This document shows, piece after piece, positions 1-64,000 of a stretch of DNA of 64,000 nucleotides (positions are counted from its first letter, which is position 1; each line of letters starts with the position of its first letter). The position numbers and the translations under genes are program-made. This DNA comes from Emticicia aquatilis (GTDB lineage Bacteria > Bacteroidota > Bacteroidia > Cytophagales > Spirosomataceae): NCBI RefSeq assembly GCF_014644295.1, contig NZ_BMKK01000003.1, forward strand, positions 124,001 to 188,000, in the 5' to 3' direction. The notes under the pieces were generated by a model. It did no database searches, had not been told where the DNA came from, and saw nothing but the letters and a program-made list of their open reading frames with translations.

Positions 1-775
1 CTCTTAAACGCACTACTTCCGATGATTTTACCACATCTTCAGCTAAGTGAGGAGGAATAAAAATTACTCCACCATCACGCCCAAGTACCACATCTCCAGG
101 CATACATGTAGCATTACCGATTTTGGTTGGTTGATTGATACCAACCAAAGTTGTGTTTAATCCACCTGGTTGAGTAGCCGTATTCAGATGGTGGCTTGGG
201 TGATAACTTCTGAAAAATGAGGTGAAACCTCCAATTTCACGCAAACCACTTATATCTCTGACCGCACCTTCGTACACGATACCGTTGCCGGTTCGGTTAT
301 AAATGGCATTGCCGAGGTTATCGCCAATCGTCGGACCGTCTTCGTAGGCATTAAATTGGTCAACTACATATACATCTCTCTTGACGAGTGTTTCAATCAC
401 CCAAGTATTTTGGGCTTTCAAGCGGCCATCTTGTTTGGTGCCTTTATCATCAATGGCGGTTTGAATATCAGGTCGGCCTGGCATAAAAATGGCCGTTACG
501 GCTCTGCCTACCAAAACACTATCTGGGTTGATAGTTTGCCAGTTACCTTCGTACTGATGGCGATAATTTTTGTTTCGTAGCACCGCCCAAGCTTCTTCAT
601 GCGTAACTTTTTTCATGCGATTCAGAATAGCATCGGGCACTTTTGGACGGCCGTCGGGGAATCGTTCGCCTTTCCATTCTCTGGTCAGTTGTAATAAATA
701 ATCCTTGGATATTTGTTGAGCGTACAAACTGGGCGATAGTAAAAGTATTACTGCCCAAAGCAAGATTTTCTTCAT
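1..775 (-). CDS. Exported RraA-like family protein (partial, C-terminus beyond left edge)
   Basis: The minus strand is open from an ATG at 775 to the window edge, giving 257 visible residues; the stop lies outside. It begins with a signal peptide (MKKILLWAVILLLSPSLYAQ), so the product should be exported. The body resembles the RraA / 4-hydroxy-4-methyl-2-oxoglutarate aldolase fold. The motif EGAVRD (R173, D174) matches the conserved substrate Arg and metal-binding Asp, and PGDVVLGRDGGVIFIP matches the family's C-terminal strand. Family members are metal-dependent aldolases/decarboxylases or RNase E inhibitors, mostly cytoplasmic, so a secreted form suggests a different substrate. An extra N-terminal segment (about 80 residues) precedes the fold. 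The BASS transporter lies just upstream on the same strand. The exact reaction is unknown. Confidence 0.75.
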   Translation of the reverse strand, partial: MKKILLWAVILLLSPSLYAQQISKDYLLQLTREWKGERFPDGRPKVPDAILNRMKKVTHEEAWAVLRNKNYRHQYEGNWQTINPDSVLVGRAVTAIFMPGRPDIQTAIDDKGTKQDGRLKAQNTWVIETLVKRDVYVVDQFNAYEDGPTIGDNLGNAIYNRTGNGIVYEGAVRDISGLREIGGFTSFFRSYHPSHHLNTATQPGGLNTTLVGINQPTKIGNATCMPGDVVLGRDGGVIFIPPHLAEDVVKSSEVVRLR

Positions 776-822
776 AGAATTGTTGTTTGATAGTCTAAAT
801 GTGAGGGTAATTTGTTTTATGG

Positions 823-1758
823 CTATATTTCTTTTGGGGCTTCTCGTTTACTCCAATAATTGGCTAATAATGAGCCTGTTACGTTCATAGTTGGGCCAAA
901 AATTGCCGAAGCGACACCAACGGTGGCGAGTTTTCCCATTTCGTTGGCTAATGCCGAAGCCAAGCCTGCGTTTTGCATACCAACTTCTAATGCCACTGCT
1001 CTCGAATCGGCCTCATTGAGTTTCAATAATTTTGCGGAGAAATAACCCAACAAATAGCCCAATACGTTGTGAGCAACTACAACTAAGATTAAAACCGCCC
1101 CAACAGATTGCAGCGAAGCCGCACCGCTGGCAGTTACAATCAGAATAATGTAGGCAATGCCAAGCATCGAAAATACTGGGAGCAAAGCAATGATTTTTTT
1201 GATAAACGCTGGAGCGATTTTATTGATAACCAAGCCAACTACAATCGGAATAATGACTAATTGAGCCATGTCCCAAAGCATTTTCCAAAAATCAACTTCA
1301 ATTAAACTTCCGCCCAGCATTTTCATTAAAAATGGAGTAAGTACTGGTGCAAGTAAAGTAGCCGTTGTGGTGATGGTTATCGAAAGAGCGACATTGGCTT
1401 TGGCCATAAGTGCCATTACATTTGATGCCAATCCACTCGGACTACTGCCAATAAGAATGATACCCGCTGCAACCTCGATTGGAAAATCGAATACTCGAGA
1501 AAGAAAAAAGCCTAAAAAAGGCATGATTGTAAATTGGCAAAGAAGCCCAATAACAACCTTACGTGGCGATTTGAAAATCTCAACAAAATCGTTGAGGGTC
1601 ATGGTTGCACCCATGCCCAACATGATTACTTGTAAGACTGGTTTTATGAAGGTATTTAGCTTAACGCCCGCAATGCTATTGAACGTATCGGGGAAATTAT
1701 ACCCGAGAATTACCAGAAAAATTATACTTATTGTGTACCAATAGTCTTTGATTTTCAT
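823..1758 (-). CDS. Bile acid:sodium symporter (BASS) family transporter
   Basis: This polytopic membrane protein has about nine to ten hydrophobic segments. It shows the BASS/SBF signatures: a Gly/Ser-rich stretch (IILIGSSPSGLASNVMALMA) and EVGMQNAGLASALA, which corresponds to the E-x-G-x-Q-N sodium-site motif. BASS proteins couple sodium to uptake of organic acids such as bile acids, pyruvate or pantoate. I chose the ATG at 1758 (MKIKDYW...), because the upstream extension to 1800 is polar and does not look like family sequence. It lies between the exported RraA-like gene and SusD, all on the minus strand, so cotranscription is possible. The substrate is unknown; an organic acid linked to the RraA-like protein is only an inference. 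Confidence 0.85.
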   Translation of the reverse strand: MKIKDYWYTISIIFLVILGYNFPDTFNSIAGVKLNTFIKPVLQVIMLGMGATMTLNDFVEIFKSPRKVVIGLLCQFTIMPFLGFFLSRVFDFPIEVAAGIILIGSSPSGLASNVMALMAKANVALSITITTTATLLAPVLTPFLMKMLGGSLIEVDFWKMLWDMAQLVIIPIVVGLVINKIAPAFIKKIIALLPVFSMLGIAYIILIVTASGAASLQSVGAVLILVVVAHNVLGYLLGYFSAKLLKLNEADSRAVALEVGMQNAGLASALANEMGKLATVGVASAIFGPTMNVTGSLLANYWSKREAPKEI

Positions 1759-1841
1759 TCTAAGAAGGGTTTTTCGGATAGAAATAGAGGACTGCCACAA
1801 AGACAGCCTCTATTTTCTAAAAATTTGTAAGTGTAGTTAAA

Positions 1842-3392
1842 TTACTTATCCCAAAATATGCGAGTACTGAGGTTATCGGCACCTCCTAAACTCGTTACAG
1901 CCTCCTGATAATTAGCATTATTTCTGGCCGACTCTTCGTTCGGATAGGCCATTCTGCGAGTAAAGCCGTTTTGTAGGTTGTTATTATATTTGTTTGGGTT
2001 TAAAGTCGGAAAACCACTTCGACGGAAATTAGCAAACGATTCTGCACCGTTTCCGAGTGATGCAATCCAATATTGTGTATTGATTAATTCGAGAGCTTTT
2101 GCCGCATTATAGGCAACATTTGTGCGTGAGATATAACTATTTTGTAATGTTGCCGAAATCACAGGGTTGGTTGGATAAAGGGCATATTCATCAAAAGATG
2201 CCTTGATGCCAGCTTCGTAATACTCCTTAGGAGTTAAAGCACCTGACACACCACTGAGCCATCCTCTGAAGGCTGCTTCGGCCAAAAGTAATTTGGTTTG
2301 AGCATTGGTGATGTAGAATATTGGAGCAACGGCACTTCCAAAAACCGTATAATTTAGTTGTGAATAATTCTGTCCAGTTCCTTTAGTTCCTTTATAATCA
2401 GGGTATTTCAAGACACTTGTTTGGTCATAACCAACAGGGAAACCAAATTGAATAGCAGCTGTTGTATCAGGTGTTAGAGCCAACACTTGGTTTGGGTCAG
2501 CGTACTTTCCACATACATACTTCATGCGTGGGTCAGCCGTTGTTTTTAACTGGTTCACAAACGGCTCTGCTAAATAATAGAAATATGGATTTGTGGCACG
2601 TGGGCCATTGTTTAGTGGGTTATTATAAATTGAATTATAGACCAAATAAACATTGTCGGCATTTGTTTGAATCAAACCTCCATTGTAAGCCTCTTGAACA
2701 ATGTTTTTTGCTTTAGTTTCATCAATTTTTGAATAACGCATTCCTAAACGAAGCATCAACGAATATCCCAATTTCTTCCATTTTGCTACTTGCTCGGTGG
2801 TGTTTGCAGCTTTACCAAAGAACATATCTTCTTTCACAAAATCCTTTGAGGCATCTAAGGCAGCCGTTGCGGCTTTTATTTCGTTGTATAAGCTTTCATA
2901 GATAACTTCATCTTTATCATATTTTGGATAAAAAATTGCTTCAAGATAGGCTTTTCCTGCTTGGCTATATGGCACATCTCCGTAAGTATCTACAAGTGTC
3001 ATGAAAATAAACGACTTCCAAATTCTTGCTTGATTATACAAATTGGCCTTAGTTGGGTCTGCTTTCGTAAGCTGAATTATTTGTTCAAGTAGTTTTACTG
3101 GGCCATTGTAAGAATCATTCCAACGAGGTACATTAAAGTTATTATTATCTTCATTGAAATTAAAACCCGCCGTAGCTCCAGTGTTATACGCATTTACAAA
3201 TTGCTGCACGATTGTTTGCTCTCCTTCCCACGAACCTGCATGTGTGAGGCGTTGTGCATTTGAAAATAAAAGCCCTGCATTGACATTTGTCAGAGCATAA
3301 GGATTTGTGTTGACAACCGCAAAGTCTTTATCGCAACTCGACATCAAGGCAAATATCGAGCAAATGAATATATATTTATAGAATCTTTTCAT
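1842..3392 (-). CDS. SusD/RagB-like outer-membrane lipoprotein (SusD_2 type)
   Basis: A 516-residue surface substrate-binding lipoprotein. The N-terminus is a lipoprotein signal with lipobox LMSSC. The sequence resembles the SusD-like_2 branch: it starts NTNPYALTNV, contains LFSNAQRLTH, has an IWKSFIFMTLVDTYGDVPYSQAG segment typical of the TPR part, and ends ADNLSTRIFWDK. SusD-type proteins cap a SusC barrel and capture oligosaccharides or peptides at the cell surface. The cognate SusC gene is 12 bp upstream on the same strand, so the two are cotranscribed. The ligand cannot be read from sequence; SusD_2 members occur in loci for both sugars and non-sugars. Confidence 0.9.
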   Translation of the reverse strand: MKRFYKYIFICSIFALMSSCDKDFAVVNTNPYALTNVNAGLLFSNAQRLTHAGSWEGEQTIVQQFVNAYNTGATAGFNFNEDNNNFNVPRWNDSYNGPVKLLEQIIQLTKADPTKANLYNQARIWKSFIFMTLVDTYGDVPYSQAGKAYLEAIFYPKYDKDEVIYESLYNEIKAATAALDASKDFVKEDMFFGKAANTTEQVAKWKKLGYSLMLRLGMRYSKIDETKAKNIVQEAYNGGLIQTNADNVYLVYNSIYNNPLNNGPRATNPYFYYLAEPFVNQLKTTADPRMKYVCGKYADPNQVLALTPDTTAAIQFGFPVGYDQTSVLKYPDYKGTKGTGQNYSQLNYTVFGSAVAPIFYITNAQTKLLLAEAAFRGWLSGVSGALTPKEYYEAGIKASFDEYALYPTNPVISATLQNSYISRTNVAYNAAKALELINTQYWIASLGNGAESFANFRRSGFPTLNPNKYNNNLQNGFTRRMAYPNEESARNNANYQEAVTSLGGADNLSTRIFWDK

Positions 3393-3404
3393 ATCTCTAA
3401 AATT

Positions 3405-6400
3405 TTAAAATTTAGCATTTAGGTTAAACCCATACGTACGAGTGGTAGGAAGCGAAGTTTGTTCGTAACCAACTCTGAAATCACCCGAAGAAGCATTGGC
3501 TTCTGGGTCGAGGTCTGGCAAATACTTTTTGATAATCAATACGTTTCTACAAGAAGCCGAAAGTGTCAAGCCTTTTACAAATTTTGCTTTTGAGCCAATT
3601 AAGCGAGTCATATCATACGAAAGCGTGATGTTTCTTAGCTTAATAAAGTCAGATTTGAAAAGAAAAGGATCGGCGATTTGTAGATTTCGGTAGTCAGTAT
3701 AAAATAATTGAGGGTCAACAGCAACAGTGTTTTTTTGTCCATCGGCTAATACACCAGGAAAAACCACGCCACCTTCACGACCAACTAAAGAAGCTTCGGT
3801 GTGTCCTTGGCGTAATCCATTTAGAGCAGTAGAAGATAATACTTTTCCACCCGCTTTGTAATCAAAGTGTACCAACAAACTGAGTGTTTTGTAGCTAAAA
3901 GTATTATTCCAACCACCAGTAAACTTCGGTAAAGCACTACCCAACAGCACATCAGGGCCTGTGCTTGCCAAAAGGCGGCCATTATTCTGTAAAACAATGT
4001 CTCCATTGGCATTTCTTAAATATGTTTTTGCGGCAAGTTGATTCAATGGTTGCCCAACCTCATAAACCAACGACCCAAGAAACTCATTTCCACCAAACGA
4101 ACTAACAATCAGACGGTTGGTATTTGGAGCTAATGATAATACTTTGGTAGTATTGATTGCAGTATTGAATGAGCTTCTCCAAGTGAAGTTTGAATTCTTA
4201 ACAGGAACTACTTCCAACATAAATTCCATCCCTCTATTTTGTAACGAACCTAAATTGAGCGGTGTACCAGTGTAACCCGAAGCGTTCGAAATTTCAACCG
4301 TTAGGATTTGGTCTCTTGTTTGTTTGTCGTAGGCAGCAATATCTACATTTACTCGGCTATTAAACATTTTGAGTTCAACACCTATTTCTTTTTCGCTCAC
4401 ACTAAATGGTCTGAGTAAAGGGTTCGGACTTGTACCATTATTGATTGTTCCTAAAGAATATCCATTAAACGGATTTTGAAGAATTCCGTAGTTGAGCAAT
4501 CCTGTAAAAGCCCCGATACCATTTACACTACCAACGTCAGCAAATGAGCCACGAAGTTTTCCATAATTTAGCCAAGATACATTTCTAAGTACTTCTGAGA
4601 AAATAAAACTACCACTTACTGATGGGTAAAACGAGCTGTTATTTTGTGGATTTAGTACCGAAAACCAGTCATTACGGCCCGTAAGGTTTAAGAAAAACAT
4701 ATCTTTATAACCCAATTCGGCAAAGCCATATAGCGAGTTTACTTTTTCTTTGTAGATACCAAAGGTTTGAGATTTTGTAATACCATTTTCGATAGAATAA
4801 AGGTCTTTAACAGTAAAATCCGTAACACTTTGGTCGAAGGTGCGATTCGCATTATCGAAGGCATTTCCGCCTAAGCTCACATCAACTGAGAAGTTCTTGA
4901 AATTATGGCTACCACCTAACAAGAAATCAATGTTCATTTGACGGCCTGTATTGGTGTTTACACCGTAAGTGCCATTAAAACCTGTTCCTGCACCATTGAG
5001 TAATGTAGAAGTTCCTACTCCTGTTGGAAGATTTTGCTCCAAAAACGACACCCCGTAGTCCATGTTTACACGTCCTTGCACATATAACCACTTCAAAATA
5101 TCGTACCTAACGGTAGCAGTTCCCAGAAATCTATCTCTTTTATTTTTGATAAATTGCCTATCCATAATAAAGTATGGATTGATGAGTGTTGACTGAAAAC
5201 CCGATGTTTGGCGTTCGGTGCCATTATCGGCAACAGCTTTTTCTCTTAAAGCATCAAGGCTAATAGAATTGGCTAATCTGTATAAGAAATTGGGAGAACC
5301 TACACCCTGAACACCTACTTGTGGAGGATTATTATTGATTTCGTTGGTGTAATTCACGTTTACTTGCACCGAAAGCTTATCATTGATTTTTTGATTAACC
5401 CCCAAATTGAATATCTTTTTATGATAGTTATTATTCGGAGATATACCCAAAGCGTCTTGGTTAGAGTATGATGCACGGAAACTACCCTTAGCATTGCCAC
5501 CCGATAAAGCTATTGTATTAGTAAATGATTGACCATTTCGAAAGAAGTCTTTGATTCGATTAGGGTTTGGCGAGTACGGACGAAGCACGCCGTCAAATTG
5601 CACGGTTGGTACACCATCGTATTTTTCACCCCAACCAAACTGGCCAGTCGTGACAGCATTTCCTTGATTTTGAGGTCTTTTGCCCGCTTGTCCTTGGCCA
5701 TATTCTTGCTGAAAGTGTGTAAAGTCTAACACTTCATCGGAAGCAAAATTCGACGTAAATTCAACACCAATACCTGAGTTTTTACTGCCATTTTTGGTTG
5801 TGATAATAATGGCTCCATTGGCTGCACGAGAACCATAAATTGCGGCGGCAGTAGCTCCTTTCAATACGGTCATACTTTCAACATCATCAGGATTAAACTG
5901 TTGCATATTATCTCCTAAGTCAATTGAGTTATTACCGTTGGCTCCACGAGCACCTTGGTCCATCGGAAGGCCATTAATTACAATCAACGGTGAGTTATTG
6001 GCCCCAGCAAAAGCCGATTGTCCACGTAAACGCACTTTAGTACTCGAACCTGCTCCCGAAGAGGGTGGACTAATATCAAGCCCCGCAACTTTGCCTTCCA
6101 TCGAAGTCATGATGTTGGTAGTACGGTTCTTTTGAATCTCATCAACTTTCACTGTTTCGGCCGAATACCCTAATTTCTTGGCTTCTTTCTTGATACCTAA
6201 AGCCGTAACAATTACTTCGTTGAGGCTGGTAGCATCTTCTTCTAACGATACATTAATTGTCGTTTGATTTTCTGCATTTACCTCCAAACTACGGTATCCG
6301 ATAAAACTAAATACCAAAACTGAACTTGGCGAAGCATTAATGGTGTAACTTCCAGTGGCATCAGTGATAGTTCCATTGGTGGTACCCTTTACTTGCACCG

Positions 6401-6527
6401 ATACACCGAGGAGGTTAATTCCTTCGTTTTTTGAGGTTACTTTCCCCGTAATCTTTTGGGCCATTAAGGCACTTGATAGTAACCAAAAGCACAGGAAAAT
6501 AAGTTTAAAACGTATTTTTGTTTTCAT
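3405..6527 (-). CDS. SusC/RagA-family TonB-linked outer-membrane transporter 1
   Basis: A 1040-residue TonB-dependent channel. It has a signal peptide, then a carboxypeptidase-D-like regulatory domain (about 24-105: ITGKVTSKNEGINLLGV ... VLVFSFIGYRSLEV), the SusC signature LNEVIVTALGIKKE, a plug domain (about 115-245, with ATAAAIYGSRAANGAIIITTK) and a C-terminal beta-barrel ending LNAKF. It imports substrate captured by its SusD partner, powered by TonB. It is first in the SusC-SusD pair. The upstream region carries a 17-bp palindrome (6594-6610) and a TAnnTTTG element, and is shared with the divergent AraC gene. Length and domain order are normal for the family. Confidence 0.95.
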   Translation of the reverse strand: MKTKIRFKLIFLCFWLLSSALMAQKITGKVTSKNEGINLLGVSVQVKGTTNGTITDATGSYTINASPSSVLVFSFIGYRSLEVNAENQTTINVSLEEDATSLNEVIVTALGIKKEAKKLGYSAETVKVDEIQKNRTTNIMTSMEGKVAGLDISPPSSGAGSSTKVRLRGQSAFAGANNSPLIVINGLPMDQGARGANGNNSIDLGDNMQQFNPDDVESMTVLKGATAAAIYGSRAANGAIIITTKNGSKNSGIGVEFTSNFASDEVLDFTHFQQEYGQGQAGKRPQNQGNAVTTGQFGWGEKYDGVPTVQFDGVLRPYSPNPNRIKDFFRNGQSFTNTIALSGGNAKGSFRASYSNQDALGISPNNNYHKKIFNLGVNQKINDKLSVQVNVNYTNEINNNPPQVGVQGVGSPNFLYRLANSISLDALREKAVADNGTERQTSGFQSTLINPYFIMDRQFIKNKRDRFLGTATVRYDILKWLYVQGRVNMDYGVSFLEQNLPTGVGTSTLLNGAGTGFNGTYGVNTNTGRQMNIDFLLGGSHNFKNFSVDVSLGGNAFDNANRTFDQSVTDFTVKDLYSIENGITKSQTFGIYKEKVNSLYGFAELGYKDMFFLNLTGRNDWFSVLNPQNNSSFYPSVSGSFIFSEVLRNVSWLNYGKLRGSFADVGSVNGIGAFTGLLNYGILQNPFNGYSLGTINNGTSPNPLLRPFSVSEKEIGVELKMFNSRVNVDIAAYDKQTRDQILTVEISNASGYTGTPLNLGSLQNRGMEFMLEVVPVKNSNFTWRSSFNTAINTTKVLSLAPNTNRLIVSSFGGNEFLGSLVYEVGQPLNQLAAKTYLRNANGDIVLQNNGRLLASTGPDVLLGSALPKFTGGWNNTFSYKTLSLLVHFDYKAGGKVLSSTALNGLRQGHTEASLVGREGGVVFPGVLADGQKNTVAVDPQLFYTDYRNLQIADPFLFKSDFIKLRNITLSYDMTRLIGSKAKFVKGLTLSASCRNVLIIKKYLPDLDPEANASSGDFRVGYEQTSLPTTRTYGFNLNAKF

Positions 6528-6593
6528 AATAAAACAGGTTTGGTTGTTAAAATTCGATATATTTAAATTAGTAGGGTTAATATTTTATTATTT

Positions 6594-6610
6594 AGTGTTA
6601 AATTGACACA
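6594..6610. promoter_or_regulatory. Putative regulon operator, copy 1 (upstream of SusC 1)
   Basis: The sequence AGTGTTAAATTGACACA is an imperfect 17-bp palindrome with arms close to TGTGTCAA and TTGACACA around one A. It lies 67 bp upstream of the SusC start and about 90 bp before the AraC start. Five more copies occur in this window, all in promoter regions. Here it sits just downstream of a TAnnTTTG element on the minus strand (6624-6631), a position suited to repression. The binding protein is inferred, not shown. Confidence 0.6.
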
Positions 6611-6623
6611 TTTTTAATGTTCA

Positions 6624-6631
6624 CAAAGCTA
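6624..6631 (-). promoter_or_regulatory. Putative -7 promoter element for SusC 1
   Basis: Read on the minus strand this is TAGCTTTG, an exact match to the Bacteroidota -7 consensus TAnnTTTG. Transcription would begin near 6616, directly before the operator at 6594-6610. The matching -33 TTTG at normal spacing is not clear, so this is a tentative call. Confidence 0.35.
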
Positions 6632-6699
6632 CAACGTGGCCAAAGCGAAAACTTCCAAATTTTAACGGCGGTGAGATTTAGAAGTTTTTCTATTTTAAA

Positions 6700-7635
6700 T
6701 TGGATTATTTTTACATTAGACAAAGGTTATATCGTACAAAAAAATTGAGATTCTTCGCATTAAATAAAGATAAATCAGATGAATTGAGGGCTTTTCATCA
6801 TGTTTTTGAGTTTTCAAGGAAGAAAGTTCAATCAGTACAAACCAATTGGGCAGATTGTAAAAAGAATCCTGGATTAAGGTTTATTTTTATTCAAGAAGGT
6901 AATTTTGAATGGGTAATTGATAATAAAACGATTACGGTTTTCCCGAACGATTTGGTGATTATCTACCCAAATCAAGTATTGCAAAGCAAAATGGAAGCTT
7001 TTGATAACGGCACCTATTATTCTATTACGATTTTGCCCAAACTATTTAATGAAGAAAAATTAGTGTTTGGCGATTGGAGTAGTATTCCTGCAACCGAACA
7101 ACTTCTGATTGGAAAACTATTTTTACTGAATAGAAAATCGGTTTTTCAGAACTTCAAAATTGCTGGCGAGATTCTAAAAAAGATAGAACTCGAAATATTT
7201 GCCACAGAAATAGGCTTCAAAGCCATCGTCAATCACTTGATAGATGAGTTGGTGGTATATTCTACTCGCCAATTGAGCAGAGAAGAAAATCAGCGAAAGC
7301 ATTTCCCCCAAACTTTTCATAAATTTGACCAAATTTTAAGAGAAAATCTTTCGCATCCGTGGACAGTCGAAGAAATGGCTGCGATTTTGGGTTTAGGCAC
7401 AACTACATTAAACGAAAAAATAAGGGCATACTCAGGTTTTTCGCCTTTAAACTATCTAATAAATCTCCGCATTTCGGAGTCAATCCGACTTTTAAAAAAC
7501 ACCGACATCAGCATAACGGATATAGCCTTTGAGATGGGTTTTTATTCTTCTCAACATTTTTCGTCAACATTCAAGAAAATGACAGGGTATTCTCCGAGGT
7601 ATTTTAGAAAAACTCCTGAGTCAAAAGAGGAGTGA
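6700..7635 (+). CDS. AraC-family transcriptional regulator
   Basis: The protein has about 311 residues. The N-terminal half (about 30-110) is cupin-like and would hold the effector (RFIFIQEGNFEWVIDN, DLVIIYPNQ). The C-terminal 100 residues form an AraC/XylS double helix-turn-helix (WTVEEMAAILGLGTTTLNEKI, then SITDIAFEMGFYSSQHFSSTFKKMTGYSPRYFR). There is no ATG before the cupin region: the frame opens after a TAG at 6679 and the best starts are TTG at 6700 or TTG at 6745, so the start is uncertain. It is divergent from SusC 1 and precedes a sugar-acid kinase by 53 bp. It may control both, responding to the imported compound or a derivative. Confidence 0.85.
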   Translation: MDYFYIRQRLYRTKKLRFFALNKDKSDELRAFHHVFEFSRKKVQSVQTNWADCKKNPGLRFIFIQEGNFEWVIDNKTITVFPNDLVIIYPNQVLQSKMEAFDNGTYYSITILPKLFNEEKLVFGDWSSIPATEQLLIGKLFLLNRKSVFQNFKIAGEILKKIELEIFATEIGFKAIVNHLIDELVVYSTRQLSREENQRKHFPQTFHKFDQILRENLSHPWTVEEMAAILGLGTTTLNEKIRAYSGFSPLNYLINLRISESIRLLKNTDISITDIAFEMGFYSSQHFSSTFKKMTGYSPRYFRKTPESKEE

Positions 7636-7688
7636 TATAACATAATGTAAATAAGGAAGGTAGGTTTTATATATTTTGAAGAAGCAAA

Positions 7689-9209
7689 ATGGAATTATTA
7701 ATCACAATTGATATAGGTACAACGGCCGTTAGAATTGTTGCATTCGATTTTAAAGGTGAAAAGAAAGCGTATAAGAAAGGCTCGTATCCGACCTTTCACC
7801 CGCAACCTGATTTTAGTGAGCAAGACCCCGAGCAGGTTTTTATTACGGTTTTGTTTATTCTGAAAAGTTTGCTCAATGAGCTATTTGAGGATAAAAAGAA
7901 TAAAATAAAAGGCATTGTTTTTAGTTCTTCGATGCACAGCGTGTTGCCGATTGATAAAAATGGAACACCACTCGGAAATGCCCTGATTTGGGCAGATAAC
8001 CGTGCAAAAAAAGAAGCTGAGAAAATAAAAAACTCGGCTTTAGGTAAAATTATTTATGAGGCCACGGGTACGCCAATTCATGCCATGTCGCCGTTGGCAA
8101 AAATTGCTTGGATTCGTGAAAACGATGCCGAACGATTCCAAAAAACTTACAAATTCATTTCTTTGAAAGAATATGTTGTTCACCAGTTCACGAACGAATA
8201 TATAATTGATTACAGTTTGGCGTCGGCAACGGGTTTATTTAATATCCGAACTCTAAAATGGGAACAAAATTCTTTGGATATATCGGGTATTAACGAAAAT
8301 TATCTATCCGAAACTTGTCCGATTTACAATTCAGAAGCTAAACTTAAACCTAATTTAGCTAAATCTTTGCGATTATCGGCCAATACAAAAATCATTCTTG
8401 GTAGTACTGATGGCTGTATGGCCACCATTGGAACAGGTGTTTTTGCCGAAGGCCAAGCCACAATTTCAATCAATTCGAGTGGTGCAGTACGAGTATTTGG
8501 GGAAGAAGTACTGAATGATTCAAATCAGCGGTTATTCAATTATGTGCTTGATAAAAATCAGTACATTTCTGGTGGGCCAACCAATAATGCAGGGGTTGTT
8601 TTGGATTGGTTTGTGAGTCAATTTGGAAGTTTTCAGCACGGTAAAGATTTTGAAGAAACCATGCTAAATTCGCTCAATGAAGCACTGCATGTTTCGCCAG
8701 GGGCAGAAGGATTGATTTTCTTGCCTTATCTTTTGGGAGAAAGAGCACCAATCTGGAACTCAAATGCCCGTGGTGCATATTTCGGTATTAATATTAAACA
8801 TGAGCCACGCCATTTCGTTAGAGCCACTATCGAAGGAATAATTTTTGAACTTTTTAGTATCGGTAAAGTTATCGAAACCTATCGAAATATCAATGAAATA
8901 TCGTTGACAGGAACGGTCGTGACTTTGCCGTTTTGGTCAAATTTAGTGGCTGATATTTTTGGCAAAAAGGTAAATATGAACCATTCGGTTAATAGTATCA
9001 ATTTAGGCTCGGCGTTGGTTGGCCTAACCGAGATGGGAGTTTATGCTAATATCGAAGAGGCGGTGAAAAGCATAGTAAAACCCGATAGAATCATTGAACC
9101 CAAGGTTCATCACCATGAATTATATACCAAGTATTACCGTATTTTTAGTCAATTAACTCAAAAATTCAAGGAAGAATTCGATTTAATTGCCGAATTACAG
9201 GCTGGATAA
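7689..9209 (+). CDS. FGGY-family carbohydrate kinase, gluconokinase-like
   Basis: This 506-residue cytoplasmic kinase has the two-domain FGGY/actin-like fold. The N-terminal phosphate-binding loop is TIDIGTTAVRIVAFD. PIHAMSPLAKIAWIRE and YSLASATGLFNI resemble bacterial FGGY gluconokinases, and GSTDGCMATIGTG with the later LTGTVVTLPFWSNLVADIFGKK contribute the C-terminal ATP-binding domain. The probable reaction is ATP-dependent phosphorylation of gluconate or a related sugar acid. It follows the AraC gene on the same strand and is probably cotranscribed with it. A hairpin lies 15 bp after the stop. The alternative is another FGGY substrate such as a pentulose; the family is firm, the substrate less so. 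Confidence 0.8.
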   Translation: MELLITIDIGTTAVRIVAFDFKGEKKAYKKGSYPTFHPQPDFSEQDPEQVFITVLFILKSLLNELFEDKKNKIKGIVFSSSMHSVLPIDKNGTPLGNALIWADNRAKKEAEKIKNSALGKIIYEATGTPIHAMSPLAKIAWIRENDAERFQKTYKFISLKEYVVHQFTNEYIIDYSLASATGLFNIRTLKWEQNSLDISGINENYLSETCPIYNSEAKLKPNLAKSLRLSANTKIILGSTDGCMATIGTGVFAEGQATISINSSGAVRVFGEEVLNDSNQRLFNYVLDKNQYISGGPTNNAGVVLDWFVSQFGSFQHGKDFEETMLNSLNEALHVSPGAEGLIFLPYLLGERAPIWNSNARGAYFGINIKHEPRHFVRATIEGIIFELFSIGKVIETYRNINEISLTGTVVTLPFWSNLVADIFGKKVNMNHSVNSINLGSALVGLTEMGVYANIEEAVKSIVKPDRIIEPKVHHHELYTKYYRIFSQLTQKFKEEFDLIAELQAG

Positions 9210-9223
9210 TGCGTAAAATAAAA

Positions 9224-9256
9224 AATCTAACGTCCGTAAAGTACAGACGTTAGATT
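9224..9256 (+). terminator. Hairpin after FGGY kinase gene
   Basis: Perfect 11-bp arms AATCTAACGTC and GACGTTAGATT flank an 11-nt loop, starting 15 bp after the kinase stop. There is only a weak T-rich stretch after it. It also lies between converging genes. The remaining intergenic sequence to 9371 shows nothing further. Confidence 0.5.
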
Positions 9257-9371
9257 AGCTTTGTATGAAACAAATTTACTTAAATAAATTTAAAGTATGT
9301 AAATATTCCTGTTGATGGTTTATTATCACTTTAAAAATATTTCCCATTTTTAACCTAATCATAATTCAATA

Positions 9372-11183
9372 TCAATACCCAGGATTTTGAGTAAATGGCG
9401 GACCTTCAACCGTACGGTCAATTTCAGATTGTGGTATTGGTCTTAAAACATGAAAGTCTTTTACGTAAGGGCCAGCCTCATTATTCCAAAGTTTTACTCT
9501 TCTTACCAATGATTTAGTACGTACCAAATCTTGGTATCGCATCCACTCACCAAATAACTCACGACTTCTTTCATCTAAGATAAAATCAATCGTTACGTCT
9601 GTATCTTTGATTAGCATCGCCGTCGCTGCTGCTGCATTTTGTGCCGCCGTATTCGTTTTACGATAAGCTGCTCTTTGACGAATCACATTCAAAAGTTCAG
9701 CAGCTTTTGCCTTATTGCCTGATTGCAGATACGCCTCGGCTCCAACTAAATAAACCTCTGAAAAACGAGTAAGTACAACTGGACGAGTAGAAGGGTCATT
9801 AAAGTTGCTACCACGGCTTGGGTCCATGTGTTTCTTCACTGCTGGGTAAACATCTGATTTCCAAAGACTTGGCGGAACAATGATACCCTTAAATGGCTTG
9901 GTGCCGTTGAATTGTGGTGCTCCTACAACTTCATAATCTGGTAACCAAACAGCTGTATCGACTCCAACTTGTGTTGTGTATCCAATTCCGCGTTTGTTAT
10001 TGGTAGCAGTTGCTGAATTTGTTATCGACTGGTTAGCGATGTAAACTGTGTAAAAAGTATTAGCAAAACGAGAATCAATATCTCTCTTTACAAATGCTTG
10101 GTCAAGGAAATAGTTCTTACCTGCAACCTCGCCCGAAGTTTGCTTGACACTATTTGGACGCAAACGTTGATACGGACGGCCATAGTATGAATCACGAACC
10201 ATTAACGATGTACCTGAATTAGCTAAAACGCCACTTGCATTCACAAATGAGTTTACACCGCTGTTATTTGGATAATTCCAGTTAGTAAACCAAGGAGTTA
10301 AGTTTTGTCCTGCTCCACCACTTGCACCACCACCAACTGTATAGTATCCGAATTTAGCATCAGATGAATGGTCGCTAACAAACATTGTTTCCTTTCCATA
10401 ATCATTGGCAGGTACAAACGCATCACCAAAGTCTTGCCATAAATCCAAGCCATAAGTTGCCTTATTGGTTATAATATCATTCGATATTTTTGCAGCTTCA
10501 GCAAAATCAGCTTGCGAATTTGTTAACCATCCACGCGTGAGATATGCTTTTGCTAAAAAGAAAAGAGCCACTGGTTTTGTAGCAGGTTTGCCTAAGAAAG
10601 GAGCCGTTGGCTTATCTGGTAATTCTGCTGAAGCTTCCGTCAAATCTTTAATGATTAGTTTATAAACTTCCGAAGCTGGGTCTCTTTTGGCTGCTTGCGA
10701 CGGAACCGTGATAAATTCTGTGTGCAATGGCACATCACCCCAAGTCTGAACTAAATAGAAATACCAAAATGCTCTCAAAAACTTCGCCTGTGCTAAATAT
10801 TGTTTTTTAGTTGCTTCTGGTAAATCAATGTTTTGCCCAAATTTTAAAACACCATTGAGGGTATTTATACAGGTAAAAGATGTTCCCCATGCCGAACCAA
10901 AGTTAGTACTATTTAGGCCATTAAAAGTGTGAACAGGACCACCACCACTACTTGCACCTTGAATAAACTCATCAGTACCTGCTTGCATTTCGGTTGAAAA
11001 ACCCTCCGTACCCCATTGGTTACGAATTTCGTTATAAACCCCAGCAATACCACCAAATACCCCCGCAGGGCTATTAAAAAACGAAGGCACAATCTGAGAT
11101 TGCGGATGCTCTTCAAGAATTTTTTCACACCCTAAACTCAAAAACAAAGAACAGGCGAGTATTGAAATTTTTATTTTTTTCAT
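9372..11183 (-). CDS. SusD/RagB-family outer-membrane lipoprotein 2
   Basis: A 603-residue SusD-type glycan-binding lipoprotein. The signal peptide ends in lipobox LSLGC. The N-terminal TPR-like region contains FLRAFWYFYLVQTWGDVPL, which is the family signature, and the C-terminus has the usual RSRELFGEWMRYQDLVRT and LRPIPQSEIDRT, then QNPGY. It captures substrate at the cell surface for the SusC immediately upstream (15-bp gap). It is somewhat longer than the other SusD proteins here. The pair is divergent from a LacI-type regulator, so a plant-derived oligosaccharide is likely, but the ligand is unknown. No glycoside hydrolase gene is attached to this pair. Confidence 0.93.
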   Translation of the reverse strand: MKKIKISILACSLFLSLGCEKILEEHPQSQIVPSFFNSPAGVFGGIAGVYNEIRNQWGTEGFSTEMQAGTDEFIQGASSGGGPVHTFNGLNSTNFGSAWGTSFTCINTLNGVLKFGQNIDLPEATKKQYLAQAKFLRAFWYFYLVQTWGDVPLHTEFITVPSQAAKRDPASEVYKLIIKDLTEASAELPDKPTAPFLGKPATKPVALFFLAKAYLTRGWLTNSQADFAEAAKISNDIITNKATYGLDLWQDFGDAFVPANDYGKETMFVSDHSSDAKFGYYTVGGGASGGAGQNLTPWFTNWNYPNNSGVNSFVNASGVLANSGTSLMVRDSYYGRPYQRLRPNSVKQTSGEVAGKNYFLDQAFVKRDIDSRFANTFYTVYIANQSITNSATATNNKRGIGYTTQVGVDTAVWLPDYEVVGAPQFNGTKPFKGIIVPPSLWKSDVYPAVKKHMDPSRGSNFNDPSTRPVVLTRFSEVYLVGAEAYLQSGNKAKAAELLNVIRQRAAYRKTNTAAQNAAAATAMLIKDTDVTIDFILDERSRELFGEWMRYQDLVRTKSLVRRVKLWNNEAGPYVKDFHVLRPIPQSEIDRTVEGPPFTQNPGY

Positions 11184-11197
11184 GTTATTTTCTACAA

Positions 11198-14100
11198 TTA
11201 AAATTTAAGATTTACACCTAAAGTAAACTGACGCACAGGTGGGTTATTAAGGTTTACGCTGATAACACGGTTGAAGTTACCTCCTTGAATGGTGTTTCCG
11301 TATCCATTACCTTCTGGGTCTATGGCAAGTTTAGCTTTAACTAATGGTGAGTAAATAATAAAAGGATTGGTTGCGTTGAGATAAATACGAGCCGACGAAA
11401 TACCTATTTTGCTAAGTCCTTTAGTTGGAACCGTATAACCTAAGTTGATACTTCTCATTTTAATGAATGACCCATCTTGGTATTGAGTAGTCGAAGTAAA
11501 ATCTCTTACGCCGCCACCTGCATTCGGTTTAGGGAACGCATTAGTCGGATTAGTTTCTGTCCAGTAATCCATAACCAATTGGTTTGAACGACCTTGGTTC
11601 AAAAATCCAAATCCAGAGCCACCACCCGAAGTACCTGATAAATAAGGAACCAACACTTTCATACCCATACGAGCGTAGGTAACGATAGATAAATCAAAAC
11701 CTTTGAAACTGAATCGATTAGTCAATCCACCTTCCCACTTAGGTTGGAAATTTCCGATAATTTTACGGTCAGCGGCATCAATTTTTCCGTTTCCATCAAC
11801 ATCTTCAACTCTGATTTCGCCTGGTACTTGTACAGGAGAAGTTTGTTTGCCCAACGTTCCATTTTCTTTATCTGATAATTGCCAGATACCGATTTTATTA
11901 TAATCATAGATTACAGTAAGAGGCTGACCAACAAACCAGAAATTACCTTTGTTGTCTAATTCGCTTGGAGTTGTAAGTTGCGTAATTTTTTCACGATTGA
12001 AGAAATAGGTTACATCAGCACTCCAATTGAAGCCACCTTTGTTTCTAAGGATATCAAAAGTTAAAGTCGATTCAAAACCTTTACCCTGAGTTTTTCCTAA
12101 GTTTTTCAGAGTTGAACCAGCACCATTACTTTGAGGAAGATTTACCGAAAGCAAAATATCTTTTGTATTTTGTTTGTAAACATCAAATGAACCCGTGATT
12201 CGGTTATTGAATAAACCAATCTCCAAACCAAAATCTGATTGCGAAGTCGATTGCCACCCTAAATTACTGGCAGGTAAGCTTGTTACGGTATAGGCCAGTG
12301 CTTGTCCAGCAGCGGTTGGACCAAAGTTATAGTATCCAGACGAAAGTGCTCCTAAAGTAGCATAAGCACCTACGTTACGGTTTCCTGAAATACCCCAGCC
12401 ACCTCTAAGTTTTAAGTTTGATAAAAAGCTTAGGTCTTTCATAAATGGTTCGTCGATGATATTCCAACTCAAACCAATTGCTGGGTAGTTAAAATACTGA
12501 TTACCAGGCGATAAAGTTGAAGAACCATCTCTACGGAACGTTGCCGTAAGGGTATATCTACTGTTGAATGTATAATTTAGGCGTGCCATATATGACAATA
12601 AACCAGTTTCGCCAAAACTACCGCTACCTGTTGGTTGGCCTGATGCCAACGAAAAGTTGGCTGTTTGAATATAATCAGCAGGTACGCCTTTTACATTAAA
12701 GCTACTTCCCAAGTTATGGTTTTTAGTAACTTCATAGAGAGCTGTAAAACCTATTTTATGCTTTTCGGCAAATACTTTATCATAGTACAATAAATGCTGG
12801 AAATTGACATCCCAATATTCAGTATTTCTAACATCAGCATTTGATACGTTTTGTTCTGTTCCTGAATTTACAAAGGTATTTGGTGGGCCATAACCATTGA
12901 ATGAAACCTGACTAAAGTTAAGACCTGCATTGAAACGATATTTTAGACCATCTAAAATGTTTACCTCCGCATACAAACTATTGAAAGTTCTAATCGAACG
13001 CTCATTTGAAAGAATGTCATCTCCACGTGAGATTAAAGTAAGTGGGCTTACTGCCTGAGCTTCGATTGTTCCTTTCTTAGGGTTTAAATTTACACTGCCA
13101 TCTGCATTATATGCTGGTACTAATGGCGATAAACGCACTAATTCGGTTGGAATACCGCCACCCGCTGGGTCATTTCTACGGGTCATGGTGTTAATTGTAT
13201 TTAAACCAACTTTTACACGTTTGCCAATCTTTTGGTCAAGCGTTGCACGGATGTTCATACGGTCAAAATTCTGATTCGGCATAATACCTGTTTCGTTGAA
13301 ATAACCGATTCCCATACCATACTGAGTGTTTTCAACCCCACCCTGCAAACCAAGCTGGTGACTTGTATTGAACCCTTGCTTGTAGAGTAAATCTTGCCAA
13401 TCAGTTGAAACCCCTGCGGCTAAATTTGCTCTTTCCTCTTCAGTTAATGGATAAGCAGTAGTTCCAGCTCCTTGTGTGTTATAAGCAGCCGAAAGCTCTT
13501 TGAATTTTGCATATTGTTCGCCATTCATCACGTTATATTTGCCCATGATGCTTGTTACGCCATGATACCCATCATAAGTAAGAACAGGCTTACCAACTTT
13601 TCCTCTTTTAGTTGTGATTAGAATCACACCACCCGCACCTCTTGAACCAAAAATGGCCGTTGCAGAAGCATCTTTCAAGATTTCGATGTTTGAAATATCA
13701 TCTGGATTAATATCATTCAAACCGCCGTAAGGAATTCCATCAACAACCACAAGTGGGCCGTCAAGTCCATCTCCATTACCAGTTGTTAATGAGCGGTTTC
13801 CACGAATACGAATCGAAGCTTGGCTACCTGGAGTAGAACCATTACTAACGATTGAAACCCCTGCCGCTCTACCTTTTAAAGTATTTAAAATGTTTGGAGC
13901 TGGAACTTCTTTTAAGGTCGCTTCCGAAACCGAAACAACCGAACCAGTAATATCTCTTTTCTTCTGAGTACCATAACCCACAACTACTACCTCGTTTAAC
14001 TCTTTTCCAGTACCGACATTTAAAGCGACATCAATATTGGTACGGCTACCCACCAAAACTTCTTGGGTTTCGTAACCAATAAAGCTAAACACTAAAGTTT

Positions 14101-14332
14101 CGCTTGCGGATGCTTCAATTTTATAATTACCCGAAGCATCTGCAATTGAGCCTCTACTTGAACCCTTCACAGTAACACTTACACTTGGCAGAAATTCATT
14201 GTTAGAAGCATCTCTAACTTTCCCGCTGATAAGTTTTGCTTGGGCAAGGAGTGATAGGGGGCTAAGTAATAGCAATAGGGCTGCTATACTCCACCTCATC
14301 GTTTTTTGTTTCGTTCTGTAGTTTTTTGTCAT
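11198..14332 (-). CDS. SusC/RagA-family TonB-linked outer-membrane transporter 2
   Basis: A 1044-residue TonB-dependent importer. A signal peptide (SIAALLLLLSPLSLLAQA) follows a short cytoplasmic stretch, with an alternative start at Met12. Then come a carboxypeptidase-D-like domain (ISGKVRDASNNEFLPSVS), the signature LNEVVVVGYGTQKKRDITGS, a plug (LKDASATAIFGSRGAGGVIL) and a barrel ending FTLGVNLKF. It works with the SusD downstream. The 323-bp upstream region holds a likely promoter, one copy of the 17-bp palindrome and a 40-bp inverted repeat, shared with the divergent LacI-type gene. This suggests dual control by that regulator and by the arabinose-type regulator. Confidence 0.95.
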   Translation of the reverse strand: MTKNYRTKQKTMRWSIAALLLLLSPLSLLAQAKLISGKVRDASNNEFLPSVSVTVKGSSRGSIADASGNYKIEASASETLVFSFIGYETQEVLVGSRTNIDVALNVGTGKELNEVVVVGYGTQKKRDITGSVVSVSEATLKEVPAPNILNTLKGRAAGVSIVSNGSTPGSQASIRIRGNRSLTTGNGDGLDGPLVVVDGIPYGGLNDINPDDISNIEILKDASATAIFGSRGAGGVILITTKRGKVGKPVLTYDGYHGVTSIMGKYNVMNGEQYAKFKELSAAYNTQGAGTTAYPLTEEERANLAAGVSTDWQDLLYKQGFNTSHQLGLQGGVENTQYGMGIGYFNETGIMPNQNFDRMNIRATLDQKIGKRVKVGLNTINTMTRRNDPAGGGIPTELVRLSPLVPAYNADGSVNLNPKKGTIEAQAVSPLTLISRGDDILSNERSIRTFNSLYAEVNILDGLKYRFNAGLNFSQVSFNGYGPPNTFVNSGTEQNVSNADVRNTEYWDVNFQHLLYYDKVFAEKHKIGFTALYEVTKNHNLGSSFNVKGVPADYIQTANFSLASGQPTGSGSFGETGLLSYMARLNYTFNSRYTLTATFRRDGSSTLSPGNQYFNYPAIGLSWNIIDEPFMKDLSFLSNLKLRGGWGISGNRNVGAYATLGALSSGYYNFGPTAAGQALAYTVTSLPASNLGWQSTSQSDFGLEIGLFNNRITGSFDVYKQNTKDILLSVNLPQSNGAGSTLKNLGKTQGKGFESTLTFDILRNKGGFNWSADVTYFFNREKITQLTTPSELDNKGNFWFVGQPLTVIYDYNKIGIWQLSDKENGTLGKQTSPVQVPGEIRVEDVDGNGKIDAADRKIIGNFQPKWEGGLTNRFSFKGFDLSIVTYARMGMKVLVPYLSGTSGGGSGFGFLNQGRSNQLVMDYWTETNPTNAFPKPNAGGGVRDFTSTTQYQDGSFIKMRSINLGYTVPTKGLSKIGISSARIYLNATNPFIIYSPLVKAKLAIDPEGNGYGNTIQGGNFNRVISVNLNNPPVRQFTLGVNLKF

Positions 14333-14431
14333 TTTACAGGAGATTTCGTTTATTTGAATAATACAATTTATTGTAGCTGAAATGATAGTTTTGCTTAATT
14401 GAGCCTTTAAACCCTTTCAAATACATTGAAT

Positions 14432-14463
14432 CGAATGTATATGTAGGAATTTGGTTTTTCAAA
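14432..14463 (-). promoter_or_regulatory. Putative Bacteroidota-type promoter for SusC 2
   Basis: On the minus strand TTTG (14460-14463) and TACATTCG (14432-14439; one mismatch to TAnnTTTG) are separated by 20 bp, near the normal spacing. The start would be roughly 90 bp before the SusC ATG. The -7 element overlaps a small inverted repeat ATACATT-N6-AATGTAT (14421-14440). The 17-bp palindrome lies directly upstream of the -33 element. Confidence 0.45.
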
Positions 14464-14468
14464 AAAAG

Positions 14469-14485
14469 AGTGTCAAATTGACACT
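14469..14485. promoter_or_regulatory. Putative regulon operator, copy 2 (upstream of SusC 2)
   Basis: AGTGTCAAATTGACACT is a perfect palindrome (8-bp arms around one A), the most symmetrical copy of the shared motif in the window. It is 137 bp upstream of the SusC 2 start and 13 bp from the larger inverted repeat. If the promoter at 14432-14463 is right, this copy lies upstream of the -33 element, unlike copy 1. Confidence 0.6.
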
Positions 14486-14498
14486 AAATAAAAAACGA

Positions 14499-14538
14499 AA
14501 ACTATCGGAAACGATTTCGGAATCGTTTCCGATAGTTT
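14499..14538. promoter_or_regulatory. 40-bp perfect inverted repeat, probable operator of the adjacent LacI-type regulator
   Basis: Two 18-bp arms (AAACTATCGGAAACGATT and its exact complement) are separated by TCGG. Each arm with the centre contains a GGAAACGATTTC / GAATCGTTTCC element resembling the GAAA-CG-TTTC core of LacI/GalR operators. It lies 118 bp before the LacI-type start and 167 bp before the SusC 2 start, so one bound complex could control both. Nearby sequence to 14655 shows no gene. A terminator is less likely because it is midway between two divergent genes. Confidence 0.6.
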
Positions 14539-14655
14539 CTTAAAATTCCTTAATTATAATTTACTCTAAATAAGTTTTATAAATTTGTATTCGACTTATG
14601 GTTAAAATAACCAAAAGGGTGTGACACATAATCTAAGAAAAATACAATTCATGCC

Positions 14656-15819
14656 ATGCAAAAATGTATAAAATGTGGGAAAGTTGATGGAATTATTAGA
14701 GCTGGTTTCTTGAGAGGTCAACAGCGGTATCATTGCAAGCTGTGTAGTCATTTTTTCGTGCTAAAATCAAATCAACCACAGCCAACCAAAAGCAATAATC
14801 CAATAACCATAGTTGATGTAGCTAATTTTTTGGGAGTTTCTATATCTACGGTATCACGAGCCTTAAACAATAAATCTGATATAAATCAGAAAACCAAAGA
14901 TGCCATCATTCAAGCAGCTATTGATTTAGACTACAAACCTAATTTCTTAGCACAAAGTCTTAACAAAGGAAGCACCCATACGATTGGTGTGATAGTTCCT
15001 GACGTAGGACACCCATTTTTTGCGTCGGTTTTGGCAGGAATTCAGCAAGTTGCCAATAATACTGGATATAGAATTATTGTTTGCCATTCAAACGAATCTT
15101 ACCGAATAGAGGTGTTGAATACTGAAACGCTCATGGCATGTAGGGTTGATGGTATTCTGATTAGTCATTCTAAAGAAACGACCGAATTTGACCACATAAA
15201 AAAAATAACAGAAAAGGGCATTCCTGTAGTTCAGTATGATAGGGTCAACTCTGAGTTAAATACATCAAATATTATTCATCAGGATTTTAAAGGTGCTTTC
15301 AATTTAGTAGAACATTTAATTTCGCAGGGATGTAGGCGAATCGGAGTAATGTCTGGTCCAAAAGAAATGCAAATCTGCAAAACACGCATTGAAGGCTATA
15401 AGGCCGCTCTTCAAAAACATGGTATTGAAATTAACAACGATTATATCGTACATTCAAATATTTCATACGGTGAAGGAGAGCAGATATTGAATTATTTTAT
15501 AGGATTAGAAAATCCACCTGATGGGATATTTGCGATAGTTAATAGAAATGCAATTGAAATGATGAAAGCTGCCAAAGAAAAGGGCATTAAAATTCCTGAT
15601 GAACTGGCATTTGCGGGTTTTGGCGACGATATTCTTGCACAATATTTTGAGCCTCCACTTACTGTTTATAATCACTTTCCAACGAGAATAGGGGAGATAG
15701 CCATTAGAATGCTGATTGAAAATATTAATAATAAAAGCAATTTTAATCCTTATAGTAAAATCGTGGAAGGGGAGCTGATTATTAGAAAATCCTCTTTAAA
15801 AAAAGGTAGTTGTTTATAA
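14656..15819 (+). CDS. LacI/GalR-family regulator with N-terminal zinc-ribbon extension
   Basis: The protein has 387 residues. Residues 1-35 form a C4-x2-C7 ... C27-x2-C30 zinc ribbon with GFLRGQQRYHCKLC, the pattern of the zinc-binding domain of IS1/IS1595-type transposases. Residues about 50-105 are a normal LacI helix-turn-helix (TIVDVANFLGVSISTVSRAL) with hinge, followed by a periplasmic-binding-protein-like effector domain (GVIVPDVGHPFFASVLAGIQ; FAGFGDD). The ribbon and LacI parts share one uninterrupted frame, so this is a real fusion of about 50 residues beyond the usual length near 340. It is divergent from SusC 2 and probably controls it and itself through the inverted repeat at 14499-14538. 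Confidence 0.88.
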   Translation: MQKCIKCGKVDGIIRAGFLRGQQRYHCKLCSHFFVLKSNQPQPTKSNNPITIVDVANFLGVSISTVSRALNNKSDINQKTKDAIIQAAIDLDYKPNFLAQSLNKGSTHTIGVIVPDVGHPFFASVLAGIQQVANNTGYRIIVCHSNESYRIEVLNTETLMACRVDGILISHSKETTEFDHIKKITEKGIPVVQYDRVNSELNTSNIIHQDFKGAFNLVEHLISQGCRRIGVMSGPKEMQICKTRIEGYKAALQKHGIEINNDYIVHSNISYGEGEQILNYFIGLENPPDGIFAIVNRNAIEMMKAAKEKGIKIPDELAFAGFGDDILAQYFEPPLTVYNHFPTRIGEIAIRMLIENINNKSNFNPYSKIVEGELIIRKSSLKKGSCL

Positions 15820-15925
15820 TGAGTTGAAACCAGTATTACTTAGGTATAGTCATAAAATCTTGTCTTATTTTTTCTGTATTTTGCATTATAAAATCAACGT
15901 TTATAACTATTAAAGTTCAACCAAA

Positions 15926-16267
15926 ATGTCACAAATTATTTTAAGTGCAAATGCAGCACTGGCTTTTATTTTGGAATTGATAATGTTTTATTCAGTAGGA
16001 AGTTATGGTTTTTCTATCGGTAAAACTTCGATTACGAAATGGCTTTTTGCCATTGGTTTCGCTTTGATTGCTATTGCCCTTTGGGCTATTTGGGCTGCTC
16101 CAAAATCCGAACACCGCCTAAGTTCGCCAGCCCGATATATTTTTGAGTGGCTCATGTTTATGGCTGGTTCGTTTTGCTTTTTCAAGCTAAACCATATTAA
16201 TTGGGCGGTCGGTACTGCCATTCTTGCCACGATAAGTGTGTTCATTGCCTATAGTTCGGAGCAATAA
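15926..16267 (+). CDS. YrdB-like (DUF2568) small integral membrane protein
   Basis: A 113-residue protein with four predicted transmembrane segments and the YrdB/DUF2568 core ALWAIWAAPKSEHRL, followed by ARYIFEWLMF. The family's function is unknown. It lies 106 bp after the LacI-type gene on the same strand and its 3' end is 8 bp from the convergent CotH-like gene. Nothing links it to sugar uptake, and it may be an unrelated passenger. Confidence 0.8.
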   Translation: MSQIILSANAALAFILELIMFYSVGSYGFSIGKTSITKWLFAIGFALIAIALWAIWAAPKSEHRLSSPARYIFEWLMFMAGSFCFFKLNHINWAVGTAILATISVFIAYSSEQ

Positions 16268-16275
16268 AAATAGAT

Positions 16276-17628
16276 TTAATCTTTGGCAAATGCCGAAATA
16301 GCTACATAACGCTCATTAATATATTTTTCCAAGTCTGAAACGGCTTGGTCGAAACTTTGTGGGTTTTGCAGGTAACTGTACGGTGGTTTTTCAATTTCGG
16401 AAGCCGTGAAACTTGGTGCCAAAATGGCCTTATGCTTTTTAATGTATTCATTCATAGCCGTTGGCGTAAAATATTTAGTGATAAAATCCTTTACGGCAGA
16501 TTTATAAAAAGCATAATACTCAGGGTCGTCGATGATGTATCTTATCAAAGGCCATTGCGAGCCAACTTCTTTCATATCCATCGTAAGAGCCGTACGATTT
16601 AGCCCACCTTTCATCTGAAACGAAAGATTCAAATCGTAAGGAATCCAACGTAAAACACCATTGGTATTGGCCAGAAAATAGTTGTGCATTACTTGTCCGT
16701 AGGTATCCCAATTACCTACTGTGTTATTTACTGCCAGATATTTCAGAAAGCCTTTTACATCAAATATTGCCTCCAGTTCTTTTTTCCAAAGTGGTCGGTC
16801 ATTGACCCTTGTTGGGCTATTAATTGCTGTTATTAAAGCCTTTACATCGCTGTAATCGTTGAGGTCTTTGTTGTTTTGTTTTTCGATTTGAGCGGTAATA
16901 AACGTTTGAAGATTTGATTCGGGTTTATACACATTCCCTACCTTAATTCCACTTTGGTTTTCAACCATGTGTTCTTCAACCGTTTCGATAGCTTGATAAA
17001 CTCCGCAATATTTTTGTCCTTGACCAAAATCAATATAAACCTTATAATAGCCAACTTTACAGGCCATAACTCCAGCTTTTCTGAATAAATCGGTCAGGAG
17101 TTTTTCTTTCATAAAAGTATTGTCACCGTAGCTTGGAGCAAATGACAGTTCTTTGAAACCATAAAATCTTTGATTTTTGGTTTCAGCATATTTATCTTCA
17201 AACTCATCAAATTGTATTTTGAAAGGTAATTTATAAACCCCACTTCGCCAAGTGGCATTCAGCGAAGCATTTCCTTTCAATCTAAATCCCACTTTTTGCC
17301 ATTTATTACTGCCTTGCGAAACATCCGCTTCTACATAAATAGGGTCGCCTGGCACTGCATCAAGGCTACCATTTCCTGCTGGCGGAACAGCCCCCGGAAT
17401 AGTAGTAGCACTACCGAATTTTCGGGTAGTACGATACTCCATATCTCGCTGAATTTTATCCCAGTTTGTTTGACCTAATTGAATAACCATACTTCTCATT
17501 TCGGCTTCGGGAAACACCCAATCATAATCGGGTATTTTGCCAAATGCTTTTGAAACACTTGGGTCGGTATTTTTTTCGCAAGCCAAAGCGAAAAGCAGAA
17601 AAACAACAAAAATGGTAGCAAGACGCAT
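16276..17628 (-). CDS. CotH-like protein-kinase-fold lipoprotein
   Basis: The ATG at 17628 gives a lipoprotein signal (MRLATIFVVFLLFALAC) and is preferred over an upstream Met at 17673. The mature protein shows CotH-family features: WRSGVYKLPFKIQFDEFED, FKELSFAPSYGDNTFMKEKL, a Cys-containing GQKYCGVYQAIETVEEHMV, and YLAVNNTVGNWDTYGQVMHNY, followed by IPYDLNLSF with the Asp expected in the metal-binding position. CotH proteins are atypical kinases first known from Bacillus spore coats; secreted versions occur in many bacteria, often near polysaccharide genes. The role here is unknown. Only a half-copy of the regulon palindrome (around 17668) lies upstream. Confidence 0.8.
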   Translation of the reverse strand: MRLATIFVVFLLFALACEKNTDPSVSKAFGKIPDYDWVFPEAEMRSMVIQLGQTNWDKIQRDMEYRTTRKFGSATTIPGAVPPAGNGSLDAVPGDPIYVEADVSQGSNKWQKVGFRLKGNASLNATWRSGVYKLPFKIQFDEFEDKYAETKNQRFYGFKELSFAPSYGDNTFMKEKLLTDLFRKAGVMACKVGYYKVYIDFGQGQKYCGVYQAIETVEEHMVENQSGIKVGNVYKPESNLQTFITAQIEKQNNKDLNDYSDVKALITAINSPTRVNDRPLWKKELEAIFDVKGFLKYLAVNNTVGNWDTYGQVMHNYFLANTNGVLRWIPYDLNLSFQMKGGLNRTALTMDMKEVGSQWPLIRYIIDDPEYYAFYKSAVKDFITKYFTPTAMNEYIKKHKAILAPSFTASEIEKPPYSYLQNPQSFDQAVSDLEKYINERYVAISAFAKD

Positions 17629-17680
17629 ATAGATAAGAGTAGAGATACCTACATAAAATGGAACAAATGACACTAAACAA

Positions 17681-17719
17681 TTTACCCCCCAAATATTGAT
17701 AAAATAATTGGAGGGTAAA
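17681..17719 (-). terminator. Terminator-like hairpin after the arabinose operon
   Basis: TTTACCCCCCAA and TTGGAGGGTAAA pair over 12 positions with one mismatch across a 15-nt loop. It lies 33 bp downstream of the transaldolase stop on the minus strand, between that gene and the CotH-like gene, and marks the likely end of the arabinose cluster. Confidence 0.5.
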
Positions 17720-17751
17720 ACTTTTTTGGAATAAACTAATGGGCTTTTATA

Positions 17752-18408
17752 CTATCCATTTACTTTCTTATAATCAGCCAAGAATTTCTCTAAGCCACTA
17801 TCAGTAAGCGGATGTTTGAGTAATGCTAAAATGGCACTTAAAGGACCTGTCATTACATCAGAACCGATTTCGGCACACTTAATGATATGAATTGGATGAC
17901 GAACCGAAGCTGCTAATATTTGTGTTTCAAATCCATAATTATCAAAAATCAAGCGGATTTGCTCAATTAAATCTAATCCATCAAACGAAATATCGTCTAA
18001 TCGACCGATAAATGGCGATACATAGGTAGCCCCAGCTTTGGCCGCCAAAAGAGCTTGACCCGCTGAAAACACCAAAGTACAATTTGTTTTGATACCTTTT
18101 TGTGTAAAATATTTAATTGCCTTGATACCGTCTTTAATCATCGGAACCTTTACAACGATGTTGGGGTGTAAATCGGCCAAGGCTTCGCCTTCTTTAATCA
18201 TTCCTTCAAAATCTGTAGAAATTACCTCTGCTGAAATCGGGCCATCTACAATTTCGCAAATGGCTCTGTAGTGGTTTAGGATATTTTCTTGACCTGAAAT
18301 GCCTTCTTTAGCCATTAACGATGGGTTGGTGGTTACACCGTCTAAAACACCCAAATCGTTTGCTTCTTTAATTTCAGCCAAATTGGCTGTGTCGATAAAA
18401 AATTTCAT
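17752..18408 (-). CDS. tal: Transaldolase / fructose-6-phosphate aldolase (Fsa/TalC type)
   Basis: A 218-residue short class-I aldolase of the transaldolase family. The start [16 protein letters not shown], the Schiff-base lysine context [41 protein letters not shown] and the C-terminal [15 protein letters not shown] are all typical. In this setting it would act as a transaldolase in the non-oxidative pentose-phosphate pathway, using xylulose-5-phosphate-derived intermediates made by AraBAD. It is last in the araB-araA-mgsA-araD series, 39 bp after araD, and is followed by a hairpin. Fsa versus Tal activity cannot be separated by eye. Confidence 0.93.
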
Positions 18409-18447
18409 GTTTTAAATATTGTTTTGTAATAAATTTCAATGTTACAC

Positions 18448-19146
18448 TTAACAACCTTGCCCATAATAAGCGTTTTTTCCGTGTTTACGCTCGTAATGTT
18501 TCATACGTAAGGTATCTTTTATTCTTGGCGTGTTGGGGTTAATTTGCAGCGTTAGCATCGCCATTTTGGCTACTTCTTCCAACACTGCGGCATTATATAC
18601 CGATTTTTCGGCATTTTTTCCCCACGTAAAAGGCCCGTGATTTTGTAGTAAAACCATTTCGACTTCTTTATGCGAAAGTTTTTTTTCAGTAAAACAATCA
18701 AAGATTTGATTACCCGTTTCAAACTCGTAATCTCCTTCAATCATCTCATCGGTAAGGACTTTTGCACACGGAATATCTTGGTGAGTATGGTCGGCGTGAG
18801 TTGTACCAAAAATCGGAATATCCATACCTGCCTGAGCCCATGCTACCGCATACGTACTGTGCGTGTGCGTGATTCCACCAATATCTTCCCAATTTTTGTA
18901 TAATTGAGCATGAGTTTTGGTATCGGAAGATGGTCGCATGTTTCCTTCAACAACTTTGGCATCATAGTCCATAATTACAATGTCAGTCGGTTTCAGAAAC
19001 TCATAAGGCACACCGCTTGGCTTGATAGCAAAAACGCCTTTTTCTCGGTCAACTGCACTGACATTCCCGAAAGTAAATAAGACCAAACCCAACTTTGGAA
19101 GCATCATGTTAGCCTCAAAGCATTCTTCTTTTAATGATTGATACAT
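18448..19146 (-). CDS. araD: L-ribulose-5-phosphate 4-epimerase
   Basis: A 232-residue class-II aldolase-fold enzyme converting L-ribulose-5-phosphate to D-xylulose-5-phosphate. It contains the zinc-binding His cluster (GGITHTHSTYAVAWAQ, GTTHADHTHQDIPC), GVPYEFLKPTDIV for phosphate binding, and LLQNHGPFTWGK with the third metal His. The C-terminus KHGKNAYYGQ is characteristic of AraD. It lies between mgsA and the transaldolase on the same strand. Length matches E. coli AraD (231). It completes the araA-araB-araD pathway in this cluster. Confidence 0.96.
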   Translation of the reverse strand: MYQSLKEECFEANMMLPKLGLVLFTFGNVSAVDREKGVFAIKPSGVPYEFLKPTDIVIMDYDAKVVEGNMRPSSDTKTHAQLYKNWEDIGGITHTHSTYAVAWAQAGMDIPIFGTTHADHTHQDIPCAKVLTDEMIEGDYEFETGNQIFDCFTEKKLSHKEVEMVLLQNHGPFTWGKNAEKSVYNAAVLEEVAKMAMLTLQINPNTPRIKDTLRMKHYERKHGKNAYYGQGC

Positions 19147-19205
19147 ATCATTTTCTATATTTTCATTGAGTAAAACAGCTTCTTAGAAGCAATTCGCCCA
19201 AAGTT

Positions 19206-19670
19206 TTATCCGATTCTTCTTTTTAAATAATTTTTATAGTCAGGCACAGCTGTTTCGTATTCTGTGTGCATAAGAGCCGACGTGACGATGTAGTCGGCAG
19301 TGGCACGGTCGCAAGCCATCGGGATATTCCAAACCACACACAAACGCAAAAGTGCTTTAATGTCGGGGTCGTGCGGTTGTGCTTCCATGGGGTCCCAAAA
19401 GAAAAACAGCATATCAATTTTGCCTTCAGCAATCAAAGCTCCAATTTGTTGGTCGCCACCCAAAGGCCCACTCAACAGTTTTACGACCGAAATGTCAAGG
19501 GCCTCTTCGAGTAGTTTTCCTGTTGTTCCAGTAGCAAATAATTGATGCTTCGATAAAACTGCTTTATTATAAATTGCCCAGTCAATCAAATCATCTTTTT
19601 TGTTGTCATGAGCCACTAAAGCGATTCGTTTGCGTGCCGAAACAGTTTTTGTCTTGAATAAATCTGTCAT
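19206..19670 (-). CDS. mgsA: Methylglyoxal synthase
   Basis: A 154-residue enzyme that converts dihydroxyacetone phosphate to methylglyoxal and phosphate. It starts with RKRIALVAHDNKKDDLIDWA and contains ATGTTGKLLEEA for phosphate binding, SGPLGGDQQIGALIAEGKID with the catalytic Asp region, FFWDPMEAQPHDPDIKALLR and CDRATADYI, all strongly conserved. Its location between araA and araD is unusual and suggests a relief valve for triose phosphate when arabinose floods the lower pathway. It is about 60 bp from each neighbour and probably in the same transcript. Confidence 0.95.
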   Translation of the reverse strand: MTDLFKTKTVSARKRIALVAHDNKKDDLIDWAIYNKAVLSKHQLFATGTTGKLLEEALDISVVKLLSGPLGGDQQIGALIAEGKIDMLFFFWDPMEAQPHDPDIKALLRLCVVWNIPMACDRATADYIVTSALMHTEYETAVPDYKNYLKRRIG

Positions 19671-19737
19671 ATTTTGAAAGGATTTTCTACCCGTAAGTGT
19701 TTATGTTAGTTCATACAAACTTACGTATTTTCCATTT

Positions 19738-21228
19738 CTATTTGTAGGCAACATCATTAAATCTAAGCTCATTTTTTAGTCCACGAATGGTGGTATCTTT
19801 ATCAATAACCACCAGTTCAACATCGAGTATTTCGGCCAAATCTTCCATGTATTCGGTCGTAAGGTTCTGACTATAAACTGTGTGGTGAGCTCCTCCCGCT
19901 AAAAGCCATGCTTGTAGCCCGACTTCCATATTCGGCTGAGGTTTCCATAAAGCACGTGCCGTTGGCAGTTTTGGGAACGCTTCCGTTACTTCAATAGCTT
20001 CTACTTCATTGACTATCAGGCGGAAACGATTACCCAAGTCAACCAACGAAACATTTAAAGCAGGCCCAGCAGCAGCATTGAAAACCAAACGAACAGGGTC
20101 TTCTTTGCCACCAATTCCGAGTGGATGTATTTCACATTTTACTTCATTAGCTGCAATCGTAGGGCAAATTTCGAGCATGTGCGAACCCAAAACCATTGGA
20201 TTTGCGGGGTCAAAATGGTACGTATAATCTTCCATAAATGAATTTCCACCTTTCATGCCGCTGGCCATTACTTTTAGGATATGCACCATAGCCGAAGTCT
20301 TCCAGTCTCCTTCGCCGCCATATCCATAACCTGCTGCCATCATTCGCTGCGAACCAATACCAGGAAGTTGACGCATTCCGTGTAGGTCTTCAAATGTATT
20401 TGTGTAGGCCGAAAAACCACCATCTTCTAAGAATGCTTTCAATCCCAGTTCTATACGAGCAGCTTCGTATAAAGAGCTTCTTTTTTCTCCGTTTTTAGTA
20501 AGAGAAGGCATCAAAGCATAAGTATCTTCGTATTCTTGAATCAATCTGCCAATTTCTGCATCTGAAATTTGATTGATTATTTGTACTAAATCTCCCACGG
20601 CAAACGTATTGACCGAAAACCCAAATTTCATTTCGGCCGCAACTTTATCACCATCAGTAACCGCTACTTGACGCATATTATCGCCAAAACGAGCAACTTT
20701 CATGGTTTGCATCTTATATTTTGCTACCGCAACACGAGTCCAAGTATTGATTTTTTCGTGAACCGATGCTGCTTGCCAATGCCCAACCACTACTTTGCGG
20801 TTCATTCGCATCTTCGATAGTATATGCCCAAATTCACGGTCGCCATGAGCCGACTGATTAAGGTTCATGAAATCCATGTCAATGTCAGCATACGGAATAT
20901 CACGATTGAACTGGGTATGCAGATGCAAAAGCGGTATTTGTAGGGCATTTAGGCCTCTAATCCACATTTTTGCGGGCGAAAACGTGTGCATCCAAGTAAT
21001 TATTCCCACGCAGTTTGGCGTAACGTTGGCTTCTTTGCAAATCGTCAGGATTTCTTCGGGAGTTTTTACTACGGGTTTAAAAACAACTCTTACAGGAATT
21101 GTCGAAGAATTATTAAATGAGTCGGTGATAATTTTGGAATGCTCATCAACCTGACGGAGCGTTTCTTCACCGTATAAATGTTGGCTTCCAGTTACGAACC
21201 AAACTTCATAAGATTTTAAATCAAGCAT
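19738..21228 (-). CDS. araA: L-arabinose isomerase
   Basis: A 496-residue enzyme converting L-arabinose to L-ribulose in the cytoplasm. Recognisable blocks include YEVWFVTGSQHLYGEETL at the N-terminus, GIITWMHTFSPAKMWI, LHLHTQFNRDIPY, GLKAFLEDGGFSAYTNTFEDL with an active-site Glu, and FMEDYTYHFDP plus the His-rich GGAHHTVYSQ near the end. Length equals typical AraA (about 500). Its 5' side faces a broken DUF6934-like gene on the other strand. No copy of the operator lies directly upstream, so it may depend on transcription coming from araB. Confidence 0.98.
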   Translation of the reverse strand: MLDLKSYEVWFVTGSQHLYGEETLRQVDEHSKIITDSFNNSSTIPVRVVFKPVVKTPEEILTICKEANVTPNCVGIITWMHTFSPAKMWIRGLNALQIPLLHLHTQFNRDIPYADIDMDFMNLNQSAHGDREFGHILSKMRMNRKVVVGHWQAASVHEKINTWTRVAVAKYKMQTMKVARFGDNMRQVAVTDGDKVAAEMKFGFSVNTFAVGDLVQIINQISDAEIGRLIQEYEDTYALMPSLTKNGEKRSSLYEAARIELGLKAFLEDGGFSAYTNTFEDLHGMRQLPGIGSQRMMAAGYGYGGEGDWKTSAMVHILKVMASGMKGGNSFMEDYTYHFDPANPMVLGSHMLEICPTIAANEVKCEIHPLGIGGKEDPVRLVFNAAAGPALNVSLVDLGNRFRLIVNEVEAIEVTEAFPKLPTARALWKPQPNMEVGLQAWLLAGGAHHTVYSQNLTTEYMEDLAEILDVELVVIDKDTTIRGLKNELRFNDVAYK

Positions 21229-21268
21229 TGTTTTCTATAAATTTTGTATATTTTTAGTATTTTTGAAG

Positions 21269-21715
21269 ATGGACAAACCTATCTATAACATTGAAACTTC
21301 ACCCGATGGACTGTATCATATTTTTGAAAGCGTTGGCGTACAAAAAAATACCCGAAAAATGGTTGTTTATGTACCCGATGACAACAAAGCAGATTTGTTT
21401 CATTTAATTTTTGGTGACATTACTGATGATAATAATCTCGATGTGTTTGCAATTAGTAACAATCAAGATATGAAAATGATATTATCTTCGGTTATACAAA
21501 CTTTGTATGCTTTTTTTGAAATCAATCCGACTAAAAAAGTTTTTTTTACCGGAAGTACGGATGCTCGAACTCGACTTTACAGAGCAACTATTTCAAAATT
21601 ATTGTAAAAAACAGAACTTTTTTACAATATTTATGGTCTTTTGGACGATGATTCAACGGAACCATTCAATAAATCAACTTATTACAAAGGATATTTTATC
21701 GAAAAAAAGCAATGA
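21269..21715 (+). pseudogene. DUF6934-like gene interrupted by an in-frame stop
   Basis: From the ATG at 21269 the frame reads MDKPIYNIETSPDG ... VFFTGSTDARTRLYRATIS, matching the Bacteroidota family I know as DUF6934 (function unknown). A TAA at 21605-21607 stops it, but the same frame continues with family-like sequence (KTELFYNIYGLLDDDS ... GYFIEKKQ) to a TGA at 21713. The full form would be about 148 residues, the family's usual size. This is a nonsense mutation or a base-call error; a short protein of 112 residues could still be made. It lies antisense between araA and araB and overlaps a 49-codon ORF by ATGA. Confidence 0.65.
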
Positions 21716-21861
21716 AAAAAGAACTTAATATCTTAGGTATTGATGAATCAAAAGTTAAAATCAATCCTAATATTCCTAAGATTAACTTAGAAACCCCTGA
21801 AATAAAGAGTCATTTGAGTAAAGTGAGTAATCTTTTGAAAAATGTAAAAATTCCGTTTTGA
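21712..21861 (+). CDS. Small hypothetical protein translationally coupled to the DUF6934-like gene
   Basis: A 49-residue ORF (MKKELNILGIDESKVKINPN ... LKNVKIPF) whose ATG overlaps the TGA of the preceding reading frame in the sequence ATGA. That arrangement favours coupled translation and suggests a functional pair. The protein is rich in Lys, Asn and Ile, with no membrane segment and no motif I recognise. It is short and may be a decayed remnant like its neighbour. A toxin-antitoxin-like pair is a guess only. Confidence 0.45.
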   Translation: MKKELNILGIDESKVKINPNIPKINLETPEIKSHLSKVSNLLKNVKIPF

Positions 21862-21874
21862 GATTACTCGCTCT

Positions 21875-21901
21875 GCATTTTATTGTTTCTCAATAAAATG
21901 C
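21875..21901. terminator. Hairpin overlapping the araB stop codon, between converging genes
   Basis: Perfect 11-bp arms GCATTTTATTG and CAATAAAATGC flank a 5-nt loop. It covers the last codons of araB on the minus strand and follows the 49-codon ORF on the plus strand. No strong T-run follows on either side. If it stops araB transcription, araA needs its own promoter. Confidence 0.4.
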
Positions 21902-23514
21902 CCCAAACTTTGATATTTAAGATATAGTTTCTGATAAATTTCTACGTACTCAGCTCGTGGTTCGTAATGAGCATCAAAGCCCGAACCCATTGCTTTTTGT
22001 GCTGCTTGGAGGGTCGGATAAACGCCCGCAGCTACTGAAGCATTCATGGCGGCACCTAATGCACAAGCTTGGTCTGAACTTGCTACCTTGATGGGCATAT
22101 TTAGCACATCCGAAAGGGTTTGCATCACAAACGGCGACTTTTTGGCCACTCCGCCAATGGCAATCACTTGTTTGATTGGCACACCTTCGTTGATAAATCT
22201 ATCTACAATCGCTTTCGAGCCGAAGGCCGTCGCTTCAACAATCATTTTAAAAAGTTTCACGGCATCTGTTCCTAAATTCAGACCCATCAGTGAGGCTTTT
22301 AGCTCATGATTGGCATCAGGCGTACGACGTCCGTTAATCCAATCGGTGGCAACTGGGTCATTTTCGGAAACGGGTAGGAGAGAAGCCTTTTCTGATAAAT
22401 ACGGAATCAGTTTTTGAGCTAATTCATCGGCCGCTTTTTCGCCCAAAAGTTCACGTACTGGCTCGGTAATAACTCGCTGAAACCAAGCATAATAATCGCC
22501 GTAGGCAGATTGCCCTGCTTCCATTCCGAGCATATTTGGAATGATAGAGCCATCGACTTGACCACAAATGCCTTTGATTAGTAAATGTCCGATTTCTTCG
22601 TTGGGTGCAATGAGCATATCGCAGGTAGAAGTTCCCATTACTCGCACGAAATCATAAGGCTCGATTTCGGCTCCAACTGCTCCCATGTGGCAGTCAAACG
22701 CCCCAACTCCGATGATTACGTTTGTAGAAAGCCCGAGTTTTGTTGCCCATTCTTCCGAAATCTGACCCATTGATTGGTCAGATGTAAAAGTATTTCGGAA
22801 AAGACGTCCTCGTAAACCAGTTAGAAGTGGGTCGAGTTTTGTGAGAAATTCTTCCGATGGCAAGCCTTCAAATTCTTCGTGCCACATGGCTTTGTGACCC
22901 GCTGCACAGCGAGAACGCTTCAGGGTCAGTGGGTTTGTATTTCCAGTCAAAACTGCCGAAATCCAATCGCAATGCTCTACCCACGAAAAGGCTTTTTCAC
23001 GAATACTTTCATCAACTCTGAGTGTGCGGAGAATCTTTGCCCAAAACCACTCTGATGAATAAATTCCACCTACATATTTGGTAAAATCTACCTCCCAACC
23101 GTGAGCCAAATGATTGATTTCTTCGGCTTCGGCATTGGCGGTGTGGTCTTTCCAGAGAATAAACATTCCGTTTGGATTGTCCGCAAAATCGGGCAATAAT
23201 GCCAAAGGCGTGCCATTTTCATCAACAGCTACTGGGGTTGAGCCAGTAGTATCGACCGAAATACCAACAATGTTTTTCTTGATTTCCTCCGAAACACCAT
23301 CTAATGCTCCTTTGATAGCACCTTCGAGCCCTTCGAGATAGTCGAGCGGGTGTTGTCTGAACTGTGAAATGGAAGGATTGCAGAATAAACCCTGTTTCCA
23401 TCGTTCATAATAATGTACGGCCGTACCGATATTTTCGCCAGTTTGGTTATTTACTACCAATGCTCGCACCGAATCAGTTCCGTAGTCGATTCCTATTGTG
23501 AATGTTGTTTTCAT
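21880..23514 (-). CDS. araB: Ribulokinase
   Basis: A 544-residue FGGY-family kinase that phosphorylates L-ribulose to L-ribulose-5-phosphate. Diagnostic ribulokinase blocks are IGIDYGTDSVRALVV at the N-terminus, ISVDTTGSTPVAVDENGTPLAL, FILWKDHTANAEAEEIN, LKRSRCAAGHKAMWH and VMGTSTCDML, with IAIGGVAKKSPFVMQ in the C-terminal ATP domain. Length is that of ribulokinases rather than the roughly 500 of xylulokinases. An operator copy lies 7 bp before the start codon, and the putative Nudix regulator is immediately upstream on the same strand. It begins the arabinose operon. Confidence 0.95.
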   Translation of the reverse strand: MKTTFTIGIDYGTDSVRALVVNNQTGENIGTAVHYYERWKQGLFCNPSISQFRQHPLDYLEGLEGAIKGALDGVSEEIKKNIVGISVDTTGSTPVAVDENGTPLALLPDFADNPNGMFILWKDHTANAEAEEINHLAHGWEVDFTKYVGGIYSSEWFWAKILRTLRVDESIREKAFSWVEHCDWISAVLTGNTNPLTLKRSRCAAGHKAMWHEEFEGLPSEEFLTKLDPLLTGLRGRLFRNTFTSDQSMGQISEEWATKLGLSTNVIIGVGAFDCHMGAVGAEIEPYDFVRVMGTSTCDMLIAPNEEIGHLLIKGICGQVDGSIIPNMLGMEAGQSAYGDYYAWFQRVITEPVRELLGEKAADELAQKLIPYLSEKASLLPVSENDPVATDWINGRRTPDANHELKASLMGLNLGTDAVKLFKMIVEATAFGSKAIVDRFINEGVPIKQVIAIGGVAKKSPFVMQTLSDVLNMPIKVASSDQACALGAAMNASVAAGVYPTLQAAQKAMGSGFDAHYEPRAEYVEIYQKLYLKYQSLGHFIEKQ

Positions 23515-23520
23515 AATATT

Positions 23521-23537
23521 TGTGTCAAATTAACACA
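23521..23537. promoter_or_regulatory. Putative regulon operator, copy 3 (upstream of araB)
   Basis: TGTGTCAAATTAACACA has a TGTGTCAA arm and a TTAACACA arm around one A, only one mismatch from a perfect palindrome. It sits in the 67-bp gap between the Nudix-type regulator and araB, ending 7 bp before the araB ATG. This site links the shared motif to arabinose control. Confidence 0.65.
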
Positions 23538-23581
23538 TTATATTTTAATCCTTAATTATTTCAGCTAAATTTATTTTTATT

Positions 23582-24280
23582 TTATCTCATCGAGTCAGAA
23601 ATAAAATAGTGGAAGGCATTAAATTTATTTTGGTATTTCTCTTTATCAAGACGATAAAGTATTGCTTTTTTTGTGGCTGATTGCTGATTTTTTTCACCAG
23701 TATCTATCAGTAGATTTGTTGAAAGAATTTTACGGCTAAAGTTTCTTCTATCAAGGGGTATCTGATAAATAGCTTCGTAAAGTTTTTGTAGTTGTGGAAT
23801 CGTGAATTTTTCTGGCAAAAGTTCAAAACCAATTGGGTGTAAAGCCGCTTTGTATCTGAGTCTTTCGAGAGCTACATTTACCATTTCATTATGGTCAAAA
23901 ATAAGATTTGGCTTATTTTCGATGTTTATCCAAAACGCATTTTGTGCTTTTACGGCATCTTGGTCATGAGCATGAATATTAATCAAAGCAAAGAAACAAA
24001 CAGAAAGTGTGCGTTCAACTGGGTCACGATTTACTTTTCCAAAAGTCTGAATTTCTTCAAAATAAATATCTTTCAGGCCTGTTAAATCGTAAAGAATTCG
24101 ATTTGTTGCCACTTCAAGGTCTTCATTTTCTTCTAAAAAGCCACCCATCAATGACCACTTTCCTTTTTCGGGTTCGAAGTTTCGTTTTACCAACAAAAGT
24201 TTTAGGGCTTCTCCATCAAAACCAAAAACGATACAATCAAGTGCAACAAGTATTCGGGTTGAATGGTGGTACTTTTCCAT
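23582..24280 (-). CDS. Nudix-fold transcriptional regulator, AraR/NrtR-like
   Basis: This protein of about 232 residues starts at the ATG at 24280 (a TTG directly before it also fits). Residues about 8-150 form a Nudix domain, but the Nudix box is degenerate: GGFLEENEDLEVATNRILYDL has lost the catalytic Glu pair, as expected for a sensor rather than an enzyme. Residues about 155-232 look like the winged helix of the NrtR/AraR group (FTIPQLQKLYEAIY, LDRRNFSRKIL). In Bacteroides thetaiotaomicron, AraR of this class represses arabinose genes and is released by L-arabinose. Its position next to araB supports the same role. It is the best candidate to bind the 17-bp palindromes. Confidence 0.85.
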   Translation of the reverse strand: MEKYHHSTRILVALDCIVFGFDGEALKLLLVKRNFEPEKGKWSLMGGFLEENEDLEVATNRILYDLTGLKDIYFEEIQTFGKVNRDPVERTLSVCFFALINIHAHDQDAVKAQNAFWINIENKPNLIFDHNEMVNVALERLRYKAALHPIGFELLPEKFTIPQLQKLYEAIYQIPLDRRNFSRKILSTNLLIDTGEKNQQSATKKAILYRLDKEKYQNKFNAFHYFISDSMR

Positions 24281-24538
24281 CAAGTCTCTGTAAATAATTA
24301 GGTTCTGATTTGTTAATTTTCAATTCGTAAAATAACAAATACCGTGCGATTTTAGACATTGACTTTGCATGAGTTACGAATTAATTTAGTATGCAAAGAC
24401 TGACAATAACATGACTAAATTGTGTAAAAGTAGTATATATTTTGTTTTTGGACAATAATATTTGCTCAATATTTGAAAAACATACTTTCCGACTTGAAAA
24501 GTATGTTTTCCTCAAAATATTAAAAATATGGTTGTTGA
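24281..24538. other. Intergenic region between the arabinose cluster and the hydrolase operon
   Basis: This 258-bp AT-rich stretch holds the start region of the Nudix-type regulator and, at its far end, the terminator of the hydrolase operon. An imperfect spaced repeat (ACTTTGCAT ... ATGCAAAG, about 24351-24393) may be regulatory. No full copy of the 17-bp operator and no convincing ORF were seen. Confidence 0.5.
24478..24508 (-). terminator. Rho-independent terminator of the hydrolase operon
   Basis: On the minus strand, perfect 11-bp arms AAACATACTTT / AAAGTATGTTT flank a 9-nt loop and run into a T-tract. It lies 31 bp after the stop of the GH51 gene and marks the end of the long operon that begins with GH95. 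Confidence 0.75.
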
Positions 24539-26080
24539 TTATTTTGTTACTTTCAAAACAATAACAGAATAGGCAGGAATTGAAAGTTTTAAAACCCCTT
24601 TTTCAAGCTTTGCACCAGCGAAATCTTTGACTGCTACTTTGTTGGGTTGCTCAAAAGTATTGTGGTCGCTGATGTTTGATGCTGACAAAATCTGACCCGA
24701 TACTTTGCTGAAATCATCTCCTCTGAGGTTTATTGACACTTCGTGAGCTTTACTATAATCAATGTTTGTCAACGAAATATTCAATGCTCCCGCAGCGTCT
24801 TTTGAAGCAGATGCTGAAACTGCAGTAAGTTTTTTGCCATTGAATTCATACTTGGGCGACTCGATGCTCATCGGAACGAGGGTGGCATCTTGGTGAACGT
24901 TATACATTTTCATCACATGAAAAGTAGGCGTTAGCAACATTTTTTCTTCATTGGTCAGAATCACGGCCTGCAAGACATTTACGATTTGAGCCAAATTTGC
25001 TCCACGCACACGCTCAGCGTGATTATTGAAAATGTTGAGAGTCAATCCTGCAATCATGGCATCACGCATGGTGTTTTGTTGATATAAAGCACCTTTGCCT
25101 TCGGCATCGGTTTCGTACCAGCCACCCCATTCGTCAACGATTAAGTCGATTTTCTTTTCTGGGTCATATTTATCCATGATTGTGCTGTGTTTTGTCACAA
25201 ACTCTTCCATCTTCCAAGCTTCTTCCATCGTTTTGAAGTAAGTTGCTTCGTTAAATCCAACCGATGGACCTTTTGTATCTCGCCAGCTTAACACCGAATA
25301 ATGATGAAGAGCCAAGGCCGACATCATATTGTGTGGGATGTTTTTCATTAAAGTTTCTGTCCACGCAAAATCGTCGCTACTTGCACCAGATGCTACTTTA
25401 TAAAGTTTTGACTCAGGTGTAATATCTTTCATGAAAGTAGCATACTGGCGATAAATATTGGCGTAATATTCGGCTGTCATATTTCCACCACAACCCCAAG
25501 CTTCGTTGCCAACTCCCCAAATTTTTACATTCCAAGGTTGTTTACGACCGTTTTGAATACGAAGGTCAGACATCGGGCTTCCTGTTGGTTGATTAACGTA
25601 GCTTACCCAGTCAGCTAAATCTTTTACCGAGCCACTTCCTACATTACCTGCCAAATACGGTTCGGCACCGATACGTTCGCACAAATCAAGGAAATCGTGT
25701 GTTCCAAAACTGTTGTCTTCGGTAACACCGCCCCACCAAACATTCACCATTTTAGGGCGACTGGCTTTCGGGCCGATGCCATCTTTCCATTGGTAAGCAT
25801 CAGCGAAACATCCACCTGGCCAACGTAGGTTTGGTACTTTTAGGTCTTTGAGAGCTGCAATAACGTCGTTTCTCACGCCAGCGGTATTAGGGATTTTAGT
25901 GTTTCCTTCGCCAACGTACATTCCACCGTAGATACAGCGGCCGAGGTGTTCGGCAAAGTGCCCATAAATGTGTTTACTGATTTTTGTTTTGGCCAAATCA
26001 GTATTAAGGGTGATTTTGGTTTGAGCTGTAGCCGATAGCATAGCACAACCAGCAATAAAAGATAAAATTGTTTTTTTCAT
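24539..26080 (-). CDS. GH51 alpha-L-arabinofuranosidase
   Basis: This 513-residue exo-enzyme releases terminal L-arabinofuranose from arabinoxylan or arabinan oligosaccharides. A signal peptide (MKKTILSFIAGCAMLSATAQ) predicts periplasmic location. GH51 hallmarks are RWPGGCFADAYQWKDGIGP, IWGVGNEAWGCGG containing the acid/base Glu, and LIVDEWGGWYE containing the nucleophile Glu. The C-terminal 150 residues form the usual beta-sandwich. It is the last gene of the hydrolase operon, followed by a terminator, and feeds arabinose to the AraABD cluster next to it. Confidence 0.96.
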   Translation of the reverse strand: MKKTILSFIAGCAMLSATAQTKITLNTDLAKTKISKHIYGHFAEHLGRCIYGGMYVGEGNTKIPNTAGVRNDVIAALKDLKVPNLRWPGGCFADAYQWKDGIGPKASRPKMVNVWWGGVTEDNSFGTHDFLDLCERIGAEPYLAGNVGSGSVKDLADWVSYVNQPTGSPMSDLRIQNGRKQPWNVKIWGVGNEAWGCGGNMTAEYYANIYRQYATFMKDITPESKLYKVASGASSDDFAWTETLMKNIPHNMMSALALHHYSVLSWRDTKGPSVGFNEATYFKTMEEAWKMEEFVTKHSTIMDKYDPEKKIDLIVDEWGGWYETDAEGKGALYQQNTMRDAMIAGLTLNIFNNHAERVRGANLAQIVNVLQAVILTNEEKMLLTPTFHVMKMYNVHQDATLVPMSIESPKYEFNGKKLTAVSASASKDAAGALNISLTNIDYSKAHEVSINLRGDDFSKVSGQILSASNISDHNTFEQPNKVAVKDFAGAKLEKGVLKLSIPAYSVIVLKVTK

Positions 26081-26095
26081 TAATCAGGTGTTTAA

Positions 26096-27379
26096 TTATA
26101 GATTTATCACAATGGTCGAAACGCTCTTGGCTGGCATATCGAAAGTTACGTTTTTATCGATGATATTTAATGTTTTCTTCTCAACATTTACGGTCAAACT
26201 TGTGGTGTAAGAAGTTATGTTTTTGGCAGATAACGCCTGTAATTGAATATTTTTGACATCAAACGCATCAGGATTGATTATGACCATTACAATTTGATTG
26301 TCTTTTTTGTAGGCAGTTGTTTTTAAGAAAAAACTTGAACTTGATTTGGTGTCTATTCTTACAAATCCAGGCCTAACAAATTTTGAAAAATGTGAATAAG
26401 CGTATCCTCTTTTTAGAATTTCTCCAAAAGTCGTTCCTTCTTCTCCGTCGCCAATAAATGAGTAATATCTTTGTAAATACCACCAAATATAAGCATTCCA
26501 ATTTACATTCATGGCATCATGAATTCCCGTAAGCATTTTTATGGTTTCGTCCCACTTAGCTGACTCAGAGTACGTATTCCATTTTGCTGCACCTGCATTT
26601 CCTGTGTTTAGATTTAGGAGGTATTCTGTCATCCAAATTTCCTTTTTCTTTTGCTCTGCTATAGGGAATTTCGCAGTACCCGCACCATAAGTATGACCTG
26701 CTACAATATCAATTTTTTTAGCAGCCTCTTCATCATTTAAAATGGCGTTGGTCATGGCTTGATTAAAATTAAGCGACTCAGGTGCAGCGAGTTTTGCTCC
26801 TTTAATTTCACCTGGGGCTTTCAAAAAATTTATCATTTCTTGTGCTGTCCAGTCGCATGACTCGTAGGTCGGTTTCCAATCTGGCTCATTTTGTATAGAA
26901 ACTACGTCTATTTTGGCACCGTTTTTTTCTACAAAAACCAAAAACTCATTGATATAGTTTTTGAAAGCTGTATAGTTTTCAGGTAATAAAATACCTCGAA
27001 TATCACTGTTATTATCTTTTAATGCAGGTGGTGGCGACCACGGACTTGCAAGCACTTGCACTCCTTTTTTATTGGCTTCTTTTACTGCCTCAACTATTAT
27101 AGGCCATTCACTTTTATTTGAAGATAACCTGACTCTAAACATACTCATTCCTAACTCATTCTCACCGAGTCCGAAGGCTTTTTGGGCTTCGGCAGGTTTT
27201 AAAGACATGGTTCCCCACATTCTGTTGGCTCCTCCAAAACCAGTTATCGTTTGATAGGTAACTGTCGGTATTATTTCTAAACTCACTGTTGGGGTATTTG
27301 TGTTTACTGGAACGTCTTCAGATTTAGTACAAGAAATTAATATCCATAAAAAAACAAAATAAAGGTTAGTTTTTTTCAT
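26096..27379 (-). CDS. GH30-family glycoside hydrolase (probable xylanase), lipoprotein
   Basis: 427 residues with a lipoprotein signal (lipobox ILISC). The sequence has the GH30 (beta/alpha)8 barrel plus side beta-domain: TITGFGGANRMWG at the start, a VSIQNEPDWKPTYESCDW motif with the acid/base Glu, and KKEIWMTEYLLN with the nucleophile Glu, then a C-terminal beta-structure ending PAKSVSTIVINL. GH30 members in xylan loci are usually endo- or exo-acting xylanases, some needing a glucuronic acid branch. It is the only candidate for an endo-acting xylan enzyme in the window. The subfamily cannot be fixed by eye. Confidence 0.88.
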   Translation of the reverse strand: MKKTNLYFVFLWILISCTKSEDVPVNTNTPTVSLEIIPTVTYQTITGFGGANRMWGTMSLKPAEAQKAFGLGENELGMSMFRVRLSSNKSEWPIIVEAVKEANKKGVQVLASPWSPPPALKDNNSDIRGILLPENYTAFKNYINEFLVFVEKNGAKIDVVSIQNEPDWKPTYESCDWTAQEMINFLKAPGEIKGAKLAAPESLNFNQAMTNAILNDEEAAKKIDIVAGHTYGAGTAKFPIAEQKKKEIWMTEYLLNLNTGNAGAAKWNTYSESAKWDETIKMLTGIHDAMNVNWNAYIWWYLQRYYSFIGDGEEGTTFGEILKRGYAYSHFSKFVRPGFVRIDTKSSSSFFLKTTAYKKDNQIVMVIINPDAFDVKNIQLQALSAKNITSYTTSLTVNVEKKTLNIIDKNVTFDMPAKSVSTIVINL

Positions 27380-27396
27380 AAGTAATAAGGTGGTTC

Positions 27397-29685
27397 TTAC
27401 TTTTCAATTTGTTGCTTTAATAGTCGAATTTGATGAAAACGTGGTGTTGGTGCTTTAGTTTTTGCAGATAATTTCAATAATAAATTATCAGATGTTGGCA
27501 ATTTTATTCTAATGTTTTTATCATCTGTAGAGAAAATTTCTGCTGCATTTCCATTGATAGAAATCTCCAAATTCTCAGCTTTAAAATCATCTAAAATACT
27601 AATTTCGAGATATTTGCCTGCATTATTTTTGTTTTGTAATTGATAGGAAATATAGGAACGAGTATTTCTCCAAAACTTCTCGTCATCATAGCCTGAATTA
27701 CTTTGCTCACCTTTGTATTGGTGGTCAACTTCCGGTTGTTGTTCACCGCAGTTTATTTTGTCGATAGTTTGAGCTTCTAAAGCGAGTAAGGCATCTTCTT
27801 GTTGCTTTTGAAGGGCTTTTTGATTTTCAAACTCTGATGTTTTCAAAGTCTGAAAATACATTTGATAGCGAGCATCATGCAATTCAAAAAATGGTTGAAG
27901 ATGTAATGAATCTAATGTAAAGTTCAGATTATCAATCTGTTTTAATTTTGATAAATAATTTTTAGACTCATCTACCAAAGCAAAAGCCTTATTGATAGGA
28001 AAAAGCTTGCCCTTTGTTTCGTGACCCATGCGGCTATCATCAGCAAAAAGACCTTTTAGGTCTTCGGTTGAGGTTTTGGCGGCCAAGACAATCGGGCCAT
28101 GCACAAATGCAGCCCAATTAGAGCCATCGGGCAAGTACTCGAGATGCGTTTTCATTTCAAATTCAATCGAAACCTTGTCTCCATTTTTCCAATTTCTACT
28201 AAGGCTCATGTATGCTGATGGTTTGGCGTTTATAGTTTGGTCTTTGCCATTCACCATTACTTTTACACTTTCAGCCCATTTCGGGTAGCGAATGTTGAGT
28301 GAAAATGTTTGAGGTTTTGCCAGTTTCAACACTAATTCTGAATTGTTTTTGTAAGGAAAATCTGTGTTTTGGCTTAATTGAATGCCTTTTTCTTGCCAAT
28401 TCAAAGTTGAAGGAATAAACAAATTGACGAAAATGTCTGTATCAGAATGACTGTAAATCAACTCGCCGTATTTGGTATGGTTTTCTATTCCAGAACCCAC
28501 GCAGCACCACATACTCGTATTAGGTTGAGAATAAACTCGATAATGATTGGGACGAATAGGGGTAAAATAAACAAAACCACCTTTTTCGGGGTGCTGGCTT
28601 GATAAAATGTGATTGTAGAGCGTTCGTTCATAGAAATCGAGATAGCTGACGTCATTTTTATCCAGAAACAAAGCCATACTCAACCGAAGCATATTGAAGC
28701 TATTGCAGGTTTCGGGGCCTTGATTGCTTTCCAGCATTTTCTTGAAGTCGTTGGTAGGATTGAAATGCTCACGCACACTATTACCACCAAATGCCACACT
28801 TCGGGTTTGAGAAACATTTTTCCAGAAATACTGAGCTGCATCTGACCACTCGGCGTTGTTGGTCAATTTAGCAATTTTCTCAAAGCCAATAACTTTTGGA
28901 ATTTGGGTGTTAGCGTGTAGGCCAGTAAGTTTATCTTGTTTGGCAAGTAACGGGTTTAGTAGGTTTCGATGAGAGATTTTTTGAGCGATGTCTAAATATT
29001 TTTTATCTTTTGTGATGATAAATAAATCAGCAAAAACCTCATTCATTCCTCCATGTTCGGTGCGTAATACTTGCTGAATTTGCTCATCGCTCAGTGGTTT
29101 TATTAGTTCGGCGAACCAATCTCCCAAACCAATCAAAACTTGTTTTGCTTGTTGATTATCAGCAAATTGATAAGCGTCTCTCAAACCGGCAAAAAGTTTA
29201 TGAATGTTATAAAGTGGAACCCAAGTGTTGTTCAAACCAAAACTACTTCCATCAATATCCCCATTGTGAATTCGCTCCCAGAATACCTTACCATTGGGTA
29301 TTCCGCCCACATAACCATTGCCGTTTTTTGCTTGACAACTGGCCAGTTCACCGACCATATACTGCAAGCGAGTTTTCATTTCGGTATTGCCTGTGCTGGC
29401 ATACATCATGGCCAAAGCAGATAAATAATGGCCACCAATGTGACCATCTAAACCCGAACTTTCCCAGTTTCCATAACGCTCGGCTTTTAATGGCAATCCT
29501 GCATCAATCAAATAGGGAGCCAGTAATTTATCAGGATTTAAAGACAAAATATACTTTAAATCCACTTCTTGAGCATTTTTGAAAATGCCTTTTGACAACT
29601 TTACCTCTTGCAAGGCAAAGGGTTGCATTTGTGCAAAGGAGTAATAAATGCAAAAAGATAACAGAATACTAAATGAGTATTTCAA
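27397..29685 (-). CDS. GH127/GH146-type beta-L-arabinofuranosidase
   Basis: A 762-residue secreted protein (signal MKYSFSILLSFCIYYSFAQ) with the (alpha/alpha)6 barrel of the former DUF1680 families. The conserved zinc/cysteine site is visible as GPETCNSFNMLRLS and MWCCVGSGIENHTKYGELIY, where cysteines and Glu hold zinc and one Cys is the nucleophile. These families remove beta-L-arabinofuranosyl or related branches. The start codon is TTG at 29685; no in-frame ATG lies nearby and the signal peptide begins there. It is separated from the GH43 upstream by 190 bp, an unusually large gap for this operon. GH146 is slightly favoured for a Bacteroidota arabinose locus. Confidence 0.88.
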   Translation of the reverse strand: MKYSFSILLSFCIYYSFAQMQPFALQEVKLSKGIFKNAQEVDLKYILSLNPDKLLAPYLIDAGLPLKAERYGNWESSGLDGHIGGHYLSALAMMYASTGNTEMKTRLQYMVGELASCQAKNGNGYVGGIPNGKVFWERIHNGDIDGSSFGLNNTWVPLYNIHKLFAGLRDAYQFADNQQAKQVLIGLGDWFAELIKPLSDEQIQQVLRTEHGGMNEVFADLFIITKDKKYLDIAQKISHRNLLNPLLAKQDKLTGLHANTQIPKVIGFEKIAKLTNNAEWSDAAQYFWKNVSQTRSVAFGGNSVREHFNPTNDFKKMLESNQGPETCNSFNMLRLSMALFLDKNDVSYLDFYERTLYNHILSSQHPEKGGFVYFTPIRPNHYRVYSQPNTSMWCCVGSGIENHTKYGELIYSHSDTDIFVNLFIPSTLNWQEKGIQLSQNTDFPYKNNSELVLKLAKPQTFSLNIRYPKWAESVKVMVNGKDQTINAKPSAYMSLSRNWKNGDKVSIEFEMKTHLEYLPDGSNWAAFVHGPIVLAAKTSTEDLKGLFADDSRMGHETKGKLFPINKAFALVDESKNYLSKLKQIDNLNFTLDSLHLQPFFELHDARYQMYFQTLKTSEFENQKALQKQQEDALLALEAQTIDKINCGEQQPEVDHQYKGEQSNSGYDDEKFWRNTRSYISYQLQNKNNAGKYLEISILDDFKAENLEISINGNAAEIFSTDDKNIRIKLPTSDNLLLKLSAKTKAPTPRFHQIRLLKQQIEK

Positions 29686-29730
29686 AACTTCAATTATTTT
29701 AAATAAAACAATGGTAAAAATATTTATGAT

Positions 29731-29814
29731 TTACTTCAAATATGCCGTTTGTTGTTTCACGGCTGCTTTTCCAGCTACAATCAATTGGATTTTGGGTAAA
29801 TGCCACGACGCTGA
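29731..29814 (-). pseudogene. Possible relict C-terminal coding fragment
   Basis: In the 190-bp gap between GH127/146 and GH43 the minus strand reads SASWHLPKIQLIVAGKAAVK then QQTAYLK and a stop, in a protein-like composition without an in-frame start. It may be the tail of a deleted operon gene, or chance. I do not recognise the family. Confidence 0.25.
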
Positions 29815-29875
29815 AAATTTATAACAATAAAGAAAAAAGCTTTTCAATTTTGACTATTCGCTCTACAAATCACAA

Positions 29876-31306
29876 TTAATGCACTTTGAAATTCCATTTA
29901 GAATTATCGCTATCAAAGTCAAATTCGGCAAGTGTTGGTGTGCTATCTCCTGCTGAAACCAATGCTAATTTTTTGCTTGAATTTGGTACTACCTTGGGCA
30001 TTATTCTGTAAGTGCCGTCAGTCAATTGGTCGATTCGCCATAGTTGTTCTGGGCTACCTGTAAAGGCAGGAACAGTTATCACCTGAGCATCGGCGGTTGC
30101 GGCTAATGCTCGTTCGGTACCTGTTAATACAATTTTATAATACGGACCGCCTAAATAACCCGTAGAATCAGGGGCATCTGTAATAGTCCATTTTTGGTGC
30201 GGTCGATACATATAATCACCAATGCGTACATTAATATTACCTGTTGGCCAACTTTTGATTACATCGGCTAATTCCTGAGCAGGTACTGGTTTAATAGGCT
30301 CGTTATTTGTTTGGCCAAAGCCACGTTGAGCACCAGCCATTCTACTAAAATCTACTGCGAGTTCTAAACCATATCCTCTTCTAACCGATTCTATTTCATA
30401 AGTTCCTTCTTTAAATTTTTCACCAGCTACTGGCCAGCCATCTTTCCAAATTATAGGAAGGATACCCAATACACTGCGGCCACTTTGGTCTAAATCTGCC
30501 TCATAATGAATTGACATTTTTTCAATACCTTTTTCAAGAATTATTCGTCCAAAATGGCCAGGACCTATTTGTCTCCCACGTGTAGCCACCACCATTTTAC
30601 CACCTCCTTCCATCATGCTTCTACCTACATTATCAATGTAAGGACCTGTTACTTTCCTCGAACGACCCACTACCACATTATAAGTTGAGTTTGCACCATC
30701 GCAACAACTACCGTGAGTAGCAAGCAAATAATACCAGCCATCTCGGTATATCAAATCGGCGGCCTCACACACTATTGCCACATCTACGGGTTTATTTCCA
30801 GCTTTAAGTTTACCTGACTTTGGGTCTAACTCTATAATGCGAGTGAATCCATAATAAGTGCCGTAGGCTAACCAGAGGCGACCGGTTGTAGGGTCTAACA
30901 TTATACCTGGGTCTATGGCATCGTTTTCTTCATAGCCATCAGAAGTAGCCACGATAATTGGTTCAGAATATTTAAAGTCGGGCGATTTTGGGTCGAGCGT
31001 TTTATTCCACATAGTATATATGATACCTTTGTGCGAAGGACTCCCACCTGTTGCTCCATAAACCACTAAATAGCGGTCGCCAATTTTTATGGCATCAGGA
31101 GCGGCACCCCCACCTGGTCTTACACCGCCACCAAACCATGACCAACCATCTTCCGATATTAATCCTCCGCCACCTGTTCCGAAGGTGTAGAATTTTCCTT
31201 CACATTCTACAATGGTTGATGGGTCATGGATAAAAGGTTTGCCAATTTGGGCTATTACTTGATTGGTGAGTATTACTGATAAAAAAGCAATTAGTTTAAA
31301 TTTCAT
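29876..31306 (-). CDS. GH43-family protein with C-terminal ricin-like domain (copy A)
   Basis: A 476-residue secreted protein (signal ends VIAQ). Residues about 22-310 form the GH43 five-bladed propeller: FIHDPSTIVECEGKFYTFG with the base Asp, ENDAIDPGIMLD with the pKa-modulating Asp, and IVCEAADLIYRDGWYYLLATHG with the acid Glu. Residues about 350-476 resemble a ricin-type beta-trefoil with QLWRIDQLTDGTYRIMPK and SKWNF repeats, a likely sugar-binding module. It is probably an alpha-L-arabinofuranosidase or beta-xylosidase. A close paralogue lies at 62316-63767 on the other strand, in both cases preceded by the same partner gene. Confidence 0.9.
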   Translation of the reverse strand: MKFKLIAFLSVILTNQVIAQIGKPFIHDPSTIVECEGKFYTFGTGGGGLISEDGWSWFGGGVRPGGGAAPDAIKIGDRYLVVYGATGGSPSHKGIIYTMWNKTLDPKSPDFKYSEPIIVATSDGYEENDAIDPGIMLDPTTGRLWLAYGTYYGFTRIIELDPKSGKLKAGNKPVDVAIVCEAADLIYRDGWYYLLATHGSCCDGANSTYNVVVGRSRKVTGPYIDNVGRSMMEGGGKMVVATRGRQIGPGHFGRIILEKGIEKMSIHYEADLDQSGRSVLGILPIIWKDGWPVAGEKFKEGTYEIESVRRGYGLELAVDFSRMAGAQRGFGQTNNEPIKPVPAQELADVIKSWPTGNINVRIGDYMYRPHQKWTITDAPDSTGYLGGPYYKIVLTGTERALAATADAQVITVPAFTGSPEQLWRIDQLTDGTYRIMPKVVPNSSKKLALVSAGDSTPTLAEFDFDSDNSKWNFKVH

Positions 31307-31330
31307 CTTTGTAAAAATTAGGATTGGACT

Positions 31331-32086
31331 TTAATCTTTGCTGATATTGATATTTTTAACAGGCTTGCCCTTTTCATCAATAAAACGAAGGCAAAAATTG
31401 GCCATGCCAGGGCCATTAATTACAGCCCCACGGATAATATTTTTCCCCTTTTTTAAGGTTATTAATGGTGAGGCCACGTTGTCAACAATCATATCTCTAT
31501 CACCAGAAAGCATGAGTGCTTCTTGACCATTGAGCCAAAACATCCCTCCCGAATTACATCCGGCAGTCATTCTTATATTCTGTATTTCTTCTGCACAGTC
31601 AATTACCGTAACCAACCAAAAAAGTAAACCATACTTTGGTTTGTTGATGTCATAAGAAAAATTGAACAGATTAAAATTAAAGGTTTTACTGTCGAGAGCA
31701 TACCAGTTGAGGTCTTGATTACCCACCTTTACTGTTTCACCAGCCTTTGGTATCACTAAATAATCTTCCGAAAAATTATTGTTTTTGAACTCATTACGTA
31801 AATAATTGTCCGTGAAAATATTATTTCTTGCTATGTCCTTCTTGATTGGTTCTAATACTAACCACCTATGTATAAAACCATTGTCATAAGGAGGTATTTC
31901 AGTGTTGGTAGCGAATTTAAAGTGCCTCGTTAATGTATGTGAGGTATCACCTTTTATCGGGATAGAGGGAAGGGGTGCTCTTTGCTGACCAGGCGGCTGG
32001 GCAATGGCTTTGTTAATAAGAATTTGTACACTCAGAAACAAAATAAATGACAAAGTAGTAACCAATGATTTACGTATTTTTTTCAT
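31331..32086 (-). CDS. Exported jelly-roll-like protein of unknown function (copy A)
   Basis: A 251-residue protein with a signal peptide (ending NKAIAQ). No catalytic motif is recognised. Blocks such as HRWLVLEPI, FTDNYLR, MFWLNGQEALMLSGDRDMIVDN and GKNIIRGAVINGPGMANFCLRFIDEKGKPV suggest a beta-sandwich resembling the accessory galactose-binding-like domains attached to glycosidases. A paralogue lies at 61530-62264. In both places it sits just upstream of a GH43-ricin gene (24-bp gap here), so the two products probably work together, perhaps as a carbohydrate-binding partner. Confidence 0.65.
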   Translation of the reverse strand: MKKIRKSLVTTLSFILFLSVQILINKAIAQPPGQQRAPLPSIPIKGDTSHTLTRHFKFATNTEIPPYDNGFIHRWLVLEPIKKDIARNNIFTDNYLRNEFKNNNFSEDYLVIPKAGETVKVGNQDLNWYALDSKTFNFNLFNFSYDINKPKYGLLFWLVTVIDCAEEIQNIRMTAGCNSGGMFWLNGQEALMLSGDRDMIVDNVASPLITLKKGKNIIRGAVINGPGMANFCLRFIDEKGKPVKNINISKD

Positions 32087-32146
32087 CGTTTGAGTTCTTT
32101 AAAAATAACTTTTCTTGAATTTTAGATACATTTTAAATTTTTGACA

Positions 32147-32395
32147 TCAATACAAATTAGTTTGTTCATCATTTTTAATCATATCCTCTAATTTTTGAAC
32201 AGAAATATCAAGTTTTCTGTGGTCAACCAATGCTTTTACCCATGATGAAACTGGGCGTGCTTTTAAATTATTTGAACTCCTCTACAAATCTTGCTGAGTC
32301 ACTTAAAGGTGACACAGCAAGATTCCTTAATAAATATGATGTGGCAATGCTAATAAGTGGAGAATTTTTAATAAACTTTCGACAATGTTCGTCAT
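32147..32395 (-). pseudogene. Possible frameshifted remnant of a small gene
   Basis: The 332-bp gap between the double esterase gene and the jelly-roll-like gene has no intact gene. On the minus strand it shows three protein-like segments in different frames: MTNIVESLLK from an ATG at 32395, then SPLISIATSYLLRNLAVSPL with SDSARFVEEF, then NNLKARPVSSWVKALVDHRK and ISVQKLEDMI ending at 32147. Joined, they make one plausible protein of about 80 residues broken by two frameshifts. I do not recognise it. An internal hairpin (32287-32324) has an A-A mismatch and no T-run. Confidence 0.3.
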
Positions 32396-32418
32396 CGCTA
32401 TTGATAATACTTTGTCTT

Positions 32419-34344
32419 TTATTTGAATAATAACTGCGAAAATTCATAAATATCATGACGCCAAACTGGCCAAGTATGTCCGCCAGCATATTCGCTGTAT
32501 TTGTATTTGATGCCCATTTCATCAAATTTCTTCATCATAATTTGGCAATTAGCGTGGGCTATATCTTCTTTGCCGCCTTGCGAAATCCAAAACTCTTTGA
32601 TATTGGCATTGATTTTATCTTTATTGGTCTTCATGAATTCGTATTGTGGGTCTGAAAGTTTGGTATTATTTGCCCACCAGCCCGAACTGAAAACGCCGAG
32701 ATAATTGAATACATCGGAGTTGCGAACACCAGCATGTAAAGTTTGTAAACCACCCATCGAAAGGCCTGCTAAAGCACGATTTTTAGCCTCGCTCGAAACT
32801 TTAAAATTGGCTTCTACAAATGGAATTACTGCATTTTTGAGTTCGTTTTCAAACTGATTGAGTTGCTGAATACCAAATCCTGCAGGGCCACCGCCTCCTT
32901 GAAAATTACCATCCATCATAACAATTACCATTGGTTTGGCTTTCTTTTCGGCAATGAGGTTATCTAAAATCAAATCGGTTCTACCTTGAGTAGCCCAACC
33001 ACGTTGGTCTTCGCCACCACCGTGAAGTAGGTAAACGGCTGGATATTTTTCGGTAGCATTATCGTAGCCTGGCGGCGTATAAACATACATTTCTCGCCAA
33101 GAGTTAGTGGCTTTTGAAAAATATTTTTTGATACGAATATCACCATGTGGAACATCTTTTAAGGCATAAAAACCACCATCTTTGTATGGTATTTCAATGC
33201 CACTGGCTTGGCGGCCCATGCCGTAGAAAGTTTCACTTGCTGGGTCAACCACAGCTACGCCATCAATAATTAAAGAATAGTAGTGAAAACCTCGGCTGAT
33301 GACATCGGTTGTTACATTCCAAAATCCGCTGGTGTCTTTTACCATATCATATTTTTTGCCCAAATCAATTTGCACTTTTTGTGCTTCAGGTGCTTTTACT
33401 TTGAAAATCACTCTGTTATCAGGCAAAATTTGAGGGTATTTAGCATTACGTACATTGGTAGTGGCAGGTGTTCCCAAAACCGAATATTGCTCCAATGAAG
33501 AATTATCAACGGGTTTGAACAAGAACTGCGAGAACATATACAAACCATTTTTCCAAACTTTAAAATCATGACCACCCGCTTCTAAGTAATAGATGTGCGG
33601 AACGTCGTTTTGGTACAAATAATCATGCGTACGTTTGCTAAAGCCAATGAGTCCATCGGCATCTCCACACGAAATGAAAAGTAATTTTAATTTCTGTTTC
33701 GCAATTTCTGGATTTGGCACTAAGTCTTGTGGTAATTTAGTATTTGGTGCTGAAGAAAATCCTCCCACCCACGAAAATTTATCTAAATTTCCTAAGCCAA
33801 AATTTAATGACTGACCACCACCCATTGAAAGACCAGCGATAGCACGATTGTCTTTGTCGGTTAATGTTGGATACGTTTTTTCGATAAAAGGTATGAGGTC
33901 ATCTAATAGGTCTTTTTCAAAAGTGGCAAACGCCTGTACTTTGTCAGGAGCCATGATATTACCTACTGAGCGGTCGTCTTTCATGGCACGTCCGTTTGGC
34001 ATAACCACTATCATTGGTTGGATTTTTCCTTCGGCATAAAGATTATCCAAAATGTTTTGTGGACTCGCTCCCTTGAACCATTCCAAATGGTCGCCACCAA
34101 TGCCATGAAGCAAATAGAAAACAGGATATTTCTTCTTTTTGTCGAACCCCGGTGGTGTATAAACCAAAGTCTTACGTTTATTTCCTACGGTTTTTGAATC
34201 GTATAAAACCGTGTCTATTTTTCCTTTAGCAATGCCCGTTTTTTCTTGCTCATAGCCTTTCGGCATTTCTTTTTCCATTTTTTGTGCGAAAACCGTACTT
34301 CCACACAAAAGAAGACCAGCTAATACTGATAGTAGTTTTTTCAT
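32419..34344 (-). CDS. Double CE1-type esterase with central E-set domain
   Basis: A 641-residue secreted protein carrying two alpha/beta-hydrolase (esterase D / CE1) domains in one chain. Domain 1 (about 40-275) has GLSMGGGQS with Ser173 and GGHDF with His. An E-set / CBM48-like sandwich follows (about 290-395), and domain 2 (about 405-641) has GLSMGGLQT with Ser529 and GGHTW. Both catalytic sets look complete. CE1 enzymes of xylan loci release acetyl or feruloyl groups. Two sites in one chain could attack different esters on decorated arabinoxylan. It is 30 bp from GH8 in the operon. Confidence 0.9.
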   Translation of the reverse strand: MKKLLSVLAGLLLCGSTVFAQKMEKEMPKGYEQEKTGIAKGKIDTVLYDSKTVGNKRKTLVYTPPGFDKKKKYPVFYLLHGIGGDHLEWFKGASPQNILDNLYAEGKIQPMIVVMPNGRAMKDDRSVGNIMAPDKVQAFATFEKDLLDDLIPFIEKTYPTLTDKDNRAIAGLSMGGGQSLNFGLGNLDKFSWVGGFSSAPNTKLPQDLVPNPEIAKQKLKLLFISCGDADGLIGFSKRTHDYLYQNDVPHIYYLEAGGHDFKVWKNGLYMFSQFLFKPVDNSSLEQYSVLGTPATTNVRNAKYPQILPDNRVIFKVKAPEAQKVQIDLGKKYDMVKDTSGFWNVTTDVISRGFHYYSLIIDGVAVVDPASETFYGMGRQASGIEIPYKDGGFYALKDVPHGDIRIKKYFSKATNSWREMYVYTPPGYDNATEKYPAVYLLHGGGEDQRGWATQGRTDLILDNLIAEKKAKPMVIVMMDGNFQGGGGPAGFGIQQLNQFENELKNAVIPFVEANFKVSSEAKNRALAGLSMGGLQTLHAGVRNSDVFNYLGVFSSGWWANNTKLSDPQYEFMKTNKDKINANIKEFWISQGGKEDIAHANCQIMMKKFDEMGIKYKYSEYAGGHTWPVWRHDIYEFSQLLFK

Positions 34345-34374
34345 AGTTTTTAGATAAAAGAGGTTAAATAAATT

Positions 34375-35604
34375 TTATTTGGCGGGTTCAATGATTTTAT
34401 AATTACCACTTAGGTGCATCAGACTGAATAAATACATCAACCCATCGAAATAGGGGTCAAAGTAGCCATCTTCATAAGGTTCGAGTTTGGCATTCCAGAT
34501 AGCTTTCACAAAATCATTACTTTCTTTTCCTTTATTAATGAGTGCGGTAGTGGCCGCCGTTGAAACCAAACCTATCGAATGACGAAGTTTTTTGACTGGC
34601 CCAGCTTGTAAAATGAATTCTGGCTTTGAACCATCGAGATTAAACTGGTCGTCGTAAGTATCTAAGCCTTTTGACCGCAAGAAATTTTGGAATCTTTTAG
34701 CGTAATCTAATTGCCACTTTTTGTCTTTGCCGTACCAAGTATAATCCATCGCAATGTTCATCGGAACACGCCACGAGTCATATCTGAAACCTGGGGGCAT
34801 CCAACGAGTTGGGTGCGGGGCTCCACTAAATTCGGTATAATCAGAATTTAAAGCCGTAACTGGATGACAAGCTCGGTGTAAAAATGCCCTTGAAGTATCA
34901 GCACAAGCTTTGTAAAATTCTTCGTGACCATCTTTGGCGTATTTTGCCCAAACTTCCATAAAAGCAGGTAAGTGGTAAGATGGGTCAGTCCATTTATAAT
35001 TGGCACCTTCTGGCACAAAACTTATTTGCTTGGCATCGGTGTTGATGACATTATAGATATTTCCTGTACCGTCTTTTTTCCACATGTTATCTAAAATTCG
35101 GCGGGCTTCTTGGTAGTAATTGATTCCAGTTTCGTTACCCCATCGGTTGGAAGCAAACAAAAGACTTGTTACAAAATAAAGTTCTCCGTCAGAAGCCGAA
35201 CCCTGTGAGTTTTTTTTCTTAGTTTGAGGGTTGATGCTCCACGCAAAATATGCTTCTCTTGGCCCACTTTGGTGCTGAGAATACTTAACCGCCCAACGCC
35301 AGATTTTATCAAAAACTTCCTTTTTGTTTAATTGAACCGCCACCATCATGCCGTAAGACATTCCTTCTGAGCGGGCATCTTTGTTTTTTACGTCCGAAAC
35401 GTAAGCCAAAGAATCTTCTTCCTCAAAATAAACTTTGTTTGGCCCCTCAAAAACATCATAATATGCTTTTTTGAGTTTGGCATCTATGTCTTTTTGGCTG
35501 TATCCCATTTCTTTAAACACATTACGATAGCGAACTTTTTGTGCTAAACTCACTTCGGAGATGAGTAGAAGAAGAAATAATAATACACAATTGAATATTT
35601 TCAT
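34375..35604 (-). CDS. GH8 family enzyme, probable reducing-end xylose-releasing exo-oligoxylanase
   Basis: A 409-residue protein with a signal peptide (SEVSLAQ). It has the GH8 (alpha/alpha)6 signature: DARSEGMSYGMMVAVQ with the acid Glu, and SQGSASDGELYFVTSLLFA with the conserved Asp. The surroundings match Rex-type enzymes (EC 3.2.1.156), which remove xylose from the reducing end of xylo-oligosaccharides, and GH8 members in Bacteroidota xylan loci are usually of this kind. It sits between the double esterase and a GH43 gene. A beta-1,4-glucanase is the less likely alternative. Confidence 0.9.
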   Translation of the reverse strand: MKIFNCVLLFLLLLISEVSLAQKVRYRNVFKEMGYSQKDIDAKLKKAYYDVFEGPNKVYFEEEDSLAYVSDVKNKDARSEGMSYGMMVAVQLNKKEVFDKIWRWAVKYSQHQSGPREAYFAWSINPQTKKKNSQGSASDGELYFVTSLLFASNRWGNETGINYYQEARRILDNMWKKDGTGNIYNVINTDAKQISFVPEGANYKWTDPSYHLPAFMEVWAKYAKDGHEEFYKACADTSRAFLHRACHPVTALNSDYTEFSGAPHPTRWMPPGFRYDSWRVPMNIAMDYTWYGKDKKWQLDYAKRFQNFLRSKGLDTYDDQFNLDGSKPEFILQAGPVKKLRHSIGLVSTAATTALINKGKESNDFVKAIWNAKLEPYEDGYFDPYFDGLMYLFSLMHLSGNYKIIEPAK

Positions 35605-35635
35605 TTTGTTTCATTAAAAGTTAAGGTGAAATATT

Positions 35636-37189
35636 TTATTTAATCCTAAACCAATCGAAGTCAGCAAAACCGCCAATATTCTTGGTGGCGTAATTGAAAA
35701 GCCCAAAACGATAACCCATAAAATGGGGGAGTGTATAAGGCATTTTCAGCGGTTCGCCAATTTTCACCCATGATTTTCCATCTAAACTGTAAAAGAAATG
35801 AGCAATATCGGCTCGGTCTTTAAAATTACATTCGGCTTTGAAGTAAACGGTGCTTTGTGAAACTGGGACTTTCTCAATTTCAACAGCTTTACCACCTTTG
35901 GTATTAACCATTAGGATAGATTTTGTGCCATTCTCTATTTTTACACCTACAACACCATAATTCTTTTGGAGTAAACCCAAGCCCGCAAAATCACCTTCTT
36001 TCATATTTGAGACATCTAATGAAATAGCCCCTGTGCTTTCGGGGCCAATCGTGCGTTGGGTAAGTGTGTTTTTTGCTGAAACAAAGGAAGTGTCAATTCT
36101 GCCCGTTTTGAGGCGAAGAAAACCTTTACGCTCGGTAAGCGACCAAAGTGAATTATCAGGATTGTGATTCCATTGCCAAACTAATGGCAAAGCTGGTTCA
36201 CCTTTTTTTCGAGTAAATTCATCAGAATTTACCAAATTTGGAATCAGACTTTTATTGGCAGGAAGGTTTAGACTCATGGGTACTTTACCGTTTTCACCTA
36301 AAATTGGCCAGCCATCTTTCCATTCGACAGGCACATAATAGGGAATACGCCCCACACCACCATAATCACGGAAAAGGTAAGAAAACCAACGTCCATCAGG
36401 TGTATCAATTAAGCCACCTTGAGCTACGCCCAAATCTTGTAAACCAATTTTCCCTTCCCACGGCCCAGTGATTTTGTCGGCACGGTGAATAAGCACCGTT
36501 CGCATTCCGCCACGTGGCCAAACGATATTGAAAAGGTAATATTTGCCATTGTGTTTGAAAAGCTGCGAACCTTCGGCTTGTAACATAATTGGGGCATTGG
36601 CAGCAGCAGAGGCATTTTCAATCAAAACTTTTTCTTCTGTACCTTCCATTTTTCCACTCAAATCTGGCTTTAATTCTATGATTTTGAGTTTTCCTGCACC
36701 GTAAATGAGATAGGTTTTCCCATCATCATCAAAAAAGATGCTGTGGTCGTGGTAAGCAGGGGCAAAGGATTTTTCTTTCCAAGGACCTTTGATATTTTTT
36801 GAGGTATAAATATGTGTTTTGCCCGAAGTAGCCGCAAAAGTGCTGACCATAAATTCGCCATTATGATAACGAATACAACTTGCCCAAGAGCCTTTACCAT
36901 AGGTATTTTGCCCATTGGTAAGGTTCATGGCATCGTTTTCTACCAATCTATCATAGCAATAGCTTTCGAGTTTCCAGTTTACTAAGTCTTTTGAACTCAT
37001 AATTGGCAAACCTGGACTCATGTGCATCGTAGTGCTACTCATGTAATAAGTATCACCCACCTGAATCATCGAAAGGTCAGGAACATCGGCATGAATGATA
37101 GGGTTGTGAGCCACCTGTTCTTGGGCAAAATTTTCTTTACCCAAAAACAGACAGATTGATATGATGATACCCAAAAATTTCAATTTCAT
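35636..37189 (-). CDS. GH43-family enzyme with C-terminal concanavalin-like domain
   Basis: The ATG at 37189 gives a signal peptide (IIISICLFLGKENFAQ) and is preferred over an upstream Met at 37225. The GH43 propeller occupies about 25-310: NPIIHADVPDLSMI with the base Asp, HDHSIFFDDDGKTYLIYG and LQAEGSQLFKHNGKYYLF with acid Glu. The C-terminal 200 residues match the beta-xylosidase C-terminal concanavalin A-like domain (LKMPYTLPHFMGYRFGLFNY). Probable action is removal of arabinofuranose or xylose from arabinoxylan oligosaccharides. The next GH43 gene upstream is a different subtype. Confidence 0.9.
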   Translation of the reverse strand: MKLKFLGIIISICLFLGKENFAQEQVAHNPIIHADVPDLSMIQVGDTYYMSSTTMHMSPGLPIMSSKDLVNWKLESYCYDRLVENDAMNLTNGQNTYGKGSWASCIRYHNGEFMVSTFAATSGKTHIYTSKNIKGPWKEKSFAPAYHDHSIFFDDDGKTYLIYGAGKLKIIELKPDLSGKMEGTEEKVLIENASAAANAPIMLQAEGSQLFKHNGKYYLFNIVWPRGGMRTVLIHRADKITGPWEGKIGLQDLGVAQGGLIDTPDGRWFSYLFRDYGGVGRIPYYVPVEWKDGWPILGENGKVPMSLNLPANKSLIPNLVNSDEFTRKKGEPALPLVWQWNHNPDNSLWSLTERKGFLRLKTGRIDTSFVSAKNTLTQRTIGPESTGAISLDVSNMKEGDFAGLGLLQKNYGVVGVKIENGTKSILMVNTKGGKAVEIEKVPVSQSTVYFKAECNFKDRADIAHFFYSLDGKSWVKIGEPLKMPYTLPHFMGYRFGLFNYATKNIGGFADFDWFRIK

Positions 37190-37263
37190 TTTTTTATTCT
37201 TTTCAGATATGGTCGAAATCACCATTAGTTATTTAAAAAGACTCTTAATTTGCCCTTAGCAGA

Positions 37264-38934
37264 TTATTTCAAAACGGCATCATCACCGCTGTATTTCAAA
37301 TACTTAAATGTGGCGTTATTATCTGATTTTTCGCCATTTGAAGTTGCATACAGAGCAAAAACATTCCCTATAAAGCCACCTGAAACTCTGGTTGATAGAT
37401 GCTTTCCATCTTGGTTTTCAGCCAAAGTCTTAAAGTCTTTGCCGTTTTCAGAAATGGCAAAATGGCATTTATCTGCATTATTGGTGATGCGTAGCACTAA
37501 TTTCCCATTGCCAACGGGTAGCGTATTAATTAACTCCACGTCTTTTTTGCGGTGAACACTCTTGTATAATTCTACCTGAGTTTTACCATCTTTGATTGAT
37601 TTTGCCAAGAAATAATAATGACTTTCGTCTTGATAAATCACTAAGCCAGCTTTCTCTTTTTCAGATTTTGGCGAAAAAACAAGCTCTGTTTCGGCAGTGC
37701 TACTCATGTGCTGCTGGCGTTTGGCAACAAAAGATGGATTGCCGAGTTCTGAAATAGTCTCTGGTTTGAGTTTTAATGTCAATCCATTTTTAGAAGTTTT
37801 GAACGAACTACTATCTACTGTTCGCAAGTGCATCATCGAAAGGTCAAGGCCTTTATCGAACTTCATGGTATAAGAAAAATTGCCATTTTGTGGCAAAGCA
37901 CCTTTTTGTTTTACTTCTTTGATATTGGTTTTGTATTTGTATTCAATGGCTTTTTCTCCGTGTTCAATCATTGGCCAGTCGTTTACCCAAGTAAGCGGAG
38001 CAATAAACATTTCTCGACCAGTATTGTAATAATCGCCTTCGTAAGGGCGAACGGCCAAGAAAATCGAGTACCAATTTCCATCTGGACCTTCAATAAACTG
38101 GGCGTGTCCTGCCGAAGTAATTGGATTTGGGCGGTCGGCTGGTAAACCTCTTTGTGTCAATACTGGGTTTCCTTCATAAGGTACGTATGGTCCCCAAATA
38201 TCTTTACTACGCAATGCCACTTGTGAGTGATTAACCGATGTTCCACCCTCGGCACAGTATAAAATATACCAATCGTTACGTTTCAAAATGTGTGGCCCTT
38301 CTATCCAAACTGGCTTTTTAGTAATATCTACTCCACCGTTTATCAATTGCTTTTTCTCACCAATAGTTTTCAAGTTTTTGTAATCAAACTCATACATTTG
38401 CACAGTGCGGTGGCCGGGGTAAAGTGGCTTATTATCAGGAGCATCACTGTTGTAAACCACATAGGCTTTATCGGTTGCTTCGTCGAAATAAATAGATGGG
38501 TCGATGCCACGAACTTGGGGTATTTTTACGGGGTTGCTCCATGGGCCTGCTGGGTTTGTGGCCGTAACCACAAAGTTTCCATCGTGGTCAATATCAGTAC
38601 ACGTAACATAGTAAATGCCTTTGTAATAAGTAATTGCAGGAGCAAAAAGACCACGGCTCATACGCTCGCCCATGAAATCCATCTGTGATGGACGGCTGAT
38701 TACATTGCCAATTTGTTTCCAGTTTTTCAAATCACGGCTGTGCATGATGGGTAAACCTGGGAAATACGAGAAAGTAGAGTGTACGGAATAATAATCTGCA
38801 CCCACTTTTACGATACTTGGGTCGGGGTAGAAGCCCGTTAATATCGGGTTGGTAAGGGTTACTTGTGCTGACGCTATTTTTACACAACAAACCAGTACGA
38901 TAATGCTACAAATTTTTGATACTGTTTTTAACAT
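37264..38934 (-). CDS. GH43-family beta-xylosidase / alpha-L-arabinofuranosidase
   Basis: A 556-residue secreted enzyme (signal ends KIASAQ). The N-terminal propeller starts NPILTGFYPDPSIVKVGADY, the form seen in GH43 subfamilies 11/12, with the base Asp in YPDPS, the second Asp in RGIDPSIYFDEATDKAY, and the acid Glu in IEGPHILKRNDWYILYCAEG. The C-terminal 200 residues are the concanavalin-like domain that shapes the active site in two-domain GH43 xylosidases. It probably trims xylose or arabinose from oligosaccharides in the periplasm. It is 25 bp downstream of GH95. Confidence 0.93.
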   Translation of the reverse strand: MLKTVSKICSIIVLVCCVKIASAQVTLTNPILTGFYPDPSIVKVGADYYSVHSTFSYFPGLPIMHSRDLKNWKQIGNVISRPSQMDFMGERMSRGLFAPAITYYKGIYYVTCTDIDHDGNFVVTATNPAGPWSNPVKIPQVRGIDPSIYFDEATDKAYVVYNSDAPDNKPLYPGHRTVQMYEFDYKNLKTIGEKKQLINGGVDITKKPVWIEGPHILKRNDWYILYCAEGGTSVNHSQVALRSKDIWGPYVPYEGNPVLTQRGLPADRPNPITSAGHAQFIEGPDGNWYSIFLAVRPYEGDYYNTGREMFIAPLTWVNDWPMIEHGEKAIEYKYKTNIKEVKQKGALPQNGNFSYTMKFDKGLDLSMMHLRTVDSSSFKTSKNGLTLKLKPETISELGNPSFVAKRQQHMSSTAETELVFSPKSEKEKAGLVIYQDESHYYFLAKSIKDGKTQVELYKSVHRKKDVELINTLPVGNGKLVLRITNNADKCHFAISENGKDFKTLAENQDGKHLSTRVSGGFIGNVFALYATSNGEKSDNNATFKYLKYSGDDAVLK

Positions 38935-38959
38935 TGCAATCTTTGTTTATTCGTTAATT

Positions 38960-41416
38960 TTAAAGTGATAAGGTAATGATTTGTCCTTTTTGAGTGGCAA
39001 TATCATACAATTTAGTTGCTGCCAAAGTTGGTGCTTTTATGCTGGCTTTTTCGGAAATGATTGGTTTGGCAGTTTCGTTAAGAAAATAAAACGGATTTGA
39101 ATTCTCGCCTTTTGCCTCTTTTAAAGTTGCTCCATTGGCAAGTTTTAAATCATTAGGTAAACGAAGCCTTAAATTTCCACCAAGCGAAGACTTTACAACC
39201 AATTTTATGAGCTTTGAATCTTTCCAGACCATTTCCATTATCTCAAAACCACCTCTGGCTTTTAAGCCACTGATGCTTCCCGAAGGCCACACATCGGGTA
39301 GTGCGGGTAATAAATGAATCGCTCCGTCGTCGCTTTGCATGAGCATTTCGGTAATGCCCGAAGTACAACCAAAGTTGCCGTCAATCTGAAATGGTGGGTG
39401 AGCATCGAAAAGGTTATTGTAAGTTCCGCCCGCACCACGCTCATTGCCGATTGGTGTAAGCTGATTTTGAATCAATTTATAAGCGTGGTTTCCGTCTTGT
39501 AGCTTTGCCCACCAGTTTACTTTCCAGCCCATGCTCCAACCAGTCGAAACATCACCTCGATAAATCAAAGAGTTTTTAGAAGCTTCAAAAAGTTCGGGCG
39601 TACGATAAGCCGATATTTGATTAGAAGGATAAAGGCCATACAGATGCGAAATATGGCGGTGCTTGTCATTCGGGTCGTCAATATCGTCGAGCCATTCTTG
39701 TAATTGATTATGCTGCCCGATGTGCATGGGTGGAAGCTTGGCTTTCATGATTCTTAAAGTGTCAATAAAAGAAGCATCTTTTTTAAGAATCTGAGCCGCA
39801 CGAATGGCCGTATTGAATACATCGAATACAATTTGATTATCCATCGTAACGCCCGCATCGAGCGAAGAACCATCATGGGCTGCAGGAGCATTTTCGGGCG
39901 AATTGCCAGGGTTTACTACCAACCAATTATTCTTATTTGGGTGAGGAATGAGGAAATCGACATAAAATTGTGCCGCACCTTTTAAGGCGGGATAGGCAGA
40001 AGCTAAAAATGCTTTGTCGCCTGTGTAAAGATAATGCTCCCAAAGGTGCTGACTCACCCAACCACCACCTGCCGTCCACATTCCCCAAAAAGCACCGTCA
40101 ATAGCACCCGTAGCACGCCAAATATCGGTATTGTGGTGGGCCATCCAGCCTCTTGCACCGTACATATCTTTGGCAGTTTGTTGGCCAGTTATCGACAAAT
40201 CTTTCACCATCTGCAAAAACGGCTCGTGCAATTCCGAAAGGTTTGTTTTTTCGGCTGGCCAGTAGTTCATTTCGGCGTTGATGTTGATGGTATATTTGCT
40301 ATCCCAAGGTGGACTTAGACGATTGTTCCAGATACCTTGCAAATTGGCGGCTTGTCCACCTGGCTGAGAAGACGATATTAATAGATAACGCCCAAATTGG
40401 TAATATAAGGCTACCATTTGAGGGTCGTTGGTATTTCTAAAATTATTTAGACGTTCATCAGTTGGTAATTTAGTTGCATCTGTTGTGCCTAAATCTAATT
40501 TTACTCGGTTGAAATATTTTTGATATCCTTTGATGTGTTCGGCTTTCAGATTTGCAAAGGTTTTGCCAAATGCTTTATTCATATAATCTTCGGCACGTTT
40601 TTCTTCGTCTCCACTGATATCGTGGTAATTATTAAAGTTTGAAGCAATCGAAATAAAAATTGTAGCGGCAGTTGTTTCACTGATGCTCAATGAAGTATCG
40701 GTTTTAGCTATTTTTCCACCTTCTAATTTGATTCGAGTGATACCCTTAAACTCAACCATACCTTTTACCCCATCTTGGTCGCTGGTAGTACCATTGATTT
40801 GTAAGTCGAGATTTTTGACCGAAAACTTCTTTATTTTATGTGGAGAACTATAATTTGTTGTGAATGCGAGTGAACCTGCTTTGCTTGCTGTTAATCTCAC
40901 AACAATTACTCTATCGGCAAACGAAGCGAAAGCTTCACGAGAATAGGTTATACCATTTACAACATAAGAAGTTGTCGAAATGGCTTTTTCAATATCTAAT
41001 TCACGGTAATAATCGGTGTAGTTTTGGTGTCCTTCAAAACTGAGGTTCAGGTTACCAACTGGCTGAAACATTTGTCCGTGCGATTTTTTGGTGATAATCG
41101 CCTTATTGGCCAGTTTTTCGGCTTCTTTATGATTTCCCTCAAAAATCATTTTTCTGATTTCGGGCAGAGCAGCCAAGGCTTCGGGGTTATCATTTCGGTT
41201 TGGGCTTCCACTCCAAACTGTATGTTCGTTGAGCTGAATTATTTCTTTTTCAACATTCCCATAAATCATAGCCGCTTGGCGGCCATTACCAATGGGTAGG
41301 GCATTTTCCCATTTTGTACCCGATGGCTGTTTGTACCAAAGTTTGAGATTTTGGCTACTTTGGGAATAGCCAAATTGAGTTAATAGTAATAAACAAAAGC
41401 TAAATACATGCTTCAT
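38960..41416 (-). CDS. GH95-family alpha-L-fucosidase / alpha-L-galactosidase
   Basis: An 818-residue secreted enzyme with GH95 architecture: N-terminal beta-domain (LKLWYKQPSGTKWENALPIG, NEHTVWSGSPNRND) and an (alpha/alpha)6 barrel. The catalytic Asn/Glu/Asp set is visible as NAEMNYWPAEKTN, NPGNSPENAP and DGNFGCTSGITEML. GH95 members act on alpha-L-fucose, and some in xylan loci act on alpha-L-galactose of complex glucuronoarabinoxylan. The xylan-type neighbours favour L-galactose. It is the first gene of the long minus-strand operon and carries an operator copy 99 bp upstream. Confidence 0.93.
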   Translation of the reverse strand: MKHVFSFCLLLLTQFGYSQSSQNLKLWYKQPSGTKWENALPIGNGRQAAMIYGNVEKEIIQLNEHTVWSGSPNRNDNPEALAALPEIRKMIFEGNHKEAEKLANKAIITKKSHGQMFQPVGNLNLSFEGHQNYTDYYRELDIEKAISTTSYVVNGITYSREAFASFADRVIVVRLTASKAGSLAFTTNYSSPHKIKKFSVKNLDLQINGTTSDQDGVKGMVEFKGITRIKLEGGKIAKTDTSLSISETTAATIFISIASNFNNYHDISGDEEKRAEDYMNKAFGKTFANLKAEHIKGYQKYFNRVKLDLGTTDATKLPTDERLNNFRNTNDPQMVALYYQFGRYLLISSSQPGGQAANLQGIWNNRLSPPWDSKYTININAEMNYWPAEKTNLSELHEPFLQMVKDLSITGQQTAKDMYGARGWMAHHNTDIWRATGAIDGAFWGMWTAGGGWVSQHLWEHYLYTGDKAFLASAYPALKGAAQFYVDFLIPHPNKNNWLVVNPGNSPENAPAAHDGSSLDAGVTMDNQIVFDVFNTAIRAAQILKKDASFIDTLRIMKAKLPPMHIGQHNQLQEWLDDIDDPNDKHRHISHLYGLYPSNQISAYRTPELFEASKNSLIYRGDVSTGWSMGWKVNWWAKLQDGNHAYKLIQNQLTPIGNERGAGGTYNNLFDAHPPFQIDGNFGCTSGITEMLMQSDDGAIHLLPALPDVWPSGSISGLKARGGFEIMEMVWKDSKLIKLVVKSSLGGNLRLRLPNDLKLANGATLKEAKGENSNPFYFLNETAKPIISEKASIKAPTLAATKLYDIATQKGQIITLSL

Positions 41417-41514
41417 AAAAGTAATTGGGTAGGATTGGCGTAATTTTTTATAAATTTAATCAAGTTGAGTAGATGATTCTAAAATTGGTCATATTTTATA
41501 TTTGAATGATATAA

Positions 41515-41531
41515 TGTGTCAATTTAACACA
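41515..41531. promoter_or_regulatory. Putative regulon operator, copy 4 (upstream of GH95 operon)
   Basis: TGTGTCAATTTAACACA is nearly perfectly palindromic around a central T. It lies 99 bp before the GH95 start, in the 298-bp gap that otherwise shows no gene. Its right edge overlaps a minus-strand TAnnTTTG element, a position that fits repression of the whole hydrolase operon. Confidence 0.65.
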
Positions 41532-41537
41532 AATATA
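41530..41537 (-). promoter_or_regulatory. Putative -7 promoter element of the GH95 hydrolase operon
   Basis: Read on the minus strand this is TATATTTG, an exact TAnnTTTG match. It overlaps the first bases of the operator at 41515-41531. A TTTG lies 25 bp upstream, somewhat farther than usual for a -33 element. Confidence 0.45.
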
Positions 41538-41670
41538 AATGGATTTATTTATAAATTTTATACAAAAAAACATAAATTTTGTAGGGCAGATAAAATCTGG
41601 ACCTTGTTACGAGAAAGTTTTTCAAGAATTTATCATGGTTTTGTCTTTGTAGTCAATTACATCTTTCCAA

Positions 41671-41701
41671 AAAGCATTGTGTAAGTATATCACAATGCTT
41701 T
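41671..41701 (-). terminator. Rho-independent terminator after the ASPIC/UnbV gene
   Basis: On the minus strand perfect 11-bp arms (AAAGCATTGTG / CACAATGCTTT) with a 9-nt loop end in a short T-run. It lies 14 bp after the stop of the FG-GAP lipoprotein gene and separates it from the GH95 operon. Confidence 0.7.
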
Positions 41702-41714
41702 AGAAATAGATATT

Positions 41715-44700
41715 TTATTTCTTGAAAACTTCTGCACTTGAACTCAGTTTATAAATTTGGCTTTTCCCCGAATTGGCCAACACAAGCAAAGTTTTGGATT
41801 TATTTATAAAAATAGCATTCCTTACGTCACTAATCAGATTTAGGCCACTCGTTTCGTAGTTCACTACACTAAATCCTCCCTTGCCATCACCGAGCAAGAT
41901 AGTGCCTCTTGAAGCATCTTGTCGGCCTTGGTGGGCTTCGTTCGCAAAAAAGTTTCCGCCTAACAACAAATCAATGTTGCCATCGTGGTTGAAATCTTCG
42001 GTAATTATCGAAAAGATGGGCGATTGTTGGGCTTGCCACGGAAGTTTAGCTAAATTAAAGTCTCCTTTACCGTTATTGATAGCTATTGATGAAGTTAATT
42101 CATAAGCTTCCTTTCTGATAACTCCATCTTTTTCAGTTTCGGAGAATAAATCATCAAAAATCACAGAAGAATAATCTTTATAAGTAGTATATTTTTTTCG
42201 GAATGAGTTGATTTGTAGGTTCAGATTCTCTCTTGGATGAATCGGATATAATTTCCCTTTAATGTATTGTCCCATGATTGGGTCAATTCTGCCATTGCTA
42301 TCGAAATCTTTGGCCAGTAGCGTTACTGGTTCTTGTGCGTTTGCTTGATAAAATGAGTTTTTCCCTTCGTTTCCTAAAACCAAATCAAGTAGGCCATCAT
42401 TATTTATATCGGCGGCTTGTACTTTATTCCACCATCCTTCGGTGTGTTCTTTTTGCTGAAGCGAAAATTTGCCTCGATTATTTTTTAAGATTGTCAATGG
42501 CATCCATTCACCCACAAGCACTAATTCTTTAAAGTTATCCTTGTCAATATCAATCACAACGGCATCGCAAACCATGCCAAGATTTTGCAAAAATGGAGCA
42601 ACTTGTTGCGTAATATCGGTGAATTTTCCTTTATCGTTTCTAAGTATATAGCTCTTCGGATTTGTAGGATATTGATTGGGAATAATTCTTCCGCCGATAA
42701 AAATATCAAGGTCGGCATCATTATCAAAGTCGAAAGTTTCAACGACATGGCTGCTTACATTCAGCTTTGGTAAATCATTGGCGAGAGTAAATTTACCTTT
42801 ACCGTCGTTTTTCCAAAGCTGGGGTTGAAATGCCTCTGCTGTCTCCATTGGGCGTTCGCATCCACCACCTGCCAAAATCAAATCTTTGTCGCCATCTTGG
42901 TCGGCATCAAAAAAGTGAATGGCACCAACTTCAATATACTTACTGGTCGGTATCTCCATTATTTTCTCAAATTTACCTTGCTTGGTTTGGGTATAAATTT
43001 GGGTTTCGTTGCCCATGTAAGCCCCACCAATGGCAATGTCTTCCAAACTATCGCCATTAACATCGGCTTTCGTTACGGCTGGACCAAATCTCGAAAGCAT
43101 CTTGTGCAAAGTGGCCAACTCATTGAAATCATTGAAGTTTGATTCTTTGTGTTCGTAATCAAAAACATTCTCAACAAGCTGAAAAATAGGATTTGTCTTG
43201 AAATGCTGCTTTACACGTTCTTTAGCATCAGCATAATTCAAGGTTAGCGTTTTAATTGAATTATCAATATTTACTTTTTTCTGAACCTTGCCGTCGGGCC
43301 AAGTCACAATCAAAGAATCAATTCTTTTAGCATTTCCTTTACCAATCACTATGTTTTTTGACATCGAAGAAAGATAACCTCTGACTGGAAAATGCTCGAA
43401 ATATAGTTGCTCACCATTTATCCAAGCCGAAACCTTCGCACCAATGCCATTGATATTGCTCTTTTGCCCAATGAATTGAATTTTTAGGCTTTGATTTTGG
43501 GTTTGTTTTTCAGTATTATTCCTAAAAATCGAAGCTTCACTATCAATATTATTTACAATCAAATCGAGGTCACCGTCGTTATCGAGGTCTGCAACGGCCG
43601 AGCCGTTGGCATACGAGAGCTCGTCTAAGCCCCAAGTGTCTGATACATTCTCAAAATCAAGGTTGTTTTTATTTCGATAAGCATAGTTTTTAAGCTGAAT
43701 TTCGGGTACTTTTTCAAGTAATTTCAAGCGATTTTCCTCCCTTGCTTCATTAGAACCAAACATACCTTGGCTTCTGTAATAGCTGATAAAATCGAGGTCA
43801 GTCACATTTTTTCTGTAACCATTGGAAATAAAAATATCTTTTAATCTATCGTTATCGAGGTCACAGAGGAGGGTACTCCAACTCCAGTCAGTTTTGGCGA
43901 CCCCTGCCAAAAGCCCATTTTCACTAAACTGTGGAATCCCGCCTCGATTTCCCAAATTAACTTGCAGCATATTACGCATATATTGTAGCTGAAAGTTATA
44001 AGGAGGCTTTATGCTCATTTCTTTTTTGTCATAATCATGCTTACCGAGCATCTGCTTTTGTCTTTCGTTTTCTTCGGGGAGCATATCAAGCTGAAAAATA
44101 TCCACTTTCCCATCTTGATTAATATCGGCAGCATCAACACCCATACCCGACATGGCAGTGTGAGGCATGGCTTCTTTCAAAACATTTGTAAAAGTGCCAT
44201 TGCCGTTATTTTGGTAAAGTACATCGGAGCTTAAAAAATCATTCGAGCAATAAATATCTGGTAAGTTGTCATTATTATAATCAGACACCACAACTCCCAG
44301 CCCGAGGCCTTCATAAAGTATGCCTGCTTCTTTTGAAACATCTTTAAAAACGGGATGGCCATCAACAAGACCGTTGTTTTGAAAAAGTTTGCTGGTTGAT
44401 GGGTGCGAACCATCATCAACCCGTGGTCTTAGATAACTTGGATTTTGGGTATCAGGCGATGTACTCAATAAAAAAACATCGAGGTCTCCGTCGGTATCAT
44501 AATCAAGAAAAGCGGCTTGGGTAGTATAGCCAGCATCGTCAAGTCCATAAGCAGCGGCTTGTTCTTTAAATGTCGGATTTTTAGTTTTTTGATTGATGAA
44601 AAGTAGATTTCGAGTTTCGCTCATAGTCGGATGATATGCTACCGAAATGTATAAATCGTCCCAACCATCATTGTTTATATCTACCACCGAAACCCCATTG

Positions 44701-45026
44701 CACCATCTATTGGTTGTCAGACCAGCCGTTTTTGTGACTTTCTCAAATTTGAAATTTCCCTTATTTAGATACAATTCACAACTGGCCTGATTTCCTGTAA
44801 AAAACACATCTTCGAGACCATCATTGTTGAAATCGCCAATGCCAACACCCCCTCCATTATAGAAATTTGTGAATGTAAAAGCATTCAATTTTTCATTGGC
44901 TTTTAGAGAGTTTATGAAATCAATATTTGTGGCTGAACTCGACACTTTTTCAAACAGTTTGTCAGACTTATGGCCACAGCCAGACAAAAACGCAATCAGA
45001 ATCGAGATGGTTAAAAGGAATTTCAT
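41715..45026 (-). CDS. Large ASPIC/UnbV and FG-GAP repeat lipoprotein (CRTAC1-like)
   Basis: 1103 residues with a lipoprotein signal (lipobox FLSGC). About fourteen FG-GAP/VCBS repeats carry calcium-loop motifs such as DFNNDGLEDVFF, DINNDGWDDLYI, DLDNDGDLDLIV, DADQDGDKDLIL and DFNHDGNIDLLL. An ASPIC/UnbV domain (about 520-600: GIGAKVSAWINGEQLYFEHF, DSLIVTWPDGKVQKKV) lies between the two repeat blocks. It should fold as calcium-stabilised beta-propellers at the cell surface. The function of such lipoproteins is unknown. It is divergent from SusC 3 across a region with two operator copies, so it may belong to the same regulon, perhaps in the place of a surface glycan-binding protein. Confidence 0.9.
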   Translation of the reverse strand: MKFLLTISILIAFLSGCGHKSDKLFEKVSSSATNIDFINSLKANEKLNAFTFTNFYNGGGVGIGDFNNDGLEDVFFTGNQASCELYLNKGNFKFEKVTKTAGLTTNRWCNGVSVVDINNDGWDDLYISVAYHPTMSETRNLLFINQKTKNPTFKEQAAAYGLDDAGYTTQAAFLDYDTDGDLDVFLLSTSPDTQNPSYLRPRVDDGSHPSTSKLFQNNGLVDGHPVFKDVSKEAGILYEGLGLGVVVSDYNNDNLPDIYCSNDFLSSDVLYQNNGNGTFTNVLKEAMPHTAMSGMGVDAADINQDGKVDIFQLDMLPEENERQKQMLGKHDYDKKEMSIKPPYNFQLQYMRNMLQVNLGNRGGIPQFSENGLLAGVAKTDWSWSTLLCDLDNDRLKDIFISNGYRKNVTDLDFISYYRSQGMFGSNEAREENRLKLLEKVPEIQLKNYAYRNKNNLDFENVSDTWGLDELSYANGSAVADLDNDGDLDLIVNNIDSEASIFRNNTEKQTQNQSLKIQFIGQKSNINGIGAKVSAWINGEQLYFEHFPVRGYLSSMSKNIVIGKGNAKRIDSLIVTWPDGKVQKKVNIDNSIKTLTLNYADAKERVKQHFKTNPIFQLVENVFDYEHKESNFNDFNELATLHKMLSRFGPAVTKADVNGDSLEDIAIGGAYMGNETQIYTQTKQGKFEKIMEIPTSKYIEVGAIHFFDADQDGDKDLILAGGGCERPMETAEAFQPQLWKNDGKGKFTLANDLPKLNVSSHVVETFDFDNDADLDIFIGGRIIPNQYPTNPKSYILRNDKGKFTDITQQVAPFLQNLGMVCDAVVIDIDKDNFKELVLVGEWMPLTILKNNRGKFSLQQKEHTEGWWNKVQAADINNDGLLDLVLGNEGKNSFYQANAQEPVTLLAKDFDSNGRIDPIMGQYIKGKLYPIHPRENLNLQINSFRKKYTTYKDYSSVIFDDLFSETEKDGVIRKEAYELTSSIAINNGKGDFNLAKLPWQAQQSPIFSIITEDFNHDGNIDLLLGGNFFANEAHQGRQDASRGTILLGDGKGGFSVVNYETSGLNLISDVRNAIFINKSKTLLVLANSGKSQIYKLSSSAEVFKK

Positions 45027-45148
45027 TGTTATATAAATTGAAATAGATTGTGATTTAAATTAATTATTTCAAGAAAAAGTTCGCCTAATGTCAAAATAGT
45101 ATTATTTAATAAAAAAAAAGTAACATTTTCTTTTTTTGAAAACTATTA

Positions 45149-45165
45149 TGTGTACATTTGACACG
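45149..45165. promoter_or_regulatory. Putative regulon operator, copy 5 (upstream of SusC 3)
   Basis: TGTGTACATTTGACACG is an imperfect palindrome related to the shared motif. It contains TACATTTG (45153-45160), an exact match to TAnnTTTG on the plus strand, so a protein bound here would cover the likely -7 element of SusC 3. Confidence 0.55.
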
Positions 45166-45173
45166 TATTTATT

Positions 45174-45190
45174 TGTGTTACAATGACACA
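45174..45190. promoter_or_regulatory. Putative regulon operator, copy 6 (upstream of SusC 3)
   Basis: TGTGTTACAATGACACA keeps both outer arms (TGTGT and ACACA) and starts 25 bp after the start of copy 5. Two neighbouring copies suggest tighter or cooperative control of the main transporter operon, and possibly of the divergent FG-GAP lipoprotein gene. Confidence 0.5.
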
Positions 45191-45251
45191 ATATAAAATA
45201 AAAGAACTTTATGTTACAAATTCTATAATTTAAATTTCAACTTTTTTCAAA

Positions 45252-48200
45252 ATGAAAAACAACAATTACAATTCAATCCATTATCAAGATGACTCTCTAA
45301 GGTTGAGAAGTCTATTACTGGTTTTAGCATTGTCTCTGTTTTCTTTTGGAACATTAATGGCACAAGTCAGAGGTGTAGTCAAGAACGAAAATGGAGAAGC
45401 ATTTCAAGGTGTGAACGTAGCGGTCAAGGGGGCAAACAAAGGTACCATAACAGATGCCTCTGGTCGATACGAATTATCAGTATCGCAAGAGAATGTTTTA
45501 GTATTTAGCTTTTTAGGTTATAAGCCTATTGAAAAAAAAGTTGGAAATCAGAAAGAAATAAACGTTTCGTTAGAACTTGATGAAGGCCTCATGGACGAAG
45601 TTATAGTTGTGGGTTATGGTACACAAAAGAAAACTTCTTTAACAGGTGCGATATCTTCAATTACTAATAAAGATTTGGTAACGCAACCTGTTATCAGTGC
45701 TACACAAGCCATGCAGGGTCGTGTTGCAGGGGTACAGGTTGTAAACAGCAGTAGCCCAGGAACAGAACCAACAGTTCGTATCAGAGGTATTGGCTCAATC
45801 AGTATCAGCTCGAATCCATTATATGTAATAGATGGAGTACCTGGTGGTGGTTTGAATACGATTGCACCAAACGATATTGAATCTATTGAAGTATTGAAAG
45901 ATGCAAGTGCATCGGCCATTTATGGTTCAAGAGCTGCAAATGGTGTTGTGTTGATTACAACTAAAAAAGGAAAAGCTGGAAAACTTAACATTACGGTCGA
46001 TTCGTACATCGGTACACAACAAGTATGGAAAACGCTTGATTTATTGAATAGTGCCGAATACATTAAATACGGTACTGCCTTATTGACGGCTTCTGGACAG
46101 GCTGTTCCAGGACGCTTTTCAAACATGAACACACCTATTTACCCAGGTGCAACCACTACTTTTGCACAAACCGAAACCGATTGGCAAGATGTAATGTTTA
46201 GAAATGGCCCAATTCATAACAACCAAATTGGTATTTCGGGTGGTACTGATAAATCGAAATTCTATTTGTCAATTGGTAATTTCAAGCAAAATGGTGTGCT
46301 TCCGTTTACTGAATATGGTCGTAGAAGTATCCGTTTGAACACAGACCACAGCATTGGTAAATATATTTCGATTGGCCAAACAATGATGGTGTCGAACGAT
46401 ACTCGTATCGGTGAAGGAAGTGCTGGTGGTAGAAGTTTGGTGATGAATATCATGCGTATGACTCCATACTGGCCAGTAAATGACCCAACTAAAATTGGTG
46501 GTTTCAGTACAACAGCACAGGGTTTGGATGCAACTGACCCAGAAAACCCAATGCGTATCGTAAATCAAGAGCAAAAAGACAACATCAACCGCTCTTACAA
46601 AGTATTAGGAACATTATATGCTGAAATCAAATTTACCAATTGGTTGAAATATAAATTTACAATGGGTGGAGACTATGCCAGCAATATCAACAGCACTTTT
46701 TCTCCAATTTATGATGATGGAAACCGTAGCCGTCCGACTGCTTCTCTTGGCCAAAGCAGAGGTCAATACTTCTCTTCTGTATTTACTAATCAATTAAGTT
46801 TCGATAAATCATTTGGAAGACATTCGATTAGTGCAACAGCAGTTGCTGAAAAACAAGATGCCCAATTCAAGTCGATTAGTATTTCTGGACAACGTCCTGA
46901 TAACAATATCAAGGAAGTGCAAGGTGCATCAAATATATCAGGAACAACTTCTACCACCGAAAGCTCACTTATTTCTTACATCGGTCGTGTAAATTATGAA
47001 TTTGCAAGCAGATATTTATTGAGTGGTTCGATTCGCCGTGATGGTTCTTCAAAATTTGCACCTGGCAAGAAATGGGGTACATTTCCTTCGGTTTCGGCTG
47101 GTTGGAGAATTAGCGAAGAATCTTTCATGAAAGATTTACAAGCAATTTCTGAATTGAAACTGAGAGCCAGCTACGGTGTAACAGGAAATAACTCGATTGG
47201 TGATTATGACTGGCAACCATTGATTTCTGCAAATAATACTAATTACTCGTTTGGTAATGCTTCTCAATTAGGTTCATATTTCAATGGTCTTGGTAATACA
47301 GGATTGAGCTGGGAAGAAACAATCATGAAAAACATCGGATTAGACCTTTCATTGTTCAATAATAAAATTACCTTAACTACTGAAGTTTACGAACGTAAAA
47401 CTGATGGTCTATTGCTTTCTGTGCCGCTTCCTCAATCATTGGGTTATTCAAGCAGCCCATTGGCTAACGTTGGAAGTATGCAAAACAGAGGATTTGAGTT
47501 ATCGCTTGGTTATCGTTTGGATAAAAATGATTTGAAATCTACTATCACTGGTACATTCGATTTAGTTAGAAATAAAGTATTGAGTTTGGCTACACCAAAC
47601 GCTACAATCAATGCTGGTGCTGGTGCTGACTTCGGTGGATTTGACATCGTTCGTACAGAAGCAGGACAACCTTTCCGTTCATTCTACGGCTGGAAAGTAG
47701 CGGGTATCTTCCAAAGTGAAGCTGAGATTTCGGCAGCCAATGCAATTGATGGTGACCCTAAATCACTTTACCAAACATCTAACACAAGACCTGGTGATAT
47801 TAAGTTTGTAGATTTGAATGGAGACGGAAAAATTGACGCAAATGATAGAACTTATTTGGGTAGTTATCTTCCAAAATTCTCTTATGGATTAAATTATGCA
47901 GGTACTTATAAAAACTTTGACTTTGCAGTATTTTTCCAAGGTGTTTATGGCAATAAAATTTATAATGGAACAAAAGTTATCGGACAAGGTATGTTGAGAT
48001 TATTCAATGCTACAACTGATGTATTGAATGCTTGGACTCCAACCAACACAAATACTGATGTACCTCGTGCAGTAAGTGGTGACCCGAGCCAAAATACCAG
48101 AACTTCTGACAGATTCCTTGATAATGGTTCATATTTAAGATTGAAAAACTTGACGATTGGTTACACATTACCTTCAAATAAATTGTCGAAAATTACTAAT

Positions 48201-48359
48201 AATGTATTAACAAAAGCAAGAATTTATGTGACAAGCCAAAACTTGCTTACCATAACTAAGTATTCGGGTTATGACCCTGAAATTAATGGAGGAATTGATA
48301 CTGGAACCTACCCACAAGCTCGTACAATGACTATTGGCTTAAACCTTGGCTTGAATTAA
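45252..48359 (+). CDS. SusC/RagA-family TonB-linked outer-membrane transporter 3
   Basis: A 1035-residue importer that heads the plus-strand operon. A longer N-terminal stretch precedes the signal peptide (LLLVLALSLFSFGTLMAQ). Then come a carboxypeptidase-D-like domain (VRGVVKNENGEAFQGVNV), the signature MDEVIVVGYGTQKKTSLTGA, a plug (LKDASASAIYGSRAANGVV) and a barrel ending TIGLNLGLN. With the SusD downstream it should import xylan-derived oligosaccharides across the outer membrane. Two operator copies and a -7-like element lie within 105 bp upstream. Confidence 0.95.
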   Translation: MKNNNYNSIHYQDDSLRLRSLLLVLALSLFSFGTLMAQVRGVVKNENGEAFQGVNVAVKGANKGTITDASGRYELSVSQENVLVFSFLGYKPIEKKVGNQKEINVSLELDEGLMDEVIVVGYGTQKKTSLTGAISSITNKDLVTQPVISATQAMQGRVAGVQVVNSSSPGTEPTVRIRGIGSISISSNPLYVIDGVPGGGLNTIAPNDIESIEVLKDASASAIYGSRAANGVVLITTKKGKAGKLNITVDSYIGTQQVWKTLDLLNSAEYIKYGTALLTASGQAVPGRFSNMNTPIYPGATTTFAQTETDWQDVMFRNGPIHNNQIGISGGTDKSKFYLSIGNFKQNGVLPFTEYGRRSIRLNTDHSIGKYISIGQTMMVSNDTRIGEGSAGGRSLVMNIMRMTPYWPVNDPTKIGGFSTTAQGLDATDPENPMRIVNQEQKDNINRSYKVLGTLYAEIKFTNWLKYKFTMGGDYASNINSTFSPIYDDGNRSRPTASLGQSRGQYFSSVFTNQLSFDKSFGRHSISATAVAEKQDAQFKSISISGQRPDNNIKEVQGASNISGTTSTTESSLISYIGRVNYEFASRYLLSGSIRRDGSSKFAPGKKWGTFPSVSAGWRISEESFMKDLQAISELKLRASYGVTGNNSIGDYDWQPLISANNTNYSFGNASQLGSYFNGLGNTGLSWEETIMKNIGLDLSLFNNKITLTTEVYERKTDGLLLSVPLPQSLGYSSSPLANVGSMQNRGFELSLGYRLDKNDLKSTITGTFDLVRNKVLSLATPNATINAGAGADFGGFDIVRTEAGQPFRSFYGWKVAGIFQSEAEISAANAIDGDPKSLYQTSNTRPGDIKFVDLNGDGKIDANDRTYLGSYLPKFSYGLNYAGTYKNFDFAVFFQGVYGNKIYNGTKVIGQGMLRLFNATTDVLNAWTPTNTNTDVPRAVSGDPSQNTRTSDRFLDNGSYLRLKNLTIGYTLPSNKLSKITNNVLTKARIYVTSQNLLTITKYSGYDPEINGGIDTGTYPQARTMTIGLNLGLN

Positions 48360-48380
48360 TAACCTTAATAACGATTAAAA

Positions 48381-49928
48381 ATGAAAAAAATATTATTACT
48401 CACAGGAATAATCGGACTCTCAACTATTCTGAGCTGCGACGATTCAGATTTAGATAAAGTAAATCCAAATGGTGTAACGTTTGATACCTACTTCACAAAC
48501 GATGGTGAACTGACTGCTGGTATTAACTCTGCTTATGCTTTATTACAAGGTTTTGGTCTTGGTGCCAGAGAGTGGTTTTTTGTGCATGATTTAAGAGGTG
48601 ATGAAATGGCTACTGGTGGTGGCCAGCTCGAAGCTCCTCGTAATCAATTACTTATTGGTGCTAATGATGCGGGTAATTCTGTTTCAAATGATTGTTACAC
48701 TGGTTGGTTTAGAGTGGTTCACCGCTCAAACGTGGTGATTGAAAGTGCGGCTAAAACAACCGCTTCTTTTACAGCAACTACAAAAAACCGCATTGTGGGA
48801 GAAGCAAAATTCTTGCGTGCATTGGCTTATTACGAATTAGGCACTGTATGGGGTGGTGTGCCTTTATACACTGAATACGTAAAATCTGTTGACGGTGCAA
48901 AACCAAGAGCAACTCAGCAAGAAGTTTATAAACAAGTACTTGACGATTTAAAGGCGGCTGAAGGTGCTTTGCCAGATTCTTATCCAGCAAGCGAAGCAGG
49001 TAGAGCAACAAAAGCTGCTGCTCAAATGTTAATGGCTCGCACGTACTTACAACAAGGCGACTACGCCAGTGCAAAAACTGAACTGGAAAAAATTGTAAGT
49101 TCGGGTCGATACAAAATTGTAGATAACTACCTTGATTTGACTAACGAAGAAGGCGAATTTAATGCAGAGTCAATCTTTGAAATCGTATTCTCTCCTTCAA
49201 ACGGTGCATTCAACTGGAGTGGACCAGATGGTGATGGTAATAGTGCCCAAGAGGAATGTATCAGAACGCAAGAGTACTCGCCGATTGGTTGGAGAAACCT
49301 AATTCCATCTAATAAAATGTTGGATAACTACGAAAGAACTACCAAAGGAGATACAAAAAATGACCCTCGTTTTGATATGTCTTTCTGGAAAACTGGTGAT
49401 ACTTTCAATAACGGAAAAGATGTATTGAAAGATGATGCGGTTCAAGGAAATTTATCTAAACTTGATGGCAAAGACTTGAAAATTAGCTGGAGAAAATACT
49501 CAATTCTTTACAAATCGAATGCAGGTTTTGCATCAAGCGGAATCAATATGCGTGTGATGCGTTATGCCGATGTACTTTTATTGCTTGCTGAATGTGAAAA
49601 CGAGCTGGGCAATTCGGCAAGAGCGATTACTTTGATGAATCAAGTTAGAGCCAGAAAATCGGTAGATATGCCTCCGTATCCTACCAAAAACTACCCATGT
49701 GATTCAAAAGCAAAAGTATTTGAAGCTCTCCAACATGAGCGTTTTGTAGAGTTAGCTGCCGAACAAGTGCGTAATTTTGACCTTCTCAGATGGAGAAAGA
49801 ACAAAAAGCAAACTACTGAACCAATTTCGTATTTTACGGCGAATAAGCACGAATTATTGCCACTTCCTCAAGCAGAAATTGACAATAATCCGAAAATTGA
49901 CCAAAAAGACCAAAACCCTGGTTATTAA
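48381..49928 (+). CDS. SusD/RagB-family outer-membrane lipoprotein 3
   Basis: A 515-residue glycan-binding lipoprotein with lipobox TILSC. Family features are FLRALAYYELGTVWGGVPLYTEY in the helical repeat region and the C-terminal LQHERFVELAAEQVRNFDLLRW, HELLPLPQAEIDNNPK and QNPGY. It lies 21 bp after SusC 3 and partners with it to capture oligosaccharides. No SusE/F-like second binding protein follows; the next gene is an esterase, after a hairpin. Confidence 0.95.
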   Translation: MKKILLLTGIIGLSTILSCDDSDLDKVNPNGVTFDTYFTNDGELTAGINSAYALLQGFGLGAREWFFVHDLRGDEMATGGGQLEAPRNQLLIGANDAGNSVSNDCYTGWFRVVHRSNVVIESAAKTTASFTATTKNRIVGEAKFLRALAYYELGTVWGGVPLYTEYVKSVDGAKPRATQQEVYKQVLDDLKAAEGALPDSYPASEAGRATKAAAQMLMARTYLQQGDYASAKTELEKIVSSGRYKIVDNYLDLTNEEGEFNAESIFEIVFSPSNGAFNWSGPDGDGNSAQEECIRTQEYSPIGWRNLIPSNKMLDNYERTTKGDTKNDPRFDMSFWKTGDTFNNGKDVLKDDAVQGNLSKLDGKDLKISWRKYSILYKSNAGFASSGINMRVMRYADVLLLLAECENELGNSARAITLMNQVRARKSVDMPPYPTKNYPCDSKAKVFEALQHERFVELAAEQVRNFDLLRWRKNKKQTTEPISYFTANKHELLPLPQAEIDNNPKIDQKDQNPGY

Positions 49929-49949
49929 TCGCTATTCATAAGATAAAGT

Positions 49950-49985
49950 TGTCGCAAAAGTTAATTCATAAAACCTTTTGCGGCA
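49950..49985 (+). terminator. Hairpin between SusD 3 and the esterase/hydrolase genes
   Basis: TGTCGCAAAAG and CTTTTGCGGCA pair over 11 positions (one G-T) with a 14-nt loop, 21 bp after the SusD stop. No strong T-run follows. It could attenuate transcription so that SusC/D are made in excess of the enzymes downstream. Confidence 0.45.
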
Positions 49986-50150
49986 GCTTTAATCTAATCG
50001 AAAATATTCTTGAAGAAGCTATTATCAACAACATTATGACTATATTCACCTTGCAAAACTTTTCAATAAAAGCCTTTATCCATAACGACTAAAAATATTT
50101 CTGAAAGTATTAATCAACAGTAAATTATATCAACTAAAAAAAGCTCATCA

Positions 50151-50987
50151 ATGAAAAGAGTTCTAATGCTCATCAGCTTTATAATGATTAGGTTTAATGC
50201 ACATGCCCAAGACCCTAATTTTCACATCTATCTCTGCATTGGCCAGTCAAATATGGAAGGTGCAGCACGTATCGAAGCACAAGATACTGTCAATCTCGAC
50301 AGTCGTTTCAAAGTCTTGGAAGCATTAGATTGCTCAAAACTCAACCGCCAAAAAGGGCAATGGTACACCGCCAAACCACCACTCTGCCGTTGTGATACTC
50401 GCCTTTCTCCAGCCGATTATTTTGGTAGAACAATGATTCAAAGTATGCCACAAAATCAAACATTAGGCTTGGTTCATGTAGCAGTTGCAGGAAGTAAAAT
50501 AGAAATTTTTGATAAAGTAAAATATAAAGCTTATCTCGATTCTTCGGCGAAAGAAAGACCGTGGATGATAAATATGGCGAATTCTTACGGTGGAAACCCT
50601 TATGAAAGATTGATTGAAATGGCAAAAGTTGCCCAAAAATCGGGTGTAATCAAAGGAATTTTGCTTCATCAAGGAGAATCGAACACAGGAGATAAAACTT
50701 GGCCAACCCAAGTGAAAAAGATATATGATGATATTTTGGCTGATTTGGGCATGGCTCCAAACTCAATTCCATTGCTGGCAGGTGAATTAGTAGCTGCCGA
50801 GCAAGGCGGTAAATGTGCCAGCCACAATGCTATTATTGCTACGCTTCCACAAGCTATTCCAAAAGCTGTGGTGGTTTCATCAGCTGGTCTGACTGCTGCC
50901 AAAGATGGTTTGCATTTCGACTCGGCAGGGGTTCGTGAGTTTGGCAAACGCTATGCTGAAGCATTGATGCAATATTCAAAAAAATAA
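50151..50987 (+). CDS. SGNH-type carbohydrate acetylesterase (CE6-like, SASA domain)
   Basis: A 278-residue secreted esterase (signal ends FNAHAQ). The SGNH blocks are CIGQSNMEGAA with the nucleophile Ser, GILLHQGESNTGD, and KDGLHFDSAGVREFGKRYAEA with the catalytic His. The family (SASA/DUF303, CE6) removes acetyl groups from xylan. It follows SusD 3 by 222 bp and starts the run of enzyme genes, so removal of acetyl groups probably precedes glycosidase action. Confidence 0.9.
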   Translation: MKRVLMLISFIMIRFNAHAQDPNFHIYLCIGQSNMEGAARIEAQDTVNLDSRFKVLEALDCSKLNRQKGQWYTAKPPLCRCDTRLSPADYFGRTMIQSMPQNQTLGLVHVAVAGSKIEIFDKVKYKAYLDSSAKERPWMINMANSYGGNPYERLIEMAKVAQKSGVIKGILLHQGESNTGDKTWPTQVKKIYDDILADLGMAPNSIPLLAGELVAAEQGGKCASHNAIIATLPQAIPKAVVVSSAGLTAAKDGLHFDSAGVREFGKRYAEALMQYSKK

Positions 50988-51061
50988 AAATGCCGTGCTA
51001 TTGTCTGTGTCTCCACAGACAATTCACACTGCAAACAAAATATATTTAATTCAACCCTACA

Positions 51062-51943
51062 ATGAAAAGTAAATTCCTCTTAATAACCGCCCTTTTGTGT
51101 GGATTTTCCGCCTTTTCACAAGATAAAATCACATTGTATCCCAATGGTGTACCAAATTCCAAGCCAACAACCATTACTGAAACGGGGGCTGAGCGTGGCT
51201 TATATAAAGGAATCACCAATCCAACACTCGAATACATCAAGCCCGAAAAACCGAATGGAACGGCCGTAGTCGTAATTGCGGGTGGAGGCTACGGTGTAAT
51301 CGTGTACAATGGAGAAGGACTGGGAACTGCCAAAAGTTTGGCTGAAAAAGGAATTTCTGCATTTGTGTTGAAATACCGCTTGCCAAGCGACGAAATCATG
51401 CCAGATAAGAAAATCGGGCCATTACAAGATGTGCAGCAATCAATTAAATATTTGAGAGAAAATGCTGAAAAATATGGTATTGATAAAAATAAAATTGGTG
51501 TAATGGGTTTTAGTGCTGGTGGACATTTAGCCAGTACGGCAGCCACGCATTTTGAAAAACCATATATCGAAAACCCACAAAATACCAATCTCCGTCCTGA
51601 CTTTCAGATTCTTGTTTATCCTGTAATTTCGATGCAAGATGCACTTACACACGGCGGCTCTCGTGATGCCTTGATTGGCAAAAATCCTTCTCAAGAAGAT
51701 AAAGATTTATTTTCTAATGATTTACAAGTAAAGGCCAATACACCAATCACTTGGCTTACTCACGCTGCCGATGATAAAGTAGTTGATGTTGATAACAGCA
51801 TTCAATATTTTGAAAAATTGCGTAAAAACAAAGTCGAAGTTGAAATGCACGTTTTCCCGAAAGGTGACCACGGATTTATTTTCCGCCAAAAGGGTTGGAT
51901 AGACCCACTTTTCGATTGGATGAAGCGAAATAACTTATTGTAA
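51062..51943 (+). CDS. Alpha/beta-hydrolase, probable acetyl esterase
   Basis: A 293-residue secreted alpha/beta hydrolase (signal ends FSAFSQ). The oxyanion-type GGGYGVIVYNGEG, the nucleophile elbow MGFSAGGHLAST, the acid region HAADDKVVDVDNS and the final His in FPKGDHGFI make a complete catalytic set. It resembles Bacteroidota acetyl-xylan esterases of the BD-FAE/dienelactone-hydrolase-like group. It is 12 bp before the next esterase gene and in the same operon. Acetyl or feruloyl preference cannot be read from sequence. Confidence 0.85.
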   Translation: MKSKFLLITALLCGFSAFSQDKITLYPNGVPNSKPTTITETGAERGLYKGITNPTLEYIKPEKPNGTAVVVIAGGGYGVIVYNGEGLGTAKSLAEKGISAFVLKYRLPSDEIMPDKKIGPLQDVQQSIKYLRENAEKYGIDKNKIGVMGFSAGGHLASTAATHFEKPYIENPQNTNLRPDFQILVYPVISMQDALTHGGSRDALIGKNPSQEDKDLFSNDLQVKANTPITWLTHAADDKVVDVDNSIQYFEKLRKNKVEVEMHVFPKGDHGFIFRQKGWIDPLFDWMKRNNLL

Positions 51944-51954
51944 ATCAGATAATT

Positions 51955-53517
51955 ATGAAAAAGATTTTAAGCATAAAATACTTGGTGTTTTTTCTTATAC
52001 CTTGCTTGAATTTTGCCCAGATAAGCGGTACAGTTAAGGTAAAAGAAGGATTGATTCAAGGGACGGTCGAAAATGGACTTGCAGTTTTCAAAGGCATTCC
52101 GTTTGTGGCTCCACCTGTTGGTGAATTACGTTGGAAGGCACCGCAGCCTGCTCAAAGCTGGTCGGGAGTGAAAGAAACTACCAAATTTGCACCTGCACCA
52201 TATCAAGGTGGGAATCCACCAGCGGGCAAAAGCGAAGATTGTTTGTACTTAAATGTTTGGTCGCCAGCCAAAACAGCCAATGAAAATCTTCCAGTGTTGG
52301 TATGGATTTATGGCGGAGGATTTGCCTTTGGTTCTGCCTCTGAGCCAGTCTATAATGGCGAAAAATTAGCAAAAAAAGGTGTGATTTTAGTAAGTATCGC
52401 CTACCGAGTTGGGCAATTGGGCTTTTGGGCTCACCCCGAACTCAGTGCCGAAACCGCCCAAAAAACTTCGGGTAATTATGGACTTCTGGACATGATAGCT
52501 GGCTTGAAATGGGTAAAAGAAAACATCAAGCAATTTGGAGGAAACCCAAATAAAGTAACCATTTTTGGTGAATCAGCAGGTGGAATTGCCGTAAGTATGC
52601 TTTGTGCTTCACCTTTGGCTAAAGGACTCTTTCACGGAGCTATTTCGCAAAGTGGTGGTTCTTTCGGACCAAACAGAACTACTACTTACCCAGGTGAAAA
52701 TATGAAATTATTATCTTTAGCAGAAAGCCAAGGTGTAGAATTCATGAAAAAGGCAGGAGCAAATTCTTTGGCTGAAATGAGAGCAATTCCAGCCGAAAAA
52801 CTGCCAGGCGGATTCGGAATGCCAGGTGGCTGGCCGATTGTGGATGGTTATGTGATTCCTGATGACCAATACATTTTGTATGAAAAAGGGAAATACAACC
52901 ATACCCCAGTTCTAATCGGGTATAATTCTGACGAAGGAGCAAGTTTTCAACCTCCTAAAACACCCAAAGATTATATCGAAGGCACTCAAAAACGCTATGG
53001 CAAATTTGCTGAAAGTTTGATAAAAGCCTATCCCGTTGGCGAAAACAGTGTGCCGAAAACTGCCCGTGACCTCGCTCGTGATGCGGCTTTTGGCTGGCAA
53101 ACATGGGCTTGGGCAAATCTGCAAGCTAAAACATCGAAAGAAAAAGTATTCTATTATTATCTCGACCAACACCCAGAGCATCCAGCAGGTTCGCCAAAAT
53201 ATGGCTACGGCTCACCTCATGGACAAGATGTGGCCTTTGTGTTTGGCAATCTCAATCCTGCCGACCAAAATCGTACTCCGACCGACGAAGCCGTTTCTGA
53301 AACCATCATGACATATTGGACAAACTTTGCAAAATATGGTCATCCAAATGGCGGTGCTGTGCCTAAATGGGCGGCATTTACACCCAGTAAACCTGCGGTG
53401 ATGTATTTCAACCAAAAAGCCTACATGGGGCCAGTTCCGAGCGAAGATGCCATGAAAGTTTTAGATAAATATTTTGAATGGCGAAGAACACCCGAAGGGA
53501 AAGAATGGGCTAAGTAA
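51955..53517 (+). CDS. Type-B carboxylesterase
   Basis: A 520-residue secreted carboxylesterase/lipase-family protein. Features are VFKGIPFVAPPVGELRWKAP, SEDCLYLNVWSPA, the GGGFAFGSA oxyanion loop, the nucleophile elbow FGESAGGIAVSML, the acid Glu in YNSDEGASF and the His in PHGQDVAFVFG. Such enzymes act on varied esters. Here an acyl group on arabinoxylan, such as feruloyl or acetyl, is the plausible target. It sits between another esterase and GH29 with 12-bp gaps on each side. Confidence 0.9.
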   Translation: MKKILSIKYLVFFLIPCLNFAQISGTVKVKEGLIQGTVENGLAVFKGIPFVAPPVGELRWKAPQPAQSWSGVKETTKFAPAPYQGGNPPAGKSEDCLYLNVWSPAKTANENLPVLVWIYGGGFAFGSASEPVYNGEKLAKKGVILVSIAYRVGQLGFWAHPELSAETAQKTSGNYGLLDMIAGLKWVKENIKQFGGNPNKVTIFGESAGGIAVSMLCASPLAKGLFHGAISQSGGSFGPNRTTTYPGENMKLLSLAESQGVEFMKKAGANSLAEMRAIPAEKLPGGFGMPGGWPIVDGYVIPDDQYILYEKGKYNHTPVLIGYNSDEGASFQPPKTPKDYIEGTQKRYGKFAESLIKAYPVGENSVPKTARDLARDAAFGWQTWAWANLQAKTSKEKVFYYYLDQHPEHPAGSPKYGYGSPHGQDVAFVFGNLNPADQNRTPTDEAVSETIMTYWTNFAKYGHPNGGAVPKWAAFTPSKPAVMYFNQKAYMGPVPSEDAMKVLDKYFEWRRTPEGKEWAK

Positions 53518-53529
53518 TTAATAATCAAT

Positions 53530-56743
<3,214 letters not shown>

Positions 56744-56770
56744 CTATCAATTTCTATTAATCTTAAAATT

Positions 56771-57934
56771 ATGAAAACAAAATCGACTTTTTTAGTGTGC
56801 TGCATAATTGCCCTACTGGGAATTCCCAGTTTTGTACATGGGCAACCTCCACGTGGCCCATTTGTGATTTCGCCCAAAGTTAATCCCGATAAAACCGTTA
56901 CTTTTTCATATTTAGCACCCAATGCAACTACTGTTTTGCTCGATGGAAATCAGTTTGGTTCGGCAAATGTACCCATGACCAAAAATGCCGAAGGCGTTTG
57001 GTCGGTAACTGTTGGGCCAGTGAAACCCGATATTTATCCCTATGGTTTCAAAGTTGATGGTACAACTGTCATGGACCCTGCCAATGTAGCGTTTTTTCCT
57101 AACGAGCGTTTTAAAGCAAGTTTAGTAGAAATTCCTTCTGATTCGCCAGCCATTTATGCTTTACAAAACGTACCTCATGGCTCAATCACTTATGATTATT
57201 ACCCATCGGTAGAAAATTCTACCGGTACGATTGTGGTTTATACACCACCGGGTTATAACAAAGAAACTGCTAAAAAATACCCAGTTTATTACCTAATCAG
57301 TGGTACAACCGATACCGAAGAGACTTTCTGGAAAGTAGGAAAAGTAAACTTAATGCTCGATAATATGATTGCCCAAGGCAAAGCAAAATCAATGATTGTG
57401 GTAATGCCTTATGGAAATCCACTGGCAAAAATTGCTGAACAAACGGGTAAAGATAAACCTTCGGATGTAATGAATCGTGATGGAGATGATGCCCTCAAAC
57501 GTATGAAATTGTTTGAAACAGACCTCATTACGAAAGTTATTCCTTACGTTGAGAAAAACTACCGCACTATCAACAATCGTGATAATCGTGCTATCGGTGG
57601 TTTCTCTCGTGGTGGTGGTCAAACGCTCCGTGCGGCCTTCAATAATGTCGATAAATTTGCTTACGTATGTAGCTATGCGTCATACATTTCACCTGCTGAG
57701 ATGAATAAGAGTTTCACGAATATTACAGCTGACCCAGCCAAAACAAACAAAGACTTCAAACTTTTATGGTCGGGTATTGGTACAGAAGATTTCTTGTATA
57801 AAGGCACAACTGAGTGGGAGGCATATTTGAAAGATAAGAAAATTAACGTGAAGACTTACGCCATTCCAGGTGGACATACTTGGATGAATGTAAAAAGTTA
57901 TCTCAATGAAACTTTACCAATTTTGTTTAAATAA
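56771..57934 (+). CDS. CE1-type esterase with N-terminal E-set domain (2 of 4)
   Basis: 387 residues, same architecture as the preceding gene: signal peptide, E-set domain (VTFSYLAPNATTVLLDGNQF), then an alpha/beta hydrolase with [18 protein letters not shown], elbow GFSRGGGQT (Ser279) and His in GGHTWMN. The second residue of the elbow is Arg and the usual HG before the strand is SG, so the pocket and oxyanion environment differ from its neighbours. Only 27 bp separate it from copy 1. Confidence 0.9.
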   Translation: MKTKSTFLVCCIIALLGIPSFVHGQPPRGPFVISPKVNPDKTVTFSYLAPNATTVLLDGNQFGSANVPMTKNAEGVWSVTVGPVKPDIYPYGFKVDGTTVMDPANVAFFPNERFKASLVEIPSDSPAIYALQNVPHGSITYDYYPSVENSTGTIVVYTPPGYNKETAKKYPVYYLISGTTDTEETFWKVGKVNLMLDNMIAQGKAKSMIVVMPYGNPLAKIAEQTGKDKPSDVMNRDGDDALKRMKLFETDLITKVIPYVEKNYRTINNRDNRAIGGFSRGGGQTLRAAFNNVDKFAYVCSYASYISPAEMNKSFTNITADPAKTNKDFKLLWSGIGTEDFLYKGTTEWEAYLKDKKINVKTYAIPGGHTWMNVKSYLNETLPILFK

Positions 57935-59017
<1,083 letters not shown>

Positions 59018-59021
59018 TTAA

Positions 59022-60164
<1,143 letters not shown>

Positions 60165-60170
60165 ATCTTC

Positions 60171-60209
60171 TTTTACACTGGTCGAAACTATATTTTGGCC
60201 AGTGTAAAA
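60171..60209 (+). terminator. Terminator-like hairpin after the esterase array
   Basis: Perfect 11-bp arms TTTTACACTGG and CCAGTGTAAAA flank a 17-nt loop, starting 7 bp after the esterase 4 stop. It lies within a 146-bp gap before the mutarotase, so the last three genes may have their own promoter or be reached by read-through. Confidence 0.5.
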
Positions 60210-60310
60210 TTCATAGACATTCACTTTACAAATTGCCCTAAAAACGATTTTTTAATACTTGCTTCTGCTGGTTTTTACAATCAGCATTGGTCGAAAACAC
60301 TCCAAAAACG

Positions 60311-61471
60311 ATGAAATTAAGAATATTTTGTGTAATCTTTCTCTGTATCGGGTATTCTCAACTTGGCTATTCACAGTCAACTAAGATGAAAAAAAATGGT
60401 ACAGAGAAAGTGATAAAGATAGAAAAAAAAGAATTTGGTACTTTGCCCGATGGCACTAAGGCTGAGCTTTTTACGCTTCGGAATACCAATGGAATGGAAG
60501 CTCAGATTACTAATTACGGTGGCATTATTACAAGCTTGACCGCACCTGATAAAAATGGGAAATACGAAAATGTAACACTTGGCTGCGAAACCCTTGATGG
60601 TTACCTAAAAGGTGTTCCGTTTTTTGGGGCATTGATTGGAAGATACGGCAACCGAATTGGCAAAGGTAAATTTACACTCGATGGTCAAGAATATACTTTG
60701 GCCAAAAACAATGGCCCGAATGCCCTACATGGAGGAAAAAAAGGCTTCGATAAAGTACTTTGGAAAGCTACGGCAATAGATGGCCAAGAGCCACAACTGC
60801 AACTGAATTATACCTCAGTTGATGGAGAAGAAGGGTATCCAGGAAACTTGGATGTGGAGGTTATTTACACCCTCAAAAAAGACAATTCATTAAAAATTGA
60901 ATATAAAGCCAAAACCGATAAGACCACAGTTATAAACCTTACAAATCATACGTATTTCAATCTTACGGGTAATGTAAATAAAGAAATCCTTGACCATGAA
61001 GTTACTATCTTGGCCAATAAATTAGTACCTGTTGACAGAACCCTAATTCCAACGGGTGAACTCACGGCGGTTGCAGGTACTCCATTCGATTTCTTGACTG
61101 CTCACAAAATTGGCGAGCGAATCAACGATGCCAACGACCCACAAATAAAGTTTGGAAAAGGCTACGACCATTGTTGGGTATTTACTGATTCAAGCAATAA
61201 GTTGAAAAATGTCGCCTCGGTTTATGAGGCAACAACTGGCCGAAAAATGGAAGTTTTCACAACCGAACCCGCAATTCAATTTTATTCAGGCAATTTCTTA
61301 GATGGCTCAGCCATTACAAAGGGTGGGATTCCTGCGAAATTCCGTACAGGATTTTGCTTAGAAACACAGCATTATCCTGATTCACCGAATAAACCAAGTT
61401 TTCCAAGTACAGTTTTAAAACCAGGCGAAACCTATCAGACTACCACAATCTACAAGTTCTCAGTAAAATAA
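60311..61471 (+). CDS. galM: Aldose 1-epimerase (galactose mutarotase), exported
   Basis: The ATG at 60311 gives a signal peptide (LRIFCVIFLCIGYSQLGYSQ); an earlier Met at 60287 is less likely. The GalM fold is clear from ITNYGGIITSLTAPDKNGK, YGNRIGKGKFTLDG, NGPNALHGGKKGFDKVLW, VINLTNHTYFNLTG with the catalytic His, and GFCLETQHYPDSPNKP with the catalytic Glu. It interconverts anomers of released aldoses, here probably arabinose, xylose or galactose in the periplasm. It follows the esterase array by 146 bp. Confidence 0.95.
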   Translation: MKLRIFCVIFLCIGYSQLGYSQSTKMKKNGTEKVIKIEKKEFGTLPDGTKAELFTLRNTNGMEAQITNYGGIITSLTAPDKNGKYENVTLGCETLDGYLKGVPFFGALIGRYGNRIGKGKFTLDGQEYTLAKNNGPNALHGGKKGFDKVLWKATAIDGQEPQLQLNYTSVDGEEGYPGNLDVEVIYTLKKDNSLKIEYKAKTDKTTVINLTNHTYFNLTGNVNKEILDHEVTILANKLVPVDRTLIPTGELTAVAGTPFDFLTAHKIGERINDANDPQIKFGKGYDHCWVFTDSSNKLKNVASVYEATTGRKMEVFTTEPAIQFYSGNFLDGSAITKGGIPAKFRTGFCLETQHYPDSPNKPSFPSTVLKPGETYQTTTIYKFSVK

Positions 61472-61529
61472 TTTTGCTGAAAACTTAGCATCAATTTTTC
61501 TCATTTTCCAACTTCTTAAATTTTCATCT

Positions 61530-62264
61530 ATGAGTTTCAGCTTTAAACCCCTGCCGTTGGCAGTGGGCATTGTTATCCTTGTGGGTCTTGGATTACAAGG
61601 TTGTTCAGTTCAGTCAGCCAATAAGTCGGGCAATACCGCTAAAAGCGATACTTCACGAACACTTACACCTTACTTTACGGCAGCCACTGCCAAAATTAAA
61701 ACACCCGATGCCGATGGGTTCTTGCAACGCTGGCTACTTTTAGAGCCAATCGTTAAGCCTAATCGAAGCAATACCGTCTTTACTGATAGCTATTTGCGAA
61801 GTGCTTTTGCTACCGAATATTTCCCAAATCAGTTTTCGATACTTCCCAAAAATGGGGATAAAGTAAAGGTTGGAGAGCAACAGTTAACTTGGCATGCTCT
61901 CGAAAGTACCACATTCAATACCAAACTCTTTCGCTTCGCCTACGGCTTATATAAACCAGTTTATGGCGTGCTTTTCTGGGCGGTGACAGTGGTAAACTGT
62001 CCCGAAGAAATCAAAAATGTAAGAATGGCGGTGGGGTCAAACTCAGCATCAATGTGGTGGCTGAATGGAAAAGAAGCTATTTTACTTTCGGGTGATAGAC
62101 GTATGGTAATGGATGATTGCGTATCGAACCGCCTAACCCTCAATAAAGGTAAAAATATCATTCGTGGGGCAGTAATTAACGGCCCAGGAATGAGTGATTT
62201 TTGTGTTAGATTCCTCGATGAAAAAGGCGAACCAATTAAGAATATCACGATAAGTTATGAATGA
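61530..62264 (+). CDS. Exported jelly-roll-like protein of unknown function (copy B)
   Basis: A 244-residue paralogue of the protein at 31331-32086. It has a lipoprotein-like N-terminus (IVILVGLGLQGC), whereas copy A has an ordinary signal peptide. Shared blocks are LQRWLLLEPI, VFTDSYLRSAF, MWWLNGKEAILLSGDRRMVMDD and GKNIIRGAVINGPGMSDFCVRFLDEKGEPI. It is again 51 bp upstream of a GH43-ricin gene. This repeated pairing and the absence of catalytic motifs suggest a glycan-binding or scaffold partner, probably anchored to a membrane in this copy. Confidence 0.65.
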   Translation: MSFSFKPLPLAVGIVILVGLGLQGCSVQSANKSGNTAKSDTSRTLTPYFTAATAKIKTPDADGFLQRWLLLEPIVKPNRSNTVFTDSYLRSAFATEYFPNQFSILPKNGDKVKVGEQQLTWHALESTTFNTKLFRFAYGLYKPVYGVLFWAVTVVNCPEEIKNVRMAVGSNSASMWWLNGKEAILLSGDRRMVMDDCVSNRLTLNKGKNIIRGAVINGPGMSDFCVRFLDEKGEPIKNITISYE

Positions 62265-62315
62265 CTTTAAAGATTCATATTAGAAAAACATTCACAATTT
62301 TTTACTTACTGAAAA

Positions 62316-63767
62316 ATGAAATCAAGAATAAAAATATTGGCCGGAATTGTCCTTTTTTCAATAATTTCCACAGAAAAGACTTCGGCTCAGATTGGTAAAC
62401 CTTTCATTCATGACCCATCTACAATTCTGGAAAGTGATGGCAAATATTATACTTTTGGCACTCGTGGAGGCGGATTAATTTCAGAAGACGGCTGGACTTG
62501 GAACCCAGGAGGCGAACGACCAGGAGGAGGTGCAGCACCAGATATGCTCAAAATCGGAGATAGGTATTTGGTTGCTTATGGTGCTACGGGTGGCGGACTC
62601 GGAGGTGGCCATAACGGGAGGATTCTGACAATGTGGAATAAAACACTTGACCCAAAATCCCCAGATTTTAAATACACTGAGGCAATCGTAGTGGCATCAT
62701 CTGATGGCACCGAAGATTGTGATGCCATTGACCCAGGTTTATTGCTTGACCCAACCGATGGCAGATTGTGGTTGTCTTACGGTACTTACTTTGGCTTTAT
62801 TCGTTTGGTAGAACTCGACCCAAAAACTGGTAAGCGAGTAGAAGGAAACAAGGCTATCAATATTGCAATTGACTGTGAAGCAACGGCTTTGATGTATCGA
62901 GATGGTTGGTATTATCTACTCGGCACGCACGGTACCTGCTGCGATGGTGCAAACTCAACTTATAATATAGTGGTGGGGCGTTCGAAGAAAGTAACTGGGC
63001 CGTACCTTGACAACATGGGTAGAGATATGCTTAAAGGTGGTGGAAAAATGGTGATGGGTTCAGGTGGTGGTAGAGTAAACGGAGCTGGCCACTTCGGGCA
63101 TTGGAAACTTGATGATGGTGTAGAAAAAATGTCGTTTCACTACGAGGCAGATTTAGACCAAAGTGGGCGTAGCGTTTTAGCAATTCGTCCGCTGCTTTGG
63201 AAAAACGGCTGGCCAGTGGGTGGTGAACTGTTTAGAGAAGGAACTTATCAAATAGAATCAGAACGCCGTGGTTATGGCTTGGAACTGATAGTAGATTTTG
63301 TACGTATGGCTGGAGGTTTCCGTGGCCCACGTGACCCTAACGAACCTATCAAGCCTGTTGCTTCGCAAGAACTAAAGGATGTGATTGATACTTGGCCAAA
63401 GGGTGATATTGGTGTAAGAGCAGGCGATTATATTGCCAGACCTCACCAAAAATGGACGATTACTGCCGTGCCAGATGGTGGTGGTTACCCTGGTGGAGTT
63501 TATTATAAAATTGTGATTGCTGGAACTGATAGAGCATTGGCTGCCACTGCTGACGCTGAAGTAAAAACTGTGCCAGCATTTACTGGGGCTCCCGAGCAAC
63601 TTTGGAGAATAGACCAACTAATTGATGGTACTTACCGCATAATGCCAAAGGCTGTGCCAGGTACCAACGAAAAATTAGCCTTGATTTCTTCGGGTGATAG
63701 CACTCCAACTCTTGGAAAATTTGATATGAACAGCGATAATTCTAAATGGAATTTCAAGGCACATTAA
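62316..63767 (+). CDS. GH43-family protein with C-terminal ricin-like domain (copy B)
   Basis: A 483-residue paralogue of the protein at 29876-31306. A signal peptide is followed by a GH43 propeller (FIHDPSTILESDGKYYTFG; CDAIDPGLLLDPTDGRL; DCEATALMYRDGWYYLLGTHG) and a C-terminal beta-trefoil (QLWRIDQLIDGTYRIMPKA, SKWNF). All three acidic catalytic residues are present. It has a glycine-rich insertion (GGGLGGGHNG) absent from copy A. Probable alpha-L-arabinofuranosidase or beta-xylosidase. It is the last gene of the plus operon. Confidence 0.9.
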   Translation: MKSRIKILAGIVLFSIISTEKTSAQIGKPFIHDPSTILESDGKYYTFGTRGGGLISEDGWTWNPGGERPGGGAAPDMLKIGDRYLVAYGATGGGLGGGHNGRILTMWNKTLDPKSPDFKYTEAIVVASSDGTEDCDAIDPGLLLDPTDGRLWLSYGTYFGFIRLVELDPKTGKRVEGNKAINIAIDCEATALMYRDGWYYLLGTHGTCCDGANSTYNIVVGRSKKVTGPYLDNMGRDMLKGGGKMVMGSGGGRVNGAGHFGHWKLDDGVEKMSFHYEADLDQSGRSVLAIRPLLWKNGWPVGGELFREGTYQIESERRGYGLELIVDFVRMAGGFRGPRDPNEPIKPVASQELKDVIDTWPKGDIGVRAGDYIARPHQKWTITAVPDGGGYPGGVYYKIVIAGTDRALAATADAEVKTVPAFTGAPEQLWRIDQLIDGTYRIMPKAVPGTNEKLALISSGDSTPTLGKFDMNSDNSKWNFKAH

Positions 63768-63780
63768 TAATATTTTTAAT

Positions 63781-63822
63781 AAGTGAAACGACGTTGGCGA
63801 TTTCGCCAACGTCGTTTCACTT
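63781..63822 (+). terminator. Strong perfect hairpin ending the plus operon
   Basis: Two perfect 20-bp arms (AAGTGAAACGACGTTGGCGA and its complement) around TT lie 14 bp after the GH43 stop. There is little T-run, but length and position favour transcription termination or 3'-end protection. No ORF of note lies between here and the next hairpin. Confidence 0.65.
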
Positions 63823-63902
63823 GTAGATTTAGTAGCTATTTTAATCAAAAGATGATGCTAAGTTTATTAAGATTGTTTATATGGAAGTTGTTGAATTATA
63901 AA

Positions 63903-63944
63903 AAAAACGCTCAAACTTGGCCAATGTCATGTTTGAGCGTTTTT
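63903..63944 (-). terminator. Bidirectional terminator near right edge
   Basis: Arms AAAAACGCTCAAAC and GTTTGAGCGTTTTT (14 bp) flank a 14-nt loop, with T-runs on both strands. It probably ends a minus-strand gene entering from the right edge, whose putative stop lies at 63972-63974. Confidence 0.75.
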
Positions 63945-63971
63945 CGTTTGAAGAGGTTGGTAAACCAACTA

Positions 63972-64000
63972 TTATTGTTTTACACGAGTTAGTTTCATTT
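63972..64000 (-). CDS. C-terminal tail of a gene entering from the right edge (partial)
   Basis: Only 29 bases are visible. In the minus frame ending at 63972 the tail reads MKLTRVKQ and stop, directly before a strong terminator on that strand. The ending resembles the basic C-termini of type IX secretion sorting domains, but this is too short to be sure. The gene body is outside the window. Confidence 0.3.

Follow-up and report, generated by a model that had tools for sequence, protein, structure and literature searches.

The six copies of a 17-bp palindrome found in the window (the whole 64,000-nucleotide stretch of Emticicia aquatilis DNA that was analysed) are most likely operators of one protein, the NrtR-family Nudix-fold repressor AraR predicted at 23582-24283; we put the probability of this reading at about 0.9. 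AraR regulons of NrtR type are known in Bacteroides and Prevotella (PMC4666351), and the window is a predicted new-lineage case of this regulon (Emticicia, Spirosomaceae). The accessible parts of the open-licence literature yielded no description of an AraR regulon in Spirosomaceae. The arabinose regulon of gut Bacteroides and Prevotella would thus be extended to this family (order Cytophagales), with nine operators rebuilt from sequence only, and some of the promoters suggest that hemicellulose use may be governed by two signals, a design that can be tested.

Location of the palindromes

The original prediction listed six near-copies of the palindrome, all in promoter regions and none inside a gene, and it is borne out on both points. 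A pattern search allowing up to 3 mismatches recovers all six at the positions given in Table 1, with 1-3 mismatches each. When both strands are counted, the window contains 10 strand-matches, compared to a mean of 0.27 and a maximum of 2 in 100 shuffles. All six copies lie outside every open reading frame of at least 120 aa (such DNA represents 8.4% of the window), at 6-136 bp from the neighbouring starts, which were mechanically called.

The genes concerned include araB, araA and araD, three SusC/SusD systems and a series of glycoside hydrolases. An unexpected neighbour, methylglyoxal synthase (19206-19670, 226 bits), is encoded between araA and araD. A large FG-GAP/ASPIC-UnbV protein (41715-45026) is divergent from SusC3, and the tandem pair of AraR sites lies between the two genes, likewise in Emticicia sp. 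C21.

Table 1. Features of the window and strong sites elsewhere in the genome (bits of operators and sites, score with the relatives' matrix; bp, distance to the mechanically called start).
Feature	Coordinates	Strand	Remarks
SusC1, TonB-dependent transporter	3405..6527	-	SusD1 at 1842-3392
AraR operator (predicted)	6594..6610	.	SusC1 / AraC-FGGY-kinase divergent promoter region; 24.1 bits; 66 bp to SusC1
SusC2	11198..14332	-	SusD2 at 9372-11183
Candidate -7 element (TACATTCG, one off TAnnTTTG), SusC2 promoter	14432..14439	-	
Candidate -33 element (TTG), SusC2 promoter	14460..14462	-	same offset from AraR site in 7/9 aligned promoters, one base nearer in 2
AraR operator (predicted)	14469..14485	.	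composite SusC2 promoter, divergent from LacI gene; 19.0 bits; genome-scale E 0.945; 136 bp to SusC2
LacI-type operator (predicted)	14505..14520	.	centre 35.5 bp from AraR operator centre
Second, overlapping LacI-type operator (predicted)	14517..14532	.	centre 47.5 bp from AraR operator centre
LacI-family regulator	14656..15819	+	N-terminal CxxC...CxxC zinc-ribbon-like segment
araD, L-ribulose-5-phosphate 4-epimerase	18448..19146	-	
araA, L-arabinose isomerase	19738..21228	-	
araB, ribulokinase	21880..23514	-	NF003154, 727.9 bits
AraR operator (predicted)	23521..23537	.	between araR and araB; 26.6 bits; 6 bp to araB
AraR	23582..24283	-	Nudix-like sensor domain and NrtR winged helix; proposed binder of all six palindromes
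AraR operator (predicted)	41515..41531	.	before GH95-GH43-GH43-GH8-esterase genes; 26.6 bits; 98 bp to GH95
AraR operator (predicted)	45149..45165	.	upstream member of tandem pair before SusC3; weakest site, 16.5 bits; genome-scale E 1.62; 86 bp to SusC3
AraR operator (predicted)	45174..45190	.	downstream member of SusC3 tandem pair, 25 bp from first; 25.2 bits; 61 bp to SusC3
SusC3	45252..48359	+	SusD3 at 48381-49928
Strong outside site	C3:189728		before GH10 xylanase; 24.0 bits
Strong outside site	C3:207138		before SusC/SusD-SusC/SusD-GH10 gene run, xylan SusC/SusD operon; 22.2 bits
Strong outside site	C9:117222		before GH51 arabinofuranosidase with SSF symporter; 21.0 bits

The regulator and its relation to BtAraR

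A Nudix regulator of the AraR/NrtR class had been proposed beside the araB site, and the protein encoded there fits this description. It matches NUDIX (3.1e-9), NrtR_WHD (6.1e-26) and AraR_C (8.7e-11), and its best solved relative is BtAraR (BT0354) of Bacteroides thetaiotaomicron (5bs6; phmmer 6.7e-66, 95 identical residues out of 217 aligned). Its sequence is 100% identical to AraR of a MAG named Emticicia sp. HJF.15. Structures of BtAraR are available (PDB 5BS6/5DD4/5DDG/5DEQ), and PMC4666351 describes an apo-dimer that is bound to DNA, whose winged helices rotate upon arabinose binding so that the operator is released.

Ten residues of the arabinose pocket are named in the same paper (PMC4666351), and nine of them are kept in the window protein (Y5, R34, F36, G47, G48, F49, R86, F129 and H131), V92 being replaced by T. 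The genome encodes seven NrtR_WHD proteins, and in each of the six others this set is incomplete. The Nudix catalytic box of AraR is impaired: the glutamates of its RE and EE parts are replaced (GGFLEENEDLEVATNRILYDLTGL).

Regarding DNA contacts, PMC4666351 describes K179, R180, N181, K184, K204 and R205 as fully conserved in AraR orthologues, whereas two of the six (R180 and N181) are identical in the window protein, K179R, K184R and R205K being conservative changes and K204 being replaced by T. This mismatch lowers strict identity more than functional likeness, since the published conservation is based on Bacteroides and Prevotella proteins.

In a tree of 59 NrtR-family rows, from which XylR (BT0791) was left out, AraR falls in a well-supported group of 24 rows. 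It shares with BtAraR a group of 53 rows which also includes a paralogue from contig C17 of the same genome; the support of this larger group is 88/91, which is not starred, and it carries a long-branch warning (BtAraR with L219). The NrtR family also includes XylR, its second pentose branch in Bacteroides; the window protein, for its part, is associated with ara genes.

The regulon resembles that of BtAraR (PMC4666351): an NrtR-family Nudix domain with a winged helix, arabinose-contact residues, a GTGT-N7-ACAC operator, ara catabolic genes, SusC/D and arabinan/xylan hydrolase operons as targets, and tandem sites about two turns apart. A comparison with the published BtAraR motif had been proposed together with the original prediction, and the window operators do have the same GTGT-N7-ACAC geometry. 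The tandem sites are separated by 25 bp before SusC3 here, versus 24 bp as counted from the B. theta oligonucleotide (PMC4666351). The differences concern the lineage (Spirosomaceae), the gene order (araR-araB here, araMPRDAB there), the substitutions K204T, K179R and V92T, and the pairing with LacI-type operators that is seen here.

Sites in the whole genome

A genome-wide scan had also been suggested as a check. The pattern GTGTNANNNTNACAC occurs at 14 places in the 6.75-Mb genome, versus 4 for the reversed control, and GTGTYANNNTRACAC at 8 places versus 0; 6 of the 14 places are chance-like. The remaining ones are five window sites (45149 falls outside the GTGTNANNNTNACAC pattern) and three strong sites beyond the window, two past its right end and one on another contig (Table 1). 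The mechanical reading frame of the GH51 gene starts upstream of the site at C9:117222; it is more likely that the true start is a later ATG, downstream of the called one. We discarded the places C2:771514, C3:27702, C5:426469, C8:13295, C8:198531 and C23:4986, which look like chance matches and have no visible link to arabinose or hemicellulose.

The sites were scored with a matrix built from 27 distinct sites of relatives, our own genome being left out. It is important to note that these sites were picked by their GTGT-N7-ACAC core, so that agreement in the core is built in and only the centre and the flanks are independent. The six window sites score from 16.5 to 26.6 bits, and the next best site of the window 9.3 bits. 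In 20 simulated 64-kb controls, the top score per run ranged from below 7 to 23.4 bits, the latter value being reached in one run. One simulated 6.75-Mb genome contained 6 sites of at least 16 bits and none of at least 20 bits; 206 kb of real sequence, in stretches chosen partly because they hold sites, contained seven of at least 20 bits. Two further candidate sites are C5:171836 (20.9 bits), before an alpha/beta hydrolase, and C23:12732 (19.7 bits), which is flanked by an MFS transporter and a large protein that matches no Pfam family.

A non-exhaustive genome-scale model search, which scored 150 of 5,099 first-look candidates, gives E values of 0.004-0.008 for four of the six window sites. 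In that search the sites at 14469 (E 0.9) and 45149 (E 1.6) have no significance when each is taken alone, and the three outside sites have E values of 0.06, 0.6 and 1.8.

Proposed regulation and composite promoters

By homology to BtAraR, we propose that AraR binds these sites, represses the corresponding genes and responds to arabinose in this organism. In the absence of L-arabinose, the AraR dimer would occupy the GTGT-N7-ACAC sites, located in or beside the promoter, and prevent transcription. Binding of L-arabinose in the Nudix-like domain would turn both winged helices so that they no longer line up with the DNA, and the operator would be released. The genes set free would be araBAD, the three SusC/SusD uptake systems and the GH95/GH43/GH8 genes in the window and, elsewhere, GH10, a fourth SusC/D operon and the GH51-SSF pair. 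At SusC2 and GH10, a LacI-family regulator would occupy the promoter together with AraR, from an operator 35.5 bp further upstream. Since both types of operator are present on the same promoter, two sugar signals probably act on SusC2 and GH10.

The LacI-type motif TCGGAAACGWTTYCGR is found exactly in this genome only at 14505, 14517 and C3:189764, the latter before GH10. Only exact matches stand out; the counts at up to 2 mismatches (30 and 28) are no higher than those of the control (25 and 28). One LacI operator is centred 35.5 bp from the centre of the AraR operator in both the SusC2 and the GH10 promoters.

A search of 222 genomes of the family for AAACGWTT followed, after a gap of 10-40 bases, by the AraR core returns 12 matches in 11 genomes, compared to 1 for the reversed control. 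The gap is exactly 24 in five of them (GH10 of this genome, G647, G650, G266 and G218). It is 36 for SusC2, because the printed match begins at the other LacI operator. The four gap-24 matches of other genomes lie between LacI and SusC genes, the SusC being nearer to SusC1 in three cases and to SusC2 in one. As for the six remaining matches, two are beside SusC-like or GH43/GH127 genes and four are next to genes without match to the window proteins.

Conversely, a LacI homologue is present in 105 genomes of the family, of which the 30 best loci were read and G218 was added. An AraR-type site lies upstream of the LacI homologue in 7 of the 30 best loci (8 with G218) and is absent from 23. The LacI core is recognised in five of these eight loci, each time with one spacing of 35.5 bp; in G685 a changed operator occupies the same place, and none is clear in G684 and G687 (in G687, the gene beyond the intergenic region matches GH95 and not SusC). 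At LacI/SusC promoters the arrangement is conserved in Emticicia and in one other genus, and its constant spacing there can be explained by shared descent; it is seen again before GH10 here, the one composite case at a different gene.

TAnnTTTG is the -7 box of Bacteroidota. A TAnnTT[TC][GA] box is found at the matching place (±1 bp) in all nine aligned promoters, with a TTG 19-21 bp away; both elements are on the gene side of the AraR site at a nearly constant offset. In the window, both boxes occur at those offsets at 1 of 3,821 intergenic positions; the nine promoters are mutually related and the offsets were read from these sequences themselves. No -7 or -33 box can be assigned with confidence at the non-composite sites.

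In all nine promoters, the candidate -33 box closely follows the AraR site, whose centre is 40.5-41.5 bp from that of the -7 box. Such a position, about 41 bp upstream of the candidate -7 box, could suit an activator, and it may be that at the composite SusC2 and GH10 promoters AraR activates transcription or assists LacI instead of acting as a plain repressor. We consider this unlikely, since BtAraR releases its DNA on binding arabinose while its targets rise, as expected for a repressor (PMC4666351).

The chances are even, in our opinion, that the composite promoters follow one rigid two-regulator layout, in which a LacI-type operator is followed at 35.5 bp by the AraR operator, then by the -33 box and, 19-21 bp further on, by the -7 box. 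Contact or phasing of both proteins would then produce a joint response of hemicellulose uptake and xylanase expression to arabinose and a second sugar. The original prediction had assigned a single arabinose signal to the transport systems, the hydrolases and the catabolic genes. This interpretation is supported by the kinship of the regulator, the geometry of the operator, the motif beside araR and its recurrence before target genes in two congeners, with the refinements that the regulon extends past the window and that the SusC2 promoter also bears LacI-type operators, so that the promoters need not share one signal alone. A comparable case is the dual control of B. theta polysaccharide utilization loci by HTCS and AraR, where AraR is likewise accompanied by a second regulator at promoters; here, in contrast, the latter belongs to the LacI family and the spacing is fixed at 35.5 bp (PMC4666351 and PMC3878776). 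No description of a LacI-AraR composite operator was found in the accessible open-licence literature (including PMC3878776, PMC5507952 and PMC10766802).

Association of the palindrome with araR in relatives

AraR matches were obtained in 154 of 292 genomes of the order, and the 30 best loci (our own genome and 29 relatives) were examined. The exact GTGTN7ACAC is present within 350 bp of araR in 29 of them, downstream of the gene in 25 and upstream in 8 (some have both); in the thirtieth (L075), it is 503 bp from araR and about 100 bp before araB. In the same 30 windows, the reversed pattern is found in 2 and four other palindromes of the same shape in 0, 0, 1 and 2. The exact palindrome also occurs in the 20-kb regions of 18 of 19 relatives (15 of these genomes are among the 30), and AraR locus L098 (G248) has none in 20 kb. 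Counts of the strict motif per genome, which matches in 36 of 58 genomes, do not separate genomes with and without AraR; it is matched also in some genomes that lack a close AraR.

In Emticicia sp. C21 (G266), sites are found in the LacI/SusC intergenic region (whose SusC is nearer to SusC1, 44%) and before GH43; two more lie between araR and araB and a further one precedes araR on its upstream side, and the same 25-bp tandem pair separates SusC3 from its divergent neighbour. In G272, a 25-bp tandem pair precedes araB and a 17.5-bit site precedes GH95. Sites thus recur before several matching target genes in two congeners.

These observations bear on the idea that the palindrome is the operator of another of the seven NrtR_WHD proteins, such as the closest of them, encoded on contig C17. 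It shares 53% identity with AraR and has a similar recognition helix (DKRNFSR vs DRRNFSR), and in G263 the sequence AGTGTAAAATTGACACT (L237:7714) lies about 220 bp from the same AraR-like paralogue, by a sugar-kinase-like gene. On the contrary, the C17 protein lacks F36 and F49, its gene adjoins a photolyase-related gene and a single exact palindrome occurs within its 20 kb, at a distance of about 4 kb; in the family, the gene has no exact palindrome beside it at 6 of 7 paralogue loci studied, whereas the ara-linked copy has one in 29 of 30. We regard this explanation as very improbable.

That each palindrome is bound by its own local regulator, the likeness being coincidental, has almost no probability: two palindromes do lie in divergent promoter regions adjoining such genes (AraC-type at 6700, LacI-type at 14656), but one and the same sequence is found at five promoter regions, whose neighbouring regulators differ or are missing, and for LacI another operator candidate (TCGGAAACG..) is present upstream of 19 of the 23 homologues that have no AraR-type site. 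We rejected the palindromes as LacI or AraC sites, LacI having its own operator candidate.

Paralogues of AraR and the LacI-family regulator

The AraR-like paralogue is found at G000:C17:25778 (L079:9757-10464), and in other families its sister group has members next to ara genes (L234, L235 and L241). The gene by the L237 paralogue is weakly similar to an FGGY kinase (22%), and this paralogue may read a like operator.

We infer both the occupancy of the LacI-type operators and the effector of the LacI-family protein. A LacI paralogue on contig C2 (L285:6883-8034 and 8021-8640) has a double like operator with the same 12-bp stagger as 14505/14517, and it is divergent from oxidoreductases, UxuA and GH67. 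The proximity of UxuA and GH67 to a paralogue with such an operator suggests a glucuronoxylan-related effector for LacI, and the second sugar of the composite promoters would perhaps be a glucuronoxylan product.

The N-terminal CxxC...CxxC segment of LacI, which precedes the helix-turn-helix, resembles the zinc ribbon of IS1/InsA; the match to NCBIfam NF050000 (3.9e-4, 20.9 bits) is below the cut-off of 28. We found nothing in open-licence papers about a LacI regulator that bears a zinc ribbon. The CxxC...CxxC pattern is present in 29 of 31 LacI loci (L255-L284, L252 and the window), and the two other alignments start past the segment.
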